Shown: positions 1-64,000 of the stretch, piece by piece | How positions within the stretch are numbered: position 1 is the first letter of the stretch | Layout: every line of letters begins with the position of its first letter | Assembly (NCBI RefSeq): GCF_900105685.1 | Contig: NZ_LT629781.1 | Coordinates: forward strand, 3,699,445 to 3,763,444 | Length of the DNA stretch: 64,000 nucleotides | From: Verrucomicrobium sp. GAS474 | GTDB lineage: Bacteria > Verrucomicrobiota > Verrucomicrobiia > Methylacidiphilales > GAS474 | Direction of reading: 5' to 3' | The notes under the pieces: generated by a model | Told to the model about the DNA's origin: nothing | The model's input: the letters and a program-made list of their open reading frames with translations, nothing else | Database searches by the model: none | Position numbers and translations under genes: made by a program

Positions 1-30
1 TTGCCGCCGTTCGAAAAGACGGCAAGAAAA

Positions 31-912
31 TTAAGCGCGCCCTTCTGACAACGCCTTCCGGCGGAAGCGAGCGGGGGTCGATTTCATCACTTCCTGGAAT
101 TGGCGGACGAAGTAGGAGGGATCGCTGTAGCCGAGGGCCTCGGCCACTTCGTTGACCGATTGAGCGGTCTCCGTGAGCAGGGAGCAGGCGTGGCTGATCC
201 GTTCCCGGATGAGGTAGGCGGCGGGAGCCATACCGGTGAGGACCTTCACGCGACGCGTCAATTGCGAGGGGGAGAGGCCGACCCGTTTGGCCAGGCGGGG
301 GACGTCGGTCCCGCCCTTGCGCCCGGCCTCGGCGAGGAATTGGAGAATGCGATCGTCCTGCTTGCGGGGCGGAGGGGAGGAGGCCTCGCGCCAGAGATGG
401 TGCAGCATCTGGAGGGCCGCCAGCTCGGTCTGCCGCAGGCCGTGCGCGTCGCCCCGCTTGTAGGCGTCGGTGGCGTGGAGGGCCAGTTCGAGGAAGAAGG
501 CCATGCGGTGGACTTTCCGCCCGGAGAGCCGCGCGAGGGCGTCCTCGGGGACGGGCTGGCGGGGACGGGGGAAGAAGTGGACGGAGAAGTTCAGGACCGG
601 CTCCCGCGAGTGGGGCGCGGGACCGCCCGAAATGCGGGAGCCGGGCGGAAAGAGGAAGCAGGTCCCCGGCTCGAGGACCCAATCGCGCTTCCGGTAGCGG
701 AGCCGCCCCTCGCCCTGGATGAGAAACCAGAAATTGAAATGAGGGGTGGTTGTCTCCCATACCCAGGGATGGGACGTCGGTCCATGCATGCGCCCGCCGA
801 GGCCGACGATCTCGATCTCGCGGAAGGGAAAGGCGGGGATGACCGAGGAAACCGGGGAAGGCATGGCCTTCGATCGTGCGCCCGATTGCCGCGCCTGACG
901 ATCCTTTTTCAT
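31..912 (-). CDS. AraC-family transcriptional regulator
   Basis: A 293-residue protein with an N-terminal cupin-like sensor half (about residues 30-130) and a C-terminal double helix-turn-helix of the AraC/XylS type (about residues 185-285). The second HTH shows the family signature around EALGYSDPSYFVRQFQEVM. It is divergent from the Gfo/Idh/MocA gene starting at 993, with an 80-bp shared control region, so it probably controls that operon in response to a sugar. The ligand cannot be read from the sequence. Confidence 0.9.
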   Translation of the reverse strand: MKKDRQARQSGARSKAMPSPVSSVIPAFPFREIEIVGLGGRMHGPTSHPWVWETTTPHFNFWFLIQGEGRLRYRKRDWVLEPGTCFLFPPGSRISGGPAPHSREPVLNFSVHFFPRPRQPVPEDALARLSGRKVHRMAFFLELALHATDAYKRGDAHGLRQTELAALQMLHHLWREASSPPPRKQDDRILQFLAEAGRKGGTDVPRLAKRVGLSPSQLTRRVKVLTGMAPAAYLIRERISHACSLLTETAQSVNEVAEALGYSDPSYFVRQFQEVMKSTPARFRRKALSEGRA

Positions 913-992
913 CCCATGGATGCGTTAAAAATACCATTAAATGCCTAAAGAGTCCGTATCATGGCTCACTGAAAAATGCTACTTTTCCTGCC

Positions 993-2174
993 ATGAAGAA
1001 CGTCCGTTTCGGTATCATCGGCTTGGGCAACATGGGAGGCGTCCACGCGCGGGCGATCCTGGAGGGGAAAATCCCCGGCGCAGTCCTCGGCGCGGTCTGC
1101 GATATGAATCCGGCAGCCCTCGCCGCCTTTCCCGGTATCCTCTCCTTCTCCGAGAGCGATGCGATGATCGCCTCCGGCGCGGTCGATGCCGTCCTGATCG
1201 GCACGCCTCATTTCTCCCATACGCCGATCGGGATCGCCGCGCTGAAGGCGGGCCTCCACGTGCTGGTGGAAAAGCCGATCTCGGTCCACAAGGCCGATTG
1301 CGAGAAGCTGATCGCCGCCTACAAGGCGAGCAAGCTCAAGCACCGGAAGCAGGTCTTCGCGGCGATGTTCAACCAACGGACCGACCCCTTTTACCTCAAG
1401 CTCCGCGAGCTGATCCGAAGCGGCGAGCTCGGTTCCGTCCGCCGCATCCAGTGGACGGTGACGAACTGGTTCCGCTCCCAGGCCTACTACAACTCGGGCG
1501 GATGGCGCGCCACCTGGGCGGGCGAGGGCGGCGGCGTCCTGCTGAACCAGTGCCCGCACAATCTCGACCTCTGGCAGTGGCTCTTCGGGATGCCGGAGAA
1601 GGTCCGCGCCTTCGCGGCGCTGGGCCGCTACCATGACATCGAGGTCGAGGACGACGTCACCGCCTACCTCTCCTACCGCGACGGCGCGACGGGCGTCTTC
1701 ATCACCTCGACGGGCGAGGCCCCGGGAACGAACCGCCTCGAGGTCGCCGCCGAGCGGGGCCGCGTGGTCATCGAGAACGGCCGCTTCAGCTACACGCGGA
1801 ACGAGGTGCCGATGTCGGAGTTCTCCCGCACCACGCCGCACGGCTTCGAGCGCCCCCCGGTGTGGGAGGCGACGATCCCGATCAGCGGGAACGGGGAGCA
1901 GCACAACGGCATCCTGAAGAACTTCGTCGAGTCGATCCTCGACGGGAAGACCCTCATCGCCCCCGCCGTCGAGGGCATCCACTCGGTCGAGCTGGCCAAC
2001 GCCATGCTCCTCTCCTCCTCCGAGGAGGCGACCGTGGCGCTGCCGCTCAGCGGAGCCCGCTATGCGGCGCTGCTCGAAAAACGGATCGCCGCATCGAAGA
2101 AAAGCGCGAAGGCGAAGCCGAAGCCCAAGCTAGCCAAGACGGCGGGGGACTTTTCCAAGTCGTTCAATTCCTGA
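993..2174 (+). CDS. Gfo/Idh/MocA-family NAD(P)-dependent oxidoreductase
   Basis: A 393-residue protein. An N-terminal Rossmann fold starts FGIIGLGNMG (residues 5-14), followed by the family EKP motif in HVLVEKPIS and the substrate-site pattern NQCPHNLDLWQWL, which carries the usual His/Asp pair. The tail is Lys/Pro/Ala-rich. The open frame extends upstream to 876, but ATG 993 is chosen because the glycine-rich Rossmann loop begins a few residues later, as is normal for the family. It is followed after 12 bp by a second family member (2187-3263). Such enzymes oxidise or reduce sugars and inositols; the substrate is unknown. Confidence 0.9.
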   Translation: MKNVRFGIIGLGNMGGVHARAILEGKIPGAVLGAVCDMNPAALAAFPGILSFSESDAMIASGAVDAVLIGTPHFSHTPIGIAALKAGLHVLVEKPISVHKADCEKLIAAYKASKLKHRKQVFAAMFNQRTDPFYLKLRELIRSGELGSVRRIQWTVTNWFRSQAYYNSGGWRATWAGEGGGVLLNQCPHNLDLWQWLFGMPEKVRAFAALGRYHDIEVEDDVTAYLSYRDGATGVFITSTGEAPGTNRLEVAAERGRVVIENGRFSYTRNEVPMSEFSRTTPHGFERPPVWEATIPISGNGEQHNGILKNFVESILDGKTLIAPAVEGIHSVELANAMLLSSSEEATVALPLSGARYAALLEKRIAASKKSAKAKPKPKLAKTAGDFSKSFNS

Positions 2175-2186
2175 TAGCCTCCTCCC

Positions 2187-3263
2187 ATGCCCCAATCCGA
2201 AGGAATGAATTACGCCCCGAAGGGCAAACCGGCGCCGGTGGTGAAGGAAGGCGAGTTCGTCTTCGCCGCCGTCGGCCTCGACCACGGCCACATCTACGGC
2301 CAGTGCAACGGGCTGACCGAGGCGGGGGCCACGCTCCGCGCCGTCTACGATCCCGATCCCGCCAAGGTCGCCGCCTTCGTGGCGAAGTTCCCCCAGGCGA
2401 AGCCGGCCCCCTCCCTCGAGGCGATCCTCGACGATCCGGGGATCCAGCTCGTCGCCGCCGCCGCCGTGCCGTGCGACCGCGGCCCCCTCGGCGTCCGCGT
2501 CATGAAGGCGGGGAAGGATTACTTCACCGACAAGACCCCCTTCACCTCCCTCGACCAGCTCGACCTCGCCCGCGCGACGGCGGCCCGGACGGGGAAGAAG
2601 TACATGGTCTATTACAGCGAGCGGCTCCACGTCGAATGCGCCGTCGCCGCCGGGGACCTCATCGCCGACGGGGCGATCGGGCGGGTGGTCCAGGTCGCCG
2701 GGTTCGGCCCCCATCGCCTCGGCGATCCGGCCTCCCGGCCCGGCTGGTTCTTCGAGAAGGCGAAGTACGGCGGCATCCTCTGCGACATCGGCAGCCACCA
2801 GATCGAGCAGTACCTCTTCTACTCCGGCGCGCAGGACGCCACCGTCACCGAGGCCGCCGTGGCCAACTACGGCAATCCGGGAACGCCTGAACTCGAGGAC
2901 TACGGCCACGCGAACCTCGTCGGCGACAACGGGACGACGAACCACTTCCGCGTCGATTGGCTCACCCCCGCCGGGCTCCGCACCTGGGGCGACGGGCGGA
3001 CGCTGATCCTCGGGACGAAGGGCTACATCGAGCTGCGGAAGTACATCGACGTCGGCCGGGAAGGCGGCGGCGATCAGCTCTACCTCGTGAACGGCGACGG
3101 CGAGAAGCACCTCTCCCTCGCAGGCCAGGTCGGATTCCCGTTCTTCGGGAGGCTGATCGTCGACTGTCTGAATCGGACCGAGACGGCGATGACGCAGAAG
3201 CACGCGTTCAAGGCGGCGGAGTTGTGCCTCAAGGCGCAGATGGCGGCAAAGCGGCTCATGTAG
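2187..3263 (+). CDS. Gfo/Idh/MocA-family oxidoreductase, divergent paralogue
   Basis: A 358-residue protein in an apparent operon with the gene ending at 2174. The N-terminus has a weak Rossmann loop (AAVGLDHGHIYGQCNGL). The canonical EKP is replaced by DKTP (YFTDKTPFTS). The CDIGSHQIEQYLFYSG stretch matches the family GxHxxD site. The altered nicotinamide-lysine context is as seen in divergent Gfo/Idh/MocA paralogues in PVC bacteria. The substrate is unknown. Confidence 0.85.
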   Translation: MPQSEGMNYAPKGKPAPVVKEGEFVFAAVGLDHGHIYGQCNGLTEAGATLRAVYDPDPAKVAAFVAKFPQAKPAPSLEAILDDPGIQLVAAAAVPCDRGPLGVRVMKAGKDYFTDKTPFTSLDQLDLARATAARTGKKYMVYYSERLHVECAVAAGDLIADGAIGRVVQVAGFGPHRLGDPASRPGWFFEKAKYGGILCDIGSHQIEQYLFYSGAQDATVTEAAVANYGNPGTPELEDYGHANLVGDNGTTNHFRVDWLTPAGLRTWGDGRTLILGTKGYIELRKYIDVGREGGGDQLYLVNGDGEKHLSLAGQVGFPFFGRLIVDCLNRTETAMTQKHAFKAAELCLKAQMAAKRLM

Positions 3264-3394
3264 CGGTCTCGAAGGGAGCGGTGTTCAGCACCGAGGAGAT
3301 AGGCCTGCCACTGGATGCTCCTTCCCATAGCTCGGCCCTCAAGGAGGTTAGATCCCGCGGAGTAGAGCGGGCTTATGGATTCAAGGCCTGCAGG

Positions 3395-3411
3395 GAGGGG
3401 CGCAGCCCCTC
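3395..3411. repeat. Palindromic hairpin shared with the secA-upstream repeat
   Basis: GAGGGGCGCAGCCCCTC forms a perfect 7-bp stem with a GCA loop. The same 17 bases occur at 11609-11625 inside the nested inverted-repeat element. It sits in the 222-bp gap between the tail-to-tail genes ending at 3263 and 3486, so it may act as a bidirectional terminator, but no T-run follows. Confidence 0.5.
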
Positions 3412-3485
3412 TTGCATCTCTAAACGCGGCGGATCGCCTCCCCCTGTACAGGGGATGTACCCGGTCCCGAAGGGCCGCCCCTCCT

Positions 3486-4370
3486 CTAGCTCATCACCAG
3501 CCCGATCGAGAACAAGAGCAACGCCGAACCGATGAGCCGCCGCGCCATCACGCCATGGCCGGCTTCGCCTTCCCGGTTCCCGAACCAGTGGCCGACGATC
3601 CAGACGAGGAGGATCGTGGCGAGGGCGCGGAAGTTGTAGACAACGTTGATCGAGGTGGCGTGGCCGTAGCGGCCGATGGCGTAATAAAGGATCGCCCCCT
3701 GCCCCGCCGCGACGACCATTCCCCACATCAGGTACTTCCGCCCCTCCCCCTTCAACGCCCGAAGCGGGGCGTGGAAGAAGGGGATCAGGCCGAGGGAGAG
3801 GAGGGCGCAGACGAGGAAGACGACCGAGCTGAACCGCGCCCCGCCCCAGCCGGGGGCCCATTTCTGCGCCAGCGTGTCGGTGACGCCGAAGTGGAAGGCG
3901 GCCAGGCCCGCCCAGAGCGCCGTCAGCCAGAACTTCCGGCGGGAGCCGTCGGTCGCCTTCCCTCCCCCGAGCAGGACGAGGGAAAACGCCGTCAGGAAGG
4001 CGGCCAGCCAGAGCTTCAGAGGGACGGCGACGCCGATGAGAAGGAGGGTTAGGAGGGCGACGAAGATGACCTTCGTCCCGAGGATCGGCGTGGCGATGGA
4101 GAGCTCCCCCTTCTCGATGGCGTAGAAGGTGAAGATCTGGCCGATGAAGAAGGTGGCGGCGGCAATGACCGGCTGATACCACTTCCCCCACGGCAAGCTC
4201 CCGCCCGCCCCCAGCAGGAAGAACGGGAGGCTGAAGACGGCGACCGCCATGTTGCAGACAAAGGCCGTCCTCCACGGACCGACGCCGTGCGCCGCGGCGC
4301 GCTTGATGAAGAGCGTGCCGACGGCGTAGCCGATCCCGGCGATCAGGGGAAGGAGGAGGAAGTGCCGCAA
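3486..4370 (-). CDS. EamA/GRP-type membrane transporter
   Basis: A 294-residue, strongly hydrophobic protein with about ten predicted membrane segments in two similar halves, the layout of the EamA/drug-metabolite transporter superfamily. The first helix (LPLIAGIGYAVGTLFIKRAA) and the segment ending LATILLVWIVGHWFG match that pattern. It starts 17 bp after recA on the same strand and may be read through from it. The transported solute is unknown; sugar or metabolite export is plausible. Confidence 0.75.
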   Translation of the reverse strand: MRHFLLLPLIAGIGYAVGTLFIKRAAAHGVGPWRTAFVCNMAVAVFSLPFFLLGAGGSLPWGKWYQPVIAAATFFIGQIFTFYAIEKGELSIATPILGTKVIFVALLTLLLIGVAVPLKLWLAAFLTAFSLVLLGGGKATDGSRRKFWLTALWAGLAAFHFGVTDTLAQKWAPGWGGARFSSVVFLVCALLSLGLIPFFHAPLRALKGEGRKYLMWGMVVAAGQGAILYYAIGRYGHATSINVVYNFRALATILLVWIVGHWFGNREGEAGHGVMARRLIGSALLLFSIGLVMS

Positions 4371-4386
4371 CGGAGGGAGGGGACGG

Positions 4387-5487
4387 TTATTCGGCGGCCT
4401 TCGCCTCGGCCGCCGCCTTGCTGCCCTTCGTCACGTGGACCTTCACGCCGATCTTTTCCTTCGTGGCGGCCTCGATCTTGGCGAAGAGCTCGGGGTTGCC
4501 CTTGAGCTCGTTGAGGGCGGCGTCGCGGCCCTGGGCGATCTGGGCCCCCTCGTAGTAGAGCCACGCGCCCTTCTTCTCGACGACGTTCTGCTCGATCGCG
4601 AGGTCGAGGAGGGAGCCGAAGCCGGAGATGCCCTCGTTGTAGAGGATGTCGAACTCGCACTCGGTGAAGGGCGGGGCGACCTTGTTCTTCACGACCTTCA
4701 CGCGGGTGCGGTTGCCGTAGACGGTGCCGTCGGCGTGCTTCAGGGCGGCGATGCGGCGGATGTCGATGCGGACCGAGGCGTAGAACTTGAGGGCCTTGCC
4801 GCCGGGGGTCGTCTCCGGGTTGCCGAACATGACGCCGATCTTCTCGCGGAGCTGGTTGGTGAAGATGACGACGGTCTTCGCCTTGCTGATGATCGAGGTG
4901 AGCTTGCGGAGGGCGCTGCTCATGAGGCGGGCCTGGGCGCCGACGGTCGAGTCGCCGATCTGGCCTTCGATTTCGGCCTTCGTGATGAGGGCGGCGACCG
5001 AGTCGACGACGATGACGTCGAGGGCGTTCGACTTCAGGAGGGTCTCGACGATGTTCAACGCTTCCTCGCCCGAGTCGGGCTGGGAGACGAGGAGCTCGTC
5101 CATGTTGACGCCGAGCTTCCGGGAATACTGGGGATCGAGGGCGTGCTCGACGTCGATGAAGGCGGCGTTGCCGCCGAGCTTCTGGGCCTGGGCGATGACG
5201 GTGAGGGCCAGGGTCGTCTTGCCCGACGATTCGGGGCCGTAGACCTCGATGATGCGGCCCCGGGGGAAGCCGCCCGCGCCGAGGGCGTGGTCGATGACGA
5301 TGGAGCCGGTCGGGATGACGTCGATGGAGAGTTTCGCGTTCTCGTCGCCGAGGCGGACGATGGAACCGTCCCCGTATTGCTTCGAGATGGCCTGGAGGGC
5401 GAGCTCGAGGTTCTTGTCGCGCACGACGCCGGTCTTCGTTTCGGCTTTCGTCTCGGTTTTGTCGGTCTTGGTGTCAGCTTTGGCCAT
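4387..5487 (-). CDS. recA: Recombinase RecA
   Basis: A 366-residue protein: the DNA strand-exchange ATPase of homologous recombination and SOS co-protease. Walker A is GPESSGKTT (residues 84-92). Other RecA hallmarks are [18 protein letters not shown], the Walker [11 protein letters not shown], and the L2 region around [20 protein letters not shown]. The N-terminus carries a Lys/Thr-rich extension of about 20 residues and the C-terminus an Ala/Lys-rich tail. It lies directly downstream of cinA, a widespread cinA-recA arrangement. Confidence 0.99.
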
Positions 5488-5554
5488 AATCGTGTTCAGT
5501 GAGGGGTGTCGTTATTTTGCGTTTTTTCGCGGTTCGTTATAACTCTGTATAATA

Positions 5555-5560
5555 ATTATA
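5555..5560 (-). promoter_or_regulatory. Candidate recA promoter -10 box
   Basis: On the minus strand a perfect TATAAT lies 67 bp before the recA ATG, in an AT-rich island overlapping the cinA stop region. No clear -35 box sits at the standard distance; a TTGACC lies further upstream, inside cinA. It suggests recA has its own promoter in addition to read-through from cinA. Confidence 0.4.
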
Positions 5561-6791
5561 CGGATGTATGCACGGCTCGCCTTAAAAGGTCAAGCGCTGT
5601 TTGTGCGACACGGTTTTTGAAGGTTTCGCGCTCCGCCTTGATGGTCTTCAGGACCGCCTCGGTCCCGGCATCCGAGGCGATGGCGATCCAGACGGTGCCG
5701 ACCGGTTTCTCCGGCGTCCCGCCGTCGGGACCGGCGATCCCGGTGACGGCGACGGCGAAATCGGCCCGGGCGCGGAGGCGGGCCCCCACGGCCATGGCGC
5801 GGGCGGTCTCCTCGCTCACCGCGCCGGGACCGTCCTCGGCGAAGAGCGGGGTGGGGACGTCGAGTTCCTCGACCTTCGCCTCGTTGGCGTAGACGACCCA
5901 GCCGTACCGGAGGACGCGGGAGGCCCCGGGGACGTTGGTGAGGCGGTGGGCGATGAGCCCCCCCGTGCAAGACTCGGCGGTGGCGACGGTCTGCTTCCGC
6001 TCGGTCAGGAGGCGGACGACGCAGGCTTCGAGGGTTTCCCCGTCGACGGTGGCGATGTTCGGCCCCAGCTTTTCGGCGACGAGAAGGGCCGCCGCCTCCA
6101 GCACGGCGGGCGCGGGCGCGATGAGGCGGAGATCGACCTGGCCGGGGCGGGCGCAGTAGCCGATCTCGAGGGTCTCCCCTCCGGGGAGGGCGCGGAGCGG
6201 TTCCTCGATGATCGTGGCCAGCCGCGACTCGGGGACGTCGACGATGTTCCAGCTCCGCATGTGGAGCGGGGGGAGAAGGCCCCGCCGCCGGAACCAGGGG
6301 ACGAAGCCATCCCGCCACATCGGGATCAGCTCCCGGGGCGGTCCCGGGAGGAGGACGATGATCTTCCCCTCTTTTTCGAGGATGAGGCCGGGCGCGGTGC
6401 CGACGGGGTTGTGGAGGACGACGGCCCCGGCGGGGACCATCGCCTGCCGGGCATTGATGGGGGCCATCGCGCTCCCCCGCGACTCGATGTAGCCCTTGAT
6501 ATGGGCGAGGACGGCGGGATCGGAGGCCAAGGGGAGGCCGAGGAGTTCGGCGGTCAGCTCCCGGGTGATGTCGTCCGAGGTCGGGCCGAGGCCCCCGGTG
6601 ACGAGGATGAGGTCGGAGCGGCCCAGCGCCTCGGCCAGGGCGGTGCCGATCGCGGCCCCGTCGGGGACGGTGGTCTGCCGGGAGATGCGGAGGCCGAGGG
6701 GAAAGGCCTCCCGCCCGAGGAAGGCGGCGTGGGTGTTGACGACGTGGCCGAGAAGGAGCTCGCTGCCGGTGTTGAGGATCTCGACGTTCAT
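5556..6791 (-). CDS. cinA: CinA-family protein (MoCF domain plus nicotinamide-nucleotide amidase domain)
   Basis: A 411-residue protein of usual family length. The N-terminal molybdopterin-binding-like (COG1058) domain carries NTGSELLLG and LVTGGLGPTSDD. The C-terminal PncC-type domain carries ATAESCTGGLIAHRLT and AVTGIAGPDGGTPEKPVGTV. In the family these domains hydrolyse ADP-ribose-type compounds and deamidate NMN in pyridine-nucleotide recycling. It is upstream of recA and 15 bp downstream of the polytopic protein gene ending at 6807. Confidence 0.95.
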   Translation of the reverse strand: MNVEILNTGSELLLGHVVNTHAAFLGREAFPLGLRISRQTTVPDGAAIGTALAEALGRSDLILVTGGLGPTSDDITRELTAELLGLPLASDPAVLAHIKGYIESRGSAMAPINARQAMVPAGAVVLHNPVGTAPGLILEKEGKIIVLLPGPPRELIPMWRDGFVPWFRRRGLLPPLHMRSWNIVDVPESRLATIIEEPLRALPGGETLEIGYCARPGQVDLRLIAPAPAVLEAAALLVAEKLGPNIATVDGETLEACVVRLLTERKQTVATAESCTGGLIAHRLTNVPGASRVLRYGWVVYANEAKVEELDVPTPLFAEDGPGAVSEETARAMAVGARLRARADFAVAVTGIAGPDGGTPEKPVGTVWIAIASDAGTEAVLKTIKAERETFKNRVAQTALDLLRRAVHTSV

Positions 6792-6806
6792 GCCTGATGG
6801 GAACGA

Positions 6807-8282
6807 TTAGGGAAGGGGTTCCCAGACTTCGATATTCGATTTGAAATCGTTGGGGAAGCTCTCCCAGAGGGAGAACGAATCGACCTTCCGGTAATAGAGC
6901 GGGATCAGCTCGCGGGGGAAGAAGGGGGAGCCCTCCGGGTAGAGGAGGAGGAGGTCGAAGCCTTTCGCCTTCAGCTTCCCGGTCATCGCCTCGCAATAGG
7001 CCCGCGCCTCGGCCTTGTGGAGGCGGGTCTCGGGAACGGAGGGGTTGTCGGTGACGTAACGGAGGCCCTCGGTGAGGCCGTTGTCGTAGACCGGCAGGCC
7101 CGCCGCGCGGACCGACTCGGAGAGGGAGCCGTCGCATAGGGGATCGTGATGGGCGCGGAGGAGGGTGCCGACGCGCTCCCATGCGGCGCGATGATCGCCA
7201 TGGCCGTATTGGAGGGCCGGACGACCGACGAAGAGGGCGACGAGGGCGACCGACGCGAGCAACAGCACCCGGGGAACGAGGGCTTCCCGGTTCCGGGAAA
7301 CGACGAGGAGCGCCGCCCAGATCAGGAAGGGGAGGACGAGGTGGTAGACGTAGGCGCTCCCGTTCCCCTTGTTCGGCGAGAGGACCGCGACGTAGACGAG
7401 GAAGGACCCGGCCAGGAGGAAGGCGGCGAAGGGCTCGACGCTCCCCTTTTTCCCCCGCCACAGGCCCCAGGCCAGGAGGGCGAGCAGCGCGGCCTCGACG
7501 ACGACGACCTCCTTCATCACGACGAAGAGGTGGAGGCGGTCGTGGAAGGCGCGGGTCCAGTAGTATTGGTAGAGGACCGATTCCTCGAGGAAGAGGGGGA
7601 AGAAATGCCGGACGACGGCGGCGCTGGCGAGGAGGAAGAAGCCGAAGAAGGCCGCCGAGAGGAGGCCGAGCCGCCGCGACTGGAAGAAGAAGAGGTAGAG
7701 GGAGACGAGGGGCGCGCCGAGGGCGAGGTAGCCCTTCGAGTAAAAGGCGAGGACCGAGAAGAGCGCCCCCGCGGCGAGGCTGCCGGGCCGGAACCGCCCC
7801 GCGTAGGGGACGACGACGCTCAGCAGGTAGCAGAGGATCGCGACGGCGTTCCCCTTCGCGGTGATCGTGACCGAGAAGGCGAAGTGGATGAAGAAGAGGA
7901 GCGCGCCGAACCCGGCGAGCGCGGGGGAGATCCGGTCGAGCCGCATCCCCCGGTAGAGGACGCCGGTGGCGAGGAGGAGGCAGAGGCAGGAGAGAATCCG
8001 GTGGAGGAGGAACGTCGGCCCGAAGAGAAGGGCGAAGGGATAGGCGACGGCGTTGTGGAGGGTGCCGTAGACGTAGAGCCACTCCGGATGGAAGGGGACG
8101 GCGTAGGGATTGATCCCCTGAACGAAGAGGACGGTGTTGAGGATATGGGACGGCTCCGAAGCCTCGACCGGGTAGGGCCGGGCGATGTGCCAGAGGAGGA
8201 AGGCGACCGCCCCCAGGCCGAGGAGGATCGCCGCCGCCCAGGTCCACCGTTCCAACCGTACCGTCATGGGCGTCGAGGACAT
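6807..8282 (-). CDS. Polytopic glycosyltransferase-like membrane protein (GT39/ArnT-type)
   Basis: A 491-residue protein with roughly ten membrane segments through residue 350 and a C-terminal soluble domain of about 130 residues. An early extracytoplasmic acidic pair lies in the first loop (VEASEPSHILN), as in GT-C folds that use lipid-phosphate sugar donors. Topology and loop placement resemble dolichyl-phosphate-mannose/ArnT-like enzymes, but no diagnostic motif fixes the donor or acceptor. It lies between secA and cinA on the same strand. Confidence 0.6.
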   Translation of the reverse strand: MSSTPMTVRLERWTWAAAILLGLGAVAFLLWHIARPYPVEASEPSHILNTVLFVQGINPYAVPFHPEWLYVYGTLHNAVAYPFALLFGPTFLLHRILSCLCLLLATGVLYRGMRLDRISPALAGFGALLFFIHFAFSVTITAKGNAVAILCYLLSVVVPYAGRFRPGSLAAGALFSVLAFYSKGYLALGAPLVSLYLFFFQSRRLGLLSAAFFGFFLLASAAVVRHFFPLFLEESVLYQYYWTRAFHDRLHLFVVMKEVVVVEAALLALLAWGLWRGKKGSVEPFAAFLLAGSFLVYVAVLSPNKGNGSAYVYHLVLPFLIWAALLVVSRNREALVPRVLLLASVALVALFVGRPALQYGHGDHRAAWERVGTLLRAHHDPLCDGSLSESVRAAGLPVYDNGLTEGLRYVTDNPSVPETRLHKAEARAYCEAMTGKLKAKGFDLLLLYPEGSPFFPRELIPLYYRKVDSFSLWESFPNDFKSNIEVWEPLP

Positions 8283-8330
8283 GGGCGTCTTTCCGGTGCT
8301 GTGCCGACCTTGCCTCGCCCGTTCCCGCCC

Positions 8331-11300
8331 TTAGCCCCGCGAGGGGGGAAGGTTGATCCCCTTCGAGCAGGGGCAGTTCTTGAACTTCACGTCGGGGTGG
8401 TTCGGGCAGGGATCGTTCCGGCCGACCTTGGGGATATCGCGGCGGAGGGGGAGGACCATCTCCTCCTGCTTCGGCTCCGGCTTCGATTCCGACTTGGCCG
8501 CCGGCTCCTCGACGGGAGGGAGGGGCGCGACGGGAGCGTCGGCGGGGGCGGCCATCCCGGAGGGGAGGTCGGCCTTCACGAGGCGCTGCGGCAGGGCGCT
8601 GAGGAAACGCTCGAAGGCGGTGAGGCTGGAGGCGGAGCGGAAGAGGTTGTGGACGACCTCGTGCTTGATCCGGCCCATCAGCTCCTCGAACATCGCGTAG
8701 GCTTCCTGCTTGTACTCGATGAGGGGGTCCTTCTGCCCGTAGGCGCGGAGGCCGACGCTGGTGCGGAGGCCGTCCATGGCGTAGAGGTGTTCCTGCCAGA
8801 GGCGGTCGATCGCGGAGAGGATGATGTAACGCTCGATCCCCTTCACGGCATCCTCTTCCTCGAACTTGACCTTCAGGTCGTAGGCCTCGGTGACGCGGGC
8901 GAGGAGTTCCTCCCCGACGGCGGCGGCCCCGCCCTTCGGGGCGAAGTCGATCTCCTCGGCGCGGAGGCCGAGGGGGAAGGTCGAGTTGACCCAGGCGAGG
9001 AGGCCGGCGGCATCGGGCTCCTCCTGCCCCTCGAGGCGGGCGAGGGCCTCGCCGCGGACGATCTCGGAGACGACCTCGAAGACCTCGGCGCGGGGGTCCT
9101 CGGTGACGAGGATCTCGCTGCGGTAGCTGTAGATGACGTCGCGCTGGAGGTTCATCACGTCGTCATACTGGAGGGTATGCTTCCGGATGAGGTAGTTCCG
9201 CTCCTCGACCCGCTTCTGCGCGGTCTCGACGGCGCGGTTCAGCCAGGGGTGCTGGAGCTCCTCGTCATCCTTCATGCCGAGGCGGGTCATGAGGTCGGAG
9301 ATCCGGCGGGAGTCGCCGAAGTTCCGCATGAGGTCGTCCTCGAAGGAGATGAAGAAGCGCGAAGCGCCGGGATCGCCCTGGCGGGAGCAGCGGCCCCGGA
9401 GCTGGCGGTCGATGCGGCGCGACTCGTTCCGCTCCGTCCCGATGACGCAGAGGCCGCCGAGCTCGGCGACGCCCGGCCCCAGCTTGATGTCGGTACCGCG
9501 GCCCGCCATGTTCGTCGAGATGGTGACGGCGCCCTTCTGGCCCGCCCCGGCGACGATCTCGGCCTCCTGCTGGTGGAACTTCGCGTTGAGGACGTGGTGC
9601 GGGACCTTCTCCCGGGCGAGCATGCGGGAGACGAGCTCCGACGACTCGACCGAGATCGTCCCGACGAGGACCGGCTGGCCGGTCTCGTTGAGCCGCTTGA
9701 TCTCCTGGATGAGGGCGCCGTACTTCGCGCGGCGGGTCTTGTAGATCGTGTCGTCGAGGTCCTTGCGGATGTTCTTCCGGTTCGGCGGGACGACGATGAC
9801 GTCGAGCTTGTAGATGTCGTGGAACTCGTTGACCTCGGTCTCGGCGGTGCCGGTCATGCCGGAGAGCTTCTCGTAGAGGCGGAAGTAGTTCTGGATCGTG
9901 ATCGTGGCGAGGGTCTGGGTCTCGCGTTCCAGCTGCACCCCCTCCTTCGCCTCGACGGCCTGGTGGAGGCCGTCGCTCCAGCGGCGGCCCGCCATGAGGC
10001 GGCCGGTGTGCTCGTCGACGATGACGACCTTGTTCTCCTGGACGACGTACTGGACGTCCTTCTCGTAGAGGCAGTAGGCGCGGAGGAGCTGGGCGATGTT
10101 GTGGATCCGCTCGCTCGTCTCCTCGTAGAGGGCCTGGGCGACGGCGCGCTGGCGGAGCTTCTCCTCGGCGTTGTCGGCGAGGGCCGGATCGCTGTCGATC
10201 TCGTGGAAGCGGGTCGGGAGGTCGGAGGGGGAGAAGTAGTTCGGGTCGGCGGGGCTGAGATAGGCCCGTCCGCGCTCGCTGAGGTCGGCCTCGTGGTTCT
10301 TCTCGTCGATGCTGAAGAGGAGCTCCTCCTTGATCGCGTAGAGCTCCGTCCGGCGGGTGTCCTGGTAGAAGGAGAGCTCGGCCGTGTCCATCATGCGACG
10401 GACCTCGGGCTCCTCGATCAGCTTCAGGAGGGGCTTGTTCCGGGGCATGCCGAGCTTGATCTTGTAGAGGAGGCGGCCGATCTGGTCCTTCGGGCCGTTG
10501 GCGGCGATGAGCTTCTGCACCTGCTCCGCGAGGCGGGCGAGTTCCCGCTGCTGTTCCTGGACGATGCGGGCGACGGGGCCCTTGTACTTCTCGTAGGCCT
10601 GGGTGTTCGAGACGGTGGCGGGGCCGGAGATGATGAGGGGGACGCGGGCCTCGTCGATCAGGATGCTGTCGACCTCGTCGACGATGGCGTAGGCGTGGCC
10701 GCGCTGGACCTGGTCCTCGCTGCGGGTCGCCATGCCGTTGTCGCGGAGGTAGTCGAAGCCGAACTCGGCGTTCGTCCCGTAGGTGATGTCGGCGGCGTAT
10801 TGGGCGCGGCGTTCCGTCGGGCTCTGCCCGTGCTGGATGCAGCCGACGGTGATGCCGAGGAAGCGGTGGATCTCGCCGACCCACTCGCAGTCGCGGGAGG
10901 CGAGGTAGTCGTTGACCGTGACGATGTGGACGCCCCGCCCGGAGAGGGCGTTGAGGTAGGAGGGGAGCGTGGCGACGAGGGTCTTCCCCTCGCCGGTCCC
11001 CATCTCGGCGATCCGGCCGGAGTGGAGGACCATGCCGCCGATGAGCTGGACGTCGAACGGGATCATCTCCCACGCCAGCTGGTGGCCGCGGACCGAGATC
11101 ATCCGCTTCCCCTCGGTGAAGCGGCGGCAGGCATTCTTCACGACGGCGAAGGCCTCGGGCAGGATGGCGTCGAGGGTCTCGCCCTTGGCGAGGCGCTCCC
11201 GGAACTCGACCGTCTTCGCCCTCAGGGCGTCGTCGGAAAGGGAGCGGTAGCCCTCCTCGATCCGGTTGATCTGCTCCACGATGGGAAGGAGGCGGCGGAC

Positions 11301-11351
11301 CTCACGCTGGTTTTTGGAGCCGAGAACTTTTTTGATGAGCCACTGGAACAT
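8331..11351 (-). CDS. secA: Preprotein translocase ATPase SecA
   Basis: A 1006-residue motor ATPase of the Sec export pathway. Walker A is MGTGEGKT (about residues 117-124). DEVDSILIDEARVPLIISGP, the long preprotein crosslinking and helical scaffold regions, and the second ATPase half (NMAGRGTDIKLG) are all present. The C-terminus has an unusual SEC-C zinc motif (CPNHPDVKFKNCPC). ATG 11351 (MFQWLIKKVLG) is chosen. An open extension to 11438 would encode residues from the inverted-repeat element upstream and is unlike SecA. Confidence 0.97.
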   Translation of the reverse strand: MFQWLIKKVLGSKNQREVRRLLPIVEQINRIEEGYRSLSDDALRAKTVEFRERLAKGETLDAILPEAFAVVKNACRRFTEGKRMISVRGHQLAWEMIPFDVQLIGGMVLHSGRIAEMGTGEGKTLVATLPSYLNALSGRGVHIVTVNDYLASRDCEWVGEIHRFLGITVGCIQHGQSPTERRAQYAADITYGTNAEFGFDYLRDNGMATRSEDQVQRGHAYAIVDEVDSILIDEARVPLIISGPATVSNTQAYEKYKGPVARIVQEQQRELARLAEQVQKLIAANGPKDQIGRLLYKIKLGMPRNKPLLKLIEEPEVRRMMDTAELSFYQDTRRTELYAIKEELLFSIDEKNHEADLSERGRAYLSPADPNYFSPSDLPTRFHEIDSDPALADNAEEKLRQRAVAQALYEETSERIHNIAQLLRAYCLYEKDVQYVVQENKVVIVDEHTGRLMAGRRWSDGLHQAVEAKEGVQLERETQTLATITIQNYFRLYEKLSGMTGTAETEVNEFHDIYKLDVIVVPPNRKNIRKDLDDTIYKTRRAKYGALIQEIKRLNETGQPVLVGTISVESSELVSRMLAREKVPHHVLNAKFHQQEAEIVAGAGQKGAVTISTNMAGRGTDIKLGPGVAELGGLCVIGTERNESRRIDRQLRGRCSRQGDPGASRFFISFEDDLMRNFGDSRRISDLMTRLGMKDDEELQHPWLNRAVETAQKRVEERNYLIRKHTLQYDDVMNLQRDVIYSYRSEILVTEDPRAEVFEVVSEIVRGEALARLEGQEEPDAAGLLAWVNSTFPLGLRAEEIDFAPKGGAAAVGEELLARVTEAYDLKVKFEEEDAVKGIERYIILSAIDRLWQEHLYAMDGLRTSVGLRAYGQKDPLIEYKQEAYAMFEELMGRIKHEVVHNLFRSASSLTAFERFLSALPQRLVKADLPSGMAAPADAPVAPLPPVEEPAAKSESKPEPKQEEMVLPLRRDIPKVGRNDPCPNHPDVKFKNCPCSKGINLPPSRG

Positions 11352-11384
11352 GGGAAAATAGGGAAAAAGGGTGGACGACTGTTC

Positions 11385-11660
11385 TAGAGCCTGTCCTGCA
11401 CTTTGGAAAGCCCGCGTTGCTTCTAAAAGGTTCTCCATCTAGGCGCGAGCGCCGCCGTGTGGCCGCAAGCCACTCAAGAAGCGAGCAACAACGAGGGAGA
11501 ACCTTTTAGAAGCAACCCTTCGGGCCGGGGGTCCTACGCCCCTTTCCCGTTGTTCTGCAATGCCTTACGTGCCATTCAGGCACGCGACGGCATTGCACGC
11601 CTAGGGGAGAGGGGCGCAGCCCCTCCGGCGCGGGCTTTCCAAAGTGCAGGACAGGCTCTA
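11385..11660. repeat. Nested perfect inverted-repeat element upstream of secA
   Basis: The outer arms 11385-11416 and 11629-11660 are perfect 32-bp inverted repeats. Directly inside the left arm, 11417-11436 is a perfect 20-bp inverted repeat of 11496-11515. The interior also holds GCAATGCC/GGCATTGC arms and the GAGGGGCGCAGCCCCTC hairpin (11609-11625), which also occurs at 3395. The 371-bp gap 11352-11723 contains nothing else recognisable. It resembles a MITE or REP-like intergenic element; no transposase is nearby. Confidence 0.75.
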
Positions 11661-11723
11661 GGGGCAATTGGGAAACGAGTCAACCGGACTCAAACGGGGT
11701 CCTGGCCCCGGCTTTGTTCCCGT

Positions 11724-12656
11724 TCAACGCCGCCCCGCCGCCCGCCGGTAGGCCCGGGGGGTGACGCCCTGGCTCTTGCGGAAGCGGCGGGAGAAATAGC
11801 CCGGATCGTCGTACCCGCAGGCCCGGGCCACCTGGGCGATGTTTTCGGTCGAGGTCTCCAGCAGGGCCCGCGCCTGGGCCATCCGCTGGGTGTCGAGGTA
11901 GGAGGCGAGCGCGATGCCGGTGACCGACCGGAAGAGGCGGGAAAGGTAATCGGGGCTGCTCTGGAGGGTCCGCGCGATCCAGCCGACCGAAAGCTCGGGC
12001 CGGGCGAGGTTCTGCATCACCAGCCGACGGACCTGGGCGACCCGGAGCGGCTCCGTCGGGACCGCCGGAACGGTCCCCGCATGGCGGAGCGCCGCCCCGA
12101 GGAGGGCGAGGTGGGCGAGGAGCGCCCCCCGCACCGCCCACTCCCAGTCCCGCCCCTTTTCCTCCCCCCAATCGGGGAGCGGCTCCAGCAGGAGGGCGAG
12201 GCGGGCCGCGTCGGCGGGCCGCCCGGTCTCGGCCCGGCTCGCGATCGCGATAAAGGGCTTCCCCCCCTTCCCCAGCCGCGCCAGATGAAAGCGGAACTCC
12301 CCTTCCTGGTAGGCGAAGACGAGGTTGCAGAACGGCGTCCCGTCGACGTCGTCCCGGCCCCGTTCCCGGTGGGGCAGGCCCGAGGGGACGAGGCACAGTT
12401 CCCCCGGCCCCACCCGGATCCTCTGCTCGGGAAAGGTGAACGTCGTCGAGCCCGAGACCTGGAGGAAGAGTTCGGGCTTCAGGTGGAACGGCATGTCGGC
12501 GGCGAAGCGCATCAGCCCCGCCCGGCGCGGCAGGTGGGAGCGGAGCCGCCCCCGCTGGAGCGTCCCCGCCCAGCGGCCCAGCAATGCCGCCGTCTCCCGG
12601 CGCAGAGCGGCCTCGTCGCGGGCGGCGGCCCGATGGAAGGAGGTGTCGGAGGGCAT
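11724..12656 (-). CDS. AraC-family transcriptional regulator
   Basis: A 310-residue protein. An N-terminal cupin-like ligand domain (about residues 45-125; VGPGELCLVPSGLPH is typical of the barrel) precedes a C-terminal AraC double HTH. The second helix set reads VARACGYDDPGYFSRRFRKS and ends TPRAYRR. It is divergent from the oxidoreductase/ThuA operon starting at 12809, with 152 bp between, and is its likely regulator. Confidence 0.9.
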   Translation of the reverse strand: MPSDTSFHRAAARDEAALRRETAALLGRWAGTLQRGRLRSHLPRRAGLMRFAADMPFHLKPELFLQVSGSTTFTFPEQRIRVGPGELCLVPSGLPHRERGRDDVDGTPFCNLVFAYQEGEFRFHLARLGKGGKPFIAIASRAETGRPADAARLALLLEPLPDWGEEKGRDWEWAVRGALLAHLALLGAALRHAGTVPAVPTEPLRVAQVRRLVMQNLARPELSVGWIARTLQSSPDYLSRLFRSVTGIALASYLDTQRMAQARALLETSTENIAQVARACGYDDPGYFSRRFRKSQGVTPRAYRRAAGRR

Positions 12657-12808
12657 GACGGAAAAATCCTATTATTCTGTTCTTTTATCCCAGTAAAGCC
12701 GATTGAACCGCTGATCCAAAGCCTTATTCTGGCCTAATCTCGGCAAAATCGCAGCAGCGTAAAAGTTCAATAATCACCAATACCCCCATCACCCCCCACT
12801 CCTCCCCC

Positions 12809-13867
12809 ATGAACAAGAAACTCCAGATCGGCCTCATCGGCGCGGGCGGCATCGTCCAGGGCGCCCACCTCAACCCCGGCTGGCTCGCCGTTCCCGACTG
12901 CGAAGTCGTCGCCGTCTGCGACGTGAACCCGATCGCCGCCCAGAAGCTGGCCGACAAGTTCCAGATTCCCCACGTCTTCAACGACTACAAGGACCTCGTG
13001 AAGATGAAGGGCCTCGACGCCGTCGACATCTGCACGCCGAACAAGCTCCACACCCCGATGGTCCTCGCCGCGCTGAAGGCGGGCAAGCACGTCATGTGCG
13101 AGAAGCCCCTCGCCACCACGGTGAAGGAAGTCCTCCAGATGCAGAAGGCCGCCCAGGCCGCCAAGAAGATCCTGATGACCGCCCAGCACTGCCGCTTCGG
13201 CGAGCATTCCCAGGCAATCAAGGCGTGGGTCGACACCGGCGCCCTCGGCGAGGTCTACCACGCCCGCGTCAACGCCACCCGGCGTAACCATCTCCCCACC
13301 AGCCCCGGCTTCATCAACCCCGAGCTCTCCGGCGGCGGCCCCTGCCTCGACATCGGCGTCCACGCCCTCGACACGGCCATGTGGCTCATGGGCTTCCCCC
13401 GCCCCGTCCGCGTCAGCGGCCGCGCCCTGACGAACTTCGCCAAGGGCCACGAGATCCCCGGCGCCTGGGGCGAGTGGGACCGGAAGATGTACGGGGTCGA
13501 GGACTTCGCCTCCGGCTACGTCCACTTCGACAACGGCGCGACGATGGCCCTCGAGGCCAGCTGGCTCCAGCACCAGGAGAAGGAAGACTGGAACGCCACC
13601 CTCCTCGGCAAGAAGGCCTCCGTCACCTGGCCGACGGGGAAGTTCTACACCGCGATCAACCGTTCCCTGATCGACGGCGTCATCCAGCCGAAGCCGGGCG
13701 TGAAGCCCGCCCACACCGAGGAGATCCTCGCCTTCGCCGACGCCATCCGCAACGACAAGCCCTCGCCGGTTCCCGTCGAGCAGACCCTCTCCGTCATCGC
13801 GATCCTCGAAGGCATCATGACCTCGAGCGCCGTGAACAAGGAAGTCTCGATCCCCAAGTACGCTTAA
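12809..13867 (+). CDS. Gfo/Idh/MocA-family oxidoreductase
   Basis: A 352-residue protein with a canonical Rossmann start (IGLIGAGGIVQGAH), the catalytic-lysine motif MCEKPLATT, and the substrate motif GGGPCLDIGVHALDTAMWLMG. The whole domain order is as in sugar and inositol dehydrogenases. It is followed 45 bp later by a ThuA-like gene (13913-14707). That pair is a common partnership in PVC bacteria and in trehalose/keto-sugar catabolic loci. The substrate cannot be assigned. Confidence 0.92.
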   Translation: MNKKLQIGLIGAGGIVQGAHLNPGWLAVPDCEVVAVCDVNPIAAQKLADKFQIPHVFNDYKDLVKMKGLDAVDICTPNKLHTPMVLAALKAGKHVMCEKPLATTVKEVLQMQKAAQAAKKILMTAQHCRFGEHSQAIKAWVDTGALGEVYHARVNATRRNHLPTSPGFINPELSGGGPCLDIGVHALDTAMWLMGFPRPVRVSGRALTNFAKGHEIPGAWGEWDRKMYGVEDFASGYVHFDNGATMALEASWLQHQEKEDWNATLLGKKASVTWPTGKFYTAINRSLIDGVIQPKPGVKPAHTEEILAFADAIRNDKPSPVPVEQTLSVIAILEGIMTSSAVNKEVSIPKYA

Positions 13868-13912
13868 TGGCGCCCAATCACGGAACCCTCCCTTAACCCT
13901 CCACTCCTCATT

Positions 13913-14707
13913 ATGAGCAACAAACTCCGCATCACCGTCTGGGGCGAAAACGTCCACGAACACAAGAACGCCGCCGTCGCCCAGGTCTACCCGATGGGGA
14001 TGCACGAATGCATCGCCGCCGGCCTCCGCGAAACGTCCGGCACCGACGAGATCGAGGTCCGCACCGCGACCCTCGACCAGCCCGAGCACGGCCTCACCGA
14101 GGCCGTCCTCGAGCAGACCGACGTCCTCACCTGGTGGGGCCATTGCGCCCACGGGCAGGTCGACGACAAGATCGTCGACCGCGTCCAGCAGCGCGTCCTC
14201 CAGGGGATGGGCCTCATCGTCCTCCACTCCGGCCACTACGCGAAGATCTTCCGCCGACTCCTCGGCACCACCTGCTCCCTGACGTGGCGCGAGGCGGGCG
14301 AGAGGGAGCGCCTCTGGGTCTGCAATCCTGGCCACCCCATCGCCCAGGGGATCGACCGCCACTTCGAGCTCGCGAACGAGGAGATGTACGGCGAGCCCTT
14401 CGCCATCCCGACCCCGGACGAGATGATCTTCATCAGCTGGTTTGAAGGCGGCGAGGTCTTCCGCTCCGGCGCGACCTGGAAGCGCGGCAACGGGAAGATC
14501 TTCTACTTCCGCCCCGGCCACGAGACCTACCCGACGTACTTCGACAAGAACGTCCGCCGCGTCATCCGCAACGCCGTCTCCTGGGCCAAGCCCGAGGGCA
14601 GCAAGTGGATCGACTCCGCCCCGAACATCCCCGTCGAGCAGGCGTGCGAGAAGATCGTCTCCAAGGGCCTCTCCCTCCACAAGGCGGGCGAAGCCGGATA
14701 CCGCTAG
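13913..14707 (+). CDS. ThuA-like (trehalose utilisation) domain protein
   Basis: A 264-residue protein matching the ThuA family, a class-I glutamine-amidotransferase-like fold. Recognisable parts are [11 protein letters not shown] at the start, the strand-loop [26 protein letters not shown] where the nucleophile elbow would be, and [14 protein letters not shown] near the C-terminus. In rhizobia ThuA works with ThuB (an oxidoreductase) in conversion of trehalose-type disaccharides to 3-keto sugars. Adjacency to 12809-13867 suggests a similar joint role here. Confidence 0.85.
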
Positions 14708-14775
14708 GCCCCGCCTCCGGACACGGGCGCGCCTCCCCTTTTTTGCGTTCCGCGGGAACGCATGTAAGATGGGGA

Positions 14776-15702
14776 GTGCGCGCCTTTTCCGCTCTCTTCA
14801 CCCTTCTTGTTCTTTCCCCGTGCCTCGCCTTCCTGGGCTGCACGACGGCGACCAGCCTCAACACCTCGGCCTCCGACGTCTCCGCCCGGAACGGGCTGGT
14901 GAACGGGACCTATTACTATATCCCGGAGGGGACGATCGTCCTCTCCGGCCTCGTCGAGCCTGCCGACCGGGACGTGAAGGACCAGCCGACCGTCCACAAG
15001 GGCGACTTCACCCTCACCGCCGCCGTCGACCTCCGGCCCGACCGGACGATGCGGTTCTTTTTCAGGCCCGATGAAAACGTCTTCCTCGACAGCGACACCC
15101 GGCTGATCGTGAACGACAAAGCCCTGCTCGACACCGTGACCTCGGCCACGCTCGGCAAGGGTGCCCCCGCCGCCCTCACCATCGCGCAGATGGCCCCCGT
15201 GCCGCTCGACTTCGGAGCGGAACCGGCCGGGGACGCCGTCCCCTTCACCTACCGCTTCGATCCCTTCAACGCGGCCCAGGTGGCGGCGGTGCGGCGGGAA
15301 TTGGGCCGCCGCGGCATCCGCCTCGACATCACCCCGGCCCTGGCGGCTTCCTCTGCCAAGCCCGACCCGAAGGCGATGCAAACCGGGACCCGGGATCCCG
15401 CCGCCCCCGTCGTCGCCGATCAATACTCCGGCATCCTCTTCCGCCCCGTCGTCCCCCTCACCCTCACCTTCCGCACGGGCAACGCGGCGCTCGGGGACCA
15501 GGAGATCCTGCTTTGCGTTCCCGACAAACGCTCGCTCCTCGCCTTCAACCTGGAACGGGGACTCCTCATCGACAAGAGCGTCGAGCTCCAGTTCCACGAC
15601 GGCGTCCTCGTCGCCTCCCACATCGGGAAGCCGGGCCTCGTCACCTCCCTGATCAACATCCCGCTGAACATGATCCACACCGTCTTCACCGGCGGGATGT
15701 AG
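14776..15702 (+). CDS. Predicted exported or lipoprotein of unknown function
   Basis: About 308 residues from GTG 14776. The N-terminus is a signal sequence (FSALFTLLVLSPCLAFLGC) ending in FLGC, a non-standard lipobox, so a lipid anchor is possible but unproven. The open frame continues upstream to 14605, but that part overlaps the ThuA gene and is not protein-like. The mature part is beta-rich and Pro/Ala/Asp-rich, with no family recognised. The GTG start is inferred only from the signal peptide. Confidence 0.65.
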   Translation: MRAFSALFTLLVLSPCLAFLGCTTATSLNTSASDVSARNGLVNGTYYYIPEGTIVLSGLVEPADRDVKDQPTVHKGDFTLTAAVDLRPDRTMRFFFRPDENVFLDSDTRLIVNDKALLDTVTSATLGKGAPAALTIAQMAPVPLDFGAEPAGDAVPFTYRFDPFNAAQVAAVRRELGRRGIRLDITPALAASSAKPDPKAMQTGTRDPAAPVVADQYSGILFRPVVPLTLTFRTGNAALGDQEILLCVPDKRSLLAFNLERGLLIDKSVELQFHDGVLVASHIGKPGLVTSLINIPLNMIHTVFTGGM

Positions 15703-15725
15703 ATCCCTCTTCCGCGACGGCGCGG

Positions 15726-16601
15726 CTAACTGACCCGCTCCGCATGCTCCCGCCGGAACTGGGCGGGGGAACGGCCCGCGTTCTCGTGGAAGACCCGGCT
15801 GAAATGGTGCCGGTTCGCGAAGCCGACGTTTTCGGCCACCGCCTCGATCGATAGATCGGTCAGCGCCAGGAGGCGGCACGCCTCGCGCACCCGCCGCCGC
15901 GTCACATACCGCGCCGGGGTGATCCCCAGATGGCGGCGGAACCACCGGCCGAAGCCCTCGACGCTCATCCCCGCCCGCTGCGCCAGCTCCCCGTTCGGCT
16001 GAGGCTGGCCGAGGGAGCGCTCGATCCCCTCCAGGATCAGCCCGAGCGCGGGGGGAAAGGGCGATTCCTGCCCCAACGGGGATCGGCTGAAGCAGGCATG
16101 GATCACCGCGAGCCCGGCATGGAAGATCCGCTGCCGCTCGACCCGCGTCTGGCGCGGACCGAGGCATTGCTCCTGCAACTCCCCGATGGTCGCCGCCAGG
16201 GCCGCGCTCAGGGGGAGCGTGAACCGCTCCGCGACGAAGCGGGCCGTCAGCGGGGGCGAGAAATGAATCCAAAGATGGGGCACGCCCGGAGCGCCCCGGC
16301 TGTTGAACAGCGTGTTGTCCGGAATCACCATCACCTGGTCGGGTTCGAGTCGATGGCGCTCCCCCCCCATCTCGATATAGCTCCCGGGCTTTGAGTTGTA
16401 ATAAAACCGCCAGAACGGATTGCAGAGCCGGTCGTAATGCCACCGGAGGCCGAGGGGAAGATAGCCGATCTCGTGAAGCTGGAAGTTCCCCGCCCCCCAG
16501 CGATCGAACTCGTGGAGATGGAGTCGCCGAGGATTAACCCCTCCCCGCAGGAGAGGAGGATCATTTTTAGATACAAAACTGCCAGGATCGGACACAGACA
16601 A
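15726..16601 (-). CDS. AraC-family transcriptional regulator
   Basis: A 291-residue protein. The N-terminal cupin-like sensor domain (about residues 40-120, with LEPDQVMVIPDNTLFN) is followed by an AraC double HTH (VAENVGFANRHHFSRVFHEN and SPAQFRREH). It is divergent from the kinase gene that starts at 16681 and likely controls the pentose/deoxysugar operon 16681-20775. Confidence 0.9.
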   Translation of the reverse strand: MSVSDPGSFVSKNDPPLLRGGVNPRRLHLHEFDRWGAGNFQLHEIGYLPLGLRWHYDRLCNPFWRFYYNSKPGSYIEMGGERHRLEPDQVMVIPDNTLFNSRGAPGVPHLWIHFSPPLTARFVAERFTLPLSAALAATIGELQEQCLGPRQTRVERQRIFHAGLAVIHACFSRSPLGQESPFPPALGLILEGIERSLGQPQPNGELAQRAGMSVEGFGRWFRRHLGITPARYVTRRRVREACRLLALTDLSIEAVAENVGFANRHHFSRVFHENAGRSPAQFRREHAERVS

Positions 16602-16680
16602 AAGCGTGCCGCAGCGGGTACAATCTTGTCACTCGCAATCGGCCTCCGGCTTTCACTTTCCACCCGTTCTTCCCCCTTTC

Positions 16681-18375
16681 ATGCACTACGCCCTCGGACT
16701 CGATTACGGGACCAATTCGGTCCGCGCCCTCATCGTCGCGACCGCCGACGGGAAGGAAATCGCGACCGCCGTCGTTCCCTATCCCGGCGGACGCCAGGGT
16801 GTCCTCCTCGATCCGAAGAACCACCTCCTCGCCCGGCAACATCCCGGGGATTACCTCTTCGGCCTCGAACAGTGCATCGGGCAGGCGATCTCCCTCGCCC
16901 AAACCCAAGAGGCCCATTCCGGTTTCTCCCCCGACCGCATCATCGGCATCGGCGTCGGCACCACGGGATCCAGCCCCCTCCCCGTCGACGCCCGGAACGT
17001 CCCCCTCGCCCTCGATCCGCAGTGGAGGGAAAACCTCGCCGCGCAATGCTGGCTCTGGAAGGACCACACCTCTCACTGGGAAGCCGCCGAGATCACCCGC
17101 CTCGCCGCCCTCCACCGCCCCCGGTACATCGCGAAATGCGGCAACACCTACTCCTCCGAGTGGTTCTGGTCGAAGATCTGGCACTGCCAACGGACCGCAC
17201 CGGAGGTCTTCGCCGCCGCCCACAGCTGGATCGAGCTGGCCGATTACATTCCCTCCGTCCTCGCCGGGATCGCCGACCCCCGGGAGGTCCGGCGCGGCAT
17301 CTGCGCCGCCGGGCACAAGGCCCTCTACTCCGACGAATGGGGCGGGCTCCCCGATCGGGAATTCCTCGCCCTCCTCGATCCCTCCCTCGCCGCGCTGCGG
17401 GACCGCATCGACGCGAAGGCCCATGACGCCACCCAGCCCGCCGGAACGCTCTGCCCCGTCTGGGCCGAGAAATTGGGCCTCCCCGCCGGCATTCCGATCG
17501 CCATCGGGGAACTCGACGTCCATTACGGCGCGATCGGATCGGGCATCGAGGAGGGAACCCTCGTGAAGGCGATCGGCACCTCGACCTGCGATTGCGCCGT
17601 CGTCCCCGCCACGAAGCAGGTCGCCGATATTCCCGGGATCTGCGGCATCGTCCCCGGCGCGATCCTTCCCGGCCACCACGGGATTGAGGCGGGCCAATCG
17701 GCCGTCGGGGACATCTTCAAATGGTTCGTCGAGGGCTTCTGCAAGGGGAACGACGCCCTCTACGCCAGCCTCGCCTCGGAGGCCGCCGCCCTGCGCCCCG
17801 GCCAGAGCGGGCTCCTCGCCCTCGACTGGAACAACGGGAACCGCACCGTCCTCGTCGATCCGATGCTCACCGGCCTCCTCGTCGGGCAAACCCTCTACAC
17901 GACCCCGGCCGAAGTCTACCGCGCCCTGATCGAGGGCACCGCCTTCGGGGCCCGCGTGATCATCGAGCGCCTGCGGCAATACGGCGTCCCCGTCGGGCGG
18001 ATCGTCTGCTGCGGCGGCATCGCGGAGAAAAACCCCCTCCTCATGCAGATCTATGCCGACGTGACGGGCTGCGCCATGCAGGTCGCCGGATCGGGGCAAG
18101 CCTGCGCGCTGGGGGCCGCCGTCGCCGCGGCGGTCCTCGCCGGTCCCGCAAAGGGAGGCCACGCCGATTTCCCCGCCGCCCAGCGGGCAATGACCTCGGT
18201 GAAGCCCTTCTCCTACCTTCCCGATCCCGCGCACGCCGCCGCCTACGACCACCTCTACGCCCTCTACCTCCGCCTCCACGACGCCTTCGGCGGCGTTGCC
18301 CCGGGCGTCGACCTTTCCACCGTGATGAAAGAGCTCATCTCCCTCAAGAACTCAGCAAATCAAGCCAATCAATGA
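16681..18375 (+). CDS. Ribulokinase-like FGGY carbohydrate kinase
   Basis: A 564-residue FGGY kinase that phosphorylates a ketopentose. The first ATPase motif is GLDYGTNSVRALIV. AraB-like features are GVGTTGSSPLPVD, LWKDHTSHWEA, the GTSTCDCAVV block, the PGHHGIEAGQSAVGD stretch, and the C-terminal GGIAEKNPLLMQIYADV. ATG 16681 gives the proper family N-terminus; the open frame upstream is not conserved-looking. It overlaps the next gene by ATGA (18372-18375), so the two are translationally coupled. Confidence 0.9.
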   Translation: MHYALGLDYGTNSVRALIVATADGKEIATAVVPYPGGRQGVLLDPKNHLLARQHPGDYLFGLEQCIGQAISLAQTQEAHSGFSPDRIIGIGVGTTGSSPLPVDARNVPLALDPQWRENLAAQCWLWKDHTSHWEAAEITRLAALHRPRYIAKCGNTYSSEWFWSKIWHCQRTAPEVFAAAHSWIELADYIPSVLAGIADPREVRRGICAAGHKALYSDEWGGLPDREFLALLDPSLAALRDRIDAKAHDATQPAGTLCPVWAEKLGLPAGIPIAIGELDVHYGAIGSGIEEGTLVKAIGTSTCDCAVVPATKQVADIPGICGIVPGAILPGHHGIEAGQSAVGDIFKWFVEGFCKGNDALYASLASEAAALRPGQSGLLALDWNNGNRTVLVDPMLTGLLVGQTLYTTPAEVYRALIEGTAFGARVIIERLRQYGVPVGRIVCCGGIAEKNPLLMQIYADVTGCAMQVAGSGQACALGAAVAAAVLAGPAKGGHADFPAAQRAMTSVKPFSYLPDPAHAAAYDHLYALYLRLHDAFGGVAPGVDLSTVMKELISLKNSANQANQ

Positions 18376-20015
18376 CCCTCCGCCCCATGAAAAAGAAACT
18401 CGTCTACCTCGTCGCCAACGGAGACCTCCGCGCCAGCGCCAACCAGAAGTGCGAAGCCGCCCAGGCCGGGCTCGAAGCGAGCCTCGTCGCCGCGATCGAG
18501 GCCGAAGGCCACGCCGTGAAGCGCGCCCACGGCTTCGACAAGGCCAAGGGCCACGGCTTCATCGACAGCCAAAAGTACGGCATGGCGGTCTTCCGCTTGA
18601 TCCCGAAGGAGGCCCCCGTCATCGTCGCCGAGGCGGTCTGGCAATACAGCCACCACCTTCTCCCCGGCCTCGCCGCCCATCGCGGCCCGATCCTCACCGT
18701 CGCGAACTGGAGCGGCACCTGGCCCGGCCTCGTCGGCATGCTCAACCTCAACGGCAGCCTCACGAAGCAGGGCGTCCCCTACAGCACCCTCTGGAGCGAG
18801 GATTTCGCCTCGGACGCCAAGTTCCTGAAGAACCTCCGCAGCTGGCTCACCACCGGCAAGGTGAGGCACGACACCTCCCACGTCGCGAAGTGGAGCGAGA
18901 AAACCGCTCCGGCCTCCGCCACCGCCCTCGGCACGAAATTCGCGAAGGCATTCCGCGAGCAGCAGCAGATCATGGGCATCTTCGACGAGGGCTGCATGGG
19001 GATGTACAACGCCATCATTCCCGACCACCTCCTCCACGCCACCGGCGTCTTCAAGGAACGGCTCAGCCAGTCGGCCCTTTACGCCCGGACCCTCACCGTC
19101 ACCGACGCCGAGGCCCGCGCCGTCTACCGGTGGTGGCTCGACAAGGGGATGAAATTCCAGCTCGGAAAGGACGAGGAGACCGACCTCACCGAGAACCAGG
19201 TCCTCCTCCAGGCGAAGACCTACATCGCCGCCGTCCGCATCGCCGACGACTTCGGCTGCGCCACCGTCGGCATCCAGTACCAGCAGGGCCTGAAGGACCT
19301 CCTCCCCGCCTCCGACCTCGTCGAGGGAACGCTGAACAATGTCGACCGGCCTCCCGTCTATCGCGAGGGAACCCGGACCGAGCTGTTCAAGCGCGAGGCG
19401 CTCCCCCACTTCAACGAAGTCGACGAATGCGCCGGCCTCGACGGATTGGTCACCTACCAGCTCTGGAAGAAACTCGGCCCCGGTTTCGAGCCCGAGAACA
19501 CCCTTCACGACCTCCGCTGGGCCCGCCATTACCAGGGCAAGGACGGCGCGGGGAAGGCCCTCGACGCCTACGTCTGGGTCTTTGAGATCTCCGGGGCGGT
19601 TCCCCCCGCCCACCTCATCGGCGGGTGGAAGGGGACGACCAGCGAGCGTCAGCCCGCGATGTACTTCCGCCTCGGCGGCGGCACCGTGAAGGGCGTCAGC
19701 AAGCCCGGCTGGGTCGTCTGGAGCCGCGTCTTCGTCGAGGGAGACGCCCTCCACTACGACACCGGCCTCGCCGAGGTCGTCTCCCTCCCGCAGGAGGAGA
19801 CCGACGATCGCCTGAAGCTCACCACCTCCCAGTGGCCGATCATGCACGCCGTCCTCCAGGGCGTCAGCCGGGACCAGATGATGGCCCGCCACAAGGCGAA
19901 CCACATCCAGGTCGTCTACGCCCCCGACAAGGCGGGCGCGAAGAAGGGCCTCCATGCCAAGGCCGCCGCGATGAAAGAACTCGGGCTCAAGGTCTCGATC
20001 TGTGGTACGATCTGA
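18372..20015 (+). CDS. L-fucose isomerase-like protein (putative pentose/deoxyhexose isomerase)
   Basis: A 547-residue protein of the COG2407 fucose/arabinose isomerase group. It has the N-terminal open-fold region (KKLVYLVANGD), a central GIFDEGCMGMYNAIIPDHLL segment with metal-site-like Glu/Asp, and a C-terminal beta domain. Start ATG 18372 overlaps the kinase stop; ATG 18387 is an alternative. Lying between a ribulokinase-like kinase and a class II aldolase/epimerase, it takes the place normally held by AraA, so it may act on L-arabinose or L-fucose. Confidence 0.8.
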   Translation: MTLRPMKKKLVYLVANGDLRASANQKCEAAQAGLEASLVAAIEAEGHAVKRAHGFDKAKGHGFIDSQKYGMAVFRLIPKEAPVIVAEAVWQYSHHLLPGLAAHRGPILTVANWSGTWPGLVGMLNLNGSLTKQGVPYSTLWSEDFASDAKFLKNLRSWLTTGKVRHDTSHVAKWSEKTAPASATALGTKFAKAFREQQQIMGIFDEGCMGMYNAIIPDHLLHATGVFKERLSQSALYARTLTVTDAEARAVYRWWLDKGMKFQLGKDEETDLTENQVLLQAKTYIAAVRIADDFGCATVGIQYQQGLKDLLPASDLVEGTLNNVDRPPVYREGTRTELFKREALPHFNEVDECAGLDGLVTYQLWKKLGPGFEPENTLHDLRWARHYQGKDGAGKALDAYVWVFEISGAVPPAHLIGGWKGTTSERQPAMYFRLGGGTVKGVSKPGWVVWSRVFVEGDALHYDTGLAEVVSLPQEETDDRLKLTTSQWPIMHAVLQGVSRDQMMARHKANHIQVVYAPDKAGAKKGLHAKAAAMKELGLKVSICGTI

Positions 20016-20019
20016 CCCG

Positions 20020-20775
20020 ATGAGCACGCGCATCGAAGAGATCCTCGCCCTGTCGCATGAACTCGGCCTCGAGGCGCGGGGCCTCGCCATGTTGGGCGAG
20101 GGCAACACCTCGGCCCGCGTCGGTGCCGATTCCTTCGTCGTGAAATCGAGCGGGAAGAACCTCGCCACCCTCGGCCCCGACGGCCTCACCGAATGCCGCT
20201 TCGACGCGCTCCTTCCCCTCCTCGAGGAGAAGGGCCTCTCCGACACCGCCATCGACGACCGCCTCCTCGCCGCCCGCGTGAATCCGGAGCAGGGGAAGCC
20301 CTCCGTCGAGGCCCTCTTTCACGCCTACTTCCTCACCCTCCCCGGCGTCGACTTCGTCGGCCACACCCACGCCACCACCGTCAACGGGATCCTCTGCTCC
20401 CCCCGGGCGCGGGACTTCGCCGAGAATCGGCTCTTCCCCGACGAGGTCGTCTGCTGCGGCCCCGCCTCGGTCTTCATTCCCTACACCGATCCCGGCCTCC
20501 CCCTCGCCGTCGTCATCCGCGACGGGACGACGAAGTTCATCGGGAAGCACGGCCTCGCCCCCCGCGTCGTCCTGCTGGAGAACCACGGCATCATCACCCT
20601 CGGCTCGACGACGAAGGCGGTCCTCGCCGCGATGCTGATGGCCGAGAAGGCGGCGCAGATCTTCGTCGAGGCCGCCGCCCTCGGCGGGCCGGTCTTCCTG
20701 ACGCCGGACCAGATCGTCCGCATCTCCGGCCGCCCCGACGAGCACTACCGCCAGCGCGCGCTCGGGATGAAGTAA
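20020..20775 (+). CDS. Class II aldolase / L-ribulose-5-phosphate 4-epimerase-like
   Basis: A 251-residue zinc-dependent class II aldolase/adducin-fold enzyme. It shows the GEGNTSAR and SSGKNLATL phosphate-binding region, the zinc ligands HTHATTVNG, and a further His in LENHGIITLG. ATG 20020 follows the isomerase stop by 4 bp. In the family this domain either epimerises L-ribulose-5-P (AraD) or cleaves L-fuculose-1-P or rhamnulose-1-P. The kinase partner favours the ribulose-5-P route. Confidence 0.85.
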   Translation: MSTRIEEILALSHELGLEARGLAMLGEGNTSARVGADSFVVKSSGKNLATLGPDGLTECRFDALLPLLEEKGLSDTAIDDRLLAARVNPEQGKPSVEALFHAYFLTLPGVDFVGHTHATTVNGILCSPRARDFAENRLFPDEVVCCGPASVFIPYTDPGLPLAVVIRDGTTKFIGKHGLAPRVVLLENHGIITLGSTTKAVLAAMLMAEKAAQIFVEAAALGGPVFLTPDQIVRISGRPDEHYRQRALGMK

Positions 20776-20783
20776 GGGAAAAG

Positions 20784-22748
20784 CTAGGGCAGATTCCCGC
20801 TCCACGCCGCGAGCGACGCGGGCAGGGCTTCCTCAAAGCCCGTCCCCGGCAAGGGAGCCTTGTCCGGGACGAACCAGACGCGGAGACGGCCCGTCTCCCC
20901 GGCGGGGCTCGGGAAGGAGGCGTCGAGACGCCGGGTATCCTTGTTCTCCGCATCGTACGGCTGCTGGAGCGCGGCGGCCTCGGTGACGGCGAGGTCGACC
21001 TTTCCGCCTCCCTCCCGTTGAAAGATGAGCCGGGCCGTCTTCCCCTCCTGCTCCAGCCGGACCCGGTCGGGAGCCTCGACCGTCACCTTCGCCTTCGTCA
21101 GCCATTGCCAGCGGAGGGCGACGGGGGCGGAGGCGGTCGTCCACTCGTCCTCCAGCAGGACGCGGCGGTCGGGGAGCAGGGCCGCGCCGCGCCAATAGCG
21201 GCTCACCCGCCCCGGCCAGAGCGCCGAGACGTCGATCACCGAATGGGGAATCGGCCCCGCCGCCGAGAAGCGGACGAACGAGGCCATCCCCTTCACGAAC
21301 GGATCGCCCCCGTCGAAGACCACGATGTTGTGCGAGGCCGCCCCGATGCGGAAGACCGTCCACCGCCCGCCGCCCTGCTTGCCCTCCCAGAGTGCGATCC
21401 CCTTGCTCTCCAGCGTCTCGTAATCCTGCATCCCCAGGTCGAGCGCCCACCGGACCCCGTCGGCCTCGACGATGAAGGAGGAGGCGTCCATGTGCCCGTG
21501 ATTCCCGCTCGGGCTCCCGCCCTTGAATCCGAGATAGACTGCGAGGGGGTCGCCCCACGCCGAGCGATGGATCGCAAGCGGGTTGTTCCCCCGTCCCAGC
21601 CAGCTCGTCGGCGGCCACGCCTGAGCCCGGGAAGCGGTCGCCTGGAATGCCGGTTGCCACCAGAGGAGCGCGAGGGGGAAGAACCGGTCATCCCCTCCCG
21701 CCGCCTTCCCCTTGTCGTACGCCGCGAGGTTCGCGTCGAGCCGCGCCAGATCCCAGTCGAGGAGCGAGGGCCGGTCGAACCGCCGCGCGAACCAGAACAG
21801 CGCCGGGGAGAGGGACCGTCCCGTCGGACTGTCGGCGTAGTCGTAGAACTTCCCCGTCGGCGAGGTCACCTGCGCCATGTAATCGCCCGTGACCGCGAAG
21901 CCGGGAAAATCGGCGAGGCCGAGGTCGCTCCCGAGCGCCGATTGGAGCGAGGAGACCAGCATCACGTGGAAGGTGGTGCCGTAATCCCAATAGCCCGGCC
22001 CCTCGGGATAGGCCCCGTCGGGCGCATAGGCGGCAAGGGCCGCCTTGCCGAGGTTCGCCCGCGCCCGCCGGATCACCGACTCGGCCAGCGCCGGATCGTC
22101 CTCCCACGTCGCGAGCGCGGCGGCGACGAGGCCGCCGTGGCAGACCTGGCACCAGTTGTTATCCCCCGTGATCCACCAGAGCTGCCCCACCGGCGCGTCG
22201 AAGGAAGGCCGGAGCGCCTTCGTCCGCAGGGCCTCCGAAAGAAGCGCCCGATCGGCGGGAGAAAGGCTGTCGTGCAGCCAATCGAGGCCGATGGAGACCG
22301 CGAGGGACATCTCGGCCACGTCGAGGAAGTGGGAGGGATTCCAATCGTCGAAGGCCGCGACATTGAGAAGCTCCGCCCGCGCCCGCGCCACGTAACGGGG
22401 ATCATCGGTCAACCGCGCCGCCATCGCCAAAACCAGGATCCGCGACTCCGCCGCACGCGAGACATCGAGGAGACGCCGTCCCCGCATCTGGCGAACGAGC
22501 AGGGGCGTCGTCAGAAGCTTGTCGGCCCGCCGGAGCAGCACCTCGGAAAGCCGGCGGGAGACCGGATCGGCGACGATCTGCTCCTTCAACCGGGCCACAT
22601 CGGCCGGCCTCATCAAGAGCCGGGGATAGTCCGAAGCGATGGAAGGAATCGCCTGCCCCGGCACCTCCGCCCGCCCCGCGTCGGCCCCCAGTAAAAGAAA
22701 AGCCCCCAGGCAAAGCAAAAGGCATCGGAGAACGGAAAAAGGGCGCAT
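20784..22748 (-). CDS. Heparinase II/III-like secreted polysaccharide-degrading enzyme
   Basis: About 654 residues from ATG 22748. A signal peptide (residues about 1-28, RCLLLCLGAFLLLGADAGRA) is followed by an alpha/alpha-toroid domain to about residue 370 and a beta-sandwich with the heparinase II/III-type GNHGHMDASSFIVEADG block. The open frame could start at 22778, but that position is the first base of the phage attachment core, so the inner ATG is preferred. Probably a uronate-containing glycan lyase; the substrate is unknown. Confidence 0.85.
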   Translation of the reverse strand: MRPFSVLRCLLLCLGAFLLLGADAGRAEVPGQAIPSIASDYPRLLMRPADVARLKEQIVADPVSRRLSEVLLRRADKLLTTPLLVRQMRGRRLLDVSRAAESRILVLAMAARLTDDPRYVARARAELLNVAAFDDWNPSHFLDVAEMSLAVSIGLDWLHDSLSPADRALLSEALRTKALRPSFDAPVGQLWWITGDNNWCQVCHGGLVAAALATWEDDPALAESVIRRARANLGKAALAAYAPDGAYPEGPGYWDYGTTFHVMLVSSLQSALGSDLGLADFPGFAVTGDYMAQVTSPTGKFYDYADSPTGRSLSPALFWFARRFDRPSLLDWDLARLDANLAAYDKGKAAGGDDRFFPLALLWWQPAFQATASRAQAWPPTSWLGRGNNPLAIHRSAWGDPLAVYLGFKGGSPSGNHGHMDASSFIVEADGVRWALDLGMQDYETLESKGIALWEGKQGGGRWTVFRIGAASHNIVVFDGGDPFVKGMASFVRFSAAGPIPHSVIDVSALWPGRVSRYWRGAALLPDRRVLLEDEWTTASAPVALRWQWLTKAKVTVEAPDRVRLEQEGKTARLIFQREGGGKVDLAVTEAAALQQPYDAENKDTRRLDASFPSPAGETGRLRVWFVPDKAPLPGTGFEEALPASLAAWSGNLP

Positions 22749-22777
22749 CGGTTTTGAGAGGAAGAACGTTGAAATCA

Positions 22778-22831
22778 AAACTGGTGGTCCCGAGCGGAGT
22801 CGAACCGCTGACCTACCCTTTAGGAAAGGGC
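22778..22831 (-). other. Attachment core: 3' half of tRNA-Arg(CCT), left junction
   Basis: Read on the minus strand, 22831-22782 gives an anticodon arm with loop TTCCTAA (anticodon CCT), a T arm with TTCGACT, an acceptor strand and an encoded CCA. The D arm and 5' acceptor are absent; phage sequence follows instead. Identity with the copy at 57638 begins at 22778. This fits integration into a tRNA-Arg gene whose intact copy should lie at the far (right) end of the insertion, outside the window. Confidence 0.85.
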
Positions 22832-22995
22832 GGTTTTTGGATCATAACGAATTGCATATTAAGCACATTACGTCCGATAATTGATGGATTGGCTTTTTGG
22901 TGGCTCTTTCGTTTAGAGCATCCCTTCCTTAAAGGGTTACACGATACGCATGCTAATGGCTTGTTCAAATTTCCAACTTGTAGCACTATACGCCC
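22832..22995. other. Phage left-end non-coding segment
   Basis: This AT-rich stretch between the attachment core and the gene at 22996 contains a short CCCTT/AAAGGG hairpin (near 22923-22937) and a TTGTTC (22961) that could be a weak -35. No gene is visible. Its base composition differs sharply from the GC-rich flanks. Confidence 0.5.
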
Positions 22996-23352
22996 ATGAA
23001 GTTTCTTCGCCCGCTGGCCGCCTTCCTCCTCATGGCGTCCGCAGTCTATGCGGAAGACCTCTCCCCTCTCCCCGCCGCTGAGGAGAAGAAGGTCTACGCG
23101 ATCGTAGGAAATATCATGCAAGTGCAAGATGACGGCGTTCTTGTGGAATGCGATGCCGAGACCGCCAAAGCCGATTCAGACCGAGAGTCAAAATCTTTGA
23201 AGGGGGAACGTGCTACAGGCCTGATACTCCTCAAGAACTACCCGAAGAACAAAGCGAGGACTTTAGCGCCCGTTCGCGTTGATGCAATTGATGATGGGCT
23301 GGTGAAGTATCCAAACAAGACACTCCACTCCTACGTCATTAAAGATTCCTAA
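22996..23352 (+). CDS. Small secreted phage protein (possible lysogenic-conversion gene)
   Basis: A 118-residue protein with a clear signal peptide (FLRPLAAFLLMASAVYA, cleavage near residue 19) and a mature part of no recognised family. It is transcribed against the late operon at the extreme left end of the prophage, the usual location of moron genes expressed from a lysogen. The ATG has no evident Shine-Dalgarno. A second identical copy lies at 57856-58212. Confidence 0.65.
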   Translation: MKFLRPLAAFLLMASAVYAEDLSPLPAAEEKKVYAIVGNIMQVQDDGVLVECDAETAKADSDRESKSLKGERATGLILLKNYPKNKARTLAPVRVDAIDDGLVKYPNKTLHSYVIKDS

Positions 23353-23771
23353 GCCAATCCCGCCCTACGCGCCGGGATCGAGGCGTAAAGCGGCTCGCTC
23401 AGGCCGTCGGGGAGGGTGGGATCGAAATGGCGCATGAAGCGATCGATGCGGGCTAGCTTGAAGTTGGCCGCCCACTTCTTTGAGTCGGTGAAGGCCGGGT
23501 TGTTCCACTCCGCATGGTCGAGGTACTGACCCGCGAAAAGGACCGTGCCGTCCTCCCTCTCGATCTGGATCATGTCTCGCGGCCGCAGGAAGGGGAAGAA
23601 GGCGACGATGGCGCGGGTGATGGCGAGCGTCTCCCCGTCGACCAGGACGCCGAAGGAGGCCAGGCCCTTGTTCGTGTCGTCATCCTCGTAGGAGTCCCAA
23701 CCGCCGACGCTCTTGCCCTGGCCGTATTGCGTCAGCTCGATCCGAATGCGGTTGGCGGATGGGGTCGGCAT
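23349..23771 (-). CDS. Hypothetical phage protein, last gene of the late operon
   Basis: About 140 residues from ATG 23771; the frame stays open to a TTG at 23810 and further up to a stop at 23862. The protein is soluble and mixed alpha/beta, with a Tyr/Asp-rich YEDDDTNKG stretch and FLRPRDMIQIERED. No family is recognised. The start is uncertain because no good Shine-Dalgarno precedes ATG 23771. It converges with the plus-strand gene ending at 23352 (4-bp overlap). Confidence 0.6.
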   Translation of the reverse strand: MPTPSANRIRIELTQYGQGKSVGGWDSYEDDDTNKGLASFGVLVDGETLAITRAIVAFFPFLRPRDMIQIEREDGTVLFAGQYLDHAEWNNPAFTDSKKWAANFKLARIDRFMRHFDPTLPDGLSEPLYASIPARRAGLA

Positions 23772-23866
23772 GAAAGTGGTGCGGGGGATGGAAGGAGGGG
23801 AAACATGCAAACCCTTCCCGGCCTTGCGGAACGGGACATCCCCCGCATCAAATGCGGCGAGTCAAC

Positions 23867-24202
23867 CTAGGGCTTAGCGGCTTCCCGCGCCCACCGCGCC
23901 AGACTCATGTTCTGAAGATCCCGATCGACGGTGACGAAACCCGCCGTGTCGGTCGCCGTCATCCCTTCGCCTCCCTTGAGGGCGGGATGAAAGCGGGTGC
24001 CATAGGTCGCCGCTAGGTCGGTGAAGTGAGTGACGTAGTAGGCACTGACCCGGTATCCGGCGCATTTTCCTTGAGCGTCGAAGACGGGGGCGTGCGGTTC
24101 GGTCCACATAGCGGGGGTCTCCGGCGCGGGGACGGGCTTCGGAGCGACCGTGCCGCACCCAGCCAAGATCAAGGCGAGGCTAAGACAGGCGAGATTGCGC
24201 AT
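23867..24202 (-). CDS. Small phage lipoprotein, candidate outer spanin
   Basis: A 111-residue protein with a type II signal peptide ending in lipobox LAGC (NLACLSLALILAGCG), then a Pro-rich linker (PKPVPAPETP). It overlaps the end of the 73-residue gene 24180-24401. Position in the lysis-type cluster plus lipobox suggests an Rz1-like outer spanin, though it is longer than most. The second copy (58727-59063) is frameshifted. Confidence 0.65.
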   Translation of the reverse strand: MRNLACLSLALILAGCGTVAPKPVPAPETPAMWTEPHAPVFDAQGKCAGYRVSAYYVTHFTDLAATYGTRFHPALKGGEGMTATDTAGFVTVDRDLQNMSLARWAREAAKP

Positions 24203-24401
24203 CGGATTCGTCTCCCTTGATGGCCTTGGCTTCGGCCTCGTTGTCTTTCTCGACCTCGGCGGCCTCGCGGAGGGTCTGCGCGTTCTGGATCATGGCCGGG
24301 GTGTTGCTCTCGGTATCGCGCTGTTTGATGAGGCCCGCCGTCTCAGCCCAGGCCTTAAGGGCTTCCGGCAGGAGGGCAGTGAGCCAGGCGGGTATGACCA
24401 T
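24180..24401 (-). CDS. Hypothetical phage protein with charged C-terminus
   Basis: A 73-residue protein. A short hydrophobic/amphipathic N-terminus (VIPAWLTALLPEALKAWA) precedes an Asn/Gln/Glu/Lys-rich helical tail. It partly overlaps the lipoprotein gene, as Rz and Rz1 genes often do, so it could be the partner inner component, but a true membrane anchor is not obvious. It starts 4 bp after the gene ending at 24405. Confidence 0.55.
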   Translation of the reverse strand: MVIPAWLTALLPEALKAWAETAGLIKQRDTESNTPAMIQNAQTLREAAEVEKDNEAEAKAIKGDESDAQSRLS

Positions 24402-24404
24402 GAC

Positions 24405-25130
24405 CTAGCTCCCGGCGTTGAACCGGACCTCCATGCCGTAGAGGAACGCTGAGGTGAGGGCGGAGCTGTTCGGATACTGCGTTAGGAAGGTCTTGAGGGC
24501 GGAGGCGGTGGCGTCGAAAATGGCGTCGTAGATAGCGACCTCGGCGTCGCTCAGGCCCGCCTTGCCCTCGGCCTTCGCGGCGGCGATCGAGGCATCGGAG
24601 GTGTCGACGGTGCCGGTCGAGGAGGTGATCTTGTAGAGGGCTCCCGTGACGAGGGAGCCAATCTTCCCCGTCCCGCTGCCCTGGACGTTCGCTAGAATGC
24701 GACCGGCTGCGTAGTCCCCGGCGGCCGTGGCGACGAAGTTCGAGGCGGGGAGGGCGGCTACGACCGTCGCGGCTTTCTCGACCGTGGAGCCCGCCGACTT
24801 CGCCGCGCTGGTCAGTTCCGCGCAGCCGGAGACGAAGAGCGAGGCCGAGAAGAGGAGGACGACAGCCGCCGGGCTGGTGCCAGGACCGGAGAACCTGGCC
24901 CGGACCCATTCGACGATCTTCTTCCGCAGCGTGACGGAGTGGATCACGGCGTAGATGGCTCCCGCGGTGATGAAGACCCAGCCCGAGAAATGATCGGAGA
25001 CGAACTGGATGAGGGGGTCGACGTGCTCCGGGTGGACGCCGAGGGATCGGAGCCACTGGCCGAACGCCGCAAGGGCGGGGGAAACCAGGTCGAAGAGGAC
25101 CGGGATGAGGAGGCGAAGGAGGAGATTCAT
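24405..25130 (-). CDS. Phage membrane protein with internal lipobox-like segment
   Basis: A 241-residue protein from ATG 25130, which has a strong GAGGGGAG Shine-Dalgarno. It has an N-terminal hydrophobic helix (LLLRLLIPVLFDLVSPALAAF), a second membrane segment near residues 50-65 (VFITAGAIYAVIHSV), then VLLFSASLFVSGC, a third segment that itself looks like a lipoprotein signal. The rest is Ala/Ser/Thr-rich. It may be a holin-like or lysis-associated protein. The family is not recognised. Confidence 0.6.
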   Translation of the reverse strand: MNLLLRLLIPVLFDLVSPALAAFGQWLRSLGVHPEHVDPLIQFVSDHFSGWVFITAGAIYAVIHSVTLRKKIVEWVRARFSGPGTSPAAVVLLFSASLFVSGCAELTSAAKSAGSTVEKAATVVAALPASNFVATAAGDYAAGRILANVQGSGTGKIGSLVTGALYKITSSTGTVDTSDASIAAAKAEGKAGLSDAEVAIYDAIFDATASALKTFLTQYPNSSALTSAFLYGMEVRFNAGS

Positions 25131-25146
25131 ACTCCCCTCGCCGCCT

Positions 25147-25152
25147 GTCAAC
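25147..25152 (-). promoter_or_regulatory. GTTGAC box before gene 24405-25130
   Basis: GTTGAC on the minus strand, 16 nt before the ATG at 25130. One of eight boxes spaced 14-17 nt from late-gene starts; see the findings. Confidence 0.5.
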
Positions 25153-25161
25153 CGATCCTCG

Positions 25162-25413
25162 TTAGTCCTTGAACAGGTGGAGGCCCCACTCGATGAGGGC
25201 CATCAAGCCCGTACCCAGGAGTGAAAGTACGAAGGCAGCCCCCATGACTTTCTTCTTGTCGCCCTGGAACTCGGCCACATCCCGCTCGACGGTGGCCACG
25301 CGAAGAACAAGGCCGGTCGTTCCGAATGCGGGGTTTCCCACCACGGCCGTCTTGATCTCGTTAAGAAGGATGTCCTGGGCGTCGAGGCGGGCCTTTAATT
25401 CGTCGTAGCTCAT
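25162..25413 (-). CDS. Small holin-like protein (XhlA-type layout)
   Basis: An 83-residue protein. A soluble, coiled-coil-prone N-terminus (YDELKARLDAQDILLNEIK) is followed by a single C-terminal membrane helix (GAAFVLSLLGTGLMALIEWG) and a short charged tail. This is the layout of XhlA-like phage lysis proteins. It lies just downstream of the fibre gene, where lysis cassettes usually begin. Assignment rests on topology and position only. Confidence 0.6.
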   Translation of the reverse strand: MSYDELKARLDAQDILLNEIKTAVVGNPAFGTTGLVLRVATVERDVAEFQGDKKKVMGAAFVLSLLGTGLMALIEWGLHLFKD

Positions 25414-25431
25414 AATTAGGGGTAGGGGCGG

Positions 25432-27537
25432 CTACCAGCTCGAAAGCGCGGCCCGCTTCCAGGTGTTCGTCGCCGTGCAGACGTAGATGTAGGACGAGTC
25501 CCAGGTAATCGTACCAGCAACACCGGAAGAGGTGGCGTTCGCGGGGGGGGATGACCCGATCCTAATAGTCCCATTCACCTGGAGGGCGTTGACCCCGTCA
25601 TTCATGTCCCCCCCGAACGAGGCAAAACCATTTCCATAAATCGCAGCAACAACGCTTCCCGTCGTGCCGTCGGTGGCAATGGGGCGGAAGGAGACGCCGT
25701 TCTGGCCGGACGCCCAAACAATCTCCGTAGCGAAGCCCGCCGCGTTTCCGCCGAGGTGCATGCCATACAGGTTTCCTCCGCCACTATAAACAGCGAGGCC
25801 GCCACCCCCACCCGTCAGGTCACTCCCGTTGGTTTTAGTCCAAGAGGTCGGCCCAGATCCGGACGGCGTGATCGTGAGCGCCTGCCCCATGTTGATCGGC
25901 CCATGATAGATGCTGTTAACAGTGAAGGCATCCGTGCCAGACGATGTATCAAGCGCGAGCGCATGTCCGTTCGACCAGAGCCACGTGGCGCTGGAAGAAT
26001 TAGCCTCATTGGATGGCGACTCGATGATATCGAATATCGGATTTCCCGTGTAAAGCGTGTGAAGGATTGGAGTGCCGTCGATGACGTTGCTATTTAAAGT
26101 CATTCCGTGCTCGGTGTCGGCATTGAGTTCATACCCGCGGAGCAGGATTTTAGACCCGGTGTGATTCTTGCCGATTCCGATTTCGGAACTCGATCCCCCC
26201 GCGGCGTCCAAATAAACGTTCGCCGTCGAGACGCCGAAAGAAGGGCCACTAGGGATCGACCCGCTAGAGAAAAACGAGAGGGTGTTGGAGCTGCCGTCCG
26301 TTAACTTGGAGTTTTGCGGAAACGTGATGGGGCCGGTGAAATTCATGCCTGCGAAAGGCACGTCCGTGTAGCCGGGCGTCGCAGGAACACCCGCCCCTTT
26401 GCCAGCCATGACGCCATTGAGATATCGCGCCAGTACCTGCTGCCCCGCGTCGAGCGGGTGGAGTCCATCGTAGTAGAGCCCAGTGTCAGCTGGGTTCGAG
26501 AGCGCGGCGGCGTAATCAATCAGGATATCGCAGGGAATTGTTCCGTTACGAATGGCGCTGTTCACCTGCTGACGATAGCCCTCCATTGTCGCTGTCCAGC
26601 CGTAGGCGCTCGTCCGGGGCGTGATCGTGGAGAGCACCAACGTGAAGCCGTCGCTCCGCGCCTGGGCGCAGTAGGTGCCGAGGGCGGTGATGACCTGCGA
26701 TCCGGTATTACCGAGATTCCCTATATCGTTCGTCCCGATCATGAGGAACAGATAAGCGGTCGCTCCACCGCTTCCGCCGCTCGCTGACGGGCGATAGGGC
26801 TTCACGTTGGAGTTGTAGCGATCGGATACGTTATTTCCCGATCCCGACCCCGGAGAGATCGTGCTCCCACTAACGGCATCATTAATGATCGTTCCGCGCC
26901 CGGACGCGAAGGACATCGAGGCGAAATAATAGGAGAAGGGATGTGTTGCGAACGCGCCCGCCGTGATCGAGTCGCCCTCGAAAATGAAGTATTGGTCGGT
27001 GTTCAGCTTGACCAATTTTCCGGGCGCATTGAACGCATTCCCCTGCGTTGTTGCCGAAGCGTCCAAAGAGAGGATAGCGCTACCGTCGATTGCGAGGCCG
27101 GAACCGATTTTGACGCCGCCCAGGACCGAGGCGGATGCCACGGGCAGTGAAAGGGTTCCATCGCCCGCCACAGCCAATCCACCGCCGATCTTCACAGCCC
27201 CCAGAATAGAACTGGTGGCCTTCGGAAGAAACTGCGGCAAAAGCATGCCCCCACCATCGAGCTTCACAAGCTGGTTGGCAGCGTTGAAGGTGTTTCCCTG
27301 AATGGTGACTCCACCGGTTCCGCCTGCTCCGCTGACGTTCAGCCCGCCGGAGGAGGCCGAGACGGAAACCGCCCCGGAACCGGAGCCAATGGAAACCGCC
27401 CCTGCGCCGATGACGGAGTGGCCGCCCATGTCGAGATTGCTTCGGGCAGCGCCCTGAAAGTTGGGGCTGTTGACCTTGTCCTGAGCGTGAGCGCAGGCGG
27501 AGGCGCCCAGGAGGGCGAGGAGGAGGAGTTTTTTCAT
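25432..27537 (-). CDS. Tail-fibre-like protein with SGNH/GDSL hydrolase domain and signal peptide
   Basis: A 701-residue protein. Residues 1-19 form a Sec signal (KKLLLLALLGASACAHA). Residues about 80-180 hold fibre-type repeats (LGAVKIGGGLAVAGDGTLSL and LGGVKIGSGLAIDGSAILSL). An SGNH hydrolase follows: GDSIT (Ser190), GTND (Asn270) and DGLHP (Asp357, His360). The remainder is beta-rich fibre. ATG 27537 overlaps the previous stop (ATGA). The catalytic set is complete, so esterase/deacetylase activity on host surface glycans is likely. A signal peptide is unusual for a virion fibre. Confidence 0.85.
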   Translation of the reverse strand: MKKLLLLALLGASACAHAQDKVNSPNFQGAARSNLDMGGHSVIGAGAVSIGSGSGAVSVSASSGGLNVSGAGGTGGVTIQGNTFNAANQLVKLDGGGMLLPQFLPKATSSILGAVKIGGGLAVAGDGTLSLPVASASVLGGVKIGSGLAIDGSAILSLDASATTQGNAFNAPGKLVKLNTDQYFIFEGDSITAGAFATHPFSYYFASMSFASGRGTIINDAVSGSTISPGSGSGNNVSDRYNSNVKPYRPSASGGSGGATAYLFLMIGTNDIGNLGNTGSQVITALGTYCAQARSDGFTLVLSTITPRTSAYGWTATMEGYRQQVNSAIRNGTIPCDILIDYAAALSNPADTGLYYDGLHPLDAGQQVLARYLNGVMAGKGAGVPATPGYTDVPFAGMNFTGPITFPQNSKLTDGSSNTLSFFSSGSIPSGPSFGVSTANVYLDAAGGSSSEIGIGKNHTGSKILLRGYELNADTEHGMTLNSNVIDGTPILHTLYTGNPIFDIIESPSNEANSSSATWLWSNGHALALDTSSGTDAFTVNSIYHGPINMGQALTITPSGSGPTSWTKTNGSDLTGGGGGLAVYSGGGNLYGMHLGGNAAGFATEIVWASGQNGVSFRPIATDGTTGSVVAAIYGNGFASFGGDMNDGVNALQVNGTIRIGSSPPANATSSGVAGTITWDSSYIYVCTATNTWKRAALSSW

Positions 27538-28271
27538 GGAATGAGCAGGTAATCGATCGATCCGCCCGACTCGCTCGATTCGGGAGCGGCGGAAAGGTGG
27601 ATAGCAAGGGAGGTGGCCGTGGTGGCGGTCTTGTTCCGATGGGCGCGGATGTCGTCGGCGTCCGTCGGGAGGGAGAGGGTCAGGAGGGCGCGAGGCGATC
27701 TGGACAACCCCAGGGCGGTGAGATCGGCAGTGTAGTCCTGCTGGCCGACGACCAGGGCGATGGAGCCCGTAAGGGAGACGGTGAGGATGTCGACCGGGGA
27801 GGGATAGACAGGCTCGGCATCCGTGGGAATGCCTTCGTCCCCCTTGATCACGTCGTCGAGAATGATGGCGTCCCAGGTATTCGAGGAAGTAATGAGGCCC
27901 GCCGTGCTGCGGACCTGGATTTCCCCCATGCAGGTCACCGAGGCCAGCGGATGCCCTCCGTTGTCGATGAGGGTGTTTAGCTCGGTCGTATTGAACGACG
28001 GCGAGAAGGTGTAGACGGCACTTGCACCCGCTCCGGCCTTTTCCCAAGCCAGGTCGGAGACGATGTACCCCCCATTGTAGTCCCCCTTGACCTTGATGCC
28101 GAAGATGCCGGTTGAGGCCGTATCGTCCAGGTCGACGACGCTTCCCCCGCGGCAGAATTGGAGGCTGATGGTTTGCGAGTCCCCCCGCTTAAAGGCGAGC
28201 TTCGCGACGGCGGTGTTATTCAGCGGCCCGACAACGAGCGAACCGGCGTTCAGGTCGAAGTAGAGCTGCAC
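27534..28271 (-). CDS. Phage tail-tip/baseplate-like protein
   Basis: A 245-residue protein with a GTG start at 28271. The N-terminal 110 residues (FKRGDSQTISLQF and later segments) resemble the immunoglobulin-like N-terminal part of upper-baseplate proteins; the C-terminal half is Ser/Thr/Asp-rich. It lies directly upstream of, and coupled by ATGA to, the SGNH fibre gene, so it may be its attachment platform. The family assignment is tentative. Confidence 0.6.
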   Translation of the reverse strand: MQLYFDLNAGSLVVGPLNNTAVAKLAFKRGDSQTISLQFCRGGSVVDLDDTASTGIFGIKVKGDYNGGYIVSDLAWEKAGAGASAVYTFSPSFNTTELNTLIDNGGHPLASVTCMGEIQVRSTAGLITSSNTWDAIILDDVIKGDEGIPTDAEPVYPSPVDILTVSLTGSIALVVGQQDYTADLTALGLSRSPRALLTLSLPTDADDIRAHRNKTATTATSLAIHLSAAPESSESGGSIDYLLIP

Positions 28272-28285
28272 GTCACTTTGGGGGT

Positions 28286-28291
28286 GTCAAC
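28286..28291 (-). promoter_or_regulatory. GTTGAC box before gene 27534-28271
   Basis: GTTGAC on the minus strand (extended as GGGTTGACAC), 14 nt before the GTG start at 28271 and just after the TAG stop of the upstream gene. Confidence 0.5.
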
Positions 28292-28296
28292 CCGGT

Positions 28297-28509
28297 CTAG
28301 GCGGGGGACTTCACCTCGATTTGGGCGGCCGGTCCCTGCGCGGCGCGATGAAGCGGCCCCATGACGTTGACGAAGGTGGGAACCTCGTGGCCCTCGAGCC
28401 GCGAGCGATTGAGGAACTGGATGACCGCCAGCACGTCCCTCCGGGGCACCACCACCGACACCAACTCGCTTTCCTTGGGGATCGAGGGCGTTTCCTTCAC
28501 GTTGCTCAT
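28297..28509 (-). CDS. Small hypothetical phage tail-region protein
   Basis: A 70-residue protein from ATG 28509, overlapping the stop of the CxxC protein gene (ATGA). Soluble, with a helical core (VPRRDVLAVIQFLNRSRL). The open frame extends to 29019, but that part is a shadow of the neighbouring genes. No family recognised. Confidence 0.65.
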   Translation of the reverse strand: MSNVKETPSIPKESELVSVVVPRRDVLAVIQFLNRSRLEGHEVPTFVNVMGPLHRAAQGPAAQIEVKSPA

Positions 28510-28904
28510 ACGCCTTCCGCGCCAGTCAACTCCGGCCCCCACTTCGGCGACGGAAGAGGGCACTTGCTGAAGGCGCGGACCAGAAGCCCCCGGCCGCTGC
28601 ACGTGATGCATTTCGTGCATTTGCCGAATCCGGCGGGTTCCCAGAACGAGCATCCCTTGCAGATGGCCTCCCGGGCGGCAATGGTGGCGTCTTGCGCCCG
28701 CTTGGGTTTCGGGTTGGTGGTGACCTTCACGCGCATCAGGGCGAGCATCTTGTCGTGAGGCAGGACGTAATCGCCGTCCTCGTTGAGCGTCGCCGCCGCG
28801 ATGACCGACTGGGCGAAGGATTGGCGTCTGCCCTGCTGGGCCGAAAGCTGGGCCTTGCAGACGATGACGTTGTCGCCGACGCGTCGGATCGGAGGTTTCA
28901 TCAT
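28506..28904 (-). CDS. Phage protein with CxxC zinc-ribbon
   Basis: A 132-residue protein from ATG 28904, overlapping the preceding stop. The C-terminal half carries CKGCSFW, then KCTKCITC, a set of Cys pairs typical of a zinc ribbon (about residues 82-103). The N-terminal half is helical and basic. It lies among tail-tip genes, so it may be a structural or assembly zinc protein. The second copy (63369-63768) is frameshifted. Confidence 0.7.
   Translation of the reverse strand: MMKPPIRRVGDNVIVCKAQLSAQQGRRQSFAQSVIAAATLNEDGDYVLPHDKMLALMRVKVTTNPKPKRAQDATIAAREAICKGCSFWEPAGFGKCTKCITCSGRGLLVRAFSKCPLPSPKWGPELTGAEGV
28525..28530 (-). promoter_or_regulatory. GTTGAC box before gene 28297-28509
   Basis: GTTGAC on the minus strand, 15 nt before ATG 28509. 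This copy lies inside the 3' end of the CxxC gene, encoding its Leu-Thr. Confidence 0.45.
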
Positions 28905-29359
28905 GAGGGGGCAATGCAGCTGGTGGAGATGTCGATGGTCCCCGCGTCGCCGAGGTAACCTCCGAATCCGGTTCCGTAGGGGCCGGTGATCGTGAAGGTG
29001 GCGTAGGTGCCGCACCCATTATCGGCGGTCATGACCGTGCGGAACTTGATGGCGCACGGTTTGCAGCCGTCGACGCCGAGGAAGGCCTGCGTGATGGTGA
29101 AGGTGAAGGTCTTCACGTCCTCCCCAGCGCAACCGCAGGGATCGTCCGCATGGTCGGTGTAGGCGTTGCAAACCCCGTCCAGGTTCCCTGCCGTGACCCA
29201 GGTGCCATCGTTCTTCTGAAGTTGGATGTCGAAGGCGTCATCCTGGACGCTGTTCACGTTGTCGTAGGTGAACGTGAGGGAGCAGCCCTCGTCCGGAAGC
29301 TTGCAGCAGGAGGTCGGGCAGTGGCCGTCCGCGTCGGGAGTGGGGAGGACGAACGCCAT
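28901..29359 (-). CDS. Cysteine-rich phage tail-region protein
   Basis: A 152-residue protein, beta-rich, with about fourteen cysteines spread along its length (CPTSCCKLPDEGC near the start, CGCAG, CKPC, and others). Cys density this high suggests disulphides in an extracellular virion part or metal binding. It starts at ATG 29359 with a TAATG overlap to the 408-residue gene. No family recognised. Confidence 0.7.
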   Translation of the reverse strand: MAFVLPTPDADGHCPTSCCKLPDEGCSLTFTYDNVNSVQDDAFDIQLQKNDGTWVTAGNLDGVCNAYTDHADDPCGCAGEDVKTFTFTITQAFLGVDGCKPCAIKFRTVMTADNGCGTYATFTITGPYGTGFGGYLGDAGTIDISTSCIAPS

Positions 29360-30585
29360 TACGCCGGGGTCGTCATCAGGAAGTAGGCCGTCTTACTCAC
29401 GCCGTCGACGCAGAGGGTGACTTGCTGGGCGGACATCGTCCCCGTGAAGTCAGAGCAATCGATCGAGACAGTTCCGGTTCCATTGGTGAGGGTGAGTCCG
29501 CTAGGCCACCATGTTCCCGTGTGCGATCCGTCATTTAAAGATGCTGTCGCCGCCGCATATTGACCCACACCTCCCGTCCCATTGAGAACTGAAAAATTAC
29601 CGACCGTCGAGTTATAGTTTAACCCCGCGCCGGATGCGTCGAGCATCTGAAAGGCCACCTGAGAATTGCTGACGATCATTTCCGCATGTGACGCCGAATC
29701 GGGCGAAAACATTTCAAACGAGGATGCCGTCGATAAGACCTGAAGCTCAATCGTGGTGGCAAAGTTACTGCTATAAAGTTTGAGGTCGCCGCGCCTGTAG
29801 AGGAAATTGTATCCCGTAGCATCGTATGCGTAGATCGACCCATCGGTGGCGTTCAGGGCGGCGTAGGACGTACCAGCCGAATTGGATGTCGATATAATCC
29901 CCGCCCGCATGATCTGCGAGTACGCGGGGCTGAAGCAATAGACCGACCCGTCCGCGCCCCCCAACGCGGCATAATTGGCGTGGCCCATATCGCTTCCGTA
30001 GACCGTTCCTCCTCCCATGCCGTGCTCATGCCCTCCGCCGTAGATCCAGGCGGAGCCGTCGGTGGCGTCGAGCTGGCAGAAGGTGCTCTCGCCCTGGTTG
30101 GCGACGACGAGCTTTTTCTGGTGGACCAGGAAATAGTAATCGTCGATCTGGTTGTTGATCCAGAAGGAGGCGTCCCGGGCGTCGAGGGAGAGAAAGCGTT
30201 GGTCGTTTGCGGAGCTGAGGTACCAATACCCCTTCTCGTCCGAGGTCTCCAGCGTGTCGCCGTGGACTTGGGTGAACTTGCCCATGCCGAAGTCGAGAAA
30301 GGTGTCGATCCGATGGTCTCCGCCGTTGTCGTAGACGGCGGAATAGAGAACCGCGTCGGTTCCGTTGTAGCGGAAATCGAGGCGGCCGTAGATGTCGGAG
30401 GCGAGCGGCGGCGTATCGGATTCGGCGATGCGGTCGACCCGGAGCCAGTAGTTTTGCAGCTCGCCCGCGTGCTCGTTGGGCTGGCCGGAGCCGGGCTCGC
30501 CTCGGCCGTGCCAGATCACGGACTCAAGGCCGGTTCCGCCGAGGCCGCCGTTGCCGCCGGAGGTGGGGGGCGTTGTCTGGGCCAT
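29359..30585 (-). CDS. Tail fibre/receptor-binding-like protein with internal repeats
   Basis: A 408-residue protein. The Gly-rich N-terminus (TSGGNGGLGGTG) is followed by at least four copies of a short repeat: LDARDASFWI, LDATDGSAWIYG, LGGADGSVYCFS and LNATDGSIYAYD, spaced roughly 35-45 residues apart. The rest is Ser/Thr/Asn-rich and beta-helical in character. Its position after the tape measure and before the SGNH fibre suggests a host-contact fibre. Confidence 0.7.
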   Translation of the reverse strand: MAQTTPPTSGGNGGLGGTGLESVIWHGRGEPGSGQPNEHAGELQNYWLRVDRIAESDTPPLASDIYGRLDFRYNGTDAVLYSAVYDNGGDHRIDTFLDFGMGKFTQVHGDTLETSDEKGYWYLSSANDQRFLSLDARDASFWINNQIDDYYFLVHQKKLVVANQGESTFCQLDATDGSAWIYGGGHEHGMGGGTVYGSDMGHANYAALGGADGSVYCFSPAYSQIMRAGIISTSNSAGTSYAALNATDGSIYAYDATGYNFLYRRGDLKLYSSNFATTIELQVLSTASSFEMFSPDSASHAEMIVSNSQVAFQMLDASGAGLNYNSTVGNFSVLNGTGGVGQYAAATASLNDGSHTGTWWPSGLTLTNGTGTVSIDCSDFTGTMSAQQVTLCVDGVSKTAYFLMTTPA

Positions 30586-30956
30586 TAGAAATCCTGGGAG
30601 AGGTTCATGTTCGTTTGCGCGAAGACGGGCTGGACCTTCCGAATGTCGGGGTCGGGATCGTCATCGGTGGCGAGGGAGGCCTTCAGCTTTTCGAGGTCGT
30701 CGGCGGAGGTCCAGTATTGGACCCCCGCGAGCCAGCAGGGCGTCCCCGCGCCGCCACCGCCGGGGCGGCCGGTGATGGAATACCCCATGCCGTCGGCCTT
30801 GCTGATCTCCAGGCCTCCGCACACGGACACGTTGTCCCCGCGGAAGAGCTTCTGGAAGAGGCCCCGGATGACGCGGAGGTGCTTCCCGGAGACGAGGTAG
30901 GTGCCGCCGTCGTTCGGAGCCTCGGGGAGGTCGTTGATGGAGACTTCGTCACTCAT
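30585..30956 (-). CDS. Hypothetical phage tail protein
   Basis: A 123-residue soluble protein with a Gly-rich turn (RPGGGGAGTP) in the middle. It overlaps the upstream gene by 8 bp and the downstream gene by TAATG. Probably a tail-tip component by position; no family recognised. Confidence 0.65.
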   Translation of the reverse strand: MSDEVSINDLPEAPNDGGTYLVSGKHLRVIRGLFQKLFRGDNVSVCGGLEISKADGMGYSITGRPGGGGAGTPCWLAGVQYWTSADDLEKLKASLATDDDPDPDIRKVQPVFAQTNMNLSQDF

Positions 30957-31602
30957 GGGCGATGGGGATCTCGGCAGTGGGGATGTTCTGCCAGGTCAGG
31001 ACGTTCCGGTAGCAGATGCCGCCGATCTGGGTATTCGACGGGCCCATGAAGAGACCGCTCCCGACGGAGTAGGGGCCGGGAATCGTGTCAGGCTGACCGC
31101 CGACGGAGGGGCCGTCCTTGGGGCTGGCGGTGACGCTCGTCTCGGTGACGACGATCTTGGTAGCGTCGAGCGTGAGGAGCCCCTCGTAGGCGCTTCCGCT
31201 CTTCCAGCCGGTGAAGGCCTTGGTCGACGTATCGAAGATTGCGCCATTCTGCGGGGACGCCGCCGACCCGGCGACCTGGGCGAAGTTGGAAGCCTGCTGG
31301 ACGGGGATGGTGACGAGGCTTTTCTGCCGGGCGTAGTAGAGCCTGCCGAAGGCGAATGCGCCCTTGTAGCGAAGCTCGATCTGCCCCCACCCGCCGCGCT
31401 TGGAGGTGATGCGGAAGGTGTCGATGCCGACGTAGGCGTAGGTGGGGTGCGGCGTGCCGATATTCCAGTTGAGGCGCTGGATGTCCTCCAGGGAGCCGTT
31501 GTAGATCGCGTTTTGCGACACCATCCCGGCGACGTCGACATCGGTCGTCGATTCGGCCTGAAGGCTGAGGCCGTTGAAGGCGGGGTAAATCGAGTTGCTC
31601 AC
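30949..31602 (-). CDS. Hypothetical phage tail protein following the tape measure
   Basis: A 217-residue, largely beta protein with a GTG start overlapping the tape-measure stop (GTGA). The position directly after the tape measure is where distal-tail (Dit-like) proteins are found in siphophages. The sequence does not show a recognisable Dit motif, so this is an inference from order. Confidence 0.65.
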   Translation of the reverse strand: MSNSIYPAFNGLSLQAESTTDVDVAGMVSQNAIYNGSLEDIQRLNWNIGTPHPTYAYVGIDTFRITSKRGGWGQIELRYKGAFAFGRLYYARQKSLVTIPVQQASNFAQVAGSAASPQNGAIFDTSTKAFTGWKSGSAYEGLLTLDATKIVVTETSVTASPKDGPSVGGQPDTIPGPYSVGSGLFMGPSNTQIGGICYRNVLTWQNIPTAEIPIAHE

Positions 31603-33107
31603 GACACCCCCATCAGTTTCTGGTTGAGAATCTCGAGTTGGCCCTTCATCGCCTGAAGCTGGTTGAGCTGCTCGGCCCGCTGCTGCCTGGCGGCCTCGAG
31701 GCCGTCATGAGCCCCCGCCCCGGCGGCCCGCTCGGCGAGGCCCTGGCCGAACGCCCCGGCCGAGAACACCAAGCCGCCATGGGAGGCTTGGCGCTGACGC
31801 CACTCGCGCTCGGTGAGGTTGAGCTTGGAGGGGGCGTTCAGATCCTTCTCGGCGTCCTTGATCGACTTCGCCAAGGCGTTCGCCTCCTCGATCCGGGTCT
31901 TCTCCTCCTCCTCGATTTGCTTGGCCCGCTCCTTCGCCGCCCGTTCGGCCTCCTTGGCGGCCTCTTCCTGCGCTTTCTTCTCGACCTCGGCGGCCTTGGC
32001 GATTTCCTCGGCGGCCTCCTTGGAGATTTCGAGCTGAAGGCGATGCTCCTCGGTGATGAGCTTTTCCGTTTCGAGCTGGTGCTTGGCGAATTCGACGGGA
32101 TCGGCCGCTGCAAGGGTGGCGCTCTTGCTTTCGTCGATCTTGTCCTGGAGATGCTTCAGCCGGTCGGGCTTGGTCATCTCCGCTTCCTCCCGCCGCTCGC
32201 GCTCCTCGGCGGCCTGTTCGTTCAGCTTCGCCACCTTGTCGGCGGTCTCCTGGTCGATCTTGGACCGCTTGTCCGAAGCGCGTTGGTGGATCTCGGTGAT
32301 CTTCTCCTCCATCTGCCGATGAAGGGACGCAATGATATCGGCGTTCGTCTGGACCTCCTCAACGGATTCCGAGCTGATCTCGTTGCCACTCTCGGAATCG
32401 TATGCGGCCTTGTGCTTGATGGTTTTCCGCCCGGATTGCGTAAGATCGGCGATCTGTTTCTCGTATTTCGCCTTAATGGCGTCGGCATCATCGTCCTCTG
32501 AGTATCCAGCAGCCTTGTCCCGCATCTGCTTCGTCTGCTTGTCGATGGCAGCGGCGGCTGCATCGCTGAGGCGCTTAGCCTGATCGATTGCTTCGGAGAC
32601 GATGCCCTCTTCGTCCCGCCCATGGAGGATCGCCCACAAGAAGCCGTGTTTGGCTTGCGCGTCGTCAATGGCCTTCTGGGCGTCTTTCATCGCCTTCTGG
32701 AGCTCATCGATGGAGGCAGTATCGACGTCGATCTGCTTCAACTTGTCGAGGGAATCGCGGAGTTCCTTCGCGGTTTCGTTCGCCTTGTCGATCGAGCCTT
32801 TAATGGCGCTAAAAACCTGCACGCCGACCGTGAACGCGACCATGAGCGGGAGCGCCATGCGGAAGCTACCCGCGAGGCGCTGCAAGGCGTCGCCCGCCAG
32901 ATCGAAGCCGCTTCCGGCGTTCTTCGCGTCCTTGAAAATGCCGTCGAGCTGGCGCTTGAGCTTCGGGCCGCCCTTCAACCCCTGGATTCCGAACTTCTCC
33001 CGCATCGACCGGCCGGTCTCTTCCGCTTTTCGGTCGGCGGCGTCCAGCGCGGCGTTCGCCTCGGAGATGTCCCCTCCGACTTTTACTTTTACGTTGTCGC
33101 CGCTCAC
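31599..33107 (-). CDS. Tape measure protein (short)
   Basis: A 502-residue protein from GTG 33107 (GTGA overlap with the upstream stop). The hydrophobic patch near residues 80-105 (FRMALPLMVAFTVGVQVFSA) is followed by long heptad-rich coiled coil (about residues 110-430, e.g. EIAKAAEVEKKAQEEAAKEA), the composition of tape measures. If the usual ~1.5 angstrom per residue holds, the tail would be about 75 nm. The 579-residue open frame upstream is a shadow of the previous gene. Confidence 0.85.
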   Translation of the reverse strand: MSGDNVKVKVGGDISEANAALDAADRKAEETGRSMREKFGIQGLKGGPKLKRQLDGIFKDAKNAGSGFDLAGDALQRLAGSFRMALPLMVAFTVGVQVFSAIKGSIDKANETAKELRDSLDKLKQIDVDTASIDELQKAMKDAQKAIDDAQAKHGFLWAILHGRDEEGIVSEAIDQAKRLSDAAAAAIDKQTKQMRDKAAGYSEDDDADAIKAKYEKQIADLTQSGRKTIKHKAAYDSESGNEISSESVEEVQTNADIIASLHRQMEEKITEIHQRASDKRSKIDQETADKVAKLNEQAAEERERREEAEMTKPDRLKHLQDKIDESKSATLAAADPVEFAKHQLETEKLITEEHRLQLEISKEAAEEIAKAAEVEKKAQEEAAKEAERAAKERAKQIEEEEKTRIEEANALAKSIKDAEKDLNAPSKLNLTEREWRQRQASHGGLVFSAGAFGQGLAERAAGAGAHDGLEAARQQRAEQLNQLQAMKGQLEILNQKLMGVS

Positions 33108-33715
33108 GCAGCCTCCTTCCTCTTCAGCCAAGGCGCGGTGCCGTCGGCTTCCATGCGGTCGTACTTCCTCAGGATCTCGACCTCCGTATCGGTCATGAGG
33201 GTCTTGAGTTCGTGGCCCTCGGCCTCGATCTTCGCGAGGCTCCACGTGACGACCTCGCCGAGGCCCATGTTCATGACCTTGTCCCGATCCGCGCCCGACC
33301 CGACGAGGCGGGCCGCGCAGACGACATAGGGCTCGCAACGGCTCTCTCCCTGTCCCGGCGTGGGCCAGAACGGGAAGGGAGGGAGGTAGTCGTCGAAGTA
33401 GTCGGAGAACGCCTTGAGCGAGACGGAGACGTTCAGATAGCGGGTGTACCGCTCCCAGAGCCTCCAGCGCAGGGAGGGGCGCTTGAGGGAATCGCGCAGC
33501 TCCTTGTCCGAACCGGTCGAGCAGACGCGGACGGCGAGCTGGATGTCCCTGAAGCCAACCATGCCGCCGAGCAGGACAGGGGAGTCGAATGACTTCAGGA
33601 GGAGGAAGTGGCGCAGGGAGAAGGGCAGAAGCTCCCGCCCGAGGAGGAAATGCTCCCCGTGGAGAAAGCTATCGCTGATCGCCTCCGATGCGCTGCATTT
33701 GGGGGCGTGGCTCAT
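33104..33715 (-). CDS. Phage tail assembly protein, candidate tail chaperone
   Basis: A 203-residue helical protein with aromatic-rich LPPFPFWPTPGQG in the centre. It lies between the tube-like gene 33723-34103 and the tape measure, the place of tail-assembly chaperones. No programmed-frameshift partner was recognised here. Function is inferred from position. Confidence 0.65.
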   Translation of the reverse strand: MSHAPKCSASEAISDSFLHGEHFLLGRELLPFSLRHFLLLKSFDSPVLLGGMVGFRDIQLAVRVCSTGSDKELRDSLKRPSLRWRLWERYTRYLNVSVSLKAFSDYFDDYLPPFPFWPTPGQGESRCEPYVVCAARLVGSGADRDKVMNMGLGEVVTWSLAKIEAEGHELKTLMTDTEVEILRKYDRMEADGTAPWLKRKEAA

Positions 33716-33722
33716 TCACGCC

Positions 33723-34103
33723 TTAGGGGACGTTGTCGTTCTTGAAGCCGGTGTAGCCGATCTTCATCGTCTTTCCCGGATCGCCGAGGCGCTTGACGGG
33801 GGAAATGATGAGCAGATCGAGACTGCCCGCGCTGACGTGGGTCGAGATGGCGGAGACGACGCTGGTGAAGCTGACGGCGGTGTTTTCCAGGGGGATCTCG
33901 GTCCCGGGCTGGACGACTTCCTCAACCTCGATCGTCACGCCTCCGTCGACGGCGATGCGGTTGAGGCGGTTGCCGTTGACGTCGTGATTCCACTCGTTCT
34001 CCTGGTATCCGTCGACGGGCTGGAACTTGGTAACGTCGAATCCGGTATGAAGGGGGAGCGTGAAATTCTGGACGGCCCCCACGGGATACTGGCTGTTGCT
34101 CAT
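33723..34103 (-). CDS. Putative tail tube protein
   Basis: A 126-residue, beta-rich protein from ATG 34103 (an alternative TTG lies 6 bp upstream). It follows the tail-completion-like genes and precedes the chaperone and tape measure, as major tail proteins do, though it is small for that family. A GTTGAC box lies upstream. Confidence 0.55.
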   Translation of the reverse strand: MSNSQYPVGAVQNFTLPLHTGFDVTKFQPVDGYQENEWNHDVNGNRLNRIAVDGGVTIEVEEVVQPGTEIPLENTAVSFTSVVSAISTHVSAGSLDLLIISPVKRLGDPGKTMKIGYTGFKNDNVP

Positions 34104-34117
34104 GCCCAATCGGGCGT

Positions 34118-34123
34118 GTCAAC
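34118..34123 (-). promoter_or_regulatory. GTTGAC box before gene 33723-34103
   Basis: GTTGAC on the minus strand (CCGGTTGACAC), 14 nt before ATG 34103, just after the TAG stop of the upstream gene. Confidence 0.55.
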
Positions 34124-34126
34124 CGG

Positions 34127-34651
34127 CTAGAGGATGCCGACGGTGATGTCGTAGCTGATATCGGTGACCAGGCTTCGATCGGTCTCCGATTCGATCTCCC
34201 CGTTATAGACGATGCAGGAGACGGCGATGTTCTGGACCACGCGGGGGTCGGTATCTCCGGCCGTCCAGTTCAGCGGGGAGGTCGAGGCGGTGAATTCCTC
34301 GATGATGTCCCTCAGCGCCTCGACGCGCTGCCGGTGGAGGGCGACGCCGCCGGAGATGGCCGAGGCGTCGTCGACCTGCGTCATCACCCCGACCTTGAGG
34401 GAGAGATCGAACTTCCCAGAATCGTAACCGTACTGGATCGGGCTGGTCGCCTGAATGACGACGCCGGGAAGCGTCATCGTGATCGGCTGGAGGGGGTTGC
34501 TGCCGGGGACGGTCCAGGTGAAGAGGCTGCCGGTGAAGAGGCCGCTCTGGGCCGAATAGAACGACAGGGGGGAAAGGAGGTCGGTGGCGGCCTGGCTCTT
34601 CAGGAACGCGGCGAAGGCGTTCTCGGAGTGGGCGGTGGCGGATTTCCTCAT
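34127..34651 (-). CDS. Putative tail completion/terminator protein
   Basis: A 174-residue protein, coupled by ATGA to the upstream gene. Mixed alpha/beta, with RVEALRDIIEEF in the middle and paired strands at the C-terminus. Position between head-tail joining genes and the tube suggests a tail terminator. No family motif is certain. Confidence 0.6.
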   Translation of the reverse strand: MRKSATAHSENAFAAFLKSQAATDLLSPLSFYSAQSGLFTGSLFTWTVPGSNPLQPITMTLPGVVIQATSPIQYGYDSGKFDLSLKVGVMTQVDDASAISGGVALHRQRVEALRDIIEEFTASTSPLNWTAGDTDPRVVQNIAVSCIVYNGEIESETDRSLVTDISYDITVGIL

Positions 34652-35478
34652 GACGATTTCGGGGGATGGTCGATCGCGTTCTGGATGCGGGCGCGGAGCT
34701 TGTACTCGGCGTCCTTGAGGGCGATGGACATGTTCTGCTGGCTCAGGACGCGGCGGGTGTAGTTGATGTTATTGACGATGGTGAGGGTCGGCTGGTTGGG
34801 GTCGTCGGTCCGGTCCTCGACCTCTCCGGGGGCGTCCCGGTGCCGCTTCACCCATCGGGGGAAATCGCGGGTCGAGTTGGCCGCATCACCGATGATCCGG
34901 GCGCAGGTCGCCCATCCCGCCTTGGCGAAGCCGACGCGGGCGACGAGCATGTTGAGGATCTGCACGCCCTTCGACTCGGGGATGACGGTCCGGGTGATGA
35001 ACTTCCATCGCCCGATCGTCCGGTCGAAGGCGCTCACGCTGCTCATGCGGCCGTCGCGGAACGCGCTGTGGTGGATGGCGTCCAGGTCGCCGACGGAGGG
35101 GTTCCGCATGAAATGCTCCTTGTCCGTCCCGTAGACCTCGCCGTTTTTCTTGGCGAAGATCTGGACGGTGGTCGACTCCTCCTCGGTGGCGTTGGCGATG
35201 ATGGAGTCGGGGAGGGTCTTGAAGATGCCGAACCGCCGCACCGTGCTCGAGGTCAGGCCTTTCTGGCCGCTCCCGAAGAGGTCGCGCCGGATGGCGCTCT
35301 CCCCCTGCCCTTTGGCCTTGTCGTCCATGCCGAACGGCTGCATGGCCTTGGCGAGTTCCCAGCACAGCCCGCGGGCGGCCACCTTGAGTTCCTTCTGGAC
35401 GGTTCGTCCCGTGCGCTTCGCGAGATCCCGAACTAGGGCGGCGTACCGCGTGGTATCGACCGTGAGGGTGATGCTCAT
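34648..35478 (-). CDS. Phage neck or minor tail protein
   Basis: A 276-residue protein from ATG 35478 (ATGA overlap with the gene ending at 35475). The start is Thr-rich (SITLTVDTTRYAALVRDLAK), then helical. The C-terminus is basic with INYTRRVLSQQN. Order suggests a gpZ-like head-tail or minor tail protein. The open frame up to 35802 is not protein-like. Confidence 0.65.
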   Translation of the reverse strand: MSITLTVDTTRYAALVRDLAKRTGRTVQKELKVAARGLCWELAKAMQPFGMDDKAKGQGESAIRRDLFGSGQKGLTSSTVRRFGIFKTLPDSIIANATEEESTTVQIFAKKNGEVYGTDKEHFMRNPSVGDLDAIHHSAFRDGRMSSVSAFDRTIGRWKFITRTVIPESKGVQILNMLVARVGFAKAGWATCARIIGDAANSTRDFPRWVKRHRDAPGEVEDRTDDPNQPTLTIVNNINYTRRVLSQQNMSIALKDAEYKLRARIQNAIDHPPKSS

Positions 35479-35783
35479 CGGTTGAGGCTCTGGAGGGTGA
35501 TCTCGTAGGTGACGAGGTTCGCGTCGACGCGGGCGACGCGCCAATCCGATCCGCGGACGGTGGCCTTGCTGGTCCCGATGATGGGCGCGGCGGCGAGGAG
35601 GGACTTCCGAATGCTGACGGCACCCGTTTTTCCGTCGATGAAGGCACCCGCCGCGAGAGTCTGCGCGATGCCCTGGGTGGGGACGATGACGGGGAGACTC
35701 ACCCCGTCGAGGATGGCGGTCTCCCCGAACAGGCTCTCCATCTCGATCCGGGCGGCCTCGAGGTCGGACGTGGCGTCGCTCAT
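35475..35783 (-). CDS. Head-tail joining protein-like
   Basis: A 102-residue protein with an acidic N-terminal helix (DLEAARIEMESLFGE) followed by strands, similar in size and shape to the small head-tail adaptors of lambda-type phages. It begins the tail-side gene group after a hairpin at 35815-35840. Confidence 0.6.
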   Translation of the reverse strand: MSDATSDLEAARIEMESLFGETAILDGVSLPVIVPTQGIAQTLAAGAFIDGKTGAVSIRKSLLAAAPIIGTSKATVRGSDWRVARVDANLVTYEITLQSLNR

Positions 35784-35797
35784 GCTGATGGGGCGGG

Positions 35798-35803
35798 GTC
35801 AAC
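35798..35803 (-). promoter_or_regulatory. GTTGAC box before gene 35475-35783
   Basis: GTTGAC on the minus strand, 14 nt before ATG 35783, in the gap after the 35815-35840 hairpin. Confidence 0.5.
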
Positions 35804-35814
35804 CGAAACGAAGA

Positions 35815-35840
35815 CGCCCCGGCCTGTGGGGACCGGGGCG
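35815..35840 (-). terminator. GC-rich hairpin with T-rich tail between head and tail modules
   Basis: A perfect 8-bp stem (CGCCCCGG/CCGGGGCG) with a 10-nt loop. On the minus strand it is followed by TCTTCGTTTC. It lies between the capsid-associated gene 35860-36282 and the joining gene 35475-35783. The weak T-tract suggests partial termination that could grade head versus tail expression. Confidence 0.55.
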
Positions 35841-35859
35841 CGTTCGCGGGGTGGAGGGT

Positions 35860-36282
35860 TTAGAAGCGGATGTTGAAATGCGCCTTCTGAGCCGTGTTAT
35901 TGCCGACGCCGGTCGGGGCGTGGACGTTGGCCGCAACGAACTCGGGGGTATCCGGGGGGAACCGGAACTGGAAGCTCGCCTGCGCGGAGCCCGTCGTCGC
36001 CACGCCGGGGACGGACAGGGCCGGGACTTCCGCGAAGAGCGCGAGGGAACCCGCCGTCGCCCCGGCGTAGAGGCTGACCGCAACGCTGATCGAGCTGGTG
36101 ACGTTGTTCGGCAGGGCGTCGACGAGAAGCTCGCCGAAGATGTGGTCTAGCCCGGCGTCGCCCGCCTGGCTGAGGTCGAACGGGGTCGTCTGAACGTCGG
36201 CACCGCCCGCCGCCGGGATGGAGATGTCGGCGCTGAAGTTCGGGTCGAGAACCTGCTTCTGCTGATTGATCTGGATGGACAT
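35860..36282 (-). CDS. Capsid-associated (decoration-like) protein
   Basis: A 140-residue Ala/Ser/Val-rich beta protein directly downstream of the major capsid gene, where decoration or head-stabilising proteins usually lie. No family recognised. Confidence 0.6.
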   Translation of the reverse strand: MSIQINQQKQVLDPNFSADISIPAAGGADVQTTPFDLSQAGDAGLDHIFGELLVDALPNNVTSSISVAVSLYAGATAGSLALFAEVPALSVPGVATTGSAQASFQFRFPPDTPEFVAANVHAPTGVGNNTAQKAHFNIRF

Positions 36283-36294
36283 GGTGGGGTGGGG

Positions 36295-37266
36295 TTAGGC
36301 GTTGGATTCCGTGGCGACGATGGCCTCGGTGACGTGAAGGGGGACGTCGTTCGATTCGGTCGGCGCGGGGGACCAGCCAACCTTGCCGGTGCTGTCGGCG
36401 GGCTGGTTCTTGATCGAGCTGCGGCTGACCTGGAGCTGACGGGCACCGGCACGGCTGGTGAAGGCGTGCATGTTGACCCGGTATTCGGTCGGGATCTTCT
36501 GGACGAGCTGGGCAATGAGATCGTCCGTGAGGGTGTTCCCCGTGGTGCCGTCGAGGCCCGAGATCCGGTAGACCGAGAACTGATTGACGACGCTCATGCC
36601 GAACCAGCCCATGAAGCTGGCGACCTGCGCCATCGTCTTGTTGCCGTTCGCGAGGGCGATCTGCTGCTGAATCCAGGGAGTCAGCGTCATGTTGCCGTCC
36701 TGGCCGACGGAGAGGTGCGCCCCCTGCTCGTGGAGGCAAAAGAGGAAGAGGGAGGTGCTGGAGCCCGAGGCCCCGCCGCCCTTGATCCAGTAATCGGTAT
36801 CGCCGTTGATGATCTGGATCGCGCCGGGATAGCCGAGCGCGTCGGAGACGACACCCGCGTCGCCCTTGCCAGTGCCAACGGCCTTGCTGCCGTAGTACAT
36901 CTGCTGGGTGAGGCGGTAGAAGGCCGACTTGAGGGTGCCCTCGGACTCGATGGCGAGGACATCGCCGACGCTGCGCTTCTGCGCGGCGATGATGCCGTTC
37001 GGAACCTCCAGCTGGGCTTCCATGTAGAACATCTCATGGTCGTCGAGGACGATCGTCGACTTCGAGGTGGGAACGCCGCCGCCGGGCTTGGCGAAGTTGA
37101 CGGGCGGCAGGGCGGTCCGGCGGGAAACCTGGAAGGAGGTTCCGGCGCGGGAGACGGCGGGGAAGAGATCAAGCTCCACCTTGGAGGTGACGGCGGACTC
37201 GACGAGGCCGGTGACGGCATCGCCGTTGTTGAGTCGCACGATATCGAGGAGATTCAGGTCGGGCAT
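36295..37266 (-). CDS. Major capsid protein
   Basis: A 323-residue protein of HK97-like size, preceded by the S49 protease and scaffold-like genes. It shows an extended N-arm and SFQVSRRTALPPVNF, then long helices around the peripheral domain (ALGYPGAIQIINGD). An identity by exact motif is not possible; module order and length make the call. Confidence 0.8.
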   Translation of the reverse strand: MPDLNLLDIVRLNNGDAVTGLVESAVTSKVELDLFPAVSRAGTSFQVSRRTALPPVNFAKPGGGVPTSKSTIVLDDHEMFYMEAQLEVPNGIIAAQKRSVGDVLAIESEGTLKSAFYRLTQQMYYGSKAVGTGKGDAGVVSDALGYPGAIQIINGDTDYWIKGGGASGSSTSLFLFCLHEQGAHLSVGQDGNMTLTPWIQQQIALANGNKTMAQVASFMGWFGMSVVNQFSVYRISGLDGTTGNTLTDDLIAQLVQKIPTEYRVNMHAFTSRAGARQLQVSRSSIKNQPADSTGKVGWSPAPTESNDVPLHVTEAIVATESNA

Positions 37267-37296
37267 AGGAGTGGTGTGGTGGGGGTGGTGATCGGG

Positions 37297-37971
37297 TTAG
37301 GAAGCCTTCCGGCCGAAGGCGCGGTTGAGGGCCTCCACCTCGGGCGAGGCGTTGAAGGCGGCGGCGGCGATCTTCGTGCCGCGCCCATGCGTGCCGGGCT
37401 TGATGGAGGCGGCGATCTTCTGGGCGGGGCTCTGGTTGGGATCGCTGGAGATGGCGAGCGGCGTCTCGATGCCGAGCGCGGAGATCTGCGCGGCGGACGC
37501 CGCGGCGACGGCCTTGTCGAAAGCCTCCTTCGACTGGGCGGTCGCCGTCTTCCGGGCGACGCGGGCGGTCAGCTTCTTGAGCTGGCGCTGGCGCAGGGCG
37601 AGGGCGCGGGGCCAATTACCGGCCTTCGCTTCCATGTCGGCGTCGTCGCCCGCCTCGGCGTCGGCGTCTTCGTCGGCCGCATCGCCCGCGTCCGCTCCAA
37701 CCTTGCTGCTGATGTCCTTGAGGACGCCCTGGAGGGTGGAGATTGCGTTCTCGATGGCCTTGACGCTCTCGGAGATGCCGCCGCTCGCGTCGGGGGCTGA
37801 ATCCCCTTCCTCGGGCGCTTCGGCCTTCAGCTTGGCGATCTGGGCGGTAGCCTCGGCGAGGGAGGCGCGGAGGGTGGCGGATTCGGCGGTGGAGGCGGAA
37901 GCGTTGGCCTTGAGGGCGGTCAGCTCGCCCTCGAGGCCGGTCATCTTGGCGATAAGCTCAGGAAGGGTCAT
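37297..37971 (-). CDS. Scaffold-like coiled-coil head protein
   Basis: A 224-residue protein. The N-terminal heptad-rich region (TGLEGELTALKANASAS through about residue 55), an acidic middle (DAADEDADAEAGDDAD) and a basic C-terminus form the typical layout of phage scaffolds. It lies between the maturation protease and the capsid gene. Confidence 0.7.
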   Translation of the reverse strand: MTLPELIAKMTGLEGELTALKANASASTAESATLRASLAEATAQIAKLKAEAPEEGDSAPDASGGISESVKAIENAISTLQGVLKDISSKVGADAGDAADEDADAEAGDDADMEAKAGNWPRALALRQRQLKKLTARVARKTATAQSKEAFDKAVAAASAAQISALGIETPLAISSDPNQSPAQKIAASIKPGTHGRGTKIAAAAFNASPEVEALNRAFGRKAS

Positions 37972-37988
37972 ATTGCCCTTCTCGGCGT

Positions 37989-37994
37989 GTCAAC
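37989..37994 (-). promoter_or_regulatory. GTTGAC box before gene 37297-37971
   Basis: GTTGAC on the minus strand (CCGGTTGACAC), 17 nt before ATG 37971, just after the protease stop. Confidence 0.5.
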
Positions 37995-38000
37995 CGGCGG

Positions 38001-38879
38001 TCACGATTTTTCGGGGGCGGAGAAATCGGGGATCGACATGGGAAAGACCCCGGAGGCCGAGCAGAGGTCGGCATAGGCGTCCTCGAATTCCCCGAGGTTG
38101 TCGGCCAACCCGGCGGCGACGGCGTCGAAGCCCATGACGCTCTGCCCGCGCATGAAATCGGAATCGATCATCGGACGCCGCGCCATGACGAAGCCCTGGA
38201 AACGATCGAAAAGGGCCTGAACCCGTCCCTGAATCTCTTCCTTCTGCTCGGGCGTGAAGGAGGGGCCGTGGCCGGCGGACTTGTAGATCCCCTCGGCGTT
38301 CACGATGGGGGCGAAGGTGAGCCCTTCCATTTCCCATCTCGCGCTCTTGTCGATCCAGGGGTAGATGACGCCGATGCTTCCCACCTCGGAGGAGGGCGTG
38401 CACCAGATTTGGAACGCGGCGGAGGCGAGCCAGTAGGCTGCCGACCCGATGATGGTGTCGGTCCAGGCGTAGAGGGGAATGTCGCAGTCCGAGAGGATGC
38501 GGGACATCTCGGGGATGCCGCCAATGGTGCCGCCGGGGGAGTCGACGTAGAGCATGATCCCCTTCGCGCTCTGCTGTCGGAGCGCGTCGAACTCCCGACG
38601 CACGTCGCAGACATCGGTATTGCCGCACGATTTCTCGATCAGGCCCAGGTGCTTCCCGATGACGCCGCAAATGTGGATGTGACCGATCCCGTTGTCGTCG
38701 ACGAAGGCGTCGCGGCGGGGGTTCTCGACCATGATCGAGGCGTCCAGCGGCTCCGCGTCGTCGTCGGCCCGGGCTCGCCCCATCTTCGCCTCCAGGAGCC
38801 GCTGGACGGAGGCGTGCCCCCCGGCCGTGATGAGCCACGGCTCGTTGTAGACGGCCTGAATGATGTGCTGGAGGCGCAT
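38001..38879 (-). CDS. Head maturation protease, S49/SppA family
   Basis: A 292-residue ClpP/crotonase-fold serine protease like lambda gpC. Conserved parts are the strand IMLYVDSPGGTIGGI, the nucleophile segment IIGSAAYWLASAAFQIW (Ser in GSAA) and the following EVGSIGVIYPW, before a Lys about 20 residues later as general base. It processes the scaffold/capsid precursor in prohead maturation. It lies between portal and scaffold. Confidence 0.9.
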   Translation of the reverse strand: MRLQHIIQAVYNEPWLITAGGHASVQRLLEAKMGRARADDDAEPLDASIMVENPRRDAFVDDNGIGHIHICGVIGKHLGLIEKSCGNTDVCDVRREFDALRQQSAKGIMLYVDSPGGTIGGIPEMSRILSDCDIPLYAWTDTIIGSAAYWLASAAFQIWCTPSSEVGSIGVIYPWIDKSARWEMEGLTFAPIVNAEGIYKSAGHGPSFTPEQKEEIQGRVQALFDRFQGFVMARRPMIDSDFMRGQSVMGFDAVAAGLADNLGEFEDAYADLCSASGVFPMSIPDFSAPEKS

Positions 38880-38885
38880 GAGGGA

Positions 38886-40430
38886 TTAGGAGGCGGGTTG
38901 GGGTGCGGGAAGAATCTCGGCCTGATCGGGCGGAACGACGGCTGCGGTCCCTGCGGGCGGCGGGAACACGGCGGCGTAGTCGACGCCGAGGCGCTTGCAC
39001 TCCTCCTGGGCGAACTTCACCTCGGAGATGCGCTGGGTGATCTGGCCTTTCCAGCTCTTCCCCTGGGAGGCCCAGAATTCCGCCCAGCTACCGAATCCGG
39101 CGGCGAGGTCGGCTATGCGGGATTGGGCGGTGTTTCCGGCGTCGGCGTTGATCTTCGCCGGTCCGAGCCAATGGCAGTCCCACCAGCGACGGGCGTTGGG
39201 CATCGGGTAGCCCTGGGCGAATTTCTTGGAGAGCCACCAGATCCAGACGCGGCGGTTGAAGCGGCGGTTGAGCTTCCCTTGTTTCATGTCGAAGAGGGCC
39301 TGGATGTCGGCGAGGTTGATTCGGGCATTCGCCCCGCCGAGCAGGGAGAGGTTCCAAATCAGCTCGACCGACAGTTCGGTGCCGACGGCGATTTCACGAT
39401 AGAACCACTCCAGGAAGGAGATGAGATTGACGGTGGGGCGGGATGAGGAGAGAAGCTTGATGTCCTCCCCGACGCCGAGGGACTTGATCATTGCCCCGGC
39501 GAAGATGTCTTCACCCAAGACGGTCTTCCCGGTGGGGGTCTGCGTGCCGTTCTCCGCGGCGGAGGTCGCCAGCATGGTTTTGAGCTGGTCGGTGAAGCCG
39601 CCCGCCCCCATTCCCTTCCCCTCGTTTTTCGTGTAGGCGATGGCGAGGGCCGAGTGGAGTTTGACGGTGGCGACTTCCAGGGCCTTGAGGTCCATCACGT
39701 CGACGCCGGAATTGGCGACGGAGGCGAATGCCGAGAGGCCTCGGTACTGATTCGGCCTGCGGCGGTCGCACAGGTGGATCATGTTCGAGGCATCGACATC
39801 GATCGTGCCGGACCCGCCGCCGCCTTCGGTGACGCGGACCGCATAGGCGAGGATGCGGCCCTTGGAGTTCACCTTAACGCCGTCGATGTAGGAGGACTCG
39901 CCCGGATTGAGGAGCCCGGGGGGCGTTCCCGAGGAGGCGTAGTATTCGACTTCGCCGGGGTCGATGAGCTGGAGCTGGGGGGAGTCGGCCTTCGCCGAGG
40001 AAACCATGGCGGTGAACGCCTCGGCCTCGCCGAACTCCGATTCGACGTTCCATTTCTGCATCTCGAAGAAGTCCTGCATGCCCATCGCGTCGCAGACGAG
40101 GGGGTTCGAGGCCCATTCGATGAATTCGGTGGTCGTGTGGTCGTCCCACGCCTGATCTCCGGTGCAGGGCATCGGCAGGACGCCCATGCCGACGGAGTAC
40201 TTGCCGACCTTCTTGATCAGGGCCCCGATGATGGAGAGGTTCGCCTCGAGGTAGCGTTTCTTTCGCAGGATCGTACGCCGGTTGTAGTAGCTGAACTCCT
40301 TCTCGGCGGTCTGGGGGAAGGCGAGGAAGGCCTGCGAGCGTTGCCCGGTGATCTGGGCGGACTCGTAGTAGGTGTTTCCGATGCTCTGGAGGCGTTGACG
40401 CCGAATCGGCTTTTGCTGTTTCTGGGCCAT
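38886..40430 (-). CDS. Phage portal protein, lambda family
   Basis: A 514-residue protein. It has the lambda-gpB-type N-terminus (ASIG-like YYNRRTILRKKRYLEANLS), a central wing with IDPGEVEYYASSGTPPG, DASNMIHLCDRRRPNQYRG, and a C-terminal crown region. It forms the dodecameric DNA gate at the head vertex. The order terminase, gpW-like, portal, protease is the lambda arrangement. Confidence 0.92.
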   Translation of the reverse strand: MAQKQQKPIRRQRLQSIGNTYYESAQITGQRSQAFLAFPQTAEKEFSYYNRRTILRKKRYLEANLSIIGALIKKVGKYSVGMGVLPMPCTGDQAWDDHTTTEFIEWASNPLVCDAMGMQDFFEMQKWNVESEFGEAEAFTAMVSSAKADSPQLQLIDPGEVEYYASSGTPPGLLNPGESSYIDGVKVNSKGRILAYAVRVTEGGGGSGTIDVDASNMIHLCDRRRPNQYRGLSAFASVANSGVDVMDLKALEVATVKLHSALAIAYTKNEGKGMGAGGFTDQLKTMLATSAAENGTQTPTGKTVLGEDIFAGAMIKSLGVGEDIKLLSSSRPTVNLISFLEWFYREIAVGTELSVELIWNLSLLGGANARINLADIQALFDMKQGKLNRRFNRRVWIWWLSKKFAQGYPMPNARRWWDCHWLGPAKINADAGNTAQSRIADLAAGFGSWAEFWASQGKSWKGQITQRISEVKFAQEECKRLGVDYAAVFPPPAGTAAVVPPDQAEILPAPQPAS

Positions 40431-40442
40431 GGCGGTACGGCG

Positions 40443-40808
40443 TTAGTGCTGGATGGCCCCGAACTGGCCGTAAGAGGTCGTCCGCTTCGAGTTGGGGAGC
40501 TGGCCGATGGTGGGAACGCAGACGAGATTGCCGTCCTCGTCGTAGGTGGGGGTGGCGTCGACGTTCGTCTCGACGATCTGGAGAGCCAGCTCGACGACCT
40601 CCAGTGCGTCGGCGGCGGTCATCCCGTCGAGGAGGGTCCAGGAGGCGGAACTCCCCCCGGTGCTGGTGCCGACGCGGGTCCGTCCATCGCCGGAGGTGAT
40701 GAACTTCGCCAGGGGGGCGAGGAGGCCGGTCAGGTATGCCACCGCGTCGCCTTGCTGCTTGGCGAGGCGGACTAGGGCGGAGGCGAGAAGGCTTTTTGTG
40801 GCGGCCAT
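40443..40808 (-). CDS. gpW-like small head-completion protein
   Basis: A 121-residue protein between terminase large subunit and portal, the place of lambda gpW. The N-terminal helix is Ala/Leu-rich; the middle has SWTLLDGMTAADALEVVE. It is longer than lambda gpW, so the name rests on position. Confidence 0.6.
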   Translation of the reverse strand: MAATKSLLASALVRLAKQQGDAVAYLTGLLAPLAKFITSGDGRTRVGTSTGGSSASWTLLDGMTAADALEVVELALQIVETNVDATPTYDEDGNLVCVPTIGQLPNSKRTTSYGQFGAIQH

Positions 40809-40823
40809 TGTCAGGGCGGGGCT

Positions 40824-40829
40824 GTCAAC
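40824..40829 (-). promoter_or_regulatory. GTTGAC box before gene 40443-40808
   Basis: GTTGAC on the minus strand, 15 nt before ATG 40808. The terminase stop codon TGA lies inside the box. Confidence 0.5.
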
Positions 40830-42660
40830 GGGCGGCGTTCTCCTTCACCTTGGCGGCGAGGGCCGCGAGCATCTCCGATCCCCACAGCGTCGGGAGGAAG
40901 AGCTGCTGCTTTTCGCAATCGCCCAAGTGGTTGTTGTCCTCCTTGGTCTTCCAGCCCTCCTTCTCGGTCAGGTACTCGTCGGTCAGCTGCACCTCGTAGT
41001 CCTTCCCCAGGTTGCGCGGGAGCCACCAGTTGTTCTTCAACCGGTCCTTCACGGCGTTCAGGTAGAGGGCGTACTTGAAAGTGGGGTCGTCGAACTGGAT
41101 GAGGGGGCCCTGCCGCCCGGCGTGGTCGAAGGTGTTTTCAATAATCGTCTTCGTGAAGCCGTGGCCGCCCGTTCGGCCTTGGGTCGCGGAGAAGCGACCC
41201 GCCCCGGGGCCCAGCACGAAGTCGTAGACGCCCTTGTATCGCTTCGCCCGAAAGCCCATGTCGATCAGGCCGAACATGCAGGAGACGGTTTGGTCGGTTC
41301 CCTTGATCCGGTGCTTCATGTCGGCCAGGGTCATGATCTCGTCGAAGGAGAGGATCTGGCCGTAGTCGACCAAGGCGGACGCCGCGGTTCCGAACCACGC
41401 CCGCTTCACCCACCAGAAGCAGGACTGCTGCACGTCGACCGAGAGGGTCATCATGGCGAAGTCGGCCACGTTGGGGATCTCGCCGAGCAGGTACTCCGGG
41501 GAGCGCTCGACGACGGCGTCGATATCGCTCTTCGCCACGGTGCTCCCCTTCGGCTGCCACGGCAGGGCGCACTCTTCGTTCAGGAAGTTCCGAAGGCCGC
41601 CGGGGGTGTCGAGGCAGGTGAGGAACTTGACGGCCAGGGCGGCGATCGAGCATTTCGCGTGCGGGCTGTAGATGGACGGAATGCGACGGCTCCGCTTTCC
41701 CTCGGGGGCGTCGGGGTTGGTCGCCTTCCAGCGGCCGAGGGCGACGGCGGCGGCTTTCTCGCCTTCGGTGATGAGCTTGGCGCAGTGAGGGCATTTCAGG
41801 CGGGCGGTGTCCTGAACGATTTTCAAATCCCACTCGCCGTTGGCTTTCTTCGCGGAAGGCCCCCCGGCATCTTCACCCCAAACAACGCGGGCGGCGGGAA
41901 CTCCGGGGAAGTACTGGGCGGTATGCTCGGGGGAAATTTCGAGGGTCGTCTCCTTCCGGCAATGAGGGCAGTCGACGAAGTAGAGGCGGCGGTCTCCCGC
42001 CATGAACCCTTTCCAGCTCGGGCCGCTGGGAAGCTGGGGGGTGCCGGTCTTGAAAACCTTCGATCCGGAGAAGCTCTTCGTTCGGCTGTCGAGCATGCCG
42101 ATGACCGACATGCCCTTCTTGTTCCACTCCGCCTCGACGTCGTCGATTTCGTCGATGAGGATGAGGGCGGCGGAGCGGCCCTTAGAATTCTTCTGGGAGC
42201 CGGTGGCGATGAAGGTGAGGACCATCCGCCCGAACTGCTGCTCCAGCTTTTTGAAGCGGTCGGCTTCTTTGGGGATGTGCTTCCGCAGGGCGGGGCTGGC
42301 CTCGACGACGGGCTTCCACTTCGTCTCGGCGAAGGCCTTCAGGAGATCCTTGTTGGGCATCGCCCAGATAGCGTTCTCCGGGTGCTGGTCGATCTTGTAG
42401 GCAAGGCCGACCATGAGGGCCGTGGACTTGAAGACCTGGGCGGCCCAGCACCATGTGTTGTCCGAGACGGTGGGGTCGCGGAAGTCCTCGAGGGCCTCGT
42501 CGACGTAACGGCAGTTGGAGGTATCGAAGGGTCCGTCGTTCTGGGTGACGACCTCCGGCAGGATGATGTTGTCTCTCGCCCATAGGACGACGCTCCGATG
42601 CTCGATGGGGCGGAGAACGTCGACGTAATCGGCGAGGAGCTTAGTTGCCCCCAGCGTCAC
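40825..42660 (-). CDS. Terminase large subunit, GpA family
   Basis: A 611-residue packaging ATPase/nuclease. A degenerate Walker A region AAQVFKSTALMVG (about residue 73-85), Walker B LILIDEIDDVEAEW, and a GpA-type zinc segment with CPHC pairs (about residues 230 and 300) are visible. The C-terminal nuclease half includes the LSVDVQQSCFWWV stretch. GTG start 42660, overlapping the small subunit by 20 bp. GpA terminases cut at cos sites, so cos packaging is expected. Confidence 0.93.
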   Translation of the reverse strand: MTLGATKLLADYVDVLRPIEHRSVVLWARDNIILPEVVTQNDGPFDTSNCRYVDEALEDFRDPTVSDNTWCWAAQVFKSTALMVGLAYKIDQHPENAIWAMPNKDLLKAFAETKWKPVVEASPALRKHIPKEADRFKKLEQQFGRMVLTFIATGSQKNSKGRSAALILIDEIDDVEAEWNKKGMSVIGMLDSRTKSFSGSKVFKTGTPQLPSGPSWKGFMAGDRRLYFVDCPHCRKETTLEISPEHTAQYFPGVPAARVVWGEDAGGPSAKKANGEWDLKIVQDTARLKCPHCAKLITEGEKAAAVALGRWKATNPDAPEGKRSRRIPSIYSPHAKCSIAALAVKFLTCLDTPGGLRNFLNEECALPWQPKGSTVAKSDIDAVVERSPEYLLGEIPNVADFAMMTLSVDVQQSCFWWVKRAWFGTAASALVDYGQILSFDEIMTLADMKHRIKGTDQTVSCMFGLIDMGFRAKRYKGVYDFVLGPGAGRFSATQGRTGGHGFTKTIIENTFDHAGRQGPLIQFDDPTFKYALYLNAVKDRLKNNWWLPRNLGKDYEVQLTDEYLTEKEGWKTKEDNNHLGDCEKQQLFLPTLWGSEMLAALAAKVKENAAR

Positions 42661-43306
42661 GACTACCCTCCATCTCCTCCATTGCCGCAGCGCGAATCCT
42701 ATTCACGCCCTCCTCGATCGCGGTCTTCGCTGTCTTCGGATTGGAGCAGAGGGGCGCGGTCTTTGCGCCGAGGAGGTCGAGGCGGCGGAGGATGGAGTTG
42801 AACGCCTGGAGGTAGATGGCCTTAGCCTCGGAGACGTAGAGGGTGATTCCCTGCTCCCGCGCCCACTGGCTGACCTGCTTTTGCATCCACATGCGATGCT
42901 TCTGGGCCTGGATGAAGCTGGCCTGGGCCTTGGCGTATTCGATGGGGTCGCCGTCGGCGTCGGCTACGCGCTGGCGCTGGCGGTTGGCCTCCTGTTCGGC
43001 GAGCTTGGCCTGACGGAGAGCGTCGTAGGGGTTGTTCGATTGGTCGCCTTCGGCCTCGCCCTGGTCGTCGATGCGGTTGATCTGGTGGCGCTCCTCACGC
43101 GGAGGGATCAGATCGGCGGGGGCCTCGATGGCGGATGACTCGATATCGGGGCTGGCGGAGGGCTTTTTGCGGCCCCGGGGTGGGGCATTCGTTTCGCGCC
43201 AGGCATTCGCCGACTCGACGCTGTCGCACGGCATCCCCTTCTTGCGCCACTGGGATACCATCCCCTTCGACACACCCAACGACTCGGCAAGTTTAGTAGG
43301 ACTCAC
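42641..43306 (-). CDS. Terminase small subunit (Nu1-like DNA-binding protein)
   Basis: A 221-residue protein. The N-terminal helix-turn-helix (TKLAESLGVSKGMVSQWRKK, residues 4-23) resembles the Nu1 winged helix. A linker and a long helical C-terminus for large-subunit contact follow. GTG start 43306 follows a GGGA Shine-Dalgarno. Three copies of a decamer lie across and upstream of the start and are candidate binding sites for this protein. Confidence 0.85.
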   Translation of the reverse strand: MSPTKLAESLGVSKGMVSQWRKKGMPCDSVESANAWRETNAPPRGRKKPSASPDIESSAIEAPADLIPPREERHQINRIDDQGEAEGDQSNNPYDALRQAKLAEQEANRQRQRVADADGDPIEYAKAQASFIQAQKHRMWMQKQVSQWAREQGITLYVSEAKAIYLQAFNSILRRLDLLGAKTAPLCSNPKTAKTAIEEGVNRIRAAAMEEMEGSRDAGGN

Positions 43307-43336
43307 TCCCTACTAAACCGGGTCAACCTACTAAAC
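43291..43336. repeat. Three phased decamers at the terminase start (cosB-like)
   Basis: GTTTAGTAGG at 43291-43300 and its reverse complement CCTACTAAAC at 43309-43318 and 43327-43336; starts are exactly 18 bp apart. The arrangement gives one inverted pair and one direct pair around the small terminase GTG. Lambda-type gpNu1 binds similar repeated sites next to cos. Confidence 0.7.
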
Positions 43337-43557
43337 GCGTGGGAACTGACAGCAAGACAATAAACCCGCATGCCCCTGCCACCCCTCTAATAGATTCCTT
43401 ACCGGGGGTAGCGTTGGTCTTCAAGTATTTACGTGGCGTTTAGTTGACACGGTTTCCCCTTCGCATCCCCTTCCCTGATTTTCACGATGTCCTATGCGTC
43501 GTCCGGGTTGAAGCCCATCGCCCGCCACGCCTCATACCTCATCGGGCTGTACATCCC
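43307..43557. other. Gap between replication/early and late modules (possible cos region)
   Basis: A 251-bp gap with no gene. It holds the upper two decamers and, nearer 43400-43410, a CCGGGGGTAG stretch of pseudo-dyad type. In lambda-like phages cos lies directly upstream of the terminase small gene, so the cut site is expected here; I cannot identify the exact nick positions. Confidence 0.45.
43322..43327 (-). promoter_or_regulatory. GTTGAC box before gene 42641-43306
   Basis: GTTGAC on the minus strand, 15 nt before GTG 43306, overlapping the third decamer by one base. Confidence 0.5.
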
Positions 43558-44085
43558 CTACTCCGTAAAGACCTCGTCCTTCAGCCAGTCGTAAAGCGTC
43601 TTGAGTTGAACGCGATAGCTACTCCGCTTCCGCTCATCCAGCGGCCCGAGCTTCCCAAAGATGGCGTGCAGGCGGTCCGAGGCCACCAGCAGCTTGCGCT
43701 CGATATCCGCCGAAGCCTCCACCGGATTAGCTCCATCGCCCCCTTGACGATCCTCAACCGGGACGAGTTCGAGAAGCGTCATCTGCCGACGGAGTGCTGC
43801 CGTCTGATCGAAATCAAGCTCAAGCTGCCCGATAGCGAGATACCGAACCGACCAATCCCGCAGGGCCTCACTCGCATGACGGTTGAGCCACACATCCCAT
43901 TCCGAGGGTCGATGAAACTGCGCCTTGATCTCGGCCAGGGCGACGCCCGCCTTGTGCGCCAGTTCTACCGCGCCTCGGGCGAATCCGGCCGCATGGTTTG
44001 CACACTCTTGAGTCTTGAGGTGGATATCTTCGATTTCGGCGAGGAGCGCCGGACTCGGTTCTTTTCGATTTGCGATTGTCTGCAT
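43558..44085 (-). CDS. Hypothetical phage protein, DUF3102-like
   Basis: A 175-residue helical protein. The segment AGVALAEIKAQFHRPSEWDVWL resembles the DUF3102 helix with a Leu/Lys/Trp pattern. The N-terminus overlaps the upstream gene by about 120 bp. Function unknown; DUF3102-like proteins are found in phages and plasmids near replication genes. Confidence 0.65.
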   Translation of the reverse strand: MQTIANRKEPSPALLAEIEDIHLKTQECANHAAGFARGAVELAHKAGVALAEIKAQFHRPSEWDVWLNRHASEALRDWSVRYLAIGQLELDFDQTAALRRQMTLLELVPVEDRQGGDGANPVEASADIERKLLVASDRLHAIFGKLGPLDERKRSSYRVQLKTLYDWLKDEVFTE

Positions 44086-44414
44086 TTTTCTCGGTTGCTG
44101 TTGCTCCGCATGGAGCGGGTTTGTACGCGCCCAAAAAAGGCGCTGTTTTCTCGGAGATTGGTGACCACCTTATCGACGGCCATGCGCGTGACCTTGTGAT
44201 CCCGGGCGATGGTCTCGCCGGTCCTATGGCGAAGATCCGGGAAGATCAGCATGCAAAACACATCGAACCTCATCCAGTTTTGGGCCGATGTGGTGCCGTC
44301 ATTCATCCAGGCGAAGAGGCGGCGAAAATAGAGCTGCACCCCCTCCTGAAATCGCTCCGCCTCCTCGGGCTCGATATCCTCGACCGGATGATGCTCGTAG
44401 GATGGCTCCCTCAT
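43965..44414 (-). CDS. Hypothetical phage protein with HTH-like segment
   Basis: A 149-residue protein. The N-terminal two thirds look real: IARDHKVTRMAVDKVVTNLR is a helix-turn-helix-like segment. The last 40 residues overlap the next gene and are basic and low-complexity. ATG 44414 overlaps the 51-residue gene's stop (ATGA). Confidence 0.6.
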   Translation of the reverse strand: MREPSYEHHPVEDIEPEEAERFQEGVQLYFRRLFAWMNDGTTSAQNWMRFDVFCMLIFPDLRHRTGETIARDHKVTRMAVDKVVTNLRENSAFFGRVQTRSMRSNSNREKCRQSQIEKNRVRRSSPKSKISTSRLKSVQTMRPDSPEAR

Positions 44415-44566
44415 TTCTGCCCCTTCTCAGTGGACTCAACGAAAGCGACAACCGCCTGTTGAAGCATCCGCCGTTCGTTCCGCAGGATCACCTCAGGGCA
44501 TTTGCAGCGGACGAGATTCTGGATGCGAACGCCGCGGCGAATCACCTTGTCCCAGGCCTCCTTCAC
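44411..44566 (-). CDS. Small phage protein, 51 residues
   Basis: GTG start at 44566 in a GTGA overlap with the upstream gene's stop (44563), and TGA at 44411 overlapping the next ATG (44414). The sequence begins KEAWDKVIRRGVRIQNLV and contains a CKC motif. The tight coupling at both ends supports a real gene. No family recognised. Confidence 0.65.
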   Translation of the reverse strand: MKEAWDKVIRRGVRIQNLVRCKCPEVILRNERRMLQQAVVAFVESTEKGQK

Positions 44567-44787
44567 GCCACCACCTCCGCAATCCCGAACCGCACCGCGT
44601 ACCGCGCATTCGCCGCGTCGATCTCGCGCAAGGCCTCCGCACTAACCCCGACCCGAATTCCCTTAGCCCTCACCTTGTTGATGAGATGAAGCACGTTGGG
44701 ATCGTTTGCCAGCTTGAGGGCTTCGGCGAAGGAATGCGGCGGCTCGGTGATTGTGACGGGGCGCTTATGGCTGGCTTCAAAAATCAT
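44563..44787 (-). CDS. Small hypothetical phage protein
   Basis: A 74-residue soluble protein, helical (FAEALKLANDPNVLHLINKV), from ATG 44787. It couples by GTGA to the 51-residue gene. No family recognised. Confidence 0.6.
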   Translation of the reverse strand: MIFEASHKRPVTITEPPHSFAEALKLANDPNVLHLINKVRAKGIRVGVSAEALREIDAANARYAVRFGIAEVVA

Positions 44788-44824
44788 GACCGCTGTTCTG
44801 CCACATAAACCGGAAAACTCCTAA

Positions 44825-44860
44825 GTCACGCCGGTCACGTTTGTCACAACGGTCACGACA
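44825..44860. repeat. Four GTCAC direct repeats with a 9-bp period
   Basis: GTCAC at 44825, 44834, 44843 and 44852, each followed by four variable bases. The array spans the short gap after the 63-residue gene and covers its stop codon. It could be an iterated protein-binding site, but no function is shown. Confidence 0.55.
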
Positions 44861-45044
44861 CGATCCACCCCCCCTCGTTCCGTTTCCGCTGGAAGACCGG
44901 AACACCGCGCCTGCGCATCGCCATGACGGCAGCGCGGGCCTCTCGGAATGTGTCGCATTGAATGGCGCGACCTCGGCGCACGTCGGCCGCGATGGAGTCC
45001 CAGTTCGGCGAGGCCTGGACGGCAGGACGCTCTATGACCCTCAC
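44853..45044 (-). CDS. Small basic hypothetical phage protein
   Basis: A 63-residue protein from a GTG at 45044 that overlaps the initiator-like gene's stop (GTGA). Arg-rich in the second half (FREARAAVMAMRRRGVPVFQ). No family recognised. Confidence 0.6.
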   Translation of the reverse strand: MRVIERPAVQASPNWDSIAADVRRGRAIQCDTFREARAAVMAMRRRGVPVFQRKRNEGGWIVS

Positions 45045-45955
45045 AATCCCCCACCCTTCCCCTCAAGCCGCCCCAGCATGCCTTGCAGCTCCTCCCTTGA
45101 GGCTTCCCACGCCTCCCGAGGAAGCCGCTTGATGCGAGCGATGAGGAACGCGTCCGCCGCCGGATCGGCCACCTTGGCGTAAAGCCTCTCGCTGTATGAT
45201 CCCCGGCACGCGTCGAGTTCGACCACCCAGTCCGGGACCGGCTTGGCGGGCTTCTCGACCGGTCGGGGCGCGACGGGCATCCCCTGGGCGTCCTTGATCT
45301 CGAAGAGACCCTGCCAGCCCTGCCGGATACTCTGCTCGATGCGGCGGATGGCTTCGACCTCGCCGAGGGCCGTCATCTCCTCGAGCTGCTTCTGCTCCTG
45401 AAGCGGACGGAGCGGCTTGCGGATCTGGGTCCGGTGCTTCCGCCAGTCCCCCCACGCCGCCGCGAAGCGAGCCGACGAAAAAGGAAGCTCCACCTTCTCC
45501 CCCGCTTGCGGGGGTTGGGGGGTATTAGTACTCTTCTCTTTACTTCTCTTCTCTGGTAACGCTTTTACCGTTACAGATGTAACGCTCTCACCGTTACGAG
45601 ACCGGTCCACCCGATTCTTCCCAAGTGCCCGTGTCTTAGCGGTTTGCCCATTATGGCGGCCGAAGTTCGAGAGCCGGAGGATGCCTTTTTCCGAGATCAT
45701 CCACCCAACCGATAGGAGTGCGTCGGCGAAGCCCGTTACGTGAACGATGCGGTCGACCGTTACATGCTGTAACGCTCCGAGCGTTACAAGAGCGTCACCG
45801 TCGTCGCCGACCTCGGCGTTGTTGTCGCACCATTCCCAAAACTCCATGAGATGCCCGGCGACCTGGGCAGGCTCCATGTTCAAGGCGGCGGCGATGCGGA
45901 GCACCTCGCTCTTCCGGGTGAGCCCCTTGGTCCACTTGATCCAGTCACCGGCCAT
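45041..45955 (-). CDS. Phage replication initiator-like protein
   Basis: A 304-residue protein from ATG 45955. The N-terminal ~100 residues (MAGDWIKWTKGLTRKSEVL, then LNMEPAQVAGHLMEFWEW) resemble the winged-helix domain of phage replisome organisers. A middle linker (residues about 105-150) and a C-terminal helical part follow. The linker is encoded by DNA holding repeated palindromes, as the lambda O gene carries its origin. Helicase or loader recruitment is expected, but no helicase gene is seen. Confidence 0.7.
   Translation of the reverse strand: MAGDWIKWTKGLTRKSEVLRIAAALNMEPAQVAGHLMEFWEWCDNNAEVGDDGDALVTLGALQHVTVDRIVHVTGFADALLSVGWMISEKGILRLSNFGRHNGQTAKTRALGKNRVDRSRNGESVTSVTVKALPEKRSKEKSTNTPQPPQAGEKVELPFSSARFAAAWGDWRKHRTQIRKPLRPLQEQKQLEEMTALGEVEAIRRIEQSIRQGWQGLFEIKDAQGMPVAPRPVEKPAKPVPDWVVELDACRGSYSERLYAKVADPAADAFLIARIKRLPREAWEASREELQGMLGRLEGKGGGL
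45556..45787. repeat. Iterated 19-bp palindromes, candidate phage replication origin
   Basis: GTAACGCTNNNACCGTTAC at 45556-45574 and 45579-45597, and GTAACGCTNNNAGCGTTAC at 45769-45787. Single half-sites are ACCGTTAC at 45756-45763 and CCCGTTAC at 45732-45739. All lie inside the initiator-like gene. Dyad sites of this kind fit binding by a dimer. Alternatively they are operators. Confidence 0.7.
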
Positions 45956-46550
45956 TGATGTGCTCCTGCTCGACGTTGCGGACCCGCGTCCAGGTATCCG
46001 TCGCGCCGTCCTTGTGGGCGGCGATCCATCGGCGCATGTAGGATTTGAGGGCGCGATGCCACCGCCAGGGATTCCCCGAACCCAGGCCTTCGCGCTCGGC
46101 GTCGCTCAGGTTGTCGCTCGGGCCGGTTCTCGTCGCCGACCGCCGGCGGGCGACGTCAATGAACTCCTGAAGCTCCCCGGAGAGCCAACACCTCGGGATG
46201 TAGAGCCACGAGGGTTCGAGGATAATCACCATCTTGTCGGCGTGGCAGAGGGCCGAGACGGGCCGCCCGACGCGCTTGGCGTAGTAGCGGGAGTGGAGGA
46301 GGCAGAAGTCGCCCCACTCGTCGCCGAAGAGCCTCCGCATGATGGCGGCACCGAACTCGGGATGGATCTCCCCCTCCGGACCGTCCATGTTCGGCTTCCC
46401 GAAATAGCCTAGGTCGTGAACGAAGAACGCCACCCAAAGCCGGAGGTCGAGCGGGAATCCGTACAGCCGCCACCACCCGATAGCGATCAAGATGGGGTGC
46501 AACCAGAAGGCGTGAACCCCGAACAGGATGCTTTTCGTGCCGATCTTCAC
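45945..46550 (-). CDS. HD-domain phosphohydrolase-like phage protein
   Basis: A 201-residue protein from GTG 46550 (GTGA overlap). HD-superfamily pattern: an early His (FGVHAFWLHP), FFVHDLGYFG with the paired His-Asp, LLHSRYYAKR, and CHADKM with the final Asp. The substrate, which could be a nucleotide or signal molecule, is unknown. The C-terminal 60 residues are basic. Confidence 0.7.
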   Translation of the reverse strand: MKIGTKSILFGVHAFWLHPILIAIGWWRLYGFPLDLRLWVAFFVHDLGYFGKPNMDGPEGEIHPEFGAAIMRRLFGDEWGDFCLLHSRYYAKRVGRPVSALCHADKMVIILEPSWLYIPRCWLSGELQEFIDVARRRSATRTGPSDNLSDAEREGLGSGNPWRWHRALKSYMRRWIAAHKDGATDTWTRVRNVEQEHINGR

Positions 46551-47023
46551 AACGCCCCCTTCCCCTTCCACTCAGCCAGGCCATAACGTCCACGATCGCC
46601 CGTCGCAACAATGTCCTTATCGATTCCGTGGTGGCCGAGCTTGTAGAGCAACGACGAAATCCGACTCTTGAACCCTCGCAGATCGAGTCCGCCGCGCTGA
46701 TCGTGCGTTAGTACGACGTGCAGGTGCTCTGCAATATCGACGCTGCGCATGGGTGTTCCCGTTTCCAGAAGCACCTCAAGGATCTTGTCGCGGATAAGGG
46801 ACGAATCGAGGGCAGCATTCTCCTGACGAGCGGTCTTCGCCTTCGCAGGAGCGGCGGCGGGTGTTTTAGGCACGCCCCCCTCCTCATCGAGATCGGAGAG
46901 CGCGGCCTTCGCCCTGTTGAGTCGGCCGATGTAGTTGGTCTTTCGCTCGAGATCAGCCTTCAGGCCGTGGATCTCGTTTGCCGTTTTAGTGATTTCCAAA
47001 TCAATGGAATGGATGGTGATCAT
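46547..47023 (-). CDS. Phage protein with coiled coil and winged-helix-like domain
   Basis: A 158-residue protein. A coiled-coil N-terminus ([19 protein letters not shown]) and Ala/Lys linker precede a winged-helix-like C-terminus ([17 protein letters not shown], ending YGLAEW). A regulatory or DNA-binding role is likely. ATG 47023 overlaps the TGA of the alternate frame in the methyltransferase locus. Confidence 0.65.
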
Positions 47024-48300
47024 AGATTTTTAGGTGAATGGCTAGACGATCTCCCCTCGGACGAACCGGTAGGCAGAGATGAACTCCGACGCTTGGATAA
47101 GGTTGATCGCGTTTCCGTGGGTGCGCAGGCGTCCCACTCGGGCGGGAGCCCCATGAGCCAACGGGAATGTGCCGGGTTCAACTGGCCGCCACCGCTCATC
47201 CCGGCATCGGAGCCAATCAGAAGCTCCCCAGAAGCCATTAACCGGGCCGGGCCGCTCCACTTCGGCCATGTCTCCGGCAAGCCGGACTGCCTCACATCCT
47301 CCGCGATGATCCCAGCCGCCAGTTCCGCTTCCTGCTCCAGCCCCGGAGGCGAGCTCTGTCCTCCCCCACTCCGACGCCCGTTGTTTGTGCTCGGCGTCAT
47401 CGCCCGTGAGGACTTGCGATTGTTGCTCGCCACTGGCGTCGCCCATCCCGCCAGAGCCGCCGCGTCCGCAGGATTTAATCCGGGGTTCAATCCTCTGCGT
47501 TCCTTCGCCCCCGGATCTTCCCCCTTCCCGTTGTTCGTCGTGTTCGGTGTGGGCCACCCCGCGAGGTCCGCACTCCGAACCAGACAGGAACATCCGTGCT
47601 TCGTTCCGTGCTTCTCCTTCTGCGTCTTGGATCGCCCGTTGGTGTCGTGGGCTTGAGGTGTCGGCCAAGCCGAGGGCAAGGCCGCAATCGTCAGCGGCAT
47701 CCCGAAGCCGTTCCCGTTCCCCACCCGCTCCTTGGTCGCCAAGCGTCGGGCTTCCCACGTCTCGAAGCTCTCCCCGTCCTGAGCTATCGAGGCGTCCGGC
47801 GTCGGCCACCCAGTAGAGGCGCTGTCGGATGTGCGGAGCGCCGACGCTCGCAGAGCAAAAATCAGTCGTCCCGACGGCGTAGTCCGTAGCTTCCAGGTCA
47901 GATTGTACAACGTCGAGCCAAGCGAGAGCGTCCTTACTCGCAACCTGCTCGCCAAAGCAAACGACAGGGCGGCGCTCGGCGATAAGGGCGAAGAAGGCGG
48001 GCCAAAGATGTCTTTCGTCGTCGAACCCTTTCCCTTGCCCAGCGTCCGAGAACGGCTGGCAGGGGCAAGAGCCGGTCCAGACGGGGCGGTCGTCAGGCCA
48101 TCCGGCGCGACGCAGGGCTCCACTCCAGACGCCTTCTCCGGCGAAGAAATGGCATTGAGTGTAGTTTCGGAGATCGTCTGGCCGAACGTCGACGATGCTT
48201 CGTTCGTCGACATCTCCAGGGGCAATAAGCCCTGCTCCGATGAGGTTGCGGAGGTACTGCGCGACGTAGGGGTCGACCTCGTTGTAGTAGGCGCGTGCAT
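47020..48300 (-). CDS. Second-frame ORF overlapping the methyltransferase (possible dual coding)
   Basis: A 426-residue frame, ATG 48300 to TGA 47020, whose stop overlaps the next gene's ATG (ATGA), as elsewhere in this phage. It carries recurring STGWPTP, LAGWPTP and LAGWATP segments and the ending [21 protein letters not shown] recall such WPTP and WLMGxPxEWD segments as recurrent in phage proteins. The N-terminal 60 residues look like a shadow, so the true start may be internal. Confidence 0.4.
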
Positions 48301-48304
48301 TCAC
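47042..48304 (-). CDS. C5 cytosine-specific DNA methyltransferase
   Basis: A 420-residue protein from GTG 48304. Catalytic motifs: SAM-binding FFAGEG (about 53-58), [10 protein letters not shown] (81-90, catalytic Cys82), GEQV as the ENV-type motif (Glu119), and [13 protein letters not shown] (155-167). The C-terminal [17 protein letters not shown] is motif IX/X. A long central stretch is the variable target-recognition region. Self-methylation of the phage to evade restriction is the likely role. Another frame in this interval (47020-48300) is also open. Confidence 0.9.
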
Positions 48305-48339
48305 CGCACCCCCAGGATGATCAAGAGGAGGAAGATCAC
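48301..48339 (-). CDS. 12-residue hydrophobic micro-ORF
   Basis: GTG 48339 to TGA 48301 encodes [12 protein letters not shown]. It couples by GTGA overlap both to the upstream gene's stop and to the methyltransferase GTG. It might only carry ribosomes between the two genes. Confidence 0.3.
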   Translation of the reverse strand: MIFLLLIILGVR

Positions 48340-48557
48340 AACGCCACCTCTCTTTTCCCCTCGCACGTCACCACGAAGGCCAGGGCGTGCTTGTCCCAGC
48401 GGCGTTTTCCAGTGAATCCCGACTCTCGGAGCCGGTCGCAGATCTGGTTCGCCATCGTCTCACTATCGGTCCAGAAACGCGGGATTCCGCCCGACGATAG
48501 ATCCCGCGCCACATCCCGGGCCTTGTGCGGGCCGCGTTCCGCAATGAACTCGCTCAC
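48336..48557 (-). CDS. Small hypothetical phage protein
   Basis: A 73-residue protein from GTG 48557 (GTGA overlap with the nuclease gene). Helical N-terminus and a basic C-terminus (GKRRWDKHALAFVV). No family recognised. Confidence 0.6.
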   Translation of the reverse strand: MSEFIAERGPHKARDVARDLSSGGIPRFWTDSETMANQICDRLRESGFTGKRRWDKHALAFVVTCEGKREVAL

Positions 48558-48877
48558 GCCCTCCCCCTTCCCTTGACGTACGCGACGATGTCCCGGACCG
48601 TATCGAGATTGAGTTGAGGCTCAACGAGGCGGATCACCTGCCAGCCAAGCAAGGCGGCGGCCAAATATTTGTGACAGTCCTCCACCATGCCGGAGCCCCG
48701 CACATGACGGCCCTTAACCCAGATCCCCCCCTCGATCTCAAAGGCGATCTTCATCTCCGGCAAGGCGAAGTCGAAGCGCCACAACCGCGCACCATGGAAC
48801 TGATGCTCTGGCGTCAGCTTCGGCCCTCCGGCCAGCTTCCAGCGGAATAGGAACTGTTTTTCGAGTGCGCTGCTCAC
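48554..48877 (-). CDS. Small PD-(D/E)XK-type endonuclease (Vsr/DUF559-like)
   Basis: A 107-residue protein from GTG 48877. The core WRFDFALPEMKIAFEIEGG has the Asp and Glu-x-Glu pattern of the nuclease fold, followed by a helix (DCHKYLAAALLGWQVIRL). Similar proteins occur in phage recombination regions and, as Vsr, next to C5 methyltransferases. A role in resolving recombination or repair intermediates is possible. Confidence 0.7.
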   Translation of the reverse strand: MSSALEKQFLFRWKLAGGPKLTPEHQFHGARLWRFDFALPEMKIAFEIEGGIWVKGRHVRGSGMVEDCHKYLAAALLGWQVIRLVEPQLNLDTVRDIVAYVKGRGRA

Positions 48878-49047
48878 AGGATGGCGTGGTTGAGGTGGGA
48901 CTTGAGTTCGGCAATGCGCCCGGCGCGTTTCACCTGTTCGGAGAAGTAGACCGCCCCGCCTCCGCGGCGATCCACCTCGTTATAGATGGCCTGCAATTTT
49001 GCGATTTCAGCCTCGAGGGCCTTCTTGGTTTTGGGTTTGAAAAACAT
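48874..49047 (-). CDS. Small helical phage protein, 57 residues
   Basis: ATG 49047 to TGA 48874, the stop overlapping the nuclease GTG (GTGA). The sequence starts FFKPKTKKALEAEIAKLQAI and is coiled-coil-like, then basic. No family recognised. Confidence 0.65.
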   Translation of the reverse strand: MFFKPKTKKALEAEIAKLQAIYNEVDRRGGGAVYFSEQVKRAGRIAELKSHLNHAIL

Positions 49048-49065
49048 GTTTGGATGGAGTGATGG

Positions 49066-49422
49066 TTAGTTGGAAATGAGGTCGAGCTGGTCCGACGGCG
49101 CGAGGCGGGCAATCGTCCGGGCCAGGCGGAAATCAACGGTTCGGTACTTGCGGATGAGGTGGCCTCGACTCGGCCCGCTCTTCGATCGGCGAACGACGTG
49201 GGGCTCCGCCAGGGCGATAACGCCCAACGTGTCTTTCATGAGCTTGTACGCGTTGCCGATGCAGTTGCGGTCCGCCTTCGGGAGTGAGAGGTCAACCTCA
49301 TCCGGCCAGAACTCCCCCGCCTTGGCGGCGACTGCAATCGCCACGCATGAGGCACGGAGGGACTGCGTCTTGAAGATGGTCTGAAGCCCGGTCGCCTCCT
49401 CTTGGGTCATGGGGGAGTTCAT
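49066..49422 (-). CDS. Hypothetical phage protein near recE
   Basis: A 118-residue protein from ATG 49422, coupled to recE by ATGA. Contains ASCVAIAVAAKAGEFWPDEV and a basic C-terminal half. It may be a DNA-associated accessory protein. No family recognised. The open frame to 49593 is a shadow of recE. Confidence 0.6.
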   Translation of the reverse strand: MNSPMTQEEATGLQTIFKTQSLRASCVAIAVAAKAGEFWPDEVDLSLPKADRNCIGNAYKLMKDTLGVIALAEPHVVRRSKSGPSRGHLIRKYRTVDFRLARTIARLAPSDQLDLISN

Positions 49423-50324
49423 GCGACTCCTTCCTCGTCGGCGGTGGACTCCGCGGGATCGAACACAACCTCGGCGTCCTCGGGGCGCATGAGCGCGTAC
49501 CGGGGGATTTCCAAGGTGCGGAGCGTCTGCTTGTAGGCGGGCCAGATCCCGGACGCCTCGCACTCCTTGTATTGGGCGAGGAGCGCAGCGCATTCCTCAT
49601 CGCCCCGGCTGAGGGATTTCACGCCCAACGCGAAGCAGTTCACGGCATAGGGAGGAAGCGGCTCGATGGCGATGAGGACGAAGTATTCCGGGGCGAGCTG
49701 GGCCAACGCACCCACGCGGAGGTAGAGGGCCCCCTGGAGGTGATACCCCATGTCGGCGACGGTCTTCGAGAACTCCCAATCCGCGGCGTTGACGGTCTTC
49801 TTGATGTCCACGAAAACCCGGCCTTTAATCCGGTCCACGCGGCACCGGAGAGGCAGTCCGGTCACGGGATCGACGGCGAAGATGGATACCTCGTTCTGTC
49901 CCTCTCCGGTCAATAGCTCGCGGGCGATGGGATGGGCGAAGACGTTCCGGGCGATGCGCTCGATCGTGAAGGCTTCCTCCTGGTCGATAACCGTCTTCCC
50001 GACCGTCTCGGCGTCGAACTTCGCCCACCACGCGATTTGCTCGACCGTCTTCGGCGCGGGCTTGGCGGCGGCGAGCTGTGCCTTGGTGGGGCGATCCGGC
50101 GCGTCGGGGGGAATGATAACGCATTCGGCCTTGTACCGTTCCGGCTCCAGGAGGCGGAGGTGGAGGAGCGTTCCGAAACGCATCGCCTCCGTTTCCTTCC
50201 GGTTCGCCATCTCGGCCCGCATGTGGGCGGGAGAGCGACGCATAGCCTTGAGCATCGAGGCCGAGACGCCGGGAGCGGCGTGGTACTCGTCGGCGGGGAG
50301 CCCGTAGTAAATTCCGGGATTCAT
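49419..50324 (-). CDS. recE: RecE-like exodeoxyribonuclease (PD-(D/E)XK)
   Basis: A 301-residue protein with the RecE/DUF3799 pattern: N-terminal YYGLPADEYHAAPGVSASML, MRFGTLLHLRLLEP, then the nuclease core LRCRVDRIKGRVFVDIKKT (Asp, and Asp-x-Lys) and YHLQGALYL. It produces 3' single-stranded tails for the RecT annealase encoded just upstream. TAATG overlap with recT. Confidence 0.9.
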   Translation of the reverse strand: MNPGIYYGLPADEYHAAPGVSASMLKAMRRSPAHMRAEMANRKETEAMRFGTLLHLRLLEPERYKAECVIIPPDAPDRPTKAQLAAAKPAPKTVEQIAWWAKFDAETVGKTVIDQEEAFTIERIARNVFAHPIARELLTGEGQNEVSIFAVDPVTGLPLRCRVDRIKGRVFVDIKKTVNAADWEFSKTVADMGYHLQGALYLRVGALAQLAPEYFVLIAIEPLPPYAVNCFALGVKSLSRGDEECAALLAQYKECEASGIWPAYKQTLRTLEIPRYALMRPEDAEVVFDPAESTADEEGVA

Positions 50325-51355
50325 TACTTCCCCCCCTCGGTCATGAGGATCTCGAAGCCCCGCTTAAGGTCCGTCTGGAGGTCGACCGGGAGATCGGCGT
50401 ACCGCTTATAGCCCTTGAATCCCGACCAGCGCGTCGAGGCGGCGGCGAGGACTTCGGCTTGTTCCACCATCTCGGCCTTTCCCCACTTCGCAGCCTCTTC
50501 CAGAAGCGATTGGAGATGAGTGGCGGAAGCAGGCGCGTCCCCCATCGGTACATCGTCAGCAGGATCAGCCGGGACGGGACGGGGCGCCGACCGTCCGCGC
50601 CGGGGTTCCTCTTCCGGGACAGGCTCGGTCATCATGACCTTGGCTGTCTTGCTCACGCCGTCCTCGCAAACTCTGATCTCGCGAGGCTGAATCTCACTAC
50701 CGACCGAGATCGCCTCAGCGAAGGAGCGCGAAGGAACGGCGCGTTCCTCCTGGATGCGATCCACGTCGTCCTCGGAATAGACACCAAGGATGATCTCCGG
50801 CGCGTGGCGGCGAGCCCATTTCAAAGCCCCGGAGTAGACGAGCTTCTGCTCGGGATCGTTCTTCCACATCTTGTTTTCCGTCTTCGCGTCGCCGACGGAC
50901 AGGGTGATGGTTCGAGGCTCGGACTCGCCCAGCAGCGTGCCGGAGACGGTGATCGTCATGGCATCCCCCTTGCCGGTGAAGGCGTAGCAAAGGCGCTTCG
51001 CCAATCCCGCCCGGGCGTTGATGACTGCGGCGACGAGCTTCCCTTGGAAGGCAAGCTTGCCTCCAACCTCGTACGTTTCCGGCGCTACTGCGAAAGGGTC
51101 CATGCCCCACCGGAGGGCCTGGTTGACGACGAGGAAGCAGTTCGCCCGGGCCTGCTCCGCCGTGTTTCCTTTGAGGTGCTTGGGGATGAGCGACGCGGCC
51201 GCCATCGACGTGGCGATTCGCCAGATGTGCTCGTATCGGGCGGTGTCGAGAAGGAAGGCATTCGGGCCGTCGTCATGGACGACGCGGATTTCGCGGGAGA
51301 CAGCGGGCTTGGTAATGAGCGCTTGATTGGATTCAGTGGGAGTGGTTTCGGACAT
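50324..51355 (-). CDS. recT: RecT-family single-strand annealing protein
   Basis: A 343-residue protein. The RecT core is visible: CFLVVNQALRWGMDPFAVAP, GGKLAFQGKLVAAVINA, the ALKWARRHAPEIILGVYSED region. The C-terminal third is Pro/Arg-rich and then helical. It pairs with RecE for phage recombination, and may help circularise or concatenate the genome. Confidence 0.93.
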   Translation of the reverse strand: MSETTPTESNQALITKPAVSREIRVVHDDGPNAFLLDTARYEHIWRIATSMAAASLIPKHLKGNTAEQARANCFLVVNQALRWGMDPFAVAPETYEVGGKLAFQGKLVAAVINARAGLAKRLCYAFTGKGDAMTITVSGTLLGESEPRTITLSVGDAKTENKMWKNDPEQKLVYSGALKWARRHAPEIILGVYSEDDVDRIQEERAVPSRSFAEAISVGSEIQPREIRVCEDGVSKTAKVMMTEPVPEEEPRRGRSAPRPVPADPADDVPMGDAPASATHLQSLLEEAAKWGKAEMVEQAEVLAAASTRWSGFKGYKRYADLPVDLQTDLKRGFEILMTEGGK

Positions 51356-51372
51356 AAAGGTATGGAGTGGGG

Positions 51373-51477
51373 TTAGTTCGATTTCATCGTCCGCCAGAAT
51401 TTCCGGCGGGTGGTGAAGAGCTTTCTGCGACGGCGAAGGACGTAGAGGTGGGGTTTAGGAGGTTCAGCAGGCTTCAC
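51373..51477 (-). CDS. Very small basic phage protein, 34 residues
   Basis: GTG 51477 (GTGA overlap with the macro-domain gene stop) to TAA 51373. Highly basic (VLRRRRKLFTTRRKFWRT). The coupling supports translation; function unknown. Confidence 0.5.
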   Translation of the reverse strand: MKPAEPPKPHLYVLRRRRKLFTTRRKFWRTMKSN

Positions 51478-51923
51478 GCTTCGATCTCCTCCAGGTCGGG
51501 AAGGAACTCAACGAGCGTCGCGTCCGGGCAGTGGTTCTTCAGGATCAAAAACATCCGGTCCCAATCCCCGCCGCCCAAGCCGCAACCGATTTTGTGGGGG
51601 AAGAAGATCGGAAGGCCCGTAACGGCGGACATTGATTTAATGGCCGGGAGAGCCACCTCGTAGGCGTCGTAATCGGTGGCTGCGCGACCGACGCCCAACT
51701 GGCCCGCCAAGTTGGCGATGATGAGTTCCGGGGCAGCCCGGAAGAACGTAACCATACCCGGGCGCAGCTTGTCCGCCGCGCAGAGGCCTCGGTACTCACG
51801 ACCCAGCAAGGGCCACTTCTCACGGACCTGACCCGCGAGGCCGCCCATGGCTCCGATGCAGTTCACTTGATGAACAAGAATGCCGCGCTCAATGGCGAGG
51901 AGATCCCCTTGGATGTGCTTCAT
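51474..51923 (-). CDS. Macro-domain (ADP-ribose-binding) phage protein
   Basis: A 149-residue protein from ATG 51923. Macro-domain pattern: IQGDLLAIERGILVHQVNCIGAMGGLAGQ (residues 3-31, split here as the ADP-ribose adenine and Asn region), NLAGQLGVGR, and FPHKIGCGLGGGDW with the phosphate-binding loop. TAATG overlap with the repeat protein gene. Possible roles are removing ADP-ribose modifications or clearing ADP-ribose-type immune signals; not shown. Confidence 0.85.
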   Translation of the reverse strand: MKHIQGDLLAIERGILVHQVNCIGAMGGLAGQVREKWPLLGREYRGLCAADKLRPGMVTFFRAAPELIIANLAGQLGVGRAATDYDAYEVALPAIKSMSAVTGLPIFFPHKIGCGLGGGDWDRMFLILKNHCPDATLVEFLPDLEEIEA

Positions 51924-53053
51924 TACTTGACCTCCGAGAGCTTGCCGTCCCGGACGACGTACCACGTGTCAGCCTTCACGCCGTCCTCGCCGACATAACC
52001 GACCACCACCCGAGGGCGATCCGCGGTGTCGTCCTGGTAGCGGAGAACGACGAGGCCGTCCTTCCCGGCTTTAGCCCGCCCATTTTTTCCGAGCGCAACA
52101 GCAATCCCGTAGTTGCCGGTCGCCGCCGCGTGGCCGTAGTAGCCGGTCGCCGCCGCGTGGCCGTAGTCGCCGGTCGCCGCCGCGTGGCCGTAGTTGCCGG
52201 TCGCCGCCGCGTGGCCGTAGTAGCCGGTCGCCGCCGCGTGGCCGTAGTCGCCGGTCGCCGCCGCGTGGCCGGAGTTGCCGGTCGCCGCCGCGTGGCCGGA
52301 GTAGCCGGTCGCCGCCGCGTGGCCGGAGTTGCCGGTCGCCGCCGCGTGGCCGGAGTAGCCGGTCGCCGCCGCGTGGCCGGAGTAGCCGGTCGCCGCCGCG
52401 TGGCCGGAGTAGCCGGTCGCCGCCGCGTGGCCGGAGTTGCCGGTCGCCGCCGCGTGGCCGGAGTTGCCGGTCGCCGCCGCGTGGCCGGAGTTGCCGGTCG
52501 CCGCCGCGTGGCCGGAGTCGCCGGTCGCCGCCGCGTGGCCGGAGTAGCCGGTCGCCGCCGCGTGGCCGGAGTAGCCGGTCGCCGCCGCGTGGCCGGAGTT
52601 GCCGGTCGCCGCCGCGTGGCCGGAGTTGCCGGTCGCGATTTTCTCAAATTTTTCCGCCGCGGGGCGGCGGGAACGGATGATCTCGAAAGCCTGCCACCAG
52701 TTCCCGGAATAGATGACGTTGCCGCGAGGGAACTTCACCTTTCCGTCGAGGTCGACGATGTCCTTTTCGGCGACTTCGACGACGAGCCAGACCGCCTTGG
52801 GGTCGTTGACCTTCATGCCGAGATTGCCCTGGCCCCAGAGCCAGCCGTGAAGGCCGTTGCCGCAGTGGGCGGCGGCATTCCAGTCGGGGCATTCAACGGG
52901 GCCCTCCTTGGGCCACGTGAAGGAGCTTCCGTGGGGTCCGCGCATCTCCGCCGTGCAGGAACGGAGGACGAGGACGGTTTTGTCGGAGACGGCGGGCGCG
53001 GAGGGCTTCTTGGCCTTCGCGGTGATTTTCTTTTTAACGATATTTTTGAGCAT
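51923..53053 (-). CDS. DUF7666-like protein with twenty 9-residue repeats
   Basis: A 376-residue protein. The N-terminal domain (residues about 28-130, with CPDWNAAAHCGNGLHGWLW) is followed by repeats at 140-319, consensus ATG[N/Y/D][S/Y]GHAA, and a C-terminal domain with VKADTWYVVRDGKLSEV. The layout matches phage proteins I know as DUF7666 (e.g. repeats of the ATGxxGAAS type). The repeat block is likely a beta-solenoid. Function unknown. Confidence 0.8.
   Translation of the reverse strand: MLKNIVKKKITAKAKKPSAPAVSDKTVLVLRSCTAEMRGPHGSSFTWPKEGPVECPDWNAAAHCGNGLHGWLWGQGNLGMKVNDPKAVWLVVEVAEKDIVDLDGKVKFPRGNVIYSGNWWQAFEIIRSRRPAAEKFEKIATGNSGHAAATGNSGHAAATGYSGHAAATGYSGHAAATGDSGHAAATGNSGHAAATGNSGHAAATGNSGHAAATGYSGHAAATGYSGHAAATGYSGHAAATGNSGHAAATGYSGHAAATGNSGHAAATGDYGHAAATGYYGHAAATGNYGHAAATGDYGHAAATGYYGHAAATGNYGIAVALGKNGRAKAGKDGLVVLRYQDDTADRPRVVVGYVGEDGVKADTWYVVRDGKLSEVK
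52097..52636. repeat. 27-bp tandem repeat array, 20 units
   Basis: Twenty 27-bp units encoding the 9-residue repeats. Apart from the first base or second base of two codons (AAC/TAC/GAC and TCC/TAC), the units are identical by eye; the last unit is degenerate. This suggests recent amplification or strong homogenisation. Confidence 0.9.
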
Positions 53054-53087
53054 GGTTGGTGCGTGGTTGGTGTTTTTTGGGACTGAA

Positions 53088-53231
53088 TTACGGGGTGGAA
53101 AAAAGTCGGATAACGGAGTCGACCGCGAGGATGAGGGCGGTGATGAAGACGATTCCCGCGATGACTAGAACCGCGATCATCCCCCACAGGGGCGGCCACA
53201 TGTCCGGGATGTCCTTCGTGAAGCGGCTCAT
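53088..53231 (-). CDS. Small single-span phage membrane protein
   Basis: A 47-residue protein from ATG 53231. One central membrane helix (GMIAVLVIAGIVFITALIL). ATGA overlap with the 58-residue gene. The longer open frame to 53561 is a shadow. Confidence 0.65.
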   Translation of the reverse strand: MSRFTKDIPDMWPPLWGMIAVLVIAGIVFITALILAVDSVIRLFSTP

Positions 53232-53404
53232 TCGATGATCCTCCGGGCGGCCTGTACCGACTTGCCTTGACGCTGAAACGTCGGCACGTCGAGGTTCACG
53301 CTGGGCGCGGGACGAACCCGGCGCGGAGTGGCAATCCGAAGGCCGCGAACGTCGATCATCGAGGGTGCGGACGCCTTCCTGCGGAAGAAGCGGAGGAGGC
53401 TCAT
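53228..53404 (-). CDS. Small basic phage protein, 58 residues
   Basis: ATG 53404 to TGA 53228. It overlaps the stop of the upstream gene and the ATG of the next (ATGA on both sides). Arg-rich (RFFRRKASAPSMIDVRGLRI). No family recognised. Confidence 0.65.
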   Translation of the reverse strand: MSLLRFFRRKASAPSMIDVRGLRIATPRRVRPAPSVNLDVPTFQRQGKSVQAARRIIE

Positions 53405-53595
53405 CGCATCCCCCTCGCCACCTCAGCGCCCGCAATGCGGGCCGCCTCGGTTCCCTGTCGGAACCCGGCGTGGAAATCTTCCCGGTTCTCGGGAGACATC
53501 GCCTCGATGATGGCTGCGTTGGGAATAGCTCCCGAGTCGCCATACGCGAAGCCCGCCTCATACCCGGAATAGAAGAACTCAGTGCGGAGGCTCAT
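53401..53595 (-). CDS. Small hypothetical phage protein
   Basis: A 64-residue protein with repeated aromatic/Gly positions (YSGYEAGFAYGDSG and FHAGFRQG). Coupled at both ends by ATGA. Function unknown. Confidence 0.6.
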   Translation of the reverse strand: MSLRTEFFYSGYEAGFAYGDSGAIPNAAIIEAMSPENREDFHAGFRQGTEAARIAGAEVARGMR

Positions 53596-53834
53596 CGGCG
53601 ATTCTCCGGCTCAGTTCCCTGGGGGTGGCGATCGACCTTGTCGAAGTCCGACCGGTCCTCTTCGACCTCCACGCCGCGCACTCGGGCGTCCAGGACGAGG
53701 GGGTGGGTGTCCCGGACATGGTCGAGACCGATCTCGACGAAGCGCAGGACGGCAGCCTCGGCGGCTTTCACGTCGGCGATGTCATCGGGCTTGCAGGTGA
53801 CGCGGACGTGGACGGCGGCGTAGATATCAGCCAC
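53592..53834 (-). CDS. Small hypothetical phage protein, GTG start
   Basis: An 80-residue protein from GTG 53834. Pattern of strands and helix (IYAAVHVRVTCKPDDIADVK). It overlaps the end of the RHH gene. Function unknown. The longer frame up to 53945 is a shadow. Confidence 0.6.
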   Translation of the reverse strand: MADIYAAVHVRVTCKPDDIADVKAAEAAVLRFVEIGLDHVRDTHPLVLDARVRGVEVEEDRSDFDKVDRHPQGTEPENRR

Positions 53835-54036
53835 GGCGCACTCCTTTCCGCTTCGGGGCCTGGGCGTCGTAGCTGTCGACGAAACCCATGACCAACCGAC
53901 GAATCGCGAGCGAGGCCGAAACGCCATGCGCCTTGCAGATGGCATCCATCCGCTTTTTCGTGGTGCGGGGCATGCGGAAATTCGCCTGCGTCATCTCGCC
54001 CCCATGGGCGTCCTTGAGAATGGAGGAGAGGTTCAC
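53827..54036 (-). CDS. Ribbon-helix-helix-like DNA-binding protein
   Basis: A 69-residue protein from GTG 54036. The strand TQANFRMP followed by two helices (KKRMDAICKAHGVSASLAIRRLV) is a ribbon-helix-helix pattern. Likely a small regulator in the early operon. Confidence 0.65.
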   Translation of the reverse strand: MNLSSILKDAHGGEMTQANFRMPRTTKKRMDAICKAHGVSASLAIRRLVMGFVDSYDAQAPKRKGVRRG

Positions 54037-54263
54037 GCGCCCCCCTTCGGCAGCGCAGCGCCGTTATAGGCGGCGGCCCACCACACCTTGATCTCCGAGG
54101 TCTTGAAGCGCCAATCGCGCATTCCCTCTCGACGATGGGCAGGGATAAGCGCCTTGGGCTTGTGGGAGGCCATGCGCCTAATCCGGCGCGGATGAAGTCC
54201 GGTATATTCGGACACCCATGCGATGCCCTCCCAAACAGGGTCAATAGAGGAGGGGGAGGTCAT
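54033..54263 (-). CDS. Excisionase/AlpA-like helix-turn-helix protein
   Basis: A 76-residue protein from ATG 54263. WVSEYTGLHPRRIRRMASHK is a MerR/Xis-type HTH; DWRFKTSEIKVWW matches the wing region of excisionase-like proteins. Directional role in excision or early transcription. ATGA overlap with the upstream 52-residue gene. Confidence 0.65.
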   Translation of the reverse strand: MTSPSSIDPVWEGIAWVSEYTGLHPRRIRRMASHKPKALIPAHRREGMRDWRFKTSEIKVWWAAAYNGAALPKGGA

Positions 54264-54418
54264 TTGGAGGCCTCCAGATCTCTTGCGAGAAGGTCGGACA
54301 CATAACGGGAGAAGCTAATCCCGCGTTTAAACGCCAACCGGGATGACGATTTTTTCAGGACCGGGTCTAGCGCTAAGTTCGTCCGAACTTTGGGATGATT
54401 CGTCTTTCGATTTGCCAT
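54260..54418 (-). CDS. Small RHH-like phage protein, candidate Cro/early regulator
   Basis: A 52-residue protein, ATG 54418 to TGA 54260. VRTNLALDPVLKKSSSRLAF then GISFSRYVSDLLARDLE is a ribbon-helix-helix fold pattern. Divergent from a similar gene at 54498. First gene of the leftward early operon. Confidence 0.7.
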   Translation of the reverse strand: MANRKTNHPKVRTNLALDPVLKKSSSRLAFKRGISFSRYVSDLLARDLEASK

Positions 54419-54439
54419 TCACCCATCATTACACAACCT

Positions 54440-54487
54440 TTGCGCAATGAAAAAGTAAAACTTGAGTCTACAGCAATTATTGCGCAA
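54440..54487. promoter_or_regulatory. Divergent control region with two TTGCGCAA operators
   Basis: The perfect palindrome TTGCGCAA occurs at 54440-54447 and 54480-54487, 40 bp apart, between the divergent RHH genes. Likely operators for one or both RHH proteins. An AT-rich stretch separates them. Confidence 0.6.
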
Positions 54488-54497
54488 TCTTTATGCT

Positions 54498-54749
54498 ATG
54501 GGACAAATACCTATTGACGGAGAAGGAGAAAAACGCGTACGACAAAACATAGCTATCAGCCCATCACTTAAGAATGCGGGGCAGAAGAAGGCGCGAAGCC
54601 TGGGGCTATCGTTTTCTCAGTACATCGCTAATCTTTTGAAGCGCGAGGTAGACAGGGAAACGATTGAGCAGGAGGCGAGCAAAAAGGCGAAGATCGCATC
54701 CCAGAAGCCGCGCCCGCCACAGCCCCCACGCAAGGAAAAAGGCGAGTAG
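54498..54749 (+). CDS. RHH-like phage protein, candidate repressor
   Basis: An 83-residue protein from ATG 54498. QNIAISPSLKNAGQKKARSL then GLSFSQYIANLLKREVD is a ribbon-helix-helix pattern, similar to the divergent 52-residue protein. The C-terminus is Pro/Lys-rich. The open frame reaches a TTG at 54462. Position suggests the lysogeny repressor. Confidence 0.7.
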   Translation: MGQIPIDGEGEKRVRQNIAISPSLKNAGQKKARSLGLSFSQYIANLLKREVDRETIEQEASKKAKIASQKPRPPQPPRKEKGE

Positions 54750-54818
54750 CTGGCCGAAGTAGATACTCCACCGGCACGCGTTCTGCATTAAGGAAACGAT
54801 CTTCATTCCATCCATATT

Positions 54819-55301
54819 ATGAGCACCACAAACGGGAGTCGACCGAGTCGGCGTCTAACTTCGTTAGACGCGAAGAAGGCCGTAAATATTAGCTTCCGCT
54901 GTTCAACGGAATTTAAAGCCGTACTTATTCACAACGCCCAGAGGCAGGGTTTCGACCTCTCCGGGTGGCTCCTGGACGTATCGCTCCGCGCTCTTCGCGA
55001 GGAGGGCATTCAGATATCCGAGGATCTTCCCGAGTACGATGAACCAGAGGCCCCCGGGGGCTCGCGCAATCACCGCATGGCCGAGATGCTGGCAGAACTA
55101 GCGAAGGAGGCCCGAGAGAGGGCTGAGCCCTGGGCTAGCGCCAGCGCCGAGGCCGAGCTAGGGGAGATCATACGACAGATCCGCAAGATCAATGACCCGA
55201 AGCTCTGGAACGAAGTTCACGAAGTTGTAGCGTGGAAGGGCCGAACGGCCCGGCAGAAGGCCCACGCTCTGAAGTTTCGGCTACAGAAGTACCAGGAATA
55301 A
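54819..55301 (+). CDS. Hypothetical phage protein with RHH-like N-terminus
   Basis: A 160-residue protein. KKAVNISFRCSTEFKAVLIH and the following LSGWLLDVSLRALREEG resemble a ribbon-helix-helix. The rest is charged and helical. It lies in the rightward immunity group. Confidence 0.6.
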   Translation: MSTTNGSRPSRRLTSLDAKKAVNISFRCSTEFKAVLIHNAQRQGFDLSGWLLDVSLRALREEGIQISEDLPEYDEPEAPGGSRNHRMAEMLAELAKEARERAEPWASASAEAELGEIIRQIRKINDPKLWNEVHEVVAWKGRTARQKAHALKFRLQKYQE

Positions 55302-55326
55302 GCCGATGATATGACAGGCATGCGCG

Positions 55327-55339
55327 TTACACTGTGTAA
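55327..55339. promoter_or_regulatory. TTACACTGTGTAA palindrome, possible operator
   Basis: A 6-bp perfect dyad around a central T, 67 bp before the promoter at 55406. Possible regulator binding site. Confidence 0.4.
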
Positions 55340-55405
55340 GTAAAGCGTGTTGCATTAAGCCGATTATGAGTTACTCTGAATCAAGGGGTTGAAGACAAAT
55401 ATTTG

Positions 55406-55433
55406 TTGACATCACGATAGGTTCGGATATATA
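55406..55433 (+). promoter_or_regulatory. Sigma-70-type promoter
   Basis: TTGACA at 55406-55411 and TATATA at 55428-55433 with a 16-bp spacer, 19 bp before the ATG at 55453. The clearest consensus promoter in the phage; should drive 55453-56263. Confidence 0.65.
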
Positions 55434-55452
55434 GGACCGCTCAATAAAACCA

Positions 55453-55653
55453 ATGAACGCTACCACGACCACCTCCGCCCCCGTTGGTCCCGCCACTCGT
55501 CAATTCCTAGAATGGTGCGAGAAGGAAAAGGCTAACGGATTGGTTGATATCAAGTTCTTCGCTACCGGCGTCGAGAACACGACGGTCGAAGGCTTCCTGG
55601 AGGAGGCAAACAAGGCACTCTCCCCCAAGGCGGCCCATGTCGGAGCCGTCTAG
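55453..55653 (+). CDS. Small phage immunity-region protein
   Basis: A 66-residue protein. N-terminal Thr/Pro-rich tail, then a helical part (ATRQFLEWCEKEKANGLVDI). Overlaps the ImmA-like gene by 17 bp. Could be its partner. No family recognised. Confidence 0.6.
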   Translation: MNATTTTSAPVGPATRQFLEWCEKEKANGLVDIKFFATGVENTTVEGFLEEANKALSPKAAHVGAV

Positions 55654-56263
55654 TCCGCACCCCGCCATCACCTTCCTCGAAGTCTGCCAGTCAGTCCTTG
55701 AGGTGTTGGCCAGCATTCCGAACCTTCAGCCCCCCATTAACATCATGGGGGATGTCCGAGAGGCCATCGAAAAACGCCTATCGGTGGGTGTTGCTTTCAA
55801 GATCCATTTCGAGGAGAACACCTGGACTCCGGAGGCCCTCATCGGGATGCTCCTGCGATATAAAGACCGCGCCCGGGTTATCTATCCCGGAATCAATAAT
55901 GGGTGCTGGCGTCGCTTCATCATGGCGAAGGAATTGGCCCATCTGATCATCGACACCGATCCCAGTCGCTTCACAACTGATCCGATTCGCCTTGTTCAAG
56001 AGCTCATCAACAAAGCGCCACTGCAGGTCGACGGCAGTCAGCCGTTCGAGTCAGAAAGATACGCCATTTACGTGGCTTACGAACTGATGATCCCGTGGCA
56101 GTTCAATGCCGAATGCCTCGCTCGCCTGGCTGCTGGACAAACTACTCTTGATCTCGCGAAATGGCTTCGCGTCCCGCAGAAGGCCGTTGAATTCGTTCTG
56201 TCGTCCGATTATCAGGCCTCGCGGAAAAAGGCATACGGGCAACTCTCTCCAATGCCGCTTTAG
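55637..56263 (+). CDS. ImmA/IrrE-like protein with altered HEXXH
   Basis: A 208-residue protein from ATG 55637. FIMAKELAHLIIDTDPSRF aligns with the metallopeptidase helix, but the first His of HEXXH is Lys (KELAH). AIYVAYELMIPW is the conserved downstream IrrE-type segment. In phages and ICEs ImmA cleaves the partner repressor. The altered motif may remove catalysis or indicate a divergent subgroup. Confidence 0.7.
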   Translation: MSEPSSPHPAITFLEVCQSVLEVLASIPNLQPPINIMGDVREAIEKRLSVGVAFKIHFEENTWTPEALIGMLLRYKDRARVIYPGINNGCWRRFIMAKELAHLIIDTDPSRFTTDPIRLVQELINKAPLQVDGSQPFESERYAIYVAYELMIPWQFNAECLARLAAGQTTLDLAKWLRVPQKAVEFVLSSDYQASRKKAYGQLSPMPL

Positions 56264-56324
56264 CTCGGCGGTAGAGCACCAGTTTTGCAAACCGATGGTT
56301 GTCAGTTCAACCTCGACAAGCATC
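56254..56324 (+). tRNA. Degenerate tRNA-like sequence (anticodon TGC)
   Basis: A 71-nt cloverleaf-like sequence: TAGCTC D arm with a perfect 4-bp stem, anticodon loop TTTGCAA, T loop TTCAACC. Mismatches occur in the acceptor (two), anticodon (two) and T stem (one plus a wobble), so it looks decayed. It overlaps the end of the ImmA-like gene. No CCA. Confidence 0.45.
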
Positions 56325-56346
56325 TCTCTACTTCTTCACCTTCAGA

Positions 56347-57516
56347 TCAAGGCCGCAACGCGAACCACGCCCCCCCGGTCTGGCGTTTGATCGACTTCAC
56401 GTAGCTCCCCAAGGCGACCGTCTCCGAGTTCCCCATGATCCGCGCCAGCTCCGCCGCTCCGCGTTCGGGATAGGCGGCCAGGAAGTAGGAAGCGAACGAG
56501 TGGCGGGGGCCGTTGTCGGGCCACTCCCGCAGCTTCTTTTCGAGCTTTTCATTCGCCTTGATGAGGAGGGCCCGGAAATCGTCGAAGATGTACTTTTGGG
56601 TCCGCGAGGCAACCGGCCCGGCCTTCTTTCGATCTGCCGCCGGTATCCAGGCCCGCAGCGCATCGTTGATCGGAACCCAGCGCTCATTGTCCTTCTTCCG
56701 GGTTCCCTTTGCCACCTCTCGGCGAATGTGGATGACTCCCTCTTTCCAATCGAAATCCTCCCACTGGAGGCGGGGCCTCCCCCAGGATTCGGAAAATAGC
56801 TCGATGGACCGTATTCCCGCAAAACACTTCAAGGCGAGCAGTGCCCGGGTTTCGCCGGAGGAGGCATCCAGAAGCGCCTTCTCTTCCTCAAGGGTCAAGA
56901 TGATCGGAGCCTTGTACGGAACCTCGATGGGCTCGATGTGGCGGCCCGGGACGCGCATGGGATTCACCGAAACGAAGCCCCGCCGGGTCAGCCATCCGAA
57001 AAAGACCGTTGCTCCAAGGTAGTGGCTCCGGCGGGTTTCCATGTCGGGAATCGCCTCCAGAACGGCGAGAAGGTCTTCCGGCCGAACCAGTGCCGCGGGG
57101 AGTCCGCCGGAGGCGCGGGCGAAGGGCCCCAGCTTCCATCGGAGGTTCTTGATGGTCCGGTCGGCCCGCTTCATGACATCGCGCTGATGGTCTATGAACT
57201 CGTCGATCCGCTGGCGGAGGGTGGAGGTGCTGGCGACAGGGGCGGGGGAATAGGATCGGATCGCATCGGCCATTTGCTGTGGAGTGAGTCCGCGCTCCTT
57301 AGCAAGAAGGAGAACGGCCTCGTCCACGTCGGTGGTGGGATTAGCTCGCTTGCCGGAAAAGAAAGCGTCCCTGCGGGCTTTGGCCTCCTCCTTGGCCTTG
57401 GTTTGCGAAGAGAAGAAAAGGCGCTTTCGCTTGCCGGTTTCGGAAAATAGAGGAGGGATCACAACAATGAAGCGATCCCCGGCTTTCTGGATGGTGATGG
57501 CGGAAATTCGCGGCAT
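56347..57516 (-). CDS. int: Phage integrase, tyrosine recombinase
   Basis: A 389-residue protein. N-terminal arm-binding part, core-binding domain (about 100-190), catalytic domain (about 205-380). Arg236 in CFAGIRSIEL, Lys270, Arg338 in NGPRHSFASYF and nucleophile Tyr372 in LGSYVKSIK. Both usual His positions (HxxR and the later H/W) appear as Asn335 and Asn363. It integrates the phage at the adjacent tRNA core. Confidence 0.92.
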   Translation of the reverse strand: MPRISAITIQKAGDRFIVVIPPLFSETGKRKRLFFSSQTKAKEEAKARRDAFFSGKRANPTTDVDEAVLLLAKERGLTPQQMADAIRSYSPAPVASTSTLRQRIDEFIDHQRDVMKRADRTIKNLRWKLGPFARASGGLPAALVRPEDLLAVLEAIPDMETRRSHYLGATVFFGWLTRRGFVSVNPMRVPGRHIEPIEVPYKAPIILTLEEEKALLDASSGETRALLALKCFAGIRSIELFSESWGRPRLQWEDFDWKEGVIHIRREVAKGTRKKDNERWVPINDALRAWIPAADRKKAGPVASRTQKYIFDDFRALLIKANEKLEKKLREWPDNGPRHSFASYFLAAYPERGAAELARIMGNSETVALGSYVKSIKRQTGGAWFALRP

Positions 57517-57637
57517 AGTGGCTTTTATTGGCTCTTTAAATCGTCCAACTTGGTCTGTTATGGTATCTAACGTCCGTGGGTTATCTGGCTTATACTGCCA
57601 TTCTATCAGCTTAAAATCAAGCCGAAGACCATATTAT

Positions 57638-57691
57638 AAACTGGTGGTCCCGAGCGGAGTCGAACCGCTGACCTACCCTTTAGGAAAGGGC
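57638..57691 (-). other. Attachment core copy at the unit junction
   Basis: The same tRNA-Arg(CCT) 3' half as at 22778-22831. To its left is phage sequence (integrase upstream region); to its right the phage left end begins again. It is therefore a phage-to-phage junction: either attP of a circular genome or the middle att of a tandem pair. Confidence 0.85.
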
Positions 57692-57855
57692 GGTTTTTGG
57701 ATCATAACGAATTGCATATTAAGCACATTACGTCCGATAATTGATGGATTGGCTTTTTGGTGGCTCTTTCGTTTAGAGCATCCCTTCCTTAAAGGGTTAC
57801 ACGATACGCATGCTAATGGCTTGTTCAAATTTCCAACTTGTAGCACTATACGCCC

Positions 57856-58212
57856 ATGAAGTTTCTTCGCCCGCTGGCCGCCTTCCTCCTCATGGCGTCC
57901 GCAGTCTATGCGGAAGACCTCTCCCCTCTCCCCGCCGCTGAGGAGAAGAAGGTCTACGCGATCGTAGGAAATATCATGCAAGTGCAAGATGACGGCGTTC
58001 TTGTGGAATGCGATGCCGAGACCGCCAAAGCCGATTCAGACCGAGAGTCAAAATCTTTGAAGGGGGAACGTGCTACAGGCCTGATACTCCTCAAGAACTA
58101 CCCGAAGAACAAAGCGAGGACTTTAGCGCCCGTTCGCGTTGATGCAATTGATGATGGGCTGGTGAAGTATCCAAACAAGACACTCCACTCCTACGTCATT
58201 AAAGATTCCTAA
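57856..58212 (+). CDS. Small secreted phage protein (copy 2)
   Basis: Identical 118-residue copy of the gene at 22996-23352, with the signal peptide. Confidence 0.65.
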   Translation: MKFLRPLAAFLLMASAVYAEDLSPLPAAEEKKVYAIVGNIMQVQDDGVLVECDAETAKADSDRESKSLKGERATGLILLKNYPKNKARTLAPVRVDAIDDGLVKYPNKTLHSYVIKDS

Positions 58213-58631
58213 GCCAATCCCGCCCTACGCGCCGGGATCGAGGCGTAAAGCGGCTCGCTCAGGCCGTCGGGGAGGGTGGGATCGAAATGGCGCATGAAGC
58301 GATCGATGCGGGCTAGCTTGAAGTTGGCCGCCCACTTCTTTGAGTCGGTGAAGGCCGGGTTGTTCCACTCCGCATGGTCGAGGTACTGACCCGCGAAAAG
58401 GACCGTGCCGTCCTCCCTCTCGATCTGGATCATGTCTCGCGGCCGCAGGAAGGGGAAGAAGGCGACGATGGCGCGGGTGATGGCGAGCGTCTCCCCGTCG
58501 ACCAGGACGCCGAAGGAGGCCAGGCCCTTGTTCGTGTCGTCATCCTCGTAGGAGTCCCAACCGCCGACGCTCTTGCCCTGGCCGTATTGCGTCAGCTCGA
58601 TCCGAATGCGGTTGGCGGATGGGGTCGGCAT
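58209..58631 (-). CDS. Hypothetical phage protein (copy 2)
   Basis: Identical copy of the gene at 23349-23771. Confidence 0.6.
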   Translation of the reverse strand: MPTPSANRIRIELTQYGQGKSVGGWDSYEDDDTNKGLASFGVLVDGETLAITRAIVAFFPFLRPRDMIQIEREDGTVLFAGQYLDHAEWNNPAFTDSKKWAANFKLARIDRFMRHFDPTLPDGLSEPLYASIPARRAGLA

Positions 58632-58726
58632 GAAAGTGGTGCGGGGGATGGAAGGAGGGGAAACATGCAAACCCTTCCCGGCCTTGCGGAACGGGACATC
58701 CCCCGCATCAAATGCGGCGAGTCAAC

Positions 58727-59063
58727 CTAGGGCTTAGCGGCTTCCCGCGCCCACCGCGCCAGACTCATGTTCTGAAGATCCCGATCGACGGTGACGAAAC
58801 CCGCCGTGTCGGTCGCCGTCATCCCTTCGCCTCCCTTGAGGGCGGGATGAAAGCGGGTGCCATAGGTCGCCGCTAGGTCGGTGAAGTGAGTGACGTAGTA
58901 GGCACTGACCCGGTATCCGGCGCATTTTCCTTGAGCGTCGAAGACGGGGGCGTGCGGTTCGGTCCACATAGCGGGGGTCTCCGGCGCGGGGACGGGCTTC
59001 GGAGCGACCGTGCCGCACCCAGCCAAGATCAAGGCGAGGGCTAAGACAGGCGAGATTGCGCAT
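58727..59063 (-). pseudogene. Frameshifted lipoprotein (copy 2)
   Basis: Copy of 23867-24202 with an extra G near 59039, which separates the signal start from the lipobox frame. Confidence 0.75.
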
Positions 59064-59262
59064 CGGATTCGTCTCCCTTGATGGCCTTGGCTTCGGCCTC
59101 GTTGTCTTTCTCGACCTCGGCGGCCTCGCGGAGGGTCTGCGCGTTCTGGATCATGGCCGGGGTGTTGCTCTCGGTATCGCGCTGTTTGATGAGGCCCGCC
59201 GTCTCAGCCCAGGCCTTAAGGGCTTCCGGCAGGAGGGCAGTGAGCCAGGCGGGTATGACCAT
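59041..59262 (-). CDS. Hypothetical charged phage protein (copy 2)
   Basis: Identical copy of the 73-residue gene at 24180-24401. Confidence 0.55.
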   Translation of the reverse strand: MVIPAWLTALLPEALKAWAETAGLIKQRDTESNTPAMIQNAQTLREAAEVEKDNEAEAKAIKGDESDAQSRLS

Positions 59263-59265
59263 GAC

Positions 59266-59991
59266 CTAGCTCCCGGCGTTGAACCGGACCTCCATGCCGT
59301 AGAGGAACGCTGAGGTGAGGGCGGAGCTGTTCGGATACTGCGTTAGGAAGGTCTTGAGGGCGGAGGCGGTGGCGTCGAAAATGGCGTCGTAGATAGCGAC
59401 CTCGGCGTCGCTCAGGCCCGCCTTGCCCTCGGCCTTCGCGGCGGCGATCGAGGCATCGGAGGTGTCGACGGTGCCGGTCGAGGAGGTGATCTTGTAGAGG
59501 GCTCCCGTGACGAGGGAGCCAATCTTCCCCGTCCCGCTGCCCTGGACGTTCGCTAGAATGCGACCGGCTGCGTAGTCCCCGGCGGCCGTGGCGACGAAGT
59601 TCGAGGCGGGGAGGGCGGCTACGACCGTCGCGGCTTTCTCGACCGTGGAGCCCGCCGACTTCGCCGCGCTGGTCAGTTCCGCGCAGCCGGAGACGAAGAG
59701 CGAGGCCGAGAAGAGGAGGACGACAGCCGCCGGGCTGGTGCCAGGACCGGAGAACCTGGCCCGGACCCATTCGACGATCTTCTTCCGCAGCGTGACGGAG
59801 TGGATCACGGCGTAGATGGCTCCCGCGGTGATGAAGACCCAGCCCGAGAAATGATCGGAGACGAACTGGATGAGGGGGTCGACGTGCTCCGGGTGGACGC
59901 CGAGGGATCGGAGCCACTGGCCGAACGCCGCAAGGGCGGGGGAAACCAGGTCGAAGAGGACCGGGATGAGGAGGCGAAGGAGGAGATTCAT
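59266..59991 (-). CDS. Phage membrane protein with lipobox-like segment (copy 2)
   Basis: Identical copy of the gene at 24405-25130. Confidence 0.6.
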   Translation of the reverse strand: MNLLLRLLIPVLFDLVSPALAAFGQWLRSLGVHPEHVDPLIQFVSDHFSGWVFITAGAIYAVIHSVTLRKKIVEWVRARFSGPGTSPAAVVLLFSASLFVSGCAELTSAAKSAGSTVEKAATVVAALPASNFVATAAGDYAAGRILANVQGSGTGKIGSLVTGALYKITSSTGTVDTSDASIAAAKAEGKAGLSDAEVAIYDAIFDATASALKTFLTQYPNSSALTSAFLYGMEVRFNAGS

Positions 59992-60022
59992 ACTCCCCTC
60001 GCCGCCTGTCAACCGATCCTCG

Positions 60023-60274
60023 TTAGTCCTTGAACAGGTGGAGGCCCCACTCGATGAGGGCCATCAAGCCCGTACCCAGGAGTGAAAGTACGAAGGCAGC
60101 CCCCATGACTTTCTTCTTGTCGCCCTGGAACTCGGCCACATCCCGCTCGACGGTGGCCACGCGAAGAACAAGGCCGGTCGTTCCGAATGCGGGGTTTCCC
60201 ACCACGGCCGTCTTGATCTCGTTAAGAAGGATGTCCTGGGCGTCGAGGCGGGCCTTTAATTCGTCGTAGCTCAT
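60023..60274 (-). CDS. Holin-like protein (copy 2)
   Basis: Identical copy of the 83-residue gene at 25162-25413. Confidence 0.6.
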   Translation of the reverse strand: MSYDELKARLDAQDILLNEIKTAVVGNPAFGTTGLVLRVATVERDVAEFQGDKKKVMGAAFVLSLLGTGLMALIEWGLHLFKD

Positions 60275-60292
60275 AATTAGGGGTAGGGGCGG

Positions 60293-62400
60293 CTACCAGC
60301 TCGAAAGCGCGGCCCGCTTCCAGGTGTTCGTCGCCGTGCAGACGTAGATGTAGGACGAGTCCCAGGTAATCGTACCAGCAACACCGGAAGAGGTGGCGTT
60401 CGCGGGGGGGGATGACCCGATCCTAATAGTCCCATTCACCTGGAGGGCGTTGACCCCGTCATTCATGTCCCCCCCCGAACGAGGCAAAACCATTTCCATA
60501 AATCGCAGCAACAACGCTTCCCGTCGTGCCGTCGGTGGCAATGGGGCGGAAGGAGACGCCGTTCTGGCCGGACGCCCAAACAATCTCCGTAGCGAAGCCC
60601 GCCGCGTTTCCGCCGAGGTGCATGCCATACAGGTTTCCTCCGCCACTATAAACAGCGAGGCCGCCACCCCCACCCGTCAGGTCACTCCCGTTGGTTTTAG
60701 TCCAAGAGGTCGGCCCAGATCCGGACGGCGTGATCGTGAGCGCCTGCCCCATGTTGATCGGCCCATGATAGATGCTGTTAACAGTGAAGGCATCCGTGCC
60801 AGACGATGTATCAAGCGCGAGCGCATGTCCGTTCGACCAGAGCCACGTGGCGCTGGAAGAATTAGCCTCATTGGATGGCGACTCGATGATATCGAATATC
60901 GGATTTCCCGTGTAAAGCGTGTGAAGGATTGGAGTGCCGTCGATGACGTTGCCTATTTAAAGTCATTCCGTGCTCGGTGTCGGCATTGAGTTCATACCCG
61001 CGGAGCAGGATTTTAGACCCGGTGTGATTCTTGCCGATTCCGATTTCGGAACTCGATCCCCCCGCGGCGTCCAAATAAACGTTCGCCGTCGAGACGCCGA
61101 AAGAAGGGCCACTAGGGATCGACCCGCTAGAGAAAAACGAGAGGGTGTTGGAGCTGCCGTCCGTTAACTTGGAGTTTTGCGGAAACGTGATGGGGCCGGT
61201 GAAATTCATGCCTGCGAAAGGCACGTCCGTGTAGCCGGGCGTCGCAGGAACACCCGCCCCTTTGCCAGCCATGACGCCATTGAGATATCGCGCCAGTACC
61301 TGCTGCCCCGCGTCGAGCGGGTGGAGTCCATCGTAGTAGAGCCCAGTGTCAGCTGGGTTCGAGAGCGCGGCGGCGTAATCAATCAGGATATCGCAGGGAA
61401 TTGTTCCGTTACGAATGGCGCTGTTCACCTGCTGACGATAGCCCTCCATTGTCGCTGTCCAGCCGTAGGCGCTCGTCCGGGGCGTGATCGTGGAGAGCAC
61501 CAACGTGAAGCCGTCGCTCCGCGCCTGGGCGCAGTAGGTGCCGAGGGCGGTGATGACCTGCGATCCGGTATTACCGAGATTCCCTATATCGTTCGTCCCG
61601 ATCATGAGGAACAGATAAGCGGTCGCTCCACCGCTTCCGCCGCTCGCTGACGGGCGATAGGGCTTCACGTTGGAGTTGTAGCGATCGGATACGTTATTTC
61701 CCGATCCCGACCCCGGAGAGATCGTGCTCCCACTAACGGCATCATTAATGATCGTTCCGCGCCCGGACGCGAAGGACATCGAGGCGAAATAATAGGAGAA
61801 GGGATGTGTTGCGAACGCGCCCGCCGTGATCGAGTCGCCCTCGAAAATGAAGTATTGGTCGGTGTTCAGCTTGACCAATTTTCCGGGCGCATTGAACGCA
61901 TTCCCCTGCGTTGTTGCCGAAGCGTCCAAAGAGAGGATAGCGCTACCGTCGATTGCGAGGCCGGAACCGATTTTGACGCCGCCCAGGACCGAGGCGGATG
62001 CCACGGGCAGTGAAAGGGTTCCATCGCCCGCCACAGCCAATCCACCGCCGATCTTCACAGCCCCCAGAATAGAACTGGTGGCCTTCGGAAGAAACTGCGG
62101 CAAAAGCATGCCCCCACCATCGAGCTTCACAAGCTGGTTGGCAGCGTTGAAGGTGTTTCCCTGAATGGTGACTCCACCGGTTCCGCCTGCTCCGCTGACG
62201 TTCAGCCCGCCGGAGGAGGCCGAGACGGAAACCGCCCCGGAACCGGAGCCAATGGAAACCGCCCCTGCGCCGATGACGGAGTGGCCGCCCATGTCGAGAT
62301 TGCTTCGGGCAGCGCCCTGAAAGTTGGGGCTGTTGACCTTGTCCTGAGCGTGAGCGCAGGCGGAGGCGCCCAGGAGGGCGAGGAGGAGGAGTTTTTTCAT
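60293..62400 (-). pseudogene. SGNH tail-fibre gene, frameshifted (copy 2)
   Basis: Copy of 25432-27537. Two single-base insertions (near 60477 and 60955) split the C-terminal fibre part into three frames. The signal peptide, repeats and SGNH domain remain intact. Confidence 0.8.
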
Positions 62401-63134
62401 GGAATGAGCAGGTAATCGATCGATCCGCCCGACTCGCTCGATTCGGGAGCGGCGGAAAGGTGGATAGCAAGGGAGGTGGCCGTGGTGGCGGTCTTGTTCC
62501 GATGGGCGCGGATGTCGTCGGCGTCCGTCGGGAGGGAGAGGGTCAGGAGGGCGCGAGGCGATCTGGACAACCCCAGGGCGGTGAGATCGGCAGTGTAGTC
62601 CTGCTGGCCGACGACCAGGGCGATGGAGCCCGTAAGGGAGACGGTGAGGATGTCGACCGGGGAGGGATAGACAGGCTCGGCATCCGTGGGAATGCCTTCG
62701 TCCCCCTTGATCACGTCGTCGAGAATGATGGCGTCCCAGGTATTCGAGGAAGTAATGAGGCCCGCCGTGCTGCGGACCTGGATTTCCCCCATGCAGGTCA
62801 CCGAGGCCAGCGGATGCCCTCCGTTGTCGATGAGGGTGTTTAGCTCGGTCGTATTGAACGACGGCGAGAAGGTGTAGACGGCACTTGCACCCGCTCCGGC
62901 CTTTTCCCAAGCCAGGTCGGAGACGATGTACCCCCCATTGTAGTCCCCCTTGACCTTGATGCCGAAGATGCCGGTTGAGGCCGTATCGTCCAGGTCGACG
63001 ACGCTTCCCCCGCGGCAGAATTGGAGGCTGATGGTTTGCGAGTCCCCCCGCTTAAAGGCGAGCTTCGCGACGGCGGTGTTATTCAGCGGCCCGACAACGA
63101 GCGAACCGGCGTTCAGGTCGAAGTAGAGCTGCAC
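62397..63134 (-). CDS. Tail-tip/baseplate-like protein (copy 2)
   Basis: Identical copy of the gene at 27534-28271. Confidence 0.6.
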   Translation of the reverse strand: MQLYFDLNAGSLVVGPLNNTAVAKLAFKRGDSQTISLQFCRGGSVVDLDDTASTGIFGIKVKGDYNGGYIVSDLAWEKAGAGASAVYTFSPSFNTTELNTLIDNGGHPLASVTCMGEIQVRSTAGLITSSNTWDAIILDDVIKGDEGIPTDAEPVYPSPVDILTVSLTGSIALVVGQQDYTADLTALGLSRSPRALLTLSLPTDADDIRAHRNKTATTATSLAIHLSAAPESSESGGSIDYLLIP

Positions 63135-63159
63135 GTCACTTTGGGGGTGTCAACCCGGT

Positions 63160-63372
63160 CTAGGCGGGGGACTTCACCTCGATTTGGGCGGCCGGTCCCT
63201 GCGCGGCGCGATGAAGCGGCCCCATGACGTTGACGAAGGTGGGAACCTCGTGGCCCTCGAGCCGCGAGCGATTGAGGAACTGGATGACCGCCAGCACGTC
63301 CCTCCGGGGCACCACCACCGACACCAACTCGCTTTCCTTGGGGATCGAGGGCGTTTCCTTCACGTTGCTCAT
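63160..63372 (-). CDS. Small tail-region protein (copy 2)
   Basis: Identical copy of the 70-residue gene at 28297-28509. Confidence 0.6.
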   Translation of the reverse strand: MSNVKETPSIPKESELVSVVVPRRDVLAVIQFLNRSRLEGHEVPTFVNVMGPLHRAAQGPAAQIEVKSPA

Positions 63373-63768
63373 ACGCCTTCCGCGCCAGTCAACTCCGGCC
63401 CCCACTTCGGCGACGGAAGAGGGCACTTGCTGAAGGCGCGGACCAGAAGCCCCCGGCCGCTGCACGTGATGCATTTCGTGCATTTTGCCGAATCCGGCGG
63501 GTTCCCAGAACGAGCATCCCTTGCAGATGGCCTCCCGGGCGGCAATGGTGGCGTCTTGCGCCCGCTTGGGTTTCGGGTTGGTGGTGACCTTCACGCGCAT
63601 CAGGGCGAGCATCTTGTCGTGAGGCAGGACGTAATCGCCGTCCTCGTTGAGCGTCGCCGCCGCGATGACCGACTGGGCGAAGGATTGGCGTCTGCCCTGC
63701 TGGGCCGAAAGCTGGGCCTTGCAGACGATGACGTTGTCGCCGACGCGTCGGATCGGAGGTTTCATCAT
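63369..63768 (-). pseudogene. CxxC zinc-ribbon gene, frameshifted (copy 2)
   Basis: Copy of 28506-28904 with an extra T near 63485, which removes the second Cys pair set from frame. Confidence 0.75.
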
Positions 63769-64000
63769 GAGGGGGCAATGCAGCTGGTGGAGATGTCGAT
63801 GGTCCCCGCGTCGCCGAGGTAACCTCCGAATCCGGTTCCGTAGGGGCCGGTGATCGTGAAGGTGGCGTAGGTGCCGCACCCATTATCGGCGGTCATGACC
63901 GTGCGAACTTGATGGCGCACGGTTTGCAGCCGTCGACGCCGAGGAAGGCCTGCGTGATGGTGAAGGTGAAGGTCTTCACGTCCTCCCCAGCGCAACCGCA
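63765..64000 (-). pseudogene. Cysteine-rich gene, partial and frameshifted (copy 2)
   Basis: Copy of 28901-29359, cut by the window end. One G is missing near 63906. Confidence 0.7.

Follow-up and report, generated by a model that had tools for sequence, protein, structure and literature searches.

Short repeats tied to gene starts have been described in cluster K mycobacteriophages, in which the start-associated sequences (SAS), with the 13-bp consensus GGGATAGGAGCCC, lie 3–9 bp before the start codon (PMC3203893, PMC11373665, PMC12699233). According to the consulted parts of these papers, SAS contain a Shine-Dalgarno core and mark mostly non-structural genes. They were described in 2011, and the consulted parts of the 2011, 2024 and 2025 papers give no settled function. 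The first of these papers also names the stoperators of phage L5.

Compact phage promoters have been described in phiEco32, in which the element tAATGTAtA is followed by transcription start 6–8 bp downstream (PMC8948821), and in AR9, in which the element is AACA-N6-TA/G (PMC5312081). Here we describe a short box before the genes of Verrucomicrobiota phages. Among open-licence PMC papers, judged from titles and the starts of abstracts, none was found that reports this box.

The box in the prophage of the window

The window, a stretch of 64,000 nucleotides, forms the terminal part of a bacterial genome of 3.76 Mb assembled as a single contig. It contains a prophage at approximately 22778–57691, flanked by two 54-bp direct repeats, with a siphophage-like late operon (Table 1).

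The preliminary description listed GTTGAC on the minus strand 14–17 nt ahead of eight start codons, and all eight copies were found where it had placed them. Counted from the initial G of the box to the first start-codon base, the distances were 20, 20, 20, 21, 21, 21, 22 and 23 nt, as the claimed spacer implies. Several boxes were said to be longer, and three of the eight (28291, 34123 and 37994) do read GGTTGACAC.

Table 1. Boxes and genes of the prophage in the window
Feature	Coordinates	Strand	Remarks
Candidate regulator, helix-turn-helix protein	43965–44414	minus	upstream of terminase small subunit; putative role
Box GTTGACcc	43322..43327	minus	21 nt before GTG 43306, terminase small subunit gene
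Terminase small subunit gene	42641–43306	minus
Terminase large subunit gene	40825–42660		late operon
Box GTTGACag	40824..40829	minus	21 nt before ATG 40808, gene 40443–40808, between large terminase and portal; TGA stop of 40825–42660 sits within the box
Portal gene	38886–40430		late operon
Protease gene	38001–38879		late operon
Box GTTGACac	37989..37994	minus	23 nt before ATG 37971, gene 37297–37971
Major head protein gene	36295–37266		late operon
Box GTTGACcc	35798..35803	minus	20 nt before ATG 35783, gene 35475–35783
Box GTTGACac	34118..34123	minus	20 nt before ATG 34103, gene 33723–34103
Box GTTGACtg	28525..28530	minus	21 nt before ATG 28509, gene 28297–28509
Box GTTGACac	28286..28291	minus	20 nt before GTG 28271, gene 27534–28271
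Tail protein match	25432–28047		late operon
Box GTTGACag	25147..25152	minus	22 nt before ATG 25130, gene 24405–25130
Ninth GTTGAC	23861..23866	minus	not start-coupled: the ATG at 18 nt starts a frame of only 38 codons

A count on both strands, proposed in the preliminary description and compared here with permutations of the hexamer, bore out the association. It covered 22701–57700, and a copy was called start-coupled if an ATG or GTG at 20–23 nt opened at least 60 codons. Of the 10 GTTGAC copies on the late strand 8 were start-coupled, and of the 12 on the opposite strand 1. Among the 180 permutations of the hexamer the runner-up to GTTGAC reached three, and GTTGAC ranked first of all 4096 hexamers for start coupling in the prophage (8; next 6). 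Four more boxes (58726, 60013, 63154 and 63393) lie beyond 57638, where the end of the contig repeats an earlier stretch; as second copies they were left out of the counts.

Spread of the box across phages

The box is far wider than the window and precedes many genes of Verrucomicrobiota phages. The relatives of the prophage are in Verrucomicrobiota, including Verrucomicrobia bacterium LW23, which belongs to the same order as the genome of the window and carries at least two box-bearing prophages. The preliminary description had suggested a look at related phages; box and spacing recur widely in them, and relatives at approximately 20–40% protein identity carry the same box ahead of gene starts. 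The phage box approximates GTTGACAC, with the consensus KTTGACAY.

For all hexamers, counts 18–23 nt before any ATG were compared with counts 40–51 nt before. In 28 Verrucomicrobiota bacterial loci TTGACA ranked first (75 vs 14.0 expected) and GTTGAC second (64 vs 13.0). Neither was enriched in 28 Planctomycetota loci (ranks 358 and 522) or in 23 loci of other phyla (ranks 863 and 2211). These groups were assigned from record titles, with L097 excluded from the 80 loci.

A further 79 IMG/VR loci were fetched by similarity to the LW23 head protein, which is that of a box-carrying phage. On the sense strand TTGACA again ranked first (263 vs 25.5) and GTTGAC second (264 vs 26.0); on the antisense strand of the same loci they ranked 607 and 1126. 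All 79 loci had at least one start-coupled site, with 398 sites on the sense strand and 20 on the antisense strand, although these are not counts of independent events, since the loci were chosen by one head protein and are mutually related. Site sets were de-duplicated on the 9–12 bases 3' of the start codon. Start codons were taken from open frames; the hexamer tests use plain ATG, and are thus independent of that rule. These hexamer ranks and the permutation counts ruled out chance as the origin of the box.

The distribution has limits. The signal was weaker and shifted when the protease was used to fetch loci from IMG/VR (80 loci; TGACAC rank 1, TTGACA rank 2 and GTTGAC rank 187), and two close relatives of the window's protease (L173 and L174) had no box. 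In three of the 28 bacterial loci (L093, L103 and L111) the sense strand was free of start-coupled sites. When named phages were ranked by terminase, Akkermansia phage Moulinsart came first; it showed no outstanding start-coupled box and contained TTGACA once, which indicated that the box is lineage-bound and not universal in the phylum. The Akkermansia metagenome locus L161 has seven sites. The LW23 head protein gave no match among phage records.

Anatomy of the box and the genes behind it

In 85 phage sequences, 337 of 387 sense KTTGACA copies were start-coupled (ATG or GTG at 20–24 nt, at least 50 codons open), whereas 60 permutations of TTGACA gave a mean of 3.3 and a maximum of 33 by the same count. 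The distance from KTTGACA to ATG was 20 nt in 120 cases, 21 nt in 90, 22 nt in 16, 23 nt in 47 and 24 nt in 17; every other distance from 10 to 58 nt had at most 10. The end of the 8-bp box lies 12–16 nt before the start.

The number of uncoupled copies (50) was close to that given by the permutations (mean 43, sd 39). There was therefore no indication of a use of the box away from start codons. On the antisense strand 15 of 39 KTTGACA copies were coupled to ATG or GTG, above the permutations, and 18 of 39 if TTG starts were allowed. Some of the coupled antisense copies probably belong to real boxed genes on that strand.

Between box and start codon, a GG at offsets 17–18 from the box tracked the box and not the start codon. 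G at offset 18 was present in 77% of sites with starts at 20–21 nt (n = 162) and in 93% of those with starts at 23–24 nt (n = 43), while G at position −2 from the start fell from 65% to 7% between the same classes. The C directly before the start codon was partly tied to the start (73% and 47%, respectively). The spacer changes from C-rich to G-rich from the box towards the start. Spacers of the hairpin-like form GCCC-N4-GGGC also occur.

Apart from the spacer and start codon, no further conserved signal was found within 50 nt upstream or 44 nt downstream of the box. This indicated that there is no −35/−10 pair. The preliminary description had argued that a −35 box serving the gene behind it would have to lie farther away, and this agrees with the lack of a −10-like signal after the box. 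A sigma-70 promoter was rejected on the same ground, and the start codon occupies the place expected of its spacer. The coupling to starts together with the box-locked GG narrowed the choice to a promoter of near-leaderless mRNAs or an RNA start element.

These features bear on a stoperator-like site, as in mycobacteriophage L5, at which a repressor would block transcription across the prophage. The L5 sites are bound by repressor and contain TTGACA, as does the box, which is likewise short and asymmetric and occurs in many copies of one orientation in short intergenic gaps. On the other hand, a roadblock needs neither a start spacing of 20–24 nt nor a GG locked to the box, and uncoupled copies were not above background. 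We regard such a site as improbable.

The genes were surveyed in six long prophages (W, LW17, LW15, A107, A104 and A094; 62 sites), of which LW15 and LW17 come from the same genome and are closely related. A108 would have been the seventh, but the beginning of its late region is truncated, and it was not included. The first late gene, that of the terminase small subunit, was boxed in all six, and so was the gene nested in the protease gene or located between the protease and head protein genes. In the window the latter is gene 37297–37971, which gave no PHROG match and, judged by position (after the protease gene and before the major head protein gene), would be the scaffold gene. The gene directly following the boxed nested gene, that of the major head protein, was without a box in 22 of 23 cases, as expected of an operon member behind a boxed gene.

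The box had been described as a late-gene feature. The genes behind it are indeed mostly structural, but the term is too narrow: a few early genes are boxed, as are the integrase gene of A107, beside a tRNA end, and in A104 a minus-strand gene separated by 62 bp from a divergently oriented neighbour. These stand-alone units and the boxed first late gene (6/6) count for a promoter. They also bear on an RNA-processing site, at which the transcript would be cut just ahead of selected genes. Such cleavage would likewise give short leaders of fixed length, and by sequence alone it is inseparable from a promoter. However, stand-alone genes such as integrase are boxed too and no consistent stem was present, so that processing appears unlikely.

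Genes joined by overlaps were said mostly to lack the box, and this was mostly so. The start at 28509 is an exception, boxed even though gene 28297–28509 shares 4 bp with its upstream gene, and 4-bp overlaps at 10 of the 62 sites indicated that an overlap does not exclude the box.

In many of these phages a start codon lies in frame inside the open frame of the protease. The inner gene would be the scaffold gene by position, and the inner LW23 protein gave no PHROG match. A similar arrangement is found in lambda, in which Nu3 starts in frame inside the head-protease gene C, the inner start being an internal ribosome site.

Among 42 long protease frames, 36 had a box before the inner start, at 21 nt in 33 frames and at 24 nt in the other 3. 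At 20 or 23 nt the TGA of the box would be an in-frame stop, so that the commonest distance elsewhere is closed at the nested start. A protein-side search, blind to codons, found Val-Asp 7–8 residues before an in-frame ATG in 35 of the 42 frames. These pairs were spelled GTTGAC in 35 of 37 cases, although the loci are related and these are not 35 independent events, while all other Val-Asp pairs of the same frames were so spelled in 2 of 43. The residues between the box and the nested start were variable. The fixed spelling beside variable residues showed that the box is kept as nucleotides, and selection at the nested start is on nucleotides.

This bears on the idea that the box is a conserved gene boundary guiding module exchange by recombination. 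By raw count, the TGA within the box terminates an open frame of at least 60 codons in 86 of 230 sites, as a boundary might. Against this, the nested start lies within an open frame, away from any boundary, yet the box before it is conserved and uniformly spelled. The box also stands before stand-alone genes; the start spacing is too exact, and the flanks of the box are not conserved. We consider a boundary function most improbable. Among the four explanations offered in the preliminary description, the regulator site and the translation-initiation element survive, and the module-exchange boundary is unsupported.

Promoter or RNA signal, and comparison with known systems

We favor, with a probability of about 0.46, the reading of KTTGACAY as a compact phage-specific promoter, with RNA starting approximately 17–18 nt downstream at the box-locked GG to give near-leaderless mRNAs. 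The box would act in DNA as the promoter, to which a phage-encoded factor would direct the host RNA polymerase. With transcription beginning at this GG, the start codon, 20–24 nt from the box, would end up about 2–7 nt from the 5' end of the mRNA. An RNA start at a fixed distance from a promoter element predicts that the GG is locked to the box and that the start codon floats within 8 nt.

A candidate for the factor is the helix-turn-helix protein listed in Table 1. Its family is common to four of the five other long box-carrying prophages (five of six with that of the window); A108 gave no match to it. The protein gave a weak fold match to sigma region 4. Pfam and PDB sequence searches with the family returned nothing significant, and Foldseek against viral models gave three matches below 0.001, all to uncharacterized proteins. 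The gene beside it (43558–44085) resembled its LW23 neighbour by eye, and was dropped after a profile search gave no link. A search for T7-type RNA polymerase (PF00940) had hits in none of 10 genomes with an equally silent control, and so is no evidence of absence.

The main rival is an RNA element for translation initiation, in which UUGACA-N10-GG, bound by a phage-encoded or recruited factor, would place the ribosome on the start codon in place of Shine-Dalgarno pairing. The near-total coupling to start codons is consistent with this, as is the position of the box, at which mRNA leaves the 30S platform. The 5-nt tolerance is similar to that of Shine-Dalgarno spacing, and the marked starts include those of single genes in compact operons and the in-frame nested start.

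Stems in the spacer offered limited help to this rival. Column shuffles gave p values of 0.011 and 0.019 for the 20-nt and 23-nt classes, a weak excess, but 0.89 for the 21-nt class. Strong stems in the 20-nt class numbered 9 vs 3.6 (p 0.004, column shuffles). Swapping of spacer halves gave p values of 0.09 and 0.07 for mean stems, and 7 strongest stems vs 2.9 expected (p 0.017). The hairpin signal is thus weak, and absent in the 21-nt class.

Other results argued against an RNA element. TTGAC 19–23 nt before the start was present in 0 of 272, 0 of 193 and 0 of 22 sampled host genes, and a wider first pass found GTTGAC in 0 of 276 (G000) and 1 of 144 (LW23). A host signal was thereby ruled out in the sampled host genes, whose leaders are C-rich with no purine-rich column. 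The 16S rRNA of the window's genome contains neither TGTCAA nor GTCAAC for pairing, and the GG tracks the box rather than the start; Shine-Dalgarno pairing was rejected on both grounds. Phage bS21 gave one or two matches per genome in five genomes, none inside prophage coordinates. The major head gene mostly lacks the box despite its need for high output. We consider the RNA element a serious possibility, somewhat less probable than the promoter.

Near-leaderless mRNAs would be well suited to hosts in which Shine-Dalgarno pairing plays little part. Akkermansia muciniphila is named among organisms in which such pairing is scarce in the consulted part of PMC10783764.

More tentatively, promoter and translation start may form one 25-nt unit, a private initiation code of Verrucomicrobiota phages unused by host genes. 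A phage factor would start RNA a few nucleotides before chosen start codons, giving single structural genes, even a nested one, their own leaderless mRNA with no Shine-Dalgarno pairing.

The rules of the box (locked GG, window of 20–24 nt and nested start) make sharp yes-or-no predictions that separate transcription from translation. A leaderless promoter, if true, would show how phages express single genes in hosts with little Shine-Dalgarno use; an RNA signal, if true, would be a phage-only route to translation start. By either reading, the box improves start-codon calls and the detection of Verrucomicrobiota phages, and exposes nested genes.

Among the known systems, SAS as described in the consulted texts are also short asymmetric repeats, mostly in one orientation, near the starts of many genes and nearly absent from the host; the bias to one orientation does hold for the box, as the sense and antisense counts above show. 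The box differs from SAS in consensus (KTTGACAY, not GGGATAGGAGCCC) and in ending 12–16 nt, not 3–9 bp, before the start. It also has no Shine-Dalgarno core, and most of the genes that it marks are structural. By these features the box is not the cluster K SAS, and represents an independent, widespread start-associated case in another phylum.

The L5 stoperators are likewise many oriented short sites in gene gaps, but differ in sequence and are not known to keep a fixed distance to start codons. The lambda C/Nu3 pair resembles the nested arrangement in having an in-frame gene inside a head-protease gene, whereas the inner start here carries a box.

The promoters of phiEco32 gp36 and of the AR9 non-virion polymerase, as the consulted texts present them, are short elements serving many phage genes at a fixed distance from the start site, which was mapped there and is presumed here, where the GG at a fixed distance in the sequence is suggestive. 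T4 late promoters are compact promoters of the same general kind. AR9 also has promoter copies inside genes, as with the box here; its leaders are 26–491 nt long, whereas the start codon here comes 20–24 nt from the box.

Start regions of the late genes

An in-frame start nested within the head-protease gene was found in LW23 (Verrucomicrobia bacterium LW23), in the long box-carrying prophage A104 and in many IMG/VR loci. The simple gene caller used in the analysis overlooked this start.

Several GTTTAGTAGG / CCTACTAAAC repeats lie immediately upstream of and across the start of the terminase small subunit gene (43290-43450), as does one GTTGACAC in opposed orientation. These repeats are a possible packaging or terminase binding site. 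The ninth GTTGAC box has no coupled gene, and is followed by CCGCATTTGATGCGG with a perfect 6-bp stem (23846-23866, minus strand).

Observations in other phages

In Akkermansia phage Moulinsart a different leader, approximately AAAGAGACGGCGGGGA, recurs ahead of several starts (CDS 2808, 4684, 10632 and 15339) and is perhaps another start-associated sequence. In prophage A107, a small AAA protein (L249 19133-19633) is encoded directly ahead of a boxed gene. It gave a Pfam AAA match and a weak DNA_pol3_delta2 match.

Prophage copies and other signals

Positions 57638-64000 of the window are 99.9% identical to 22778-29137 and represent a second prophage copy, within which the contig terminates. 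The opposite contig end (L002 1-12536) is a different portion of the same prophage. This suggested either a tandem prophage or an assembly whose break falls within a circular phage.

Other features of the prophage
Feature	Position	Strand	Context
27-bp tandem repeat array	52107-52636		within gene 51923-53053
GTTGACAT, then TATATA about 17 nt on	55405-55653	+	precedes a small gene and gene 55544-56263
tRNA-Ala (TGC)	56254-56326	+	adjoins integrase-like gene 56347-57516, within prophage limits

The gene containing the array matched tail-fibre and collagen-like tail families. Gene 55544-56263 is weakly ImmA/IrrE-like, and the GTTGACAT and TATATA elements look like an ordinary sigma-70 promoter.
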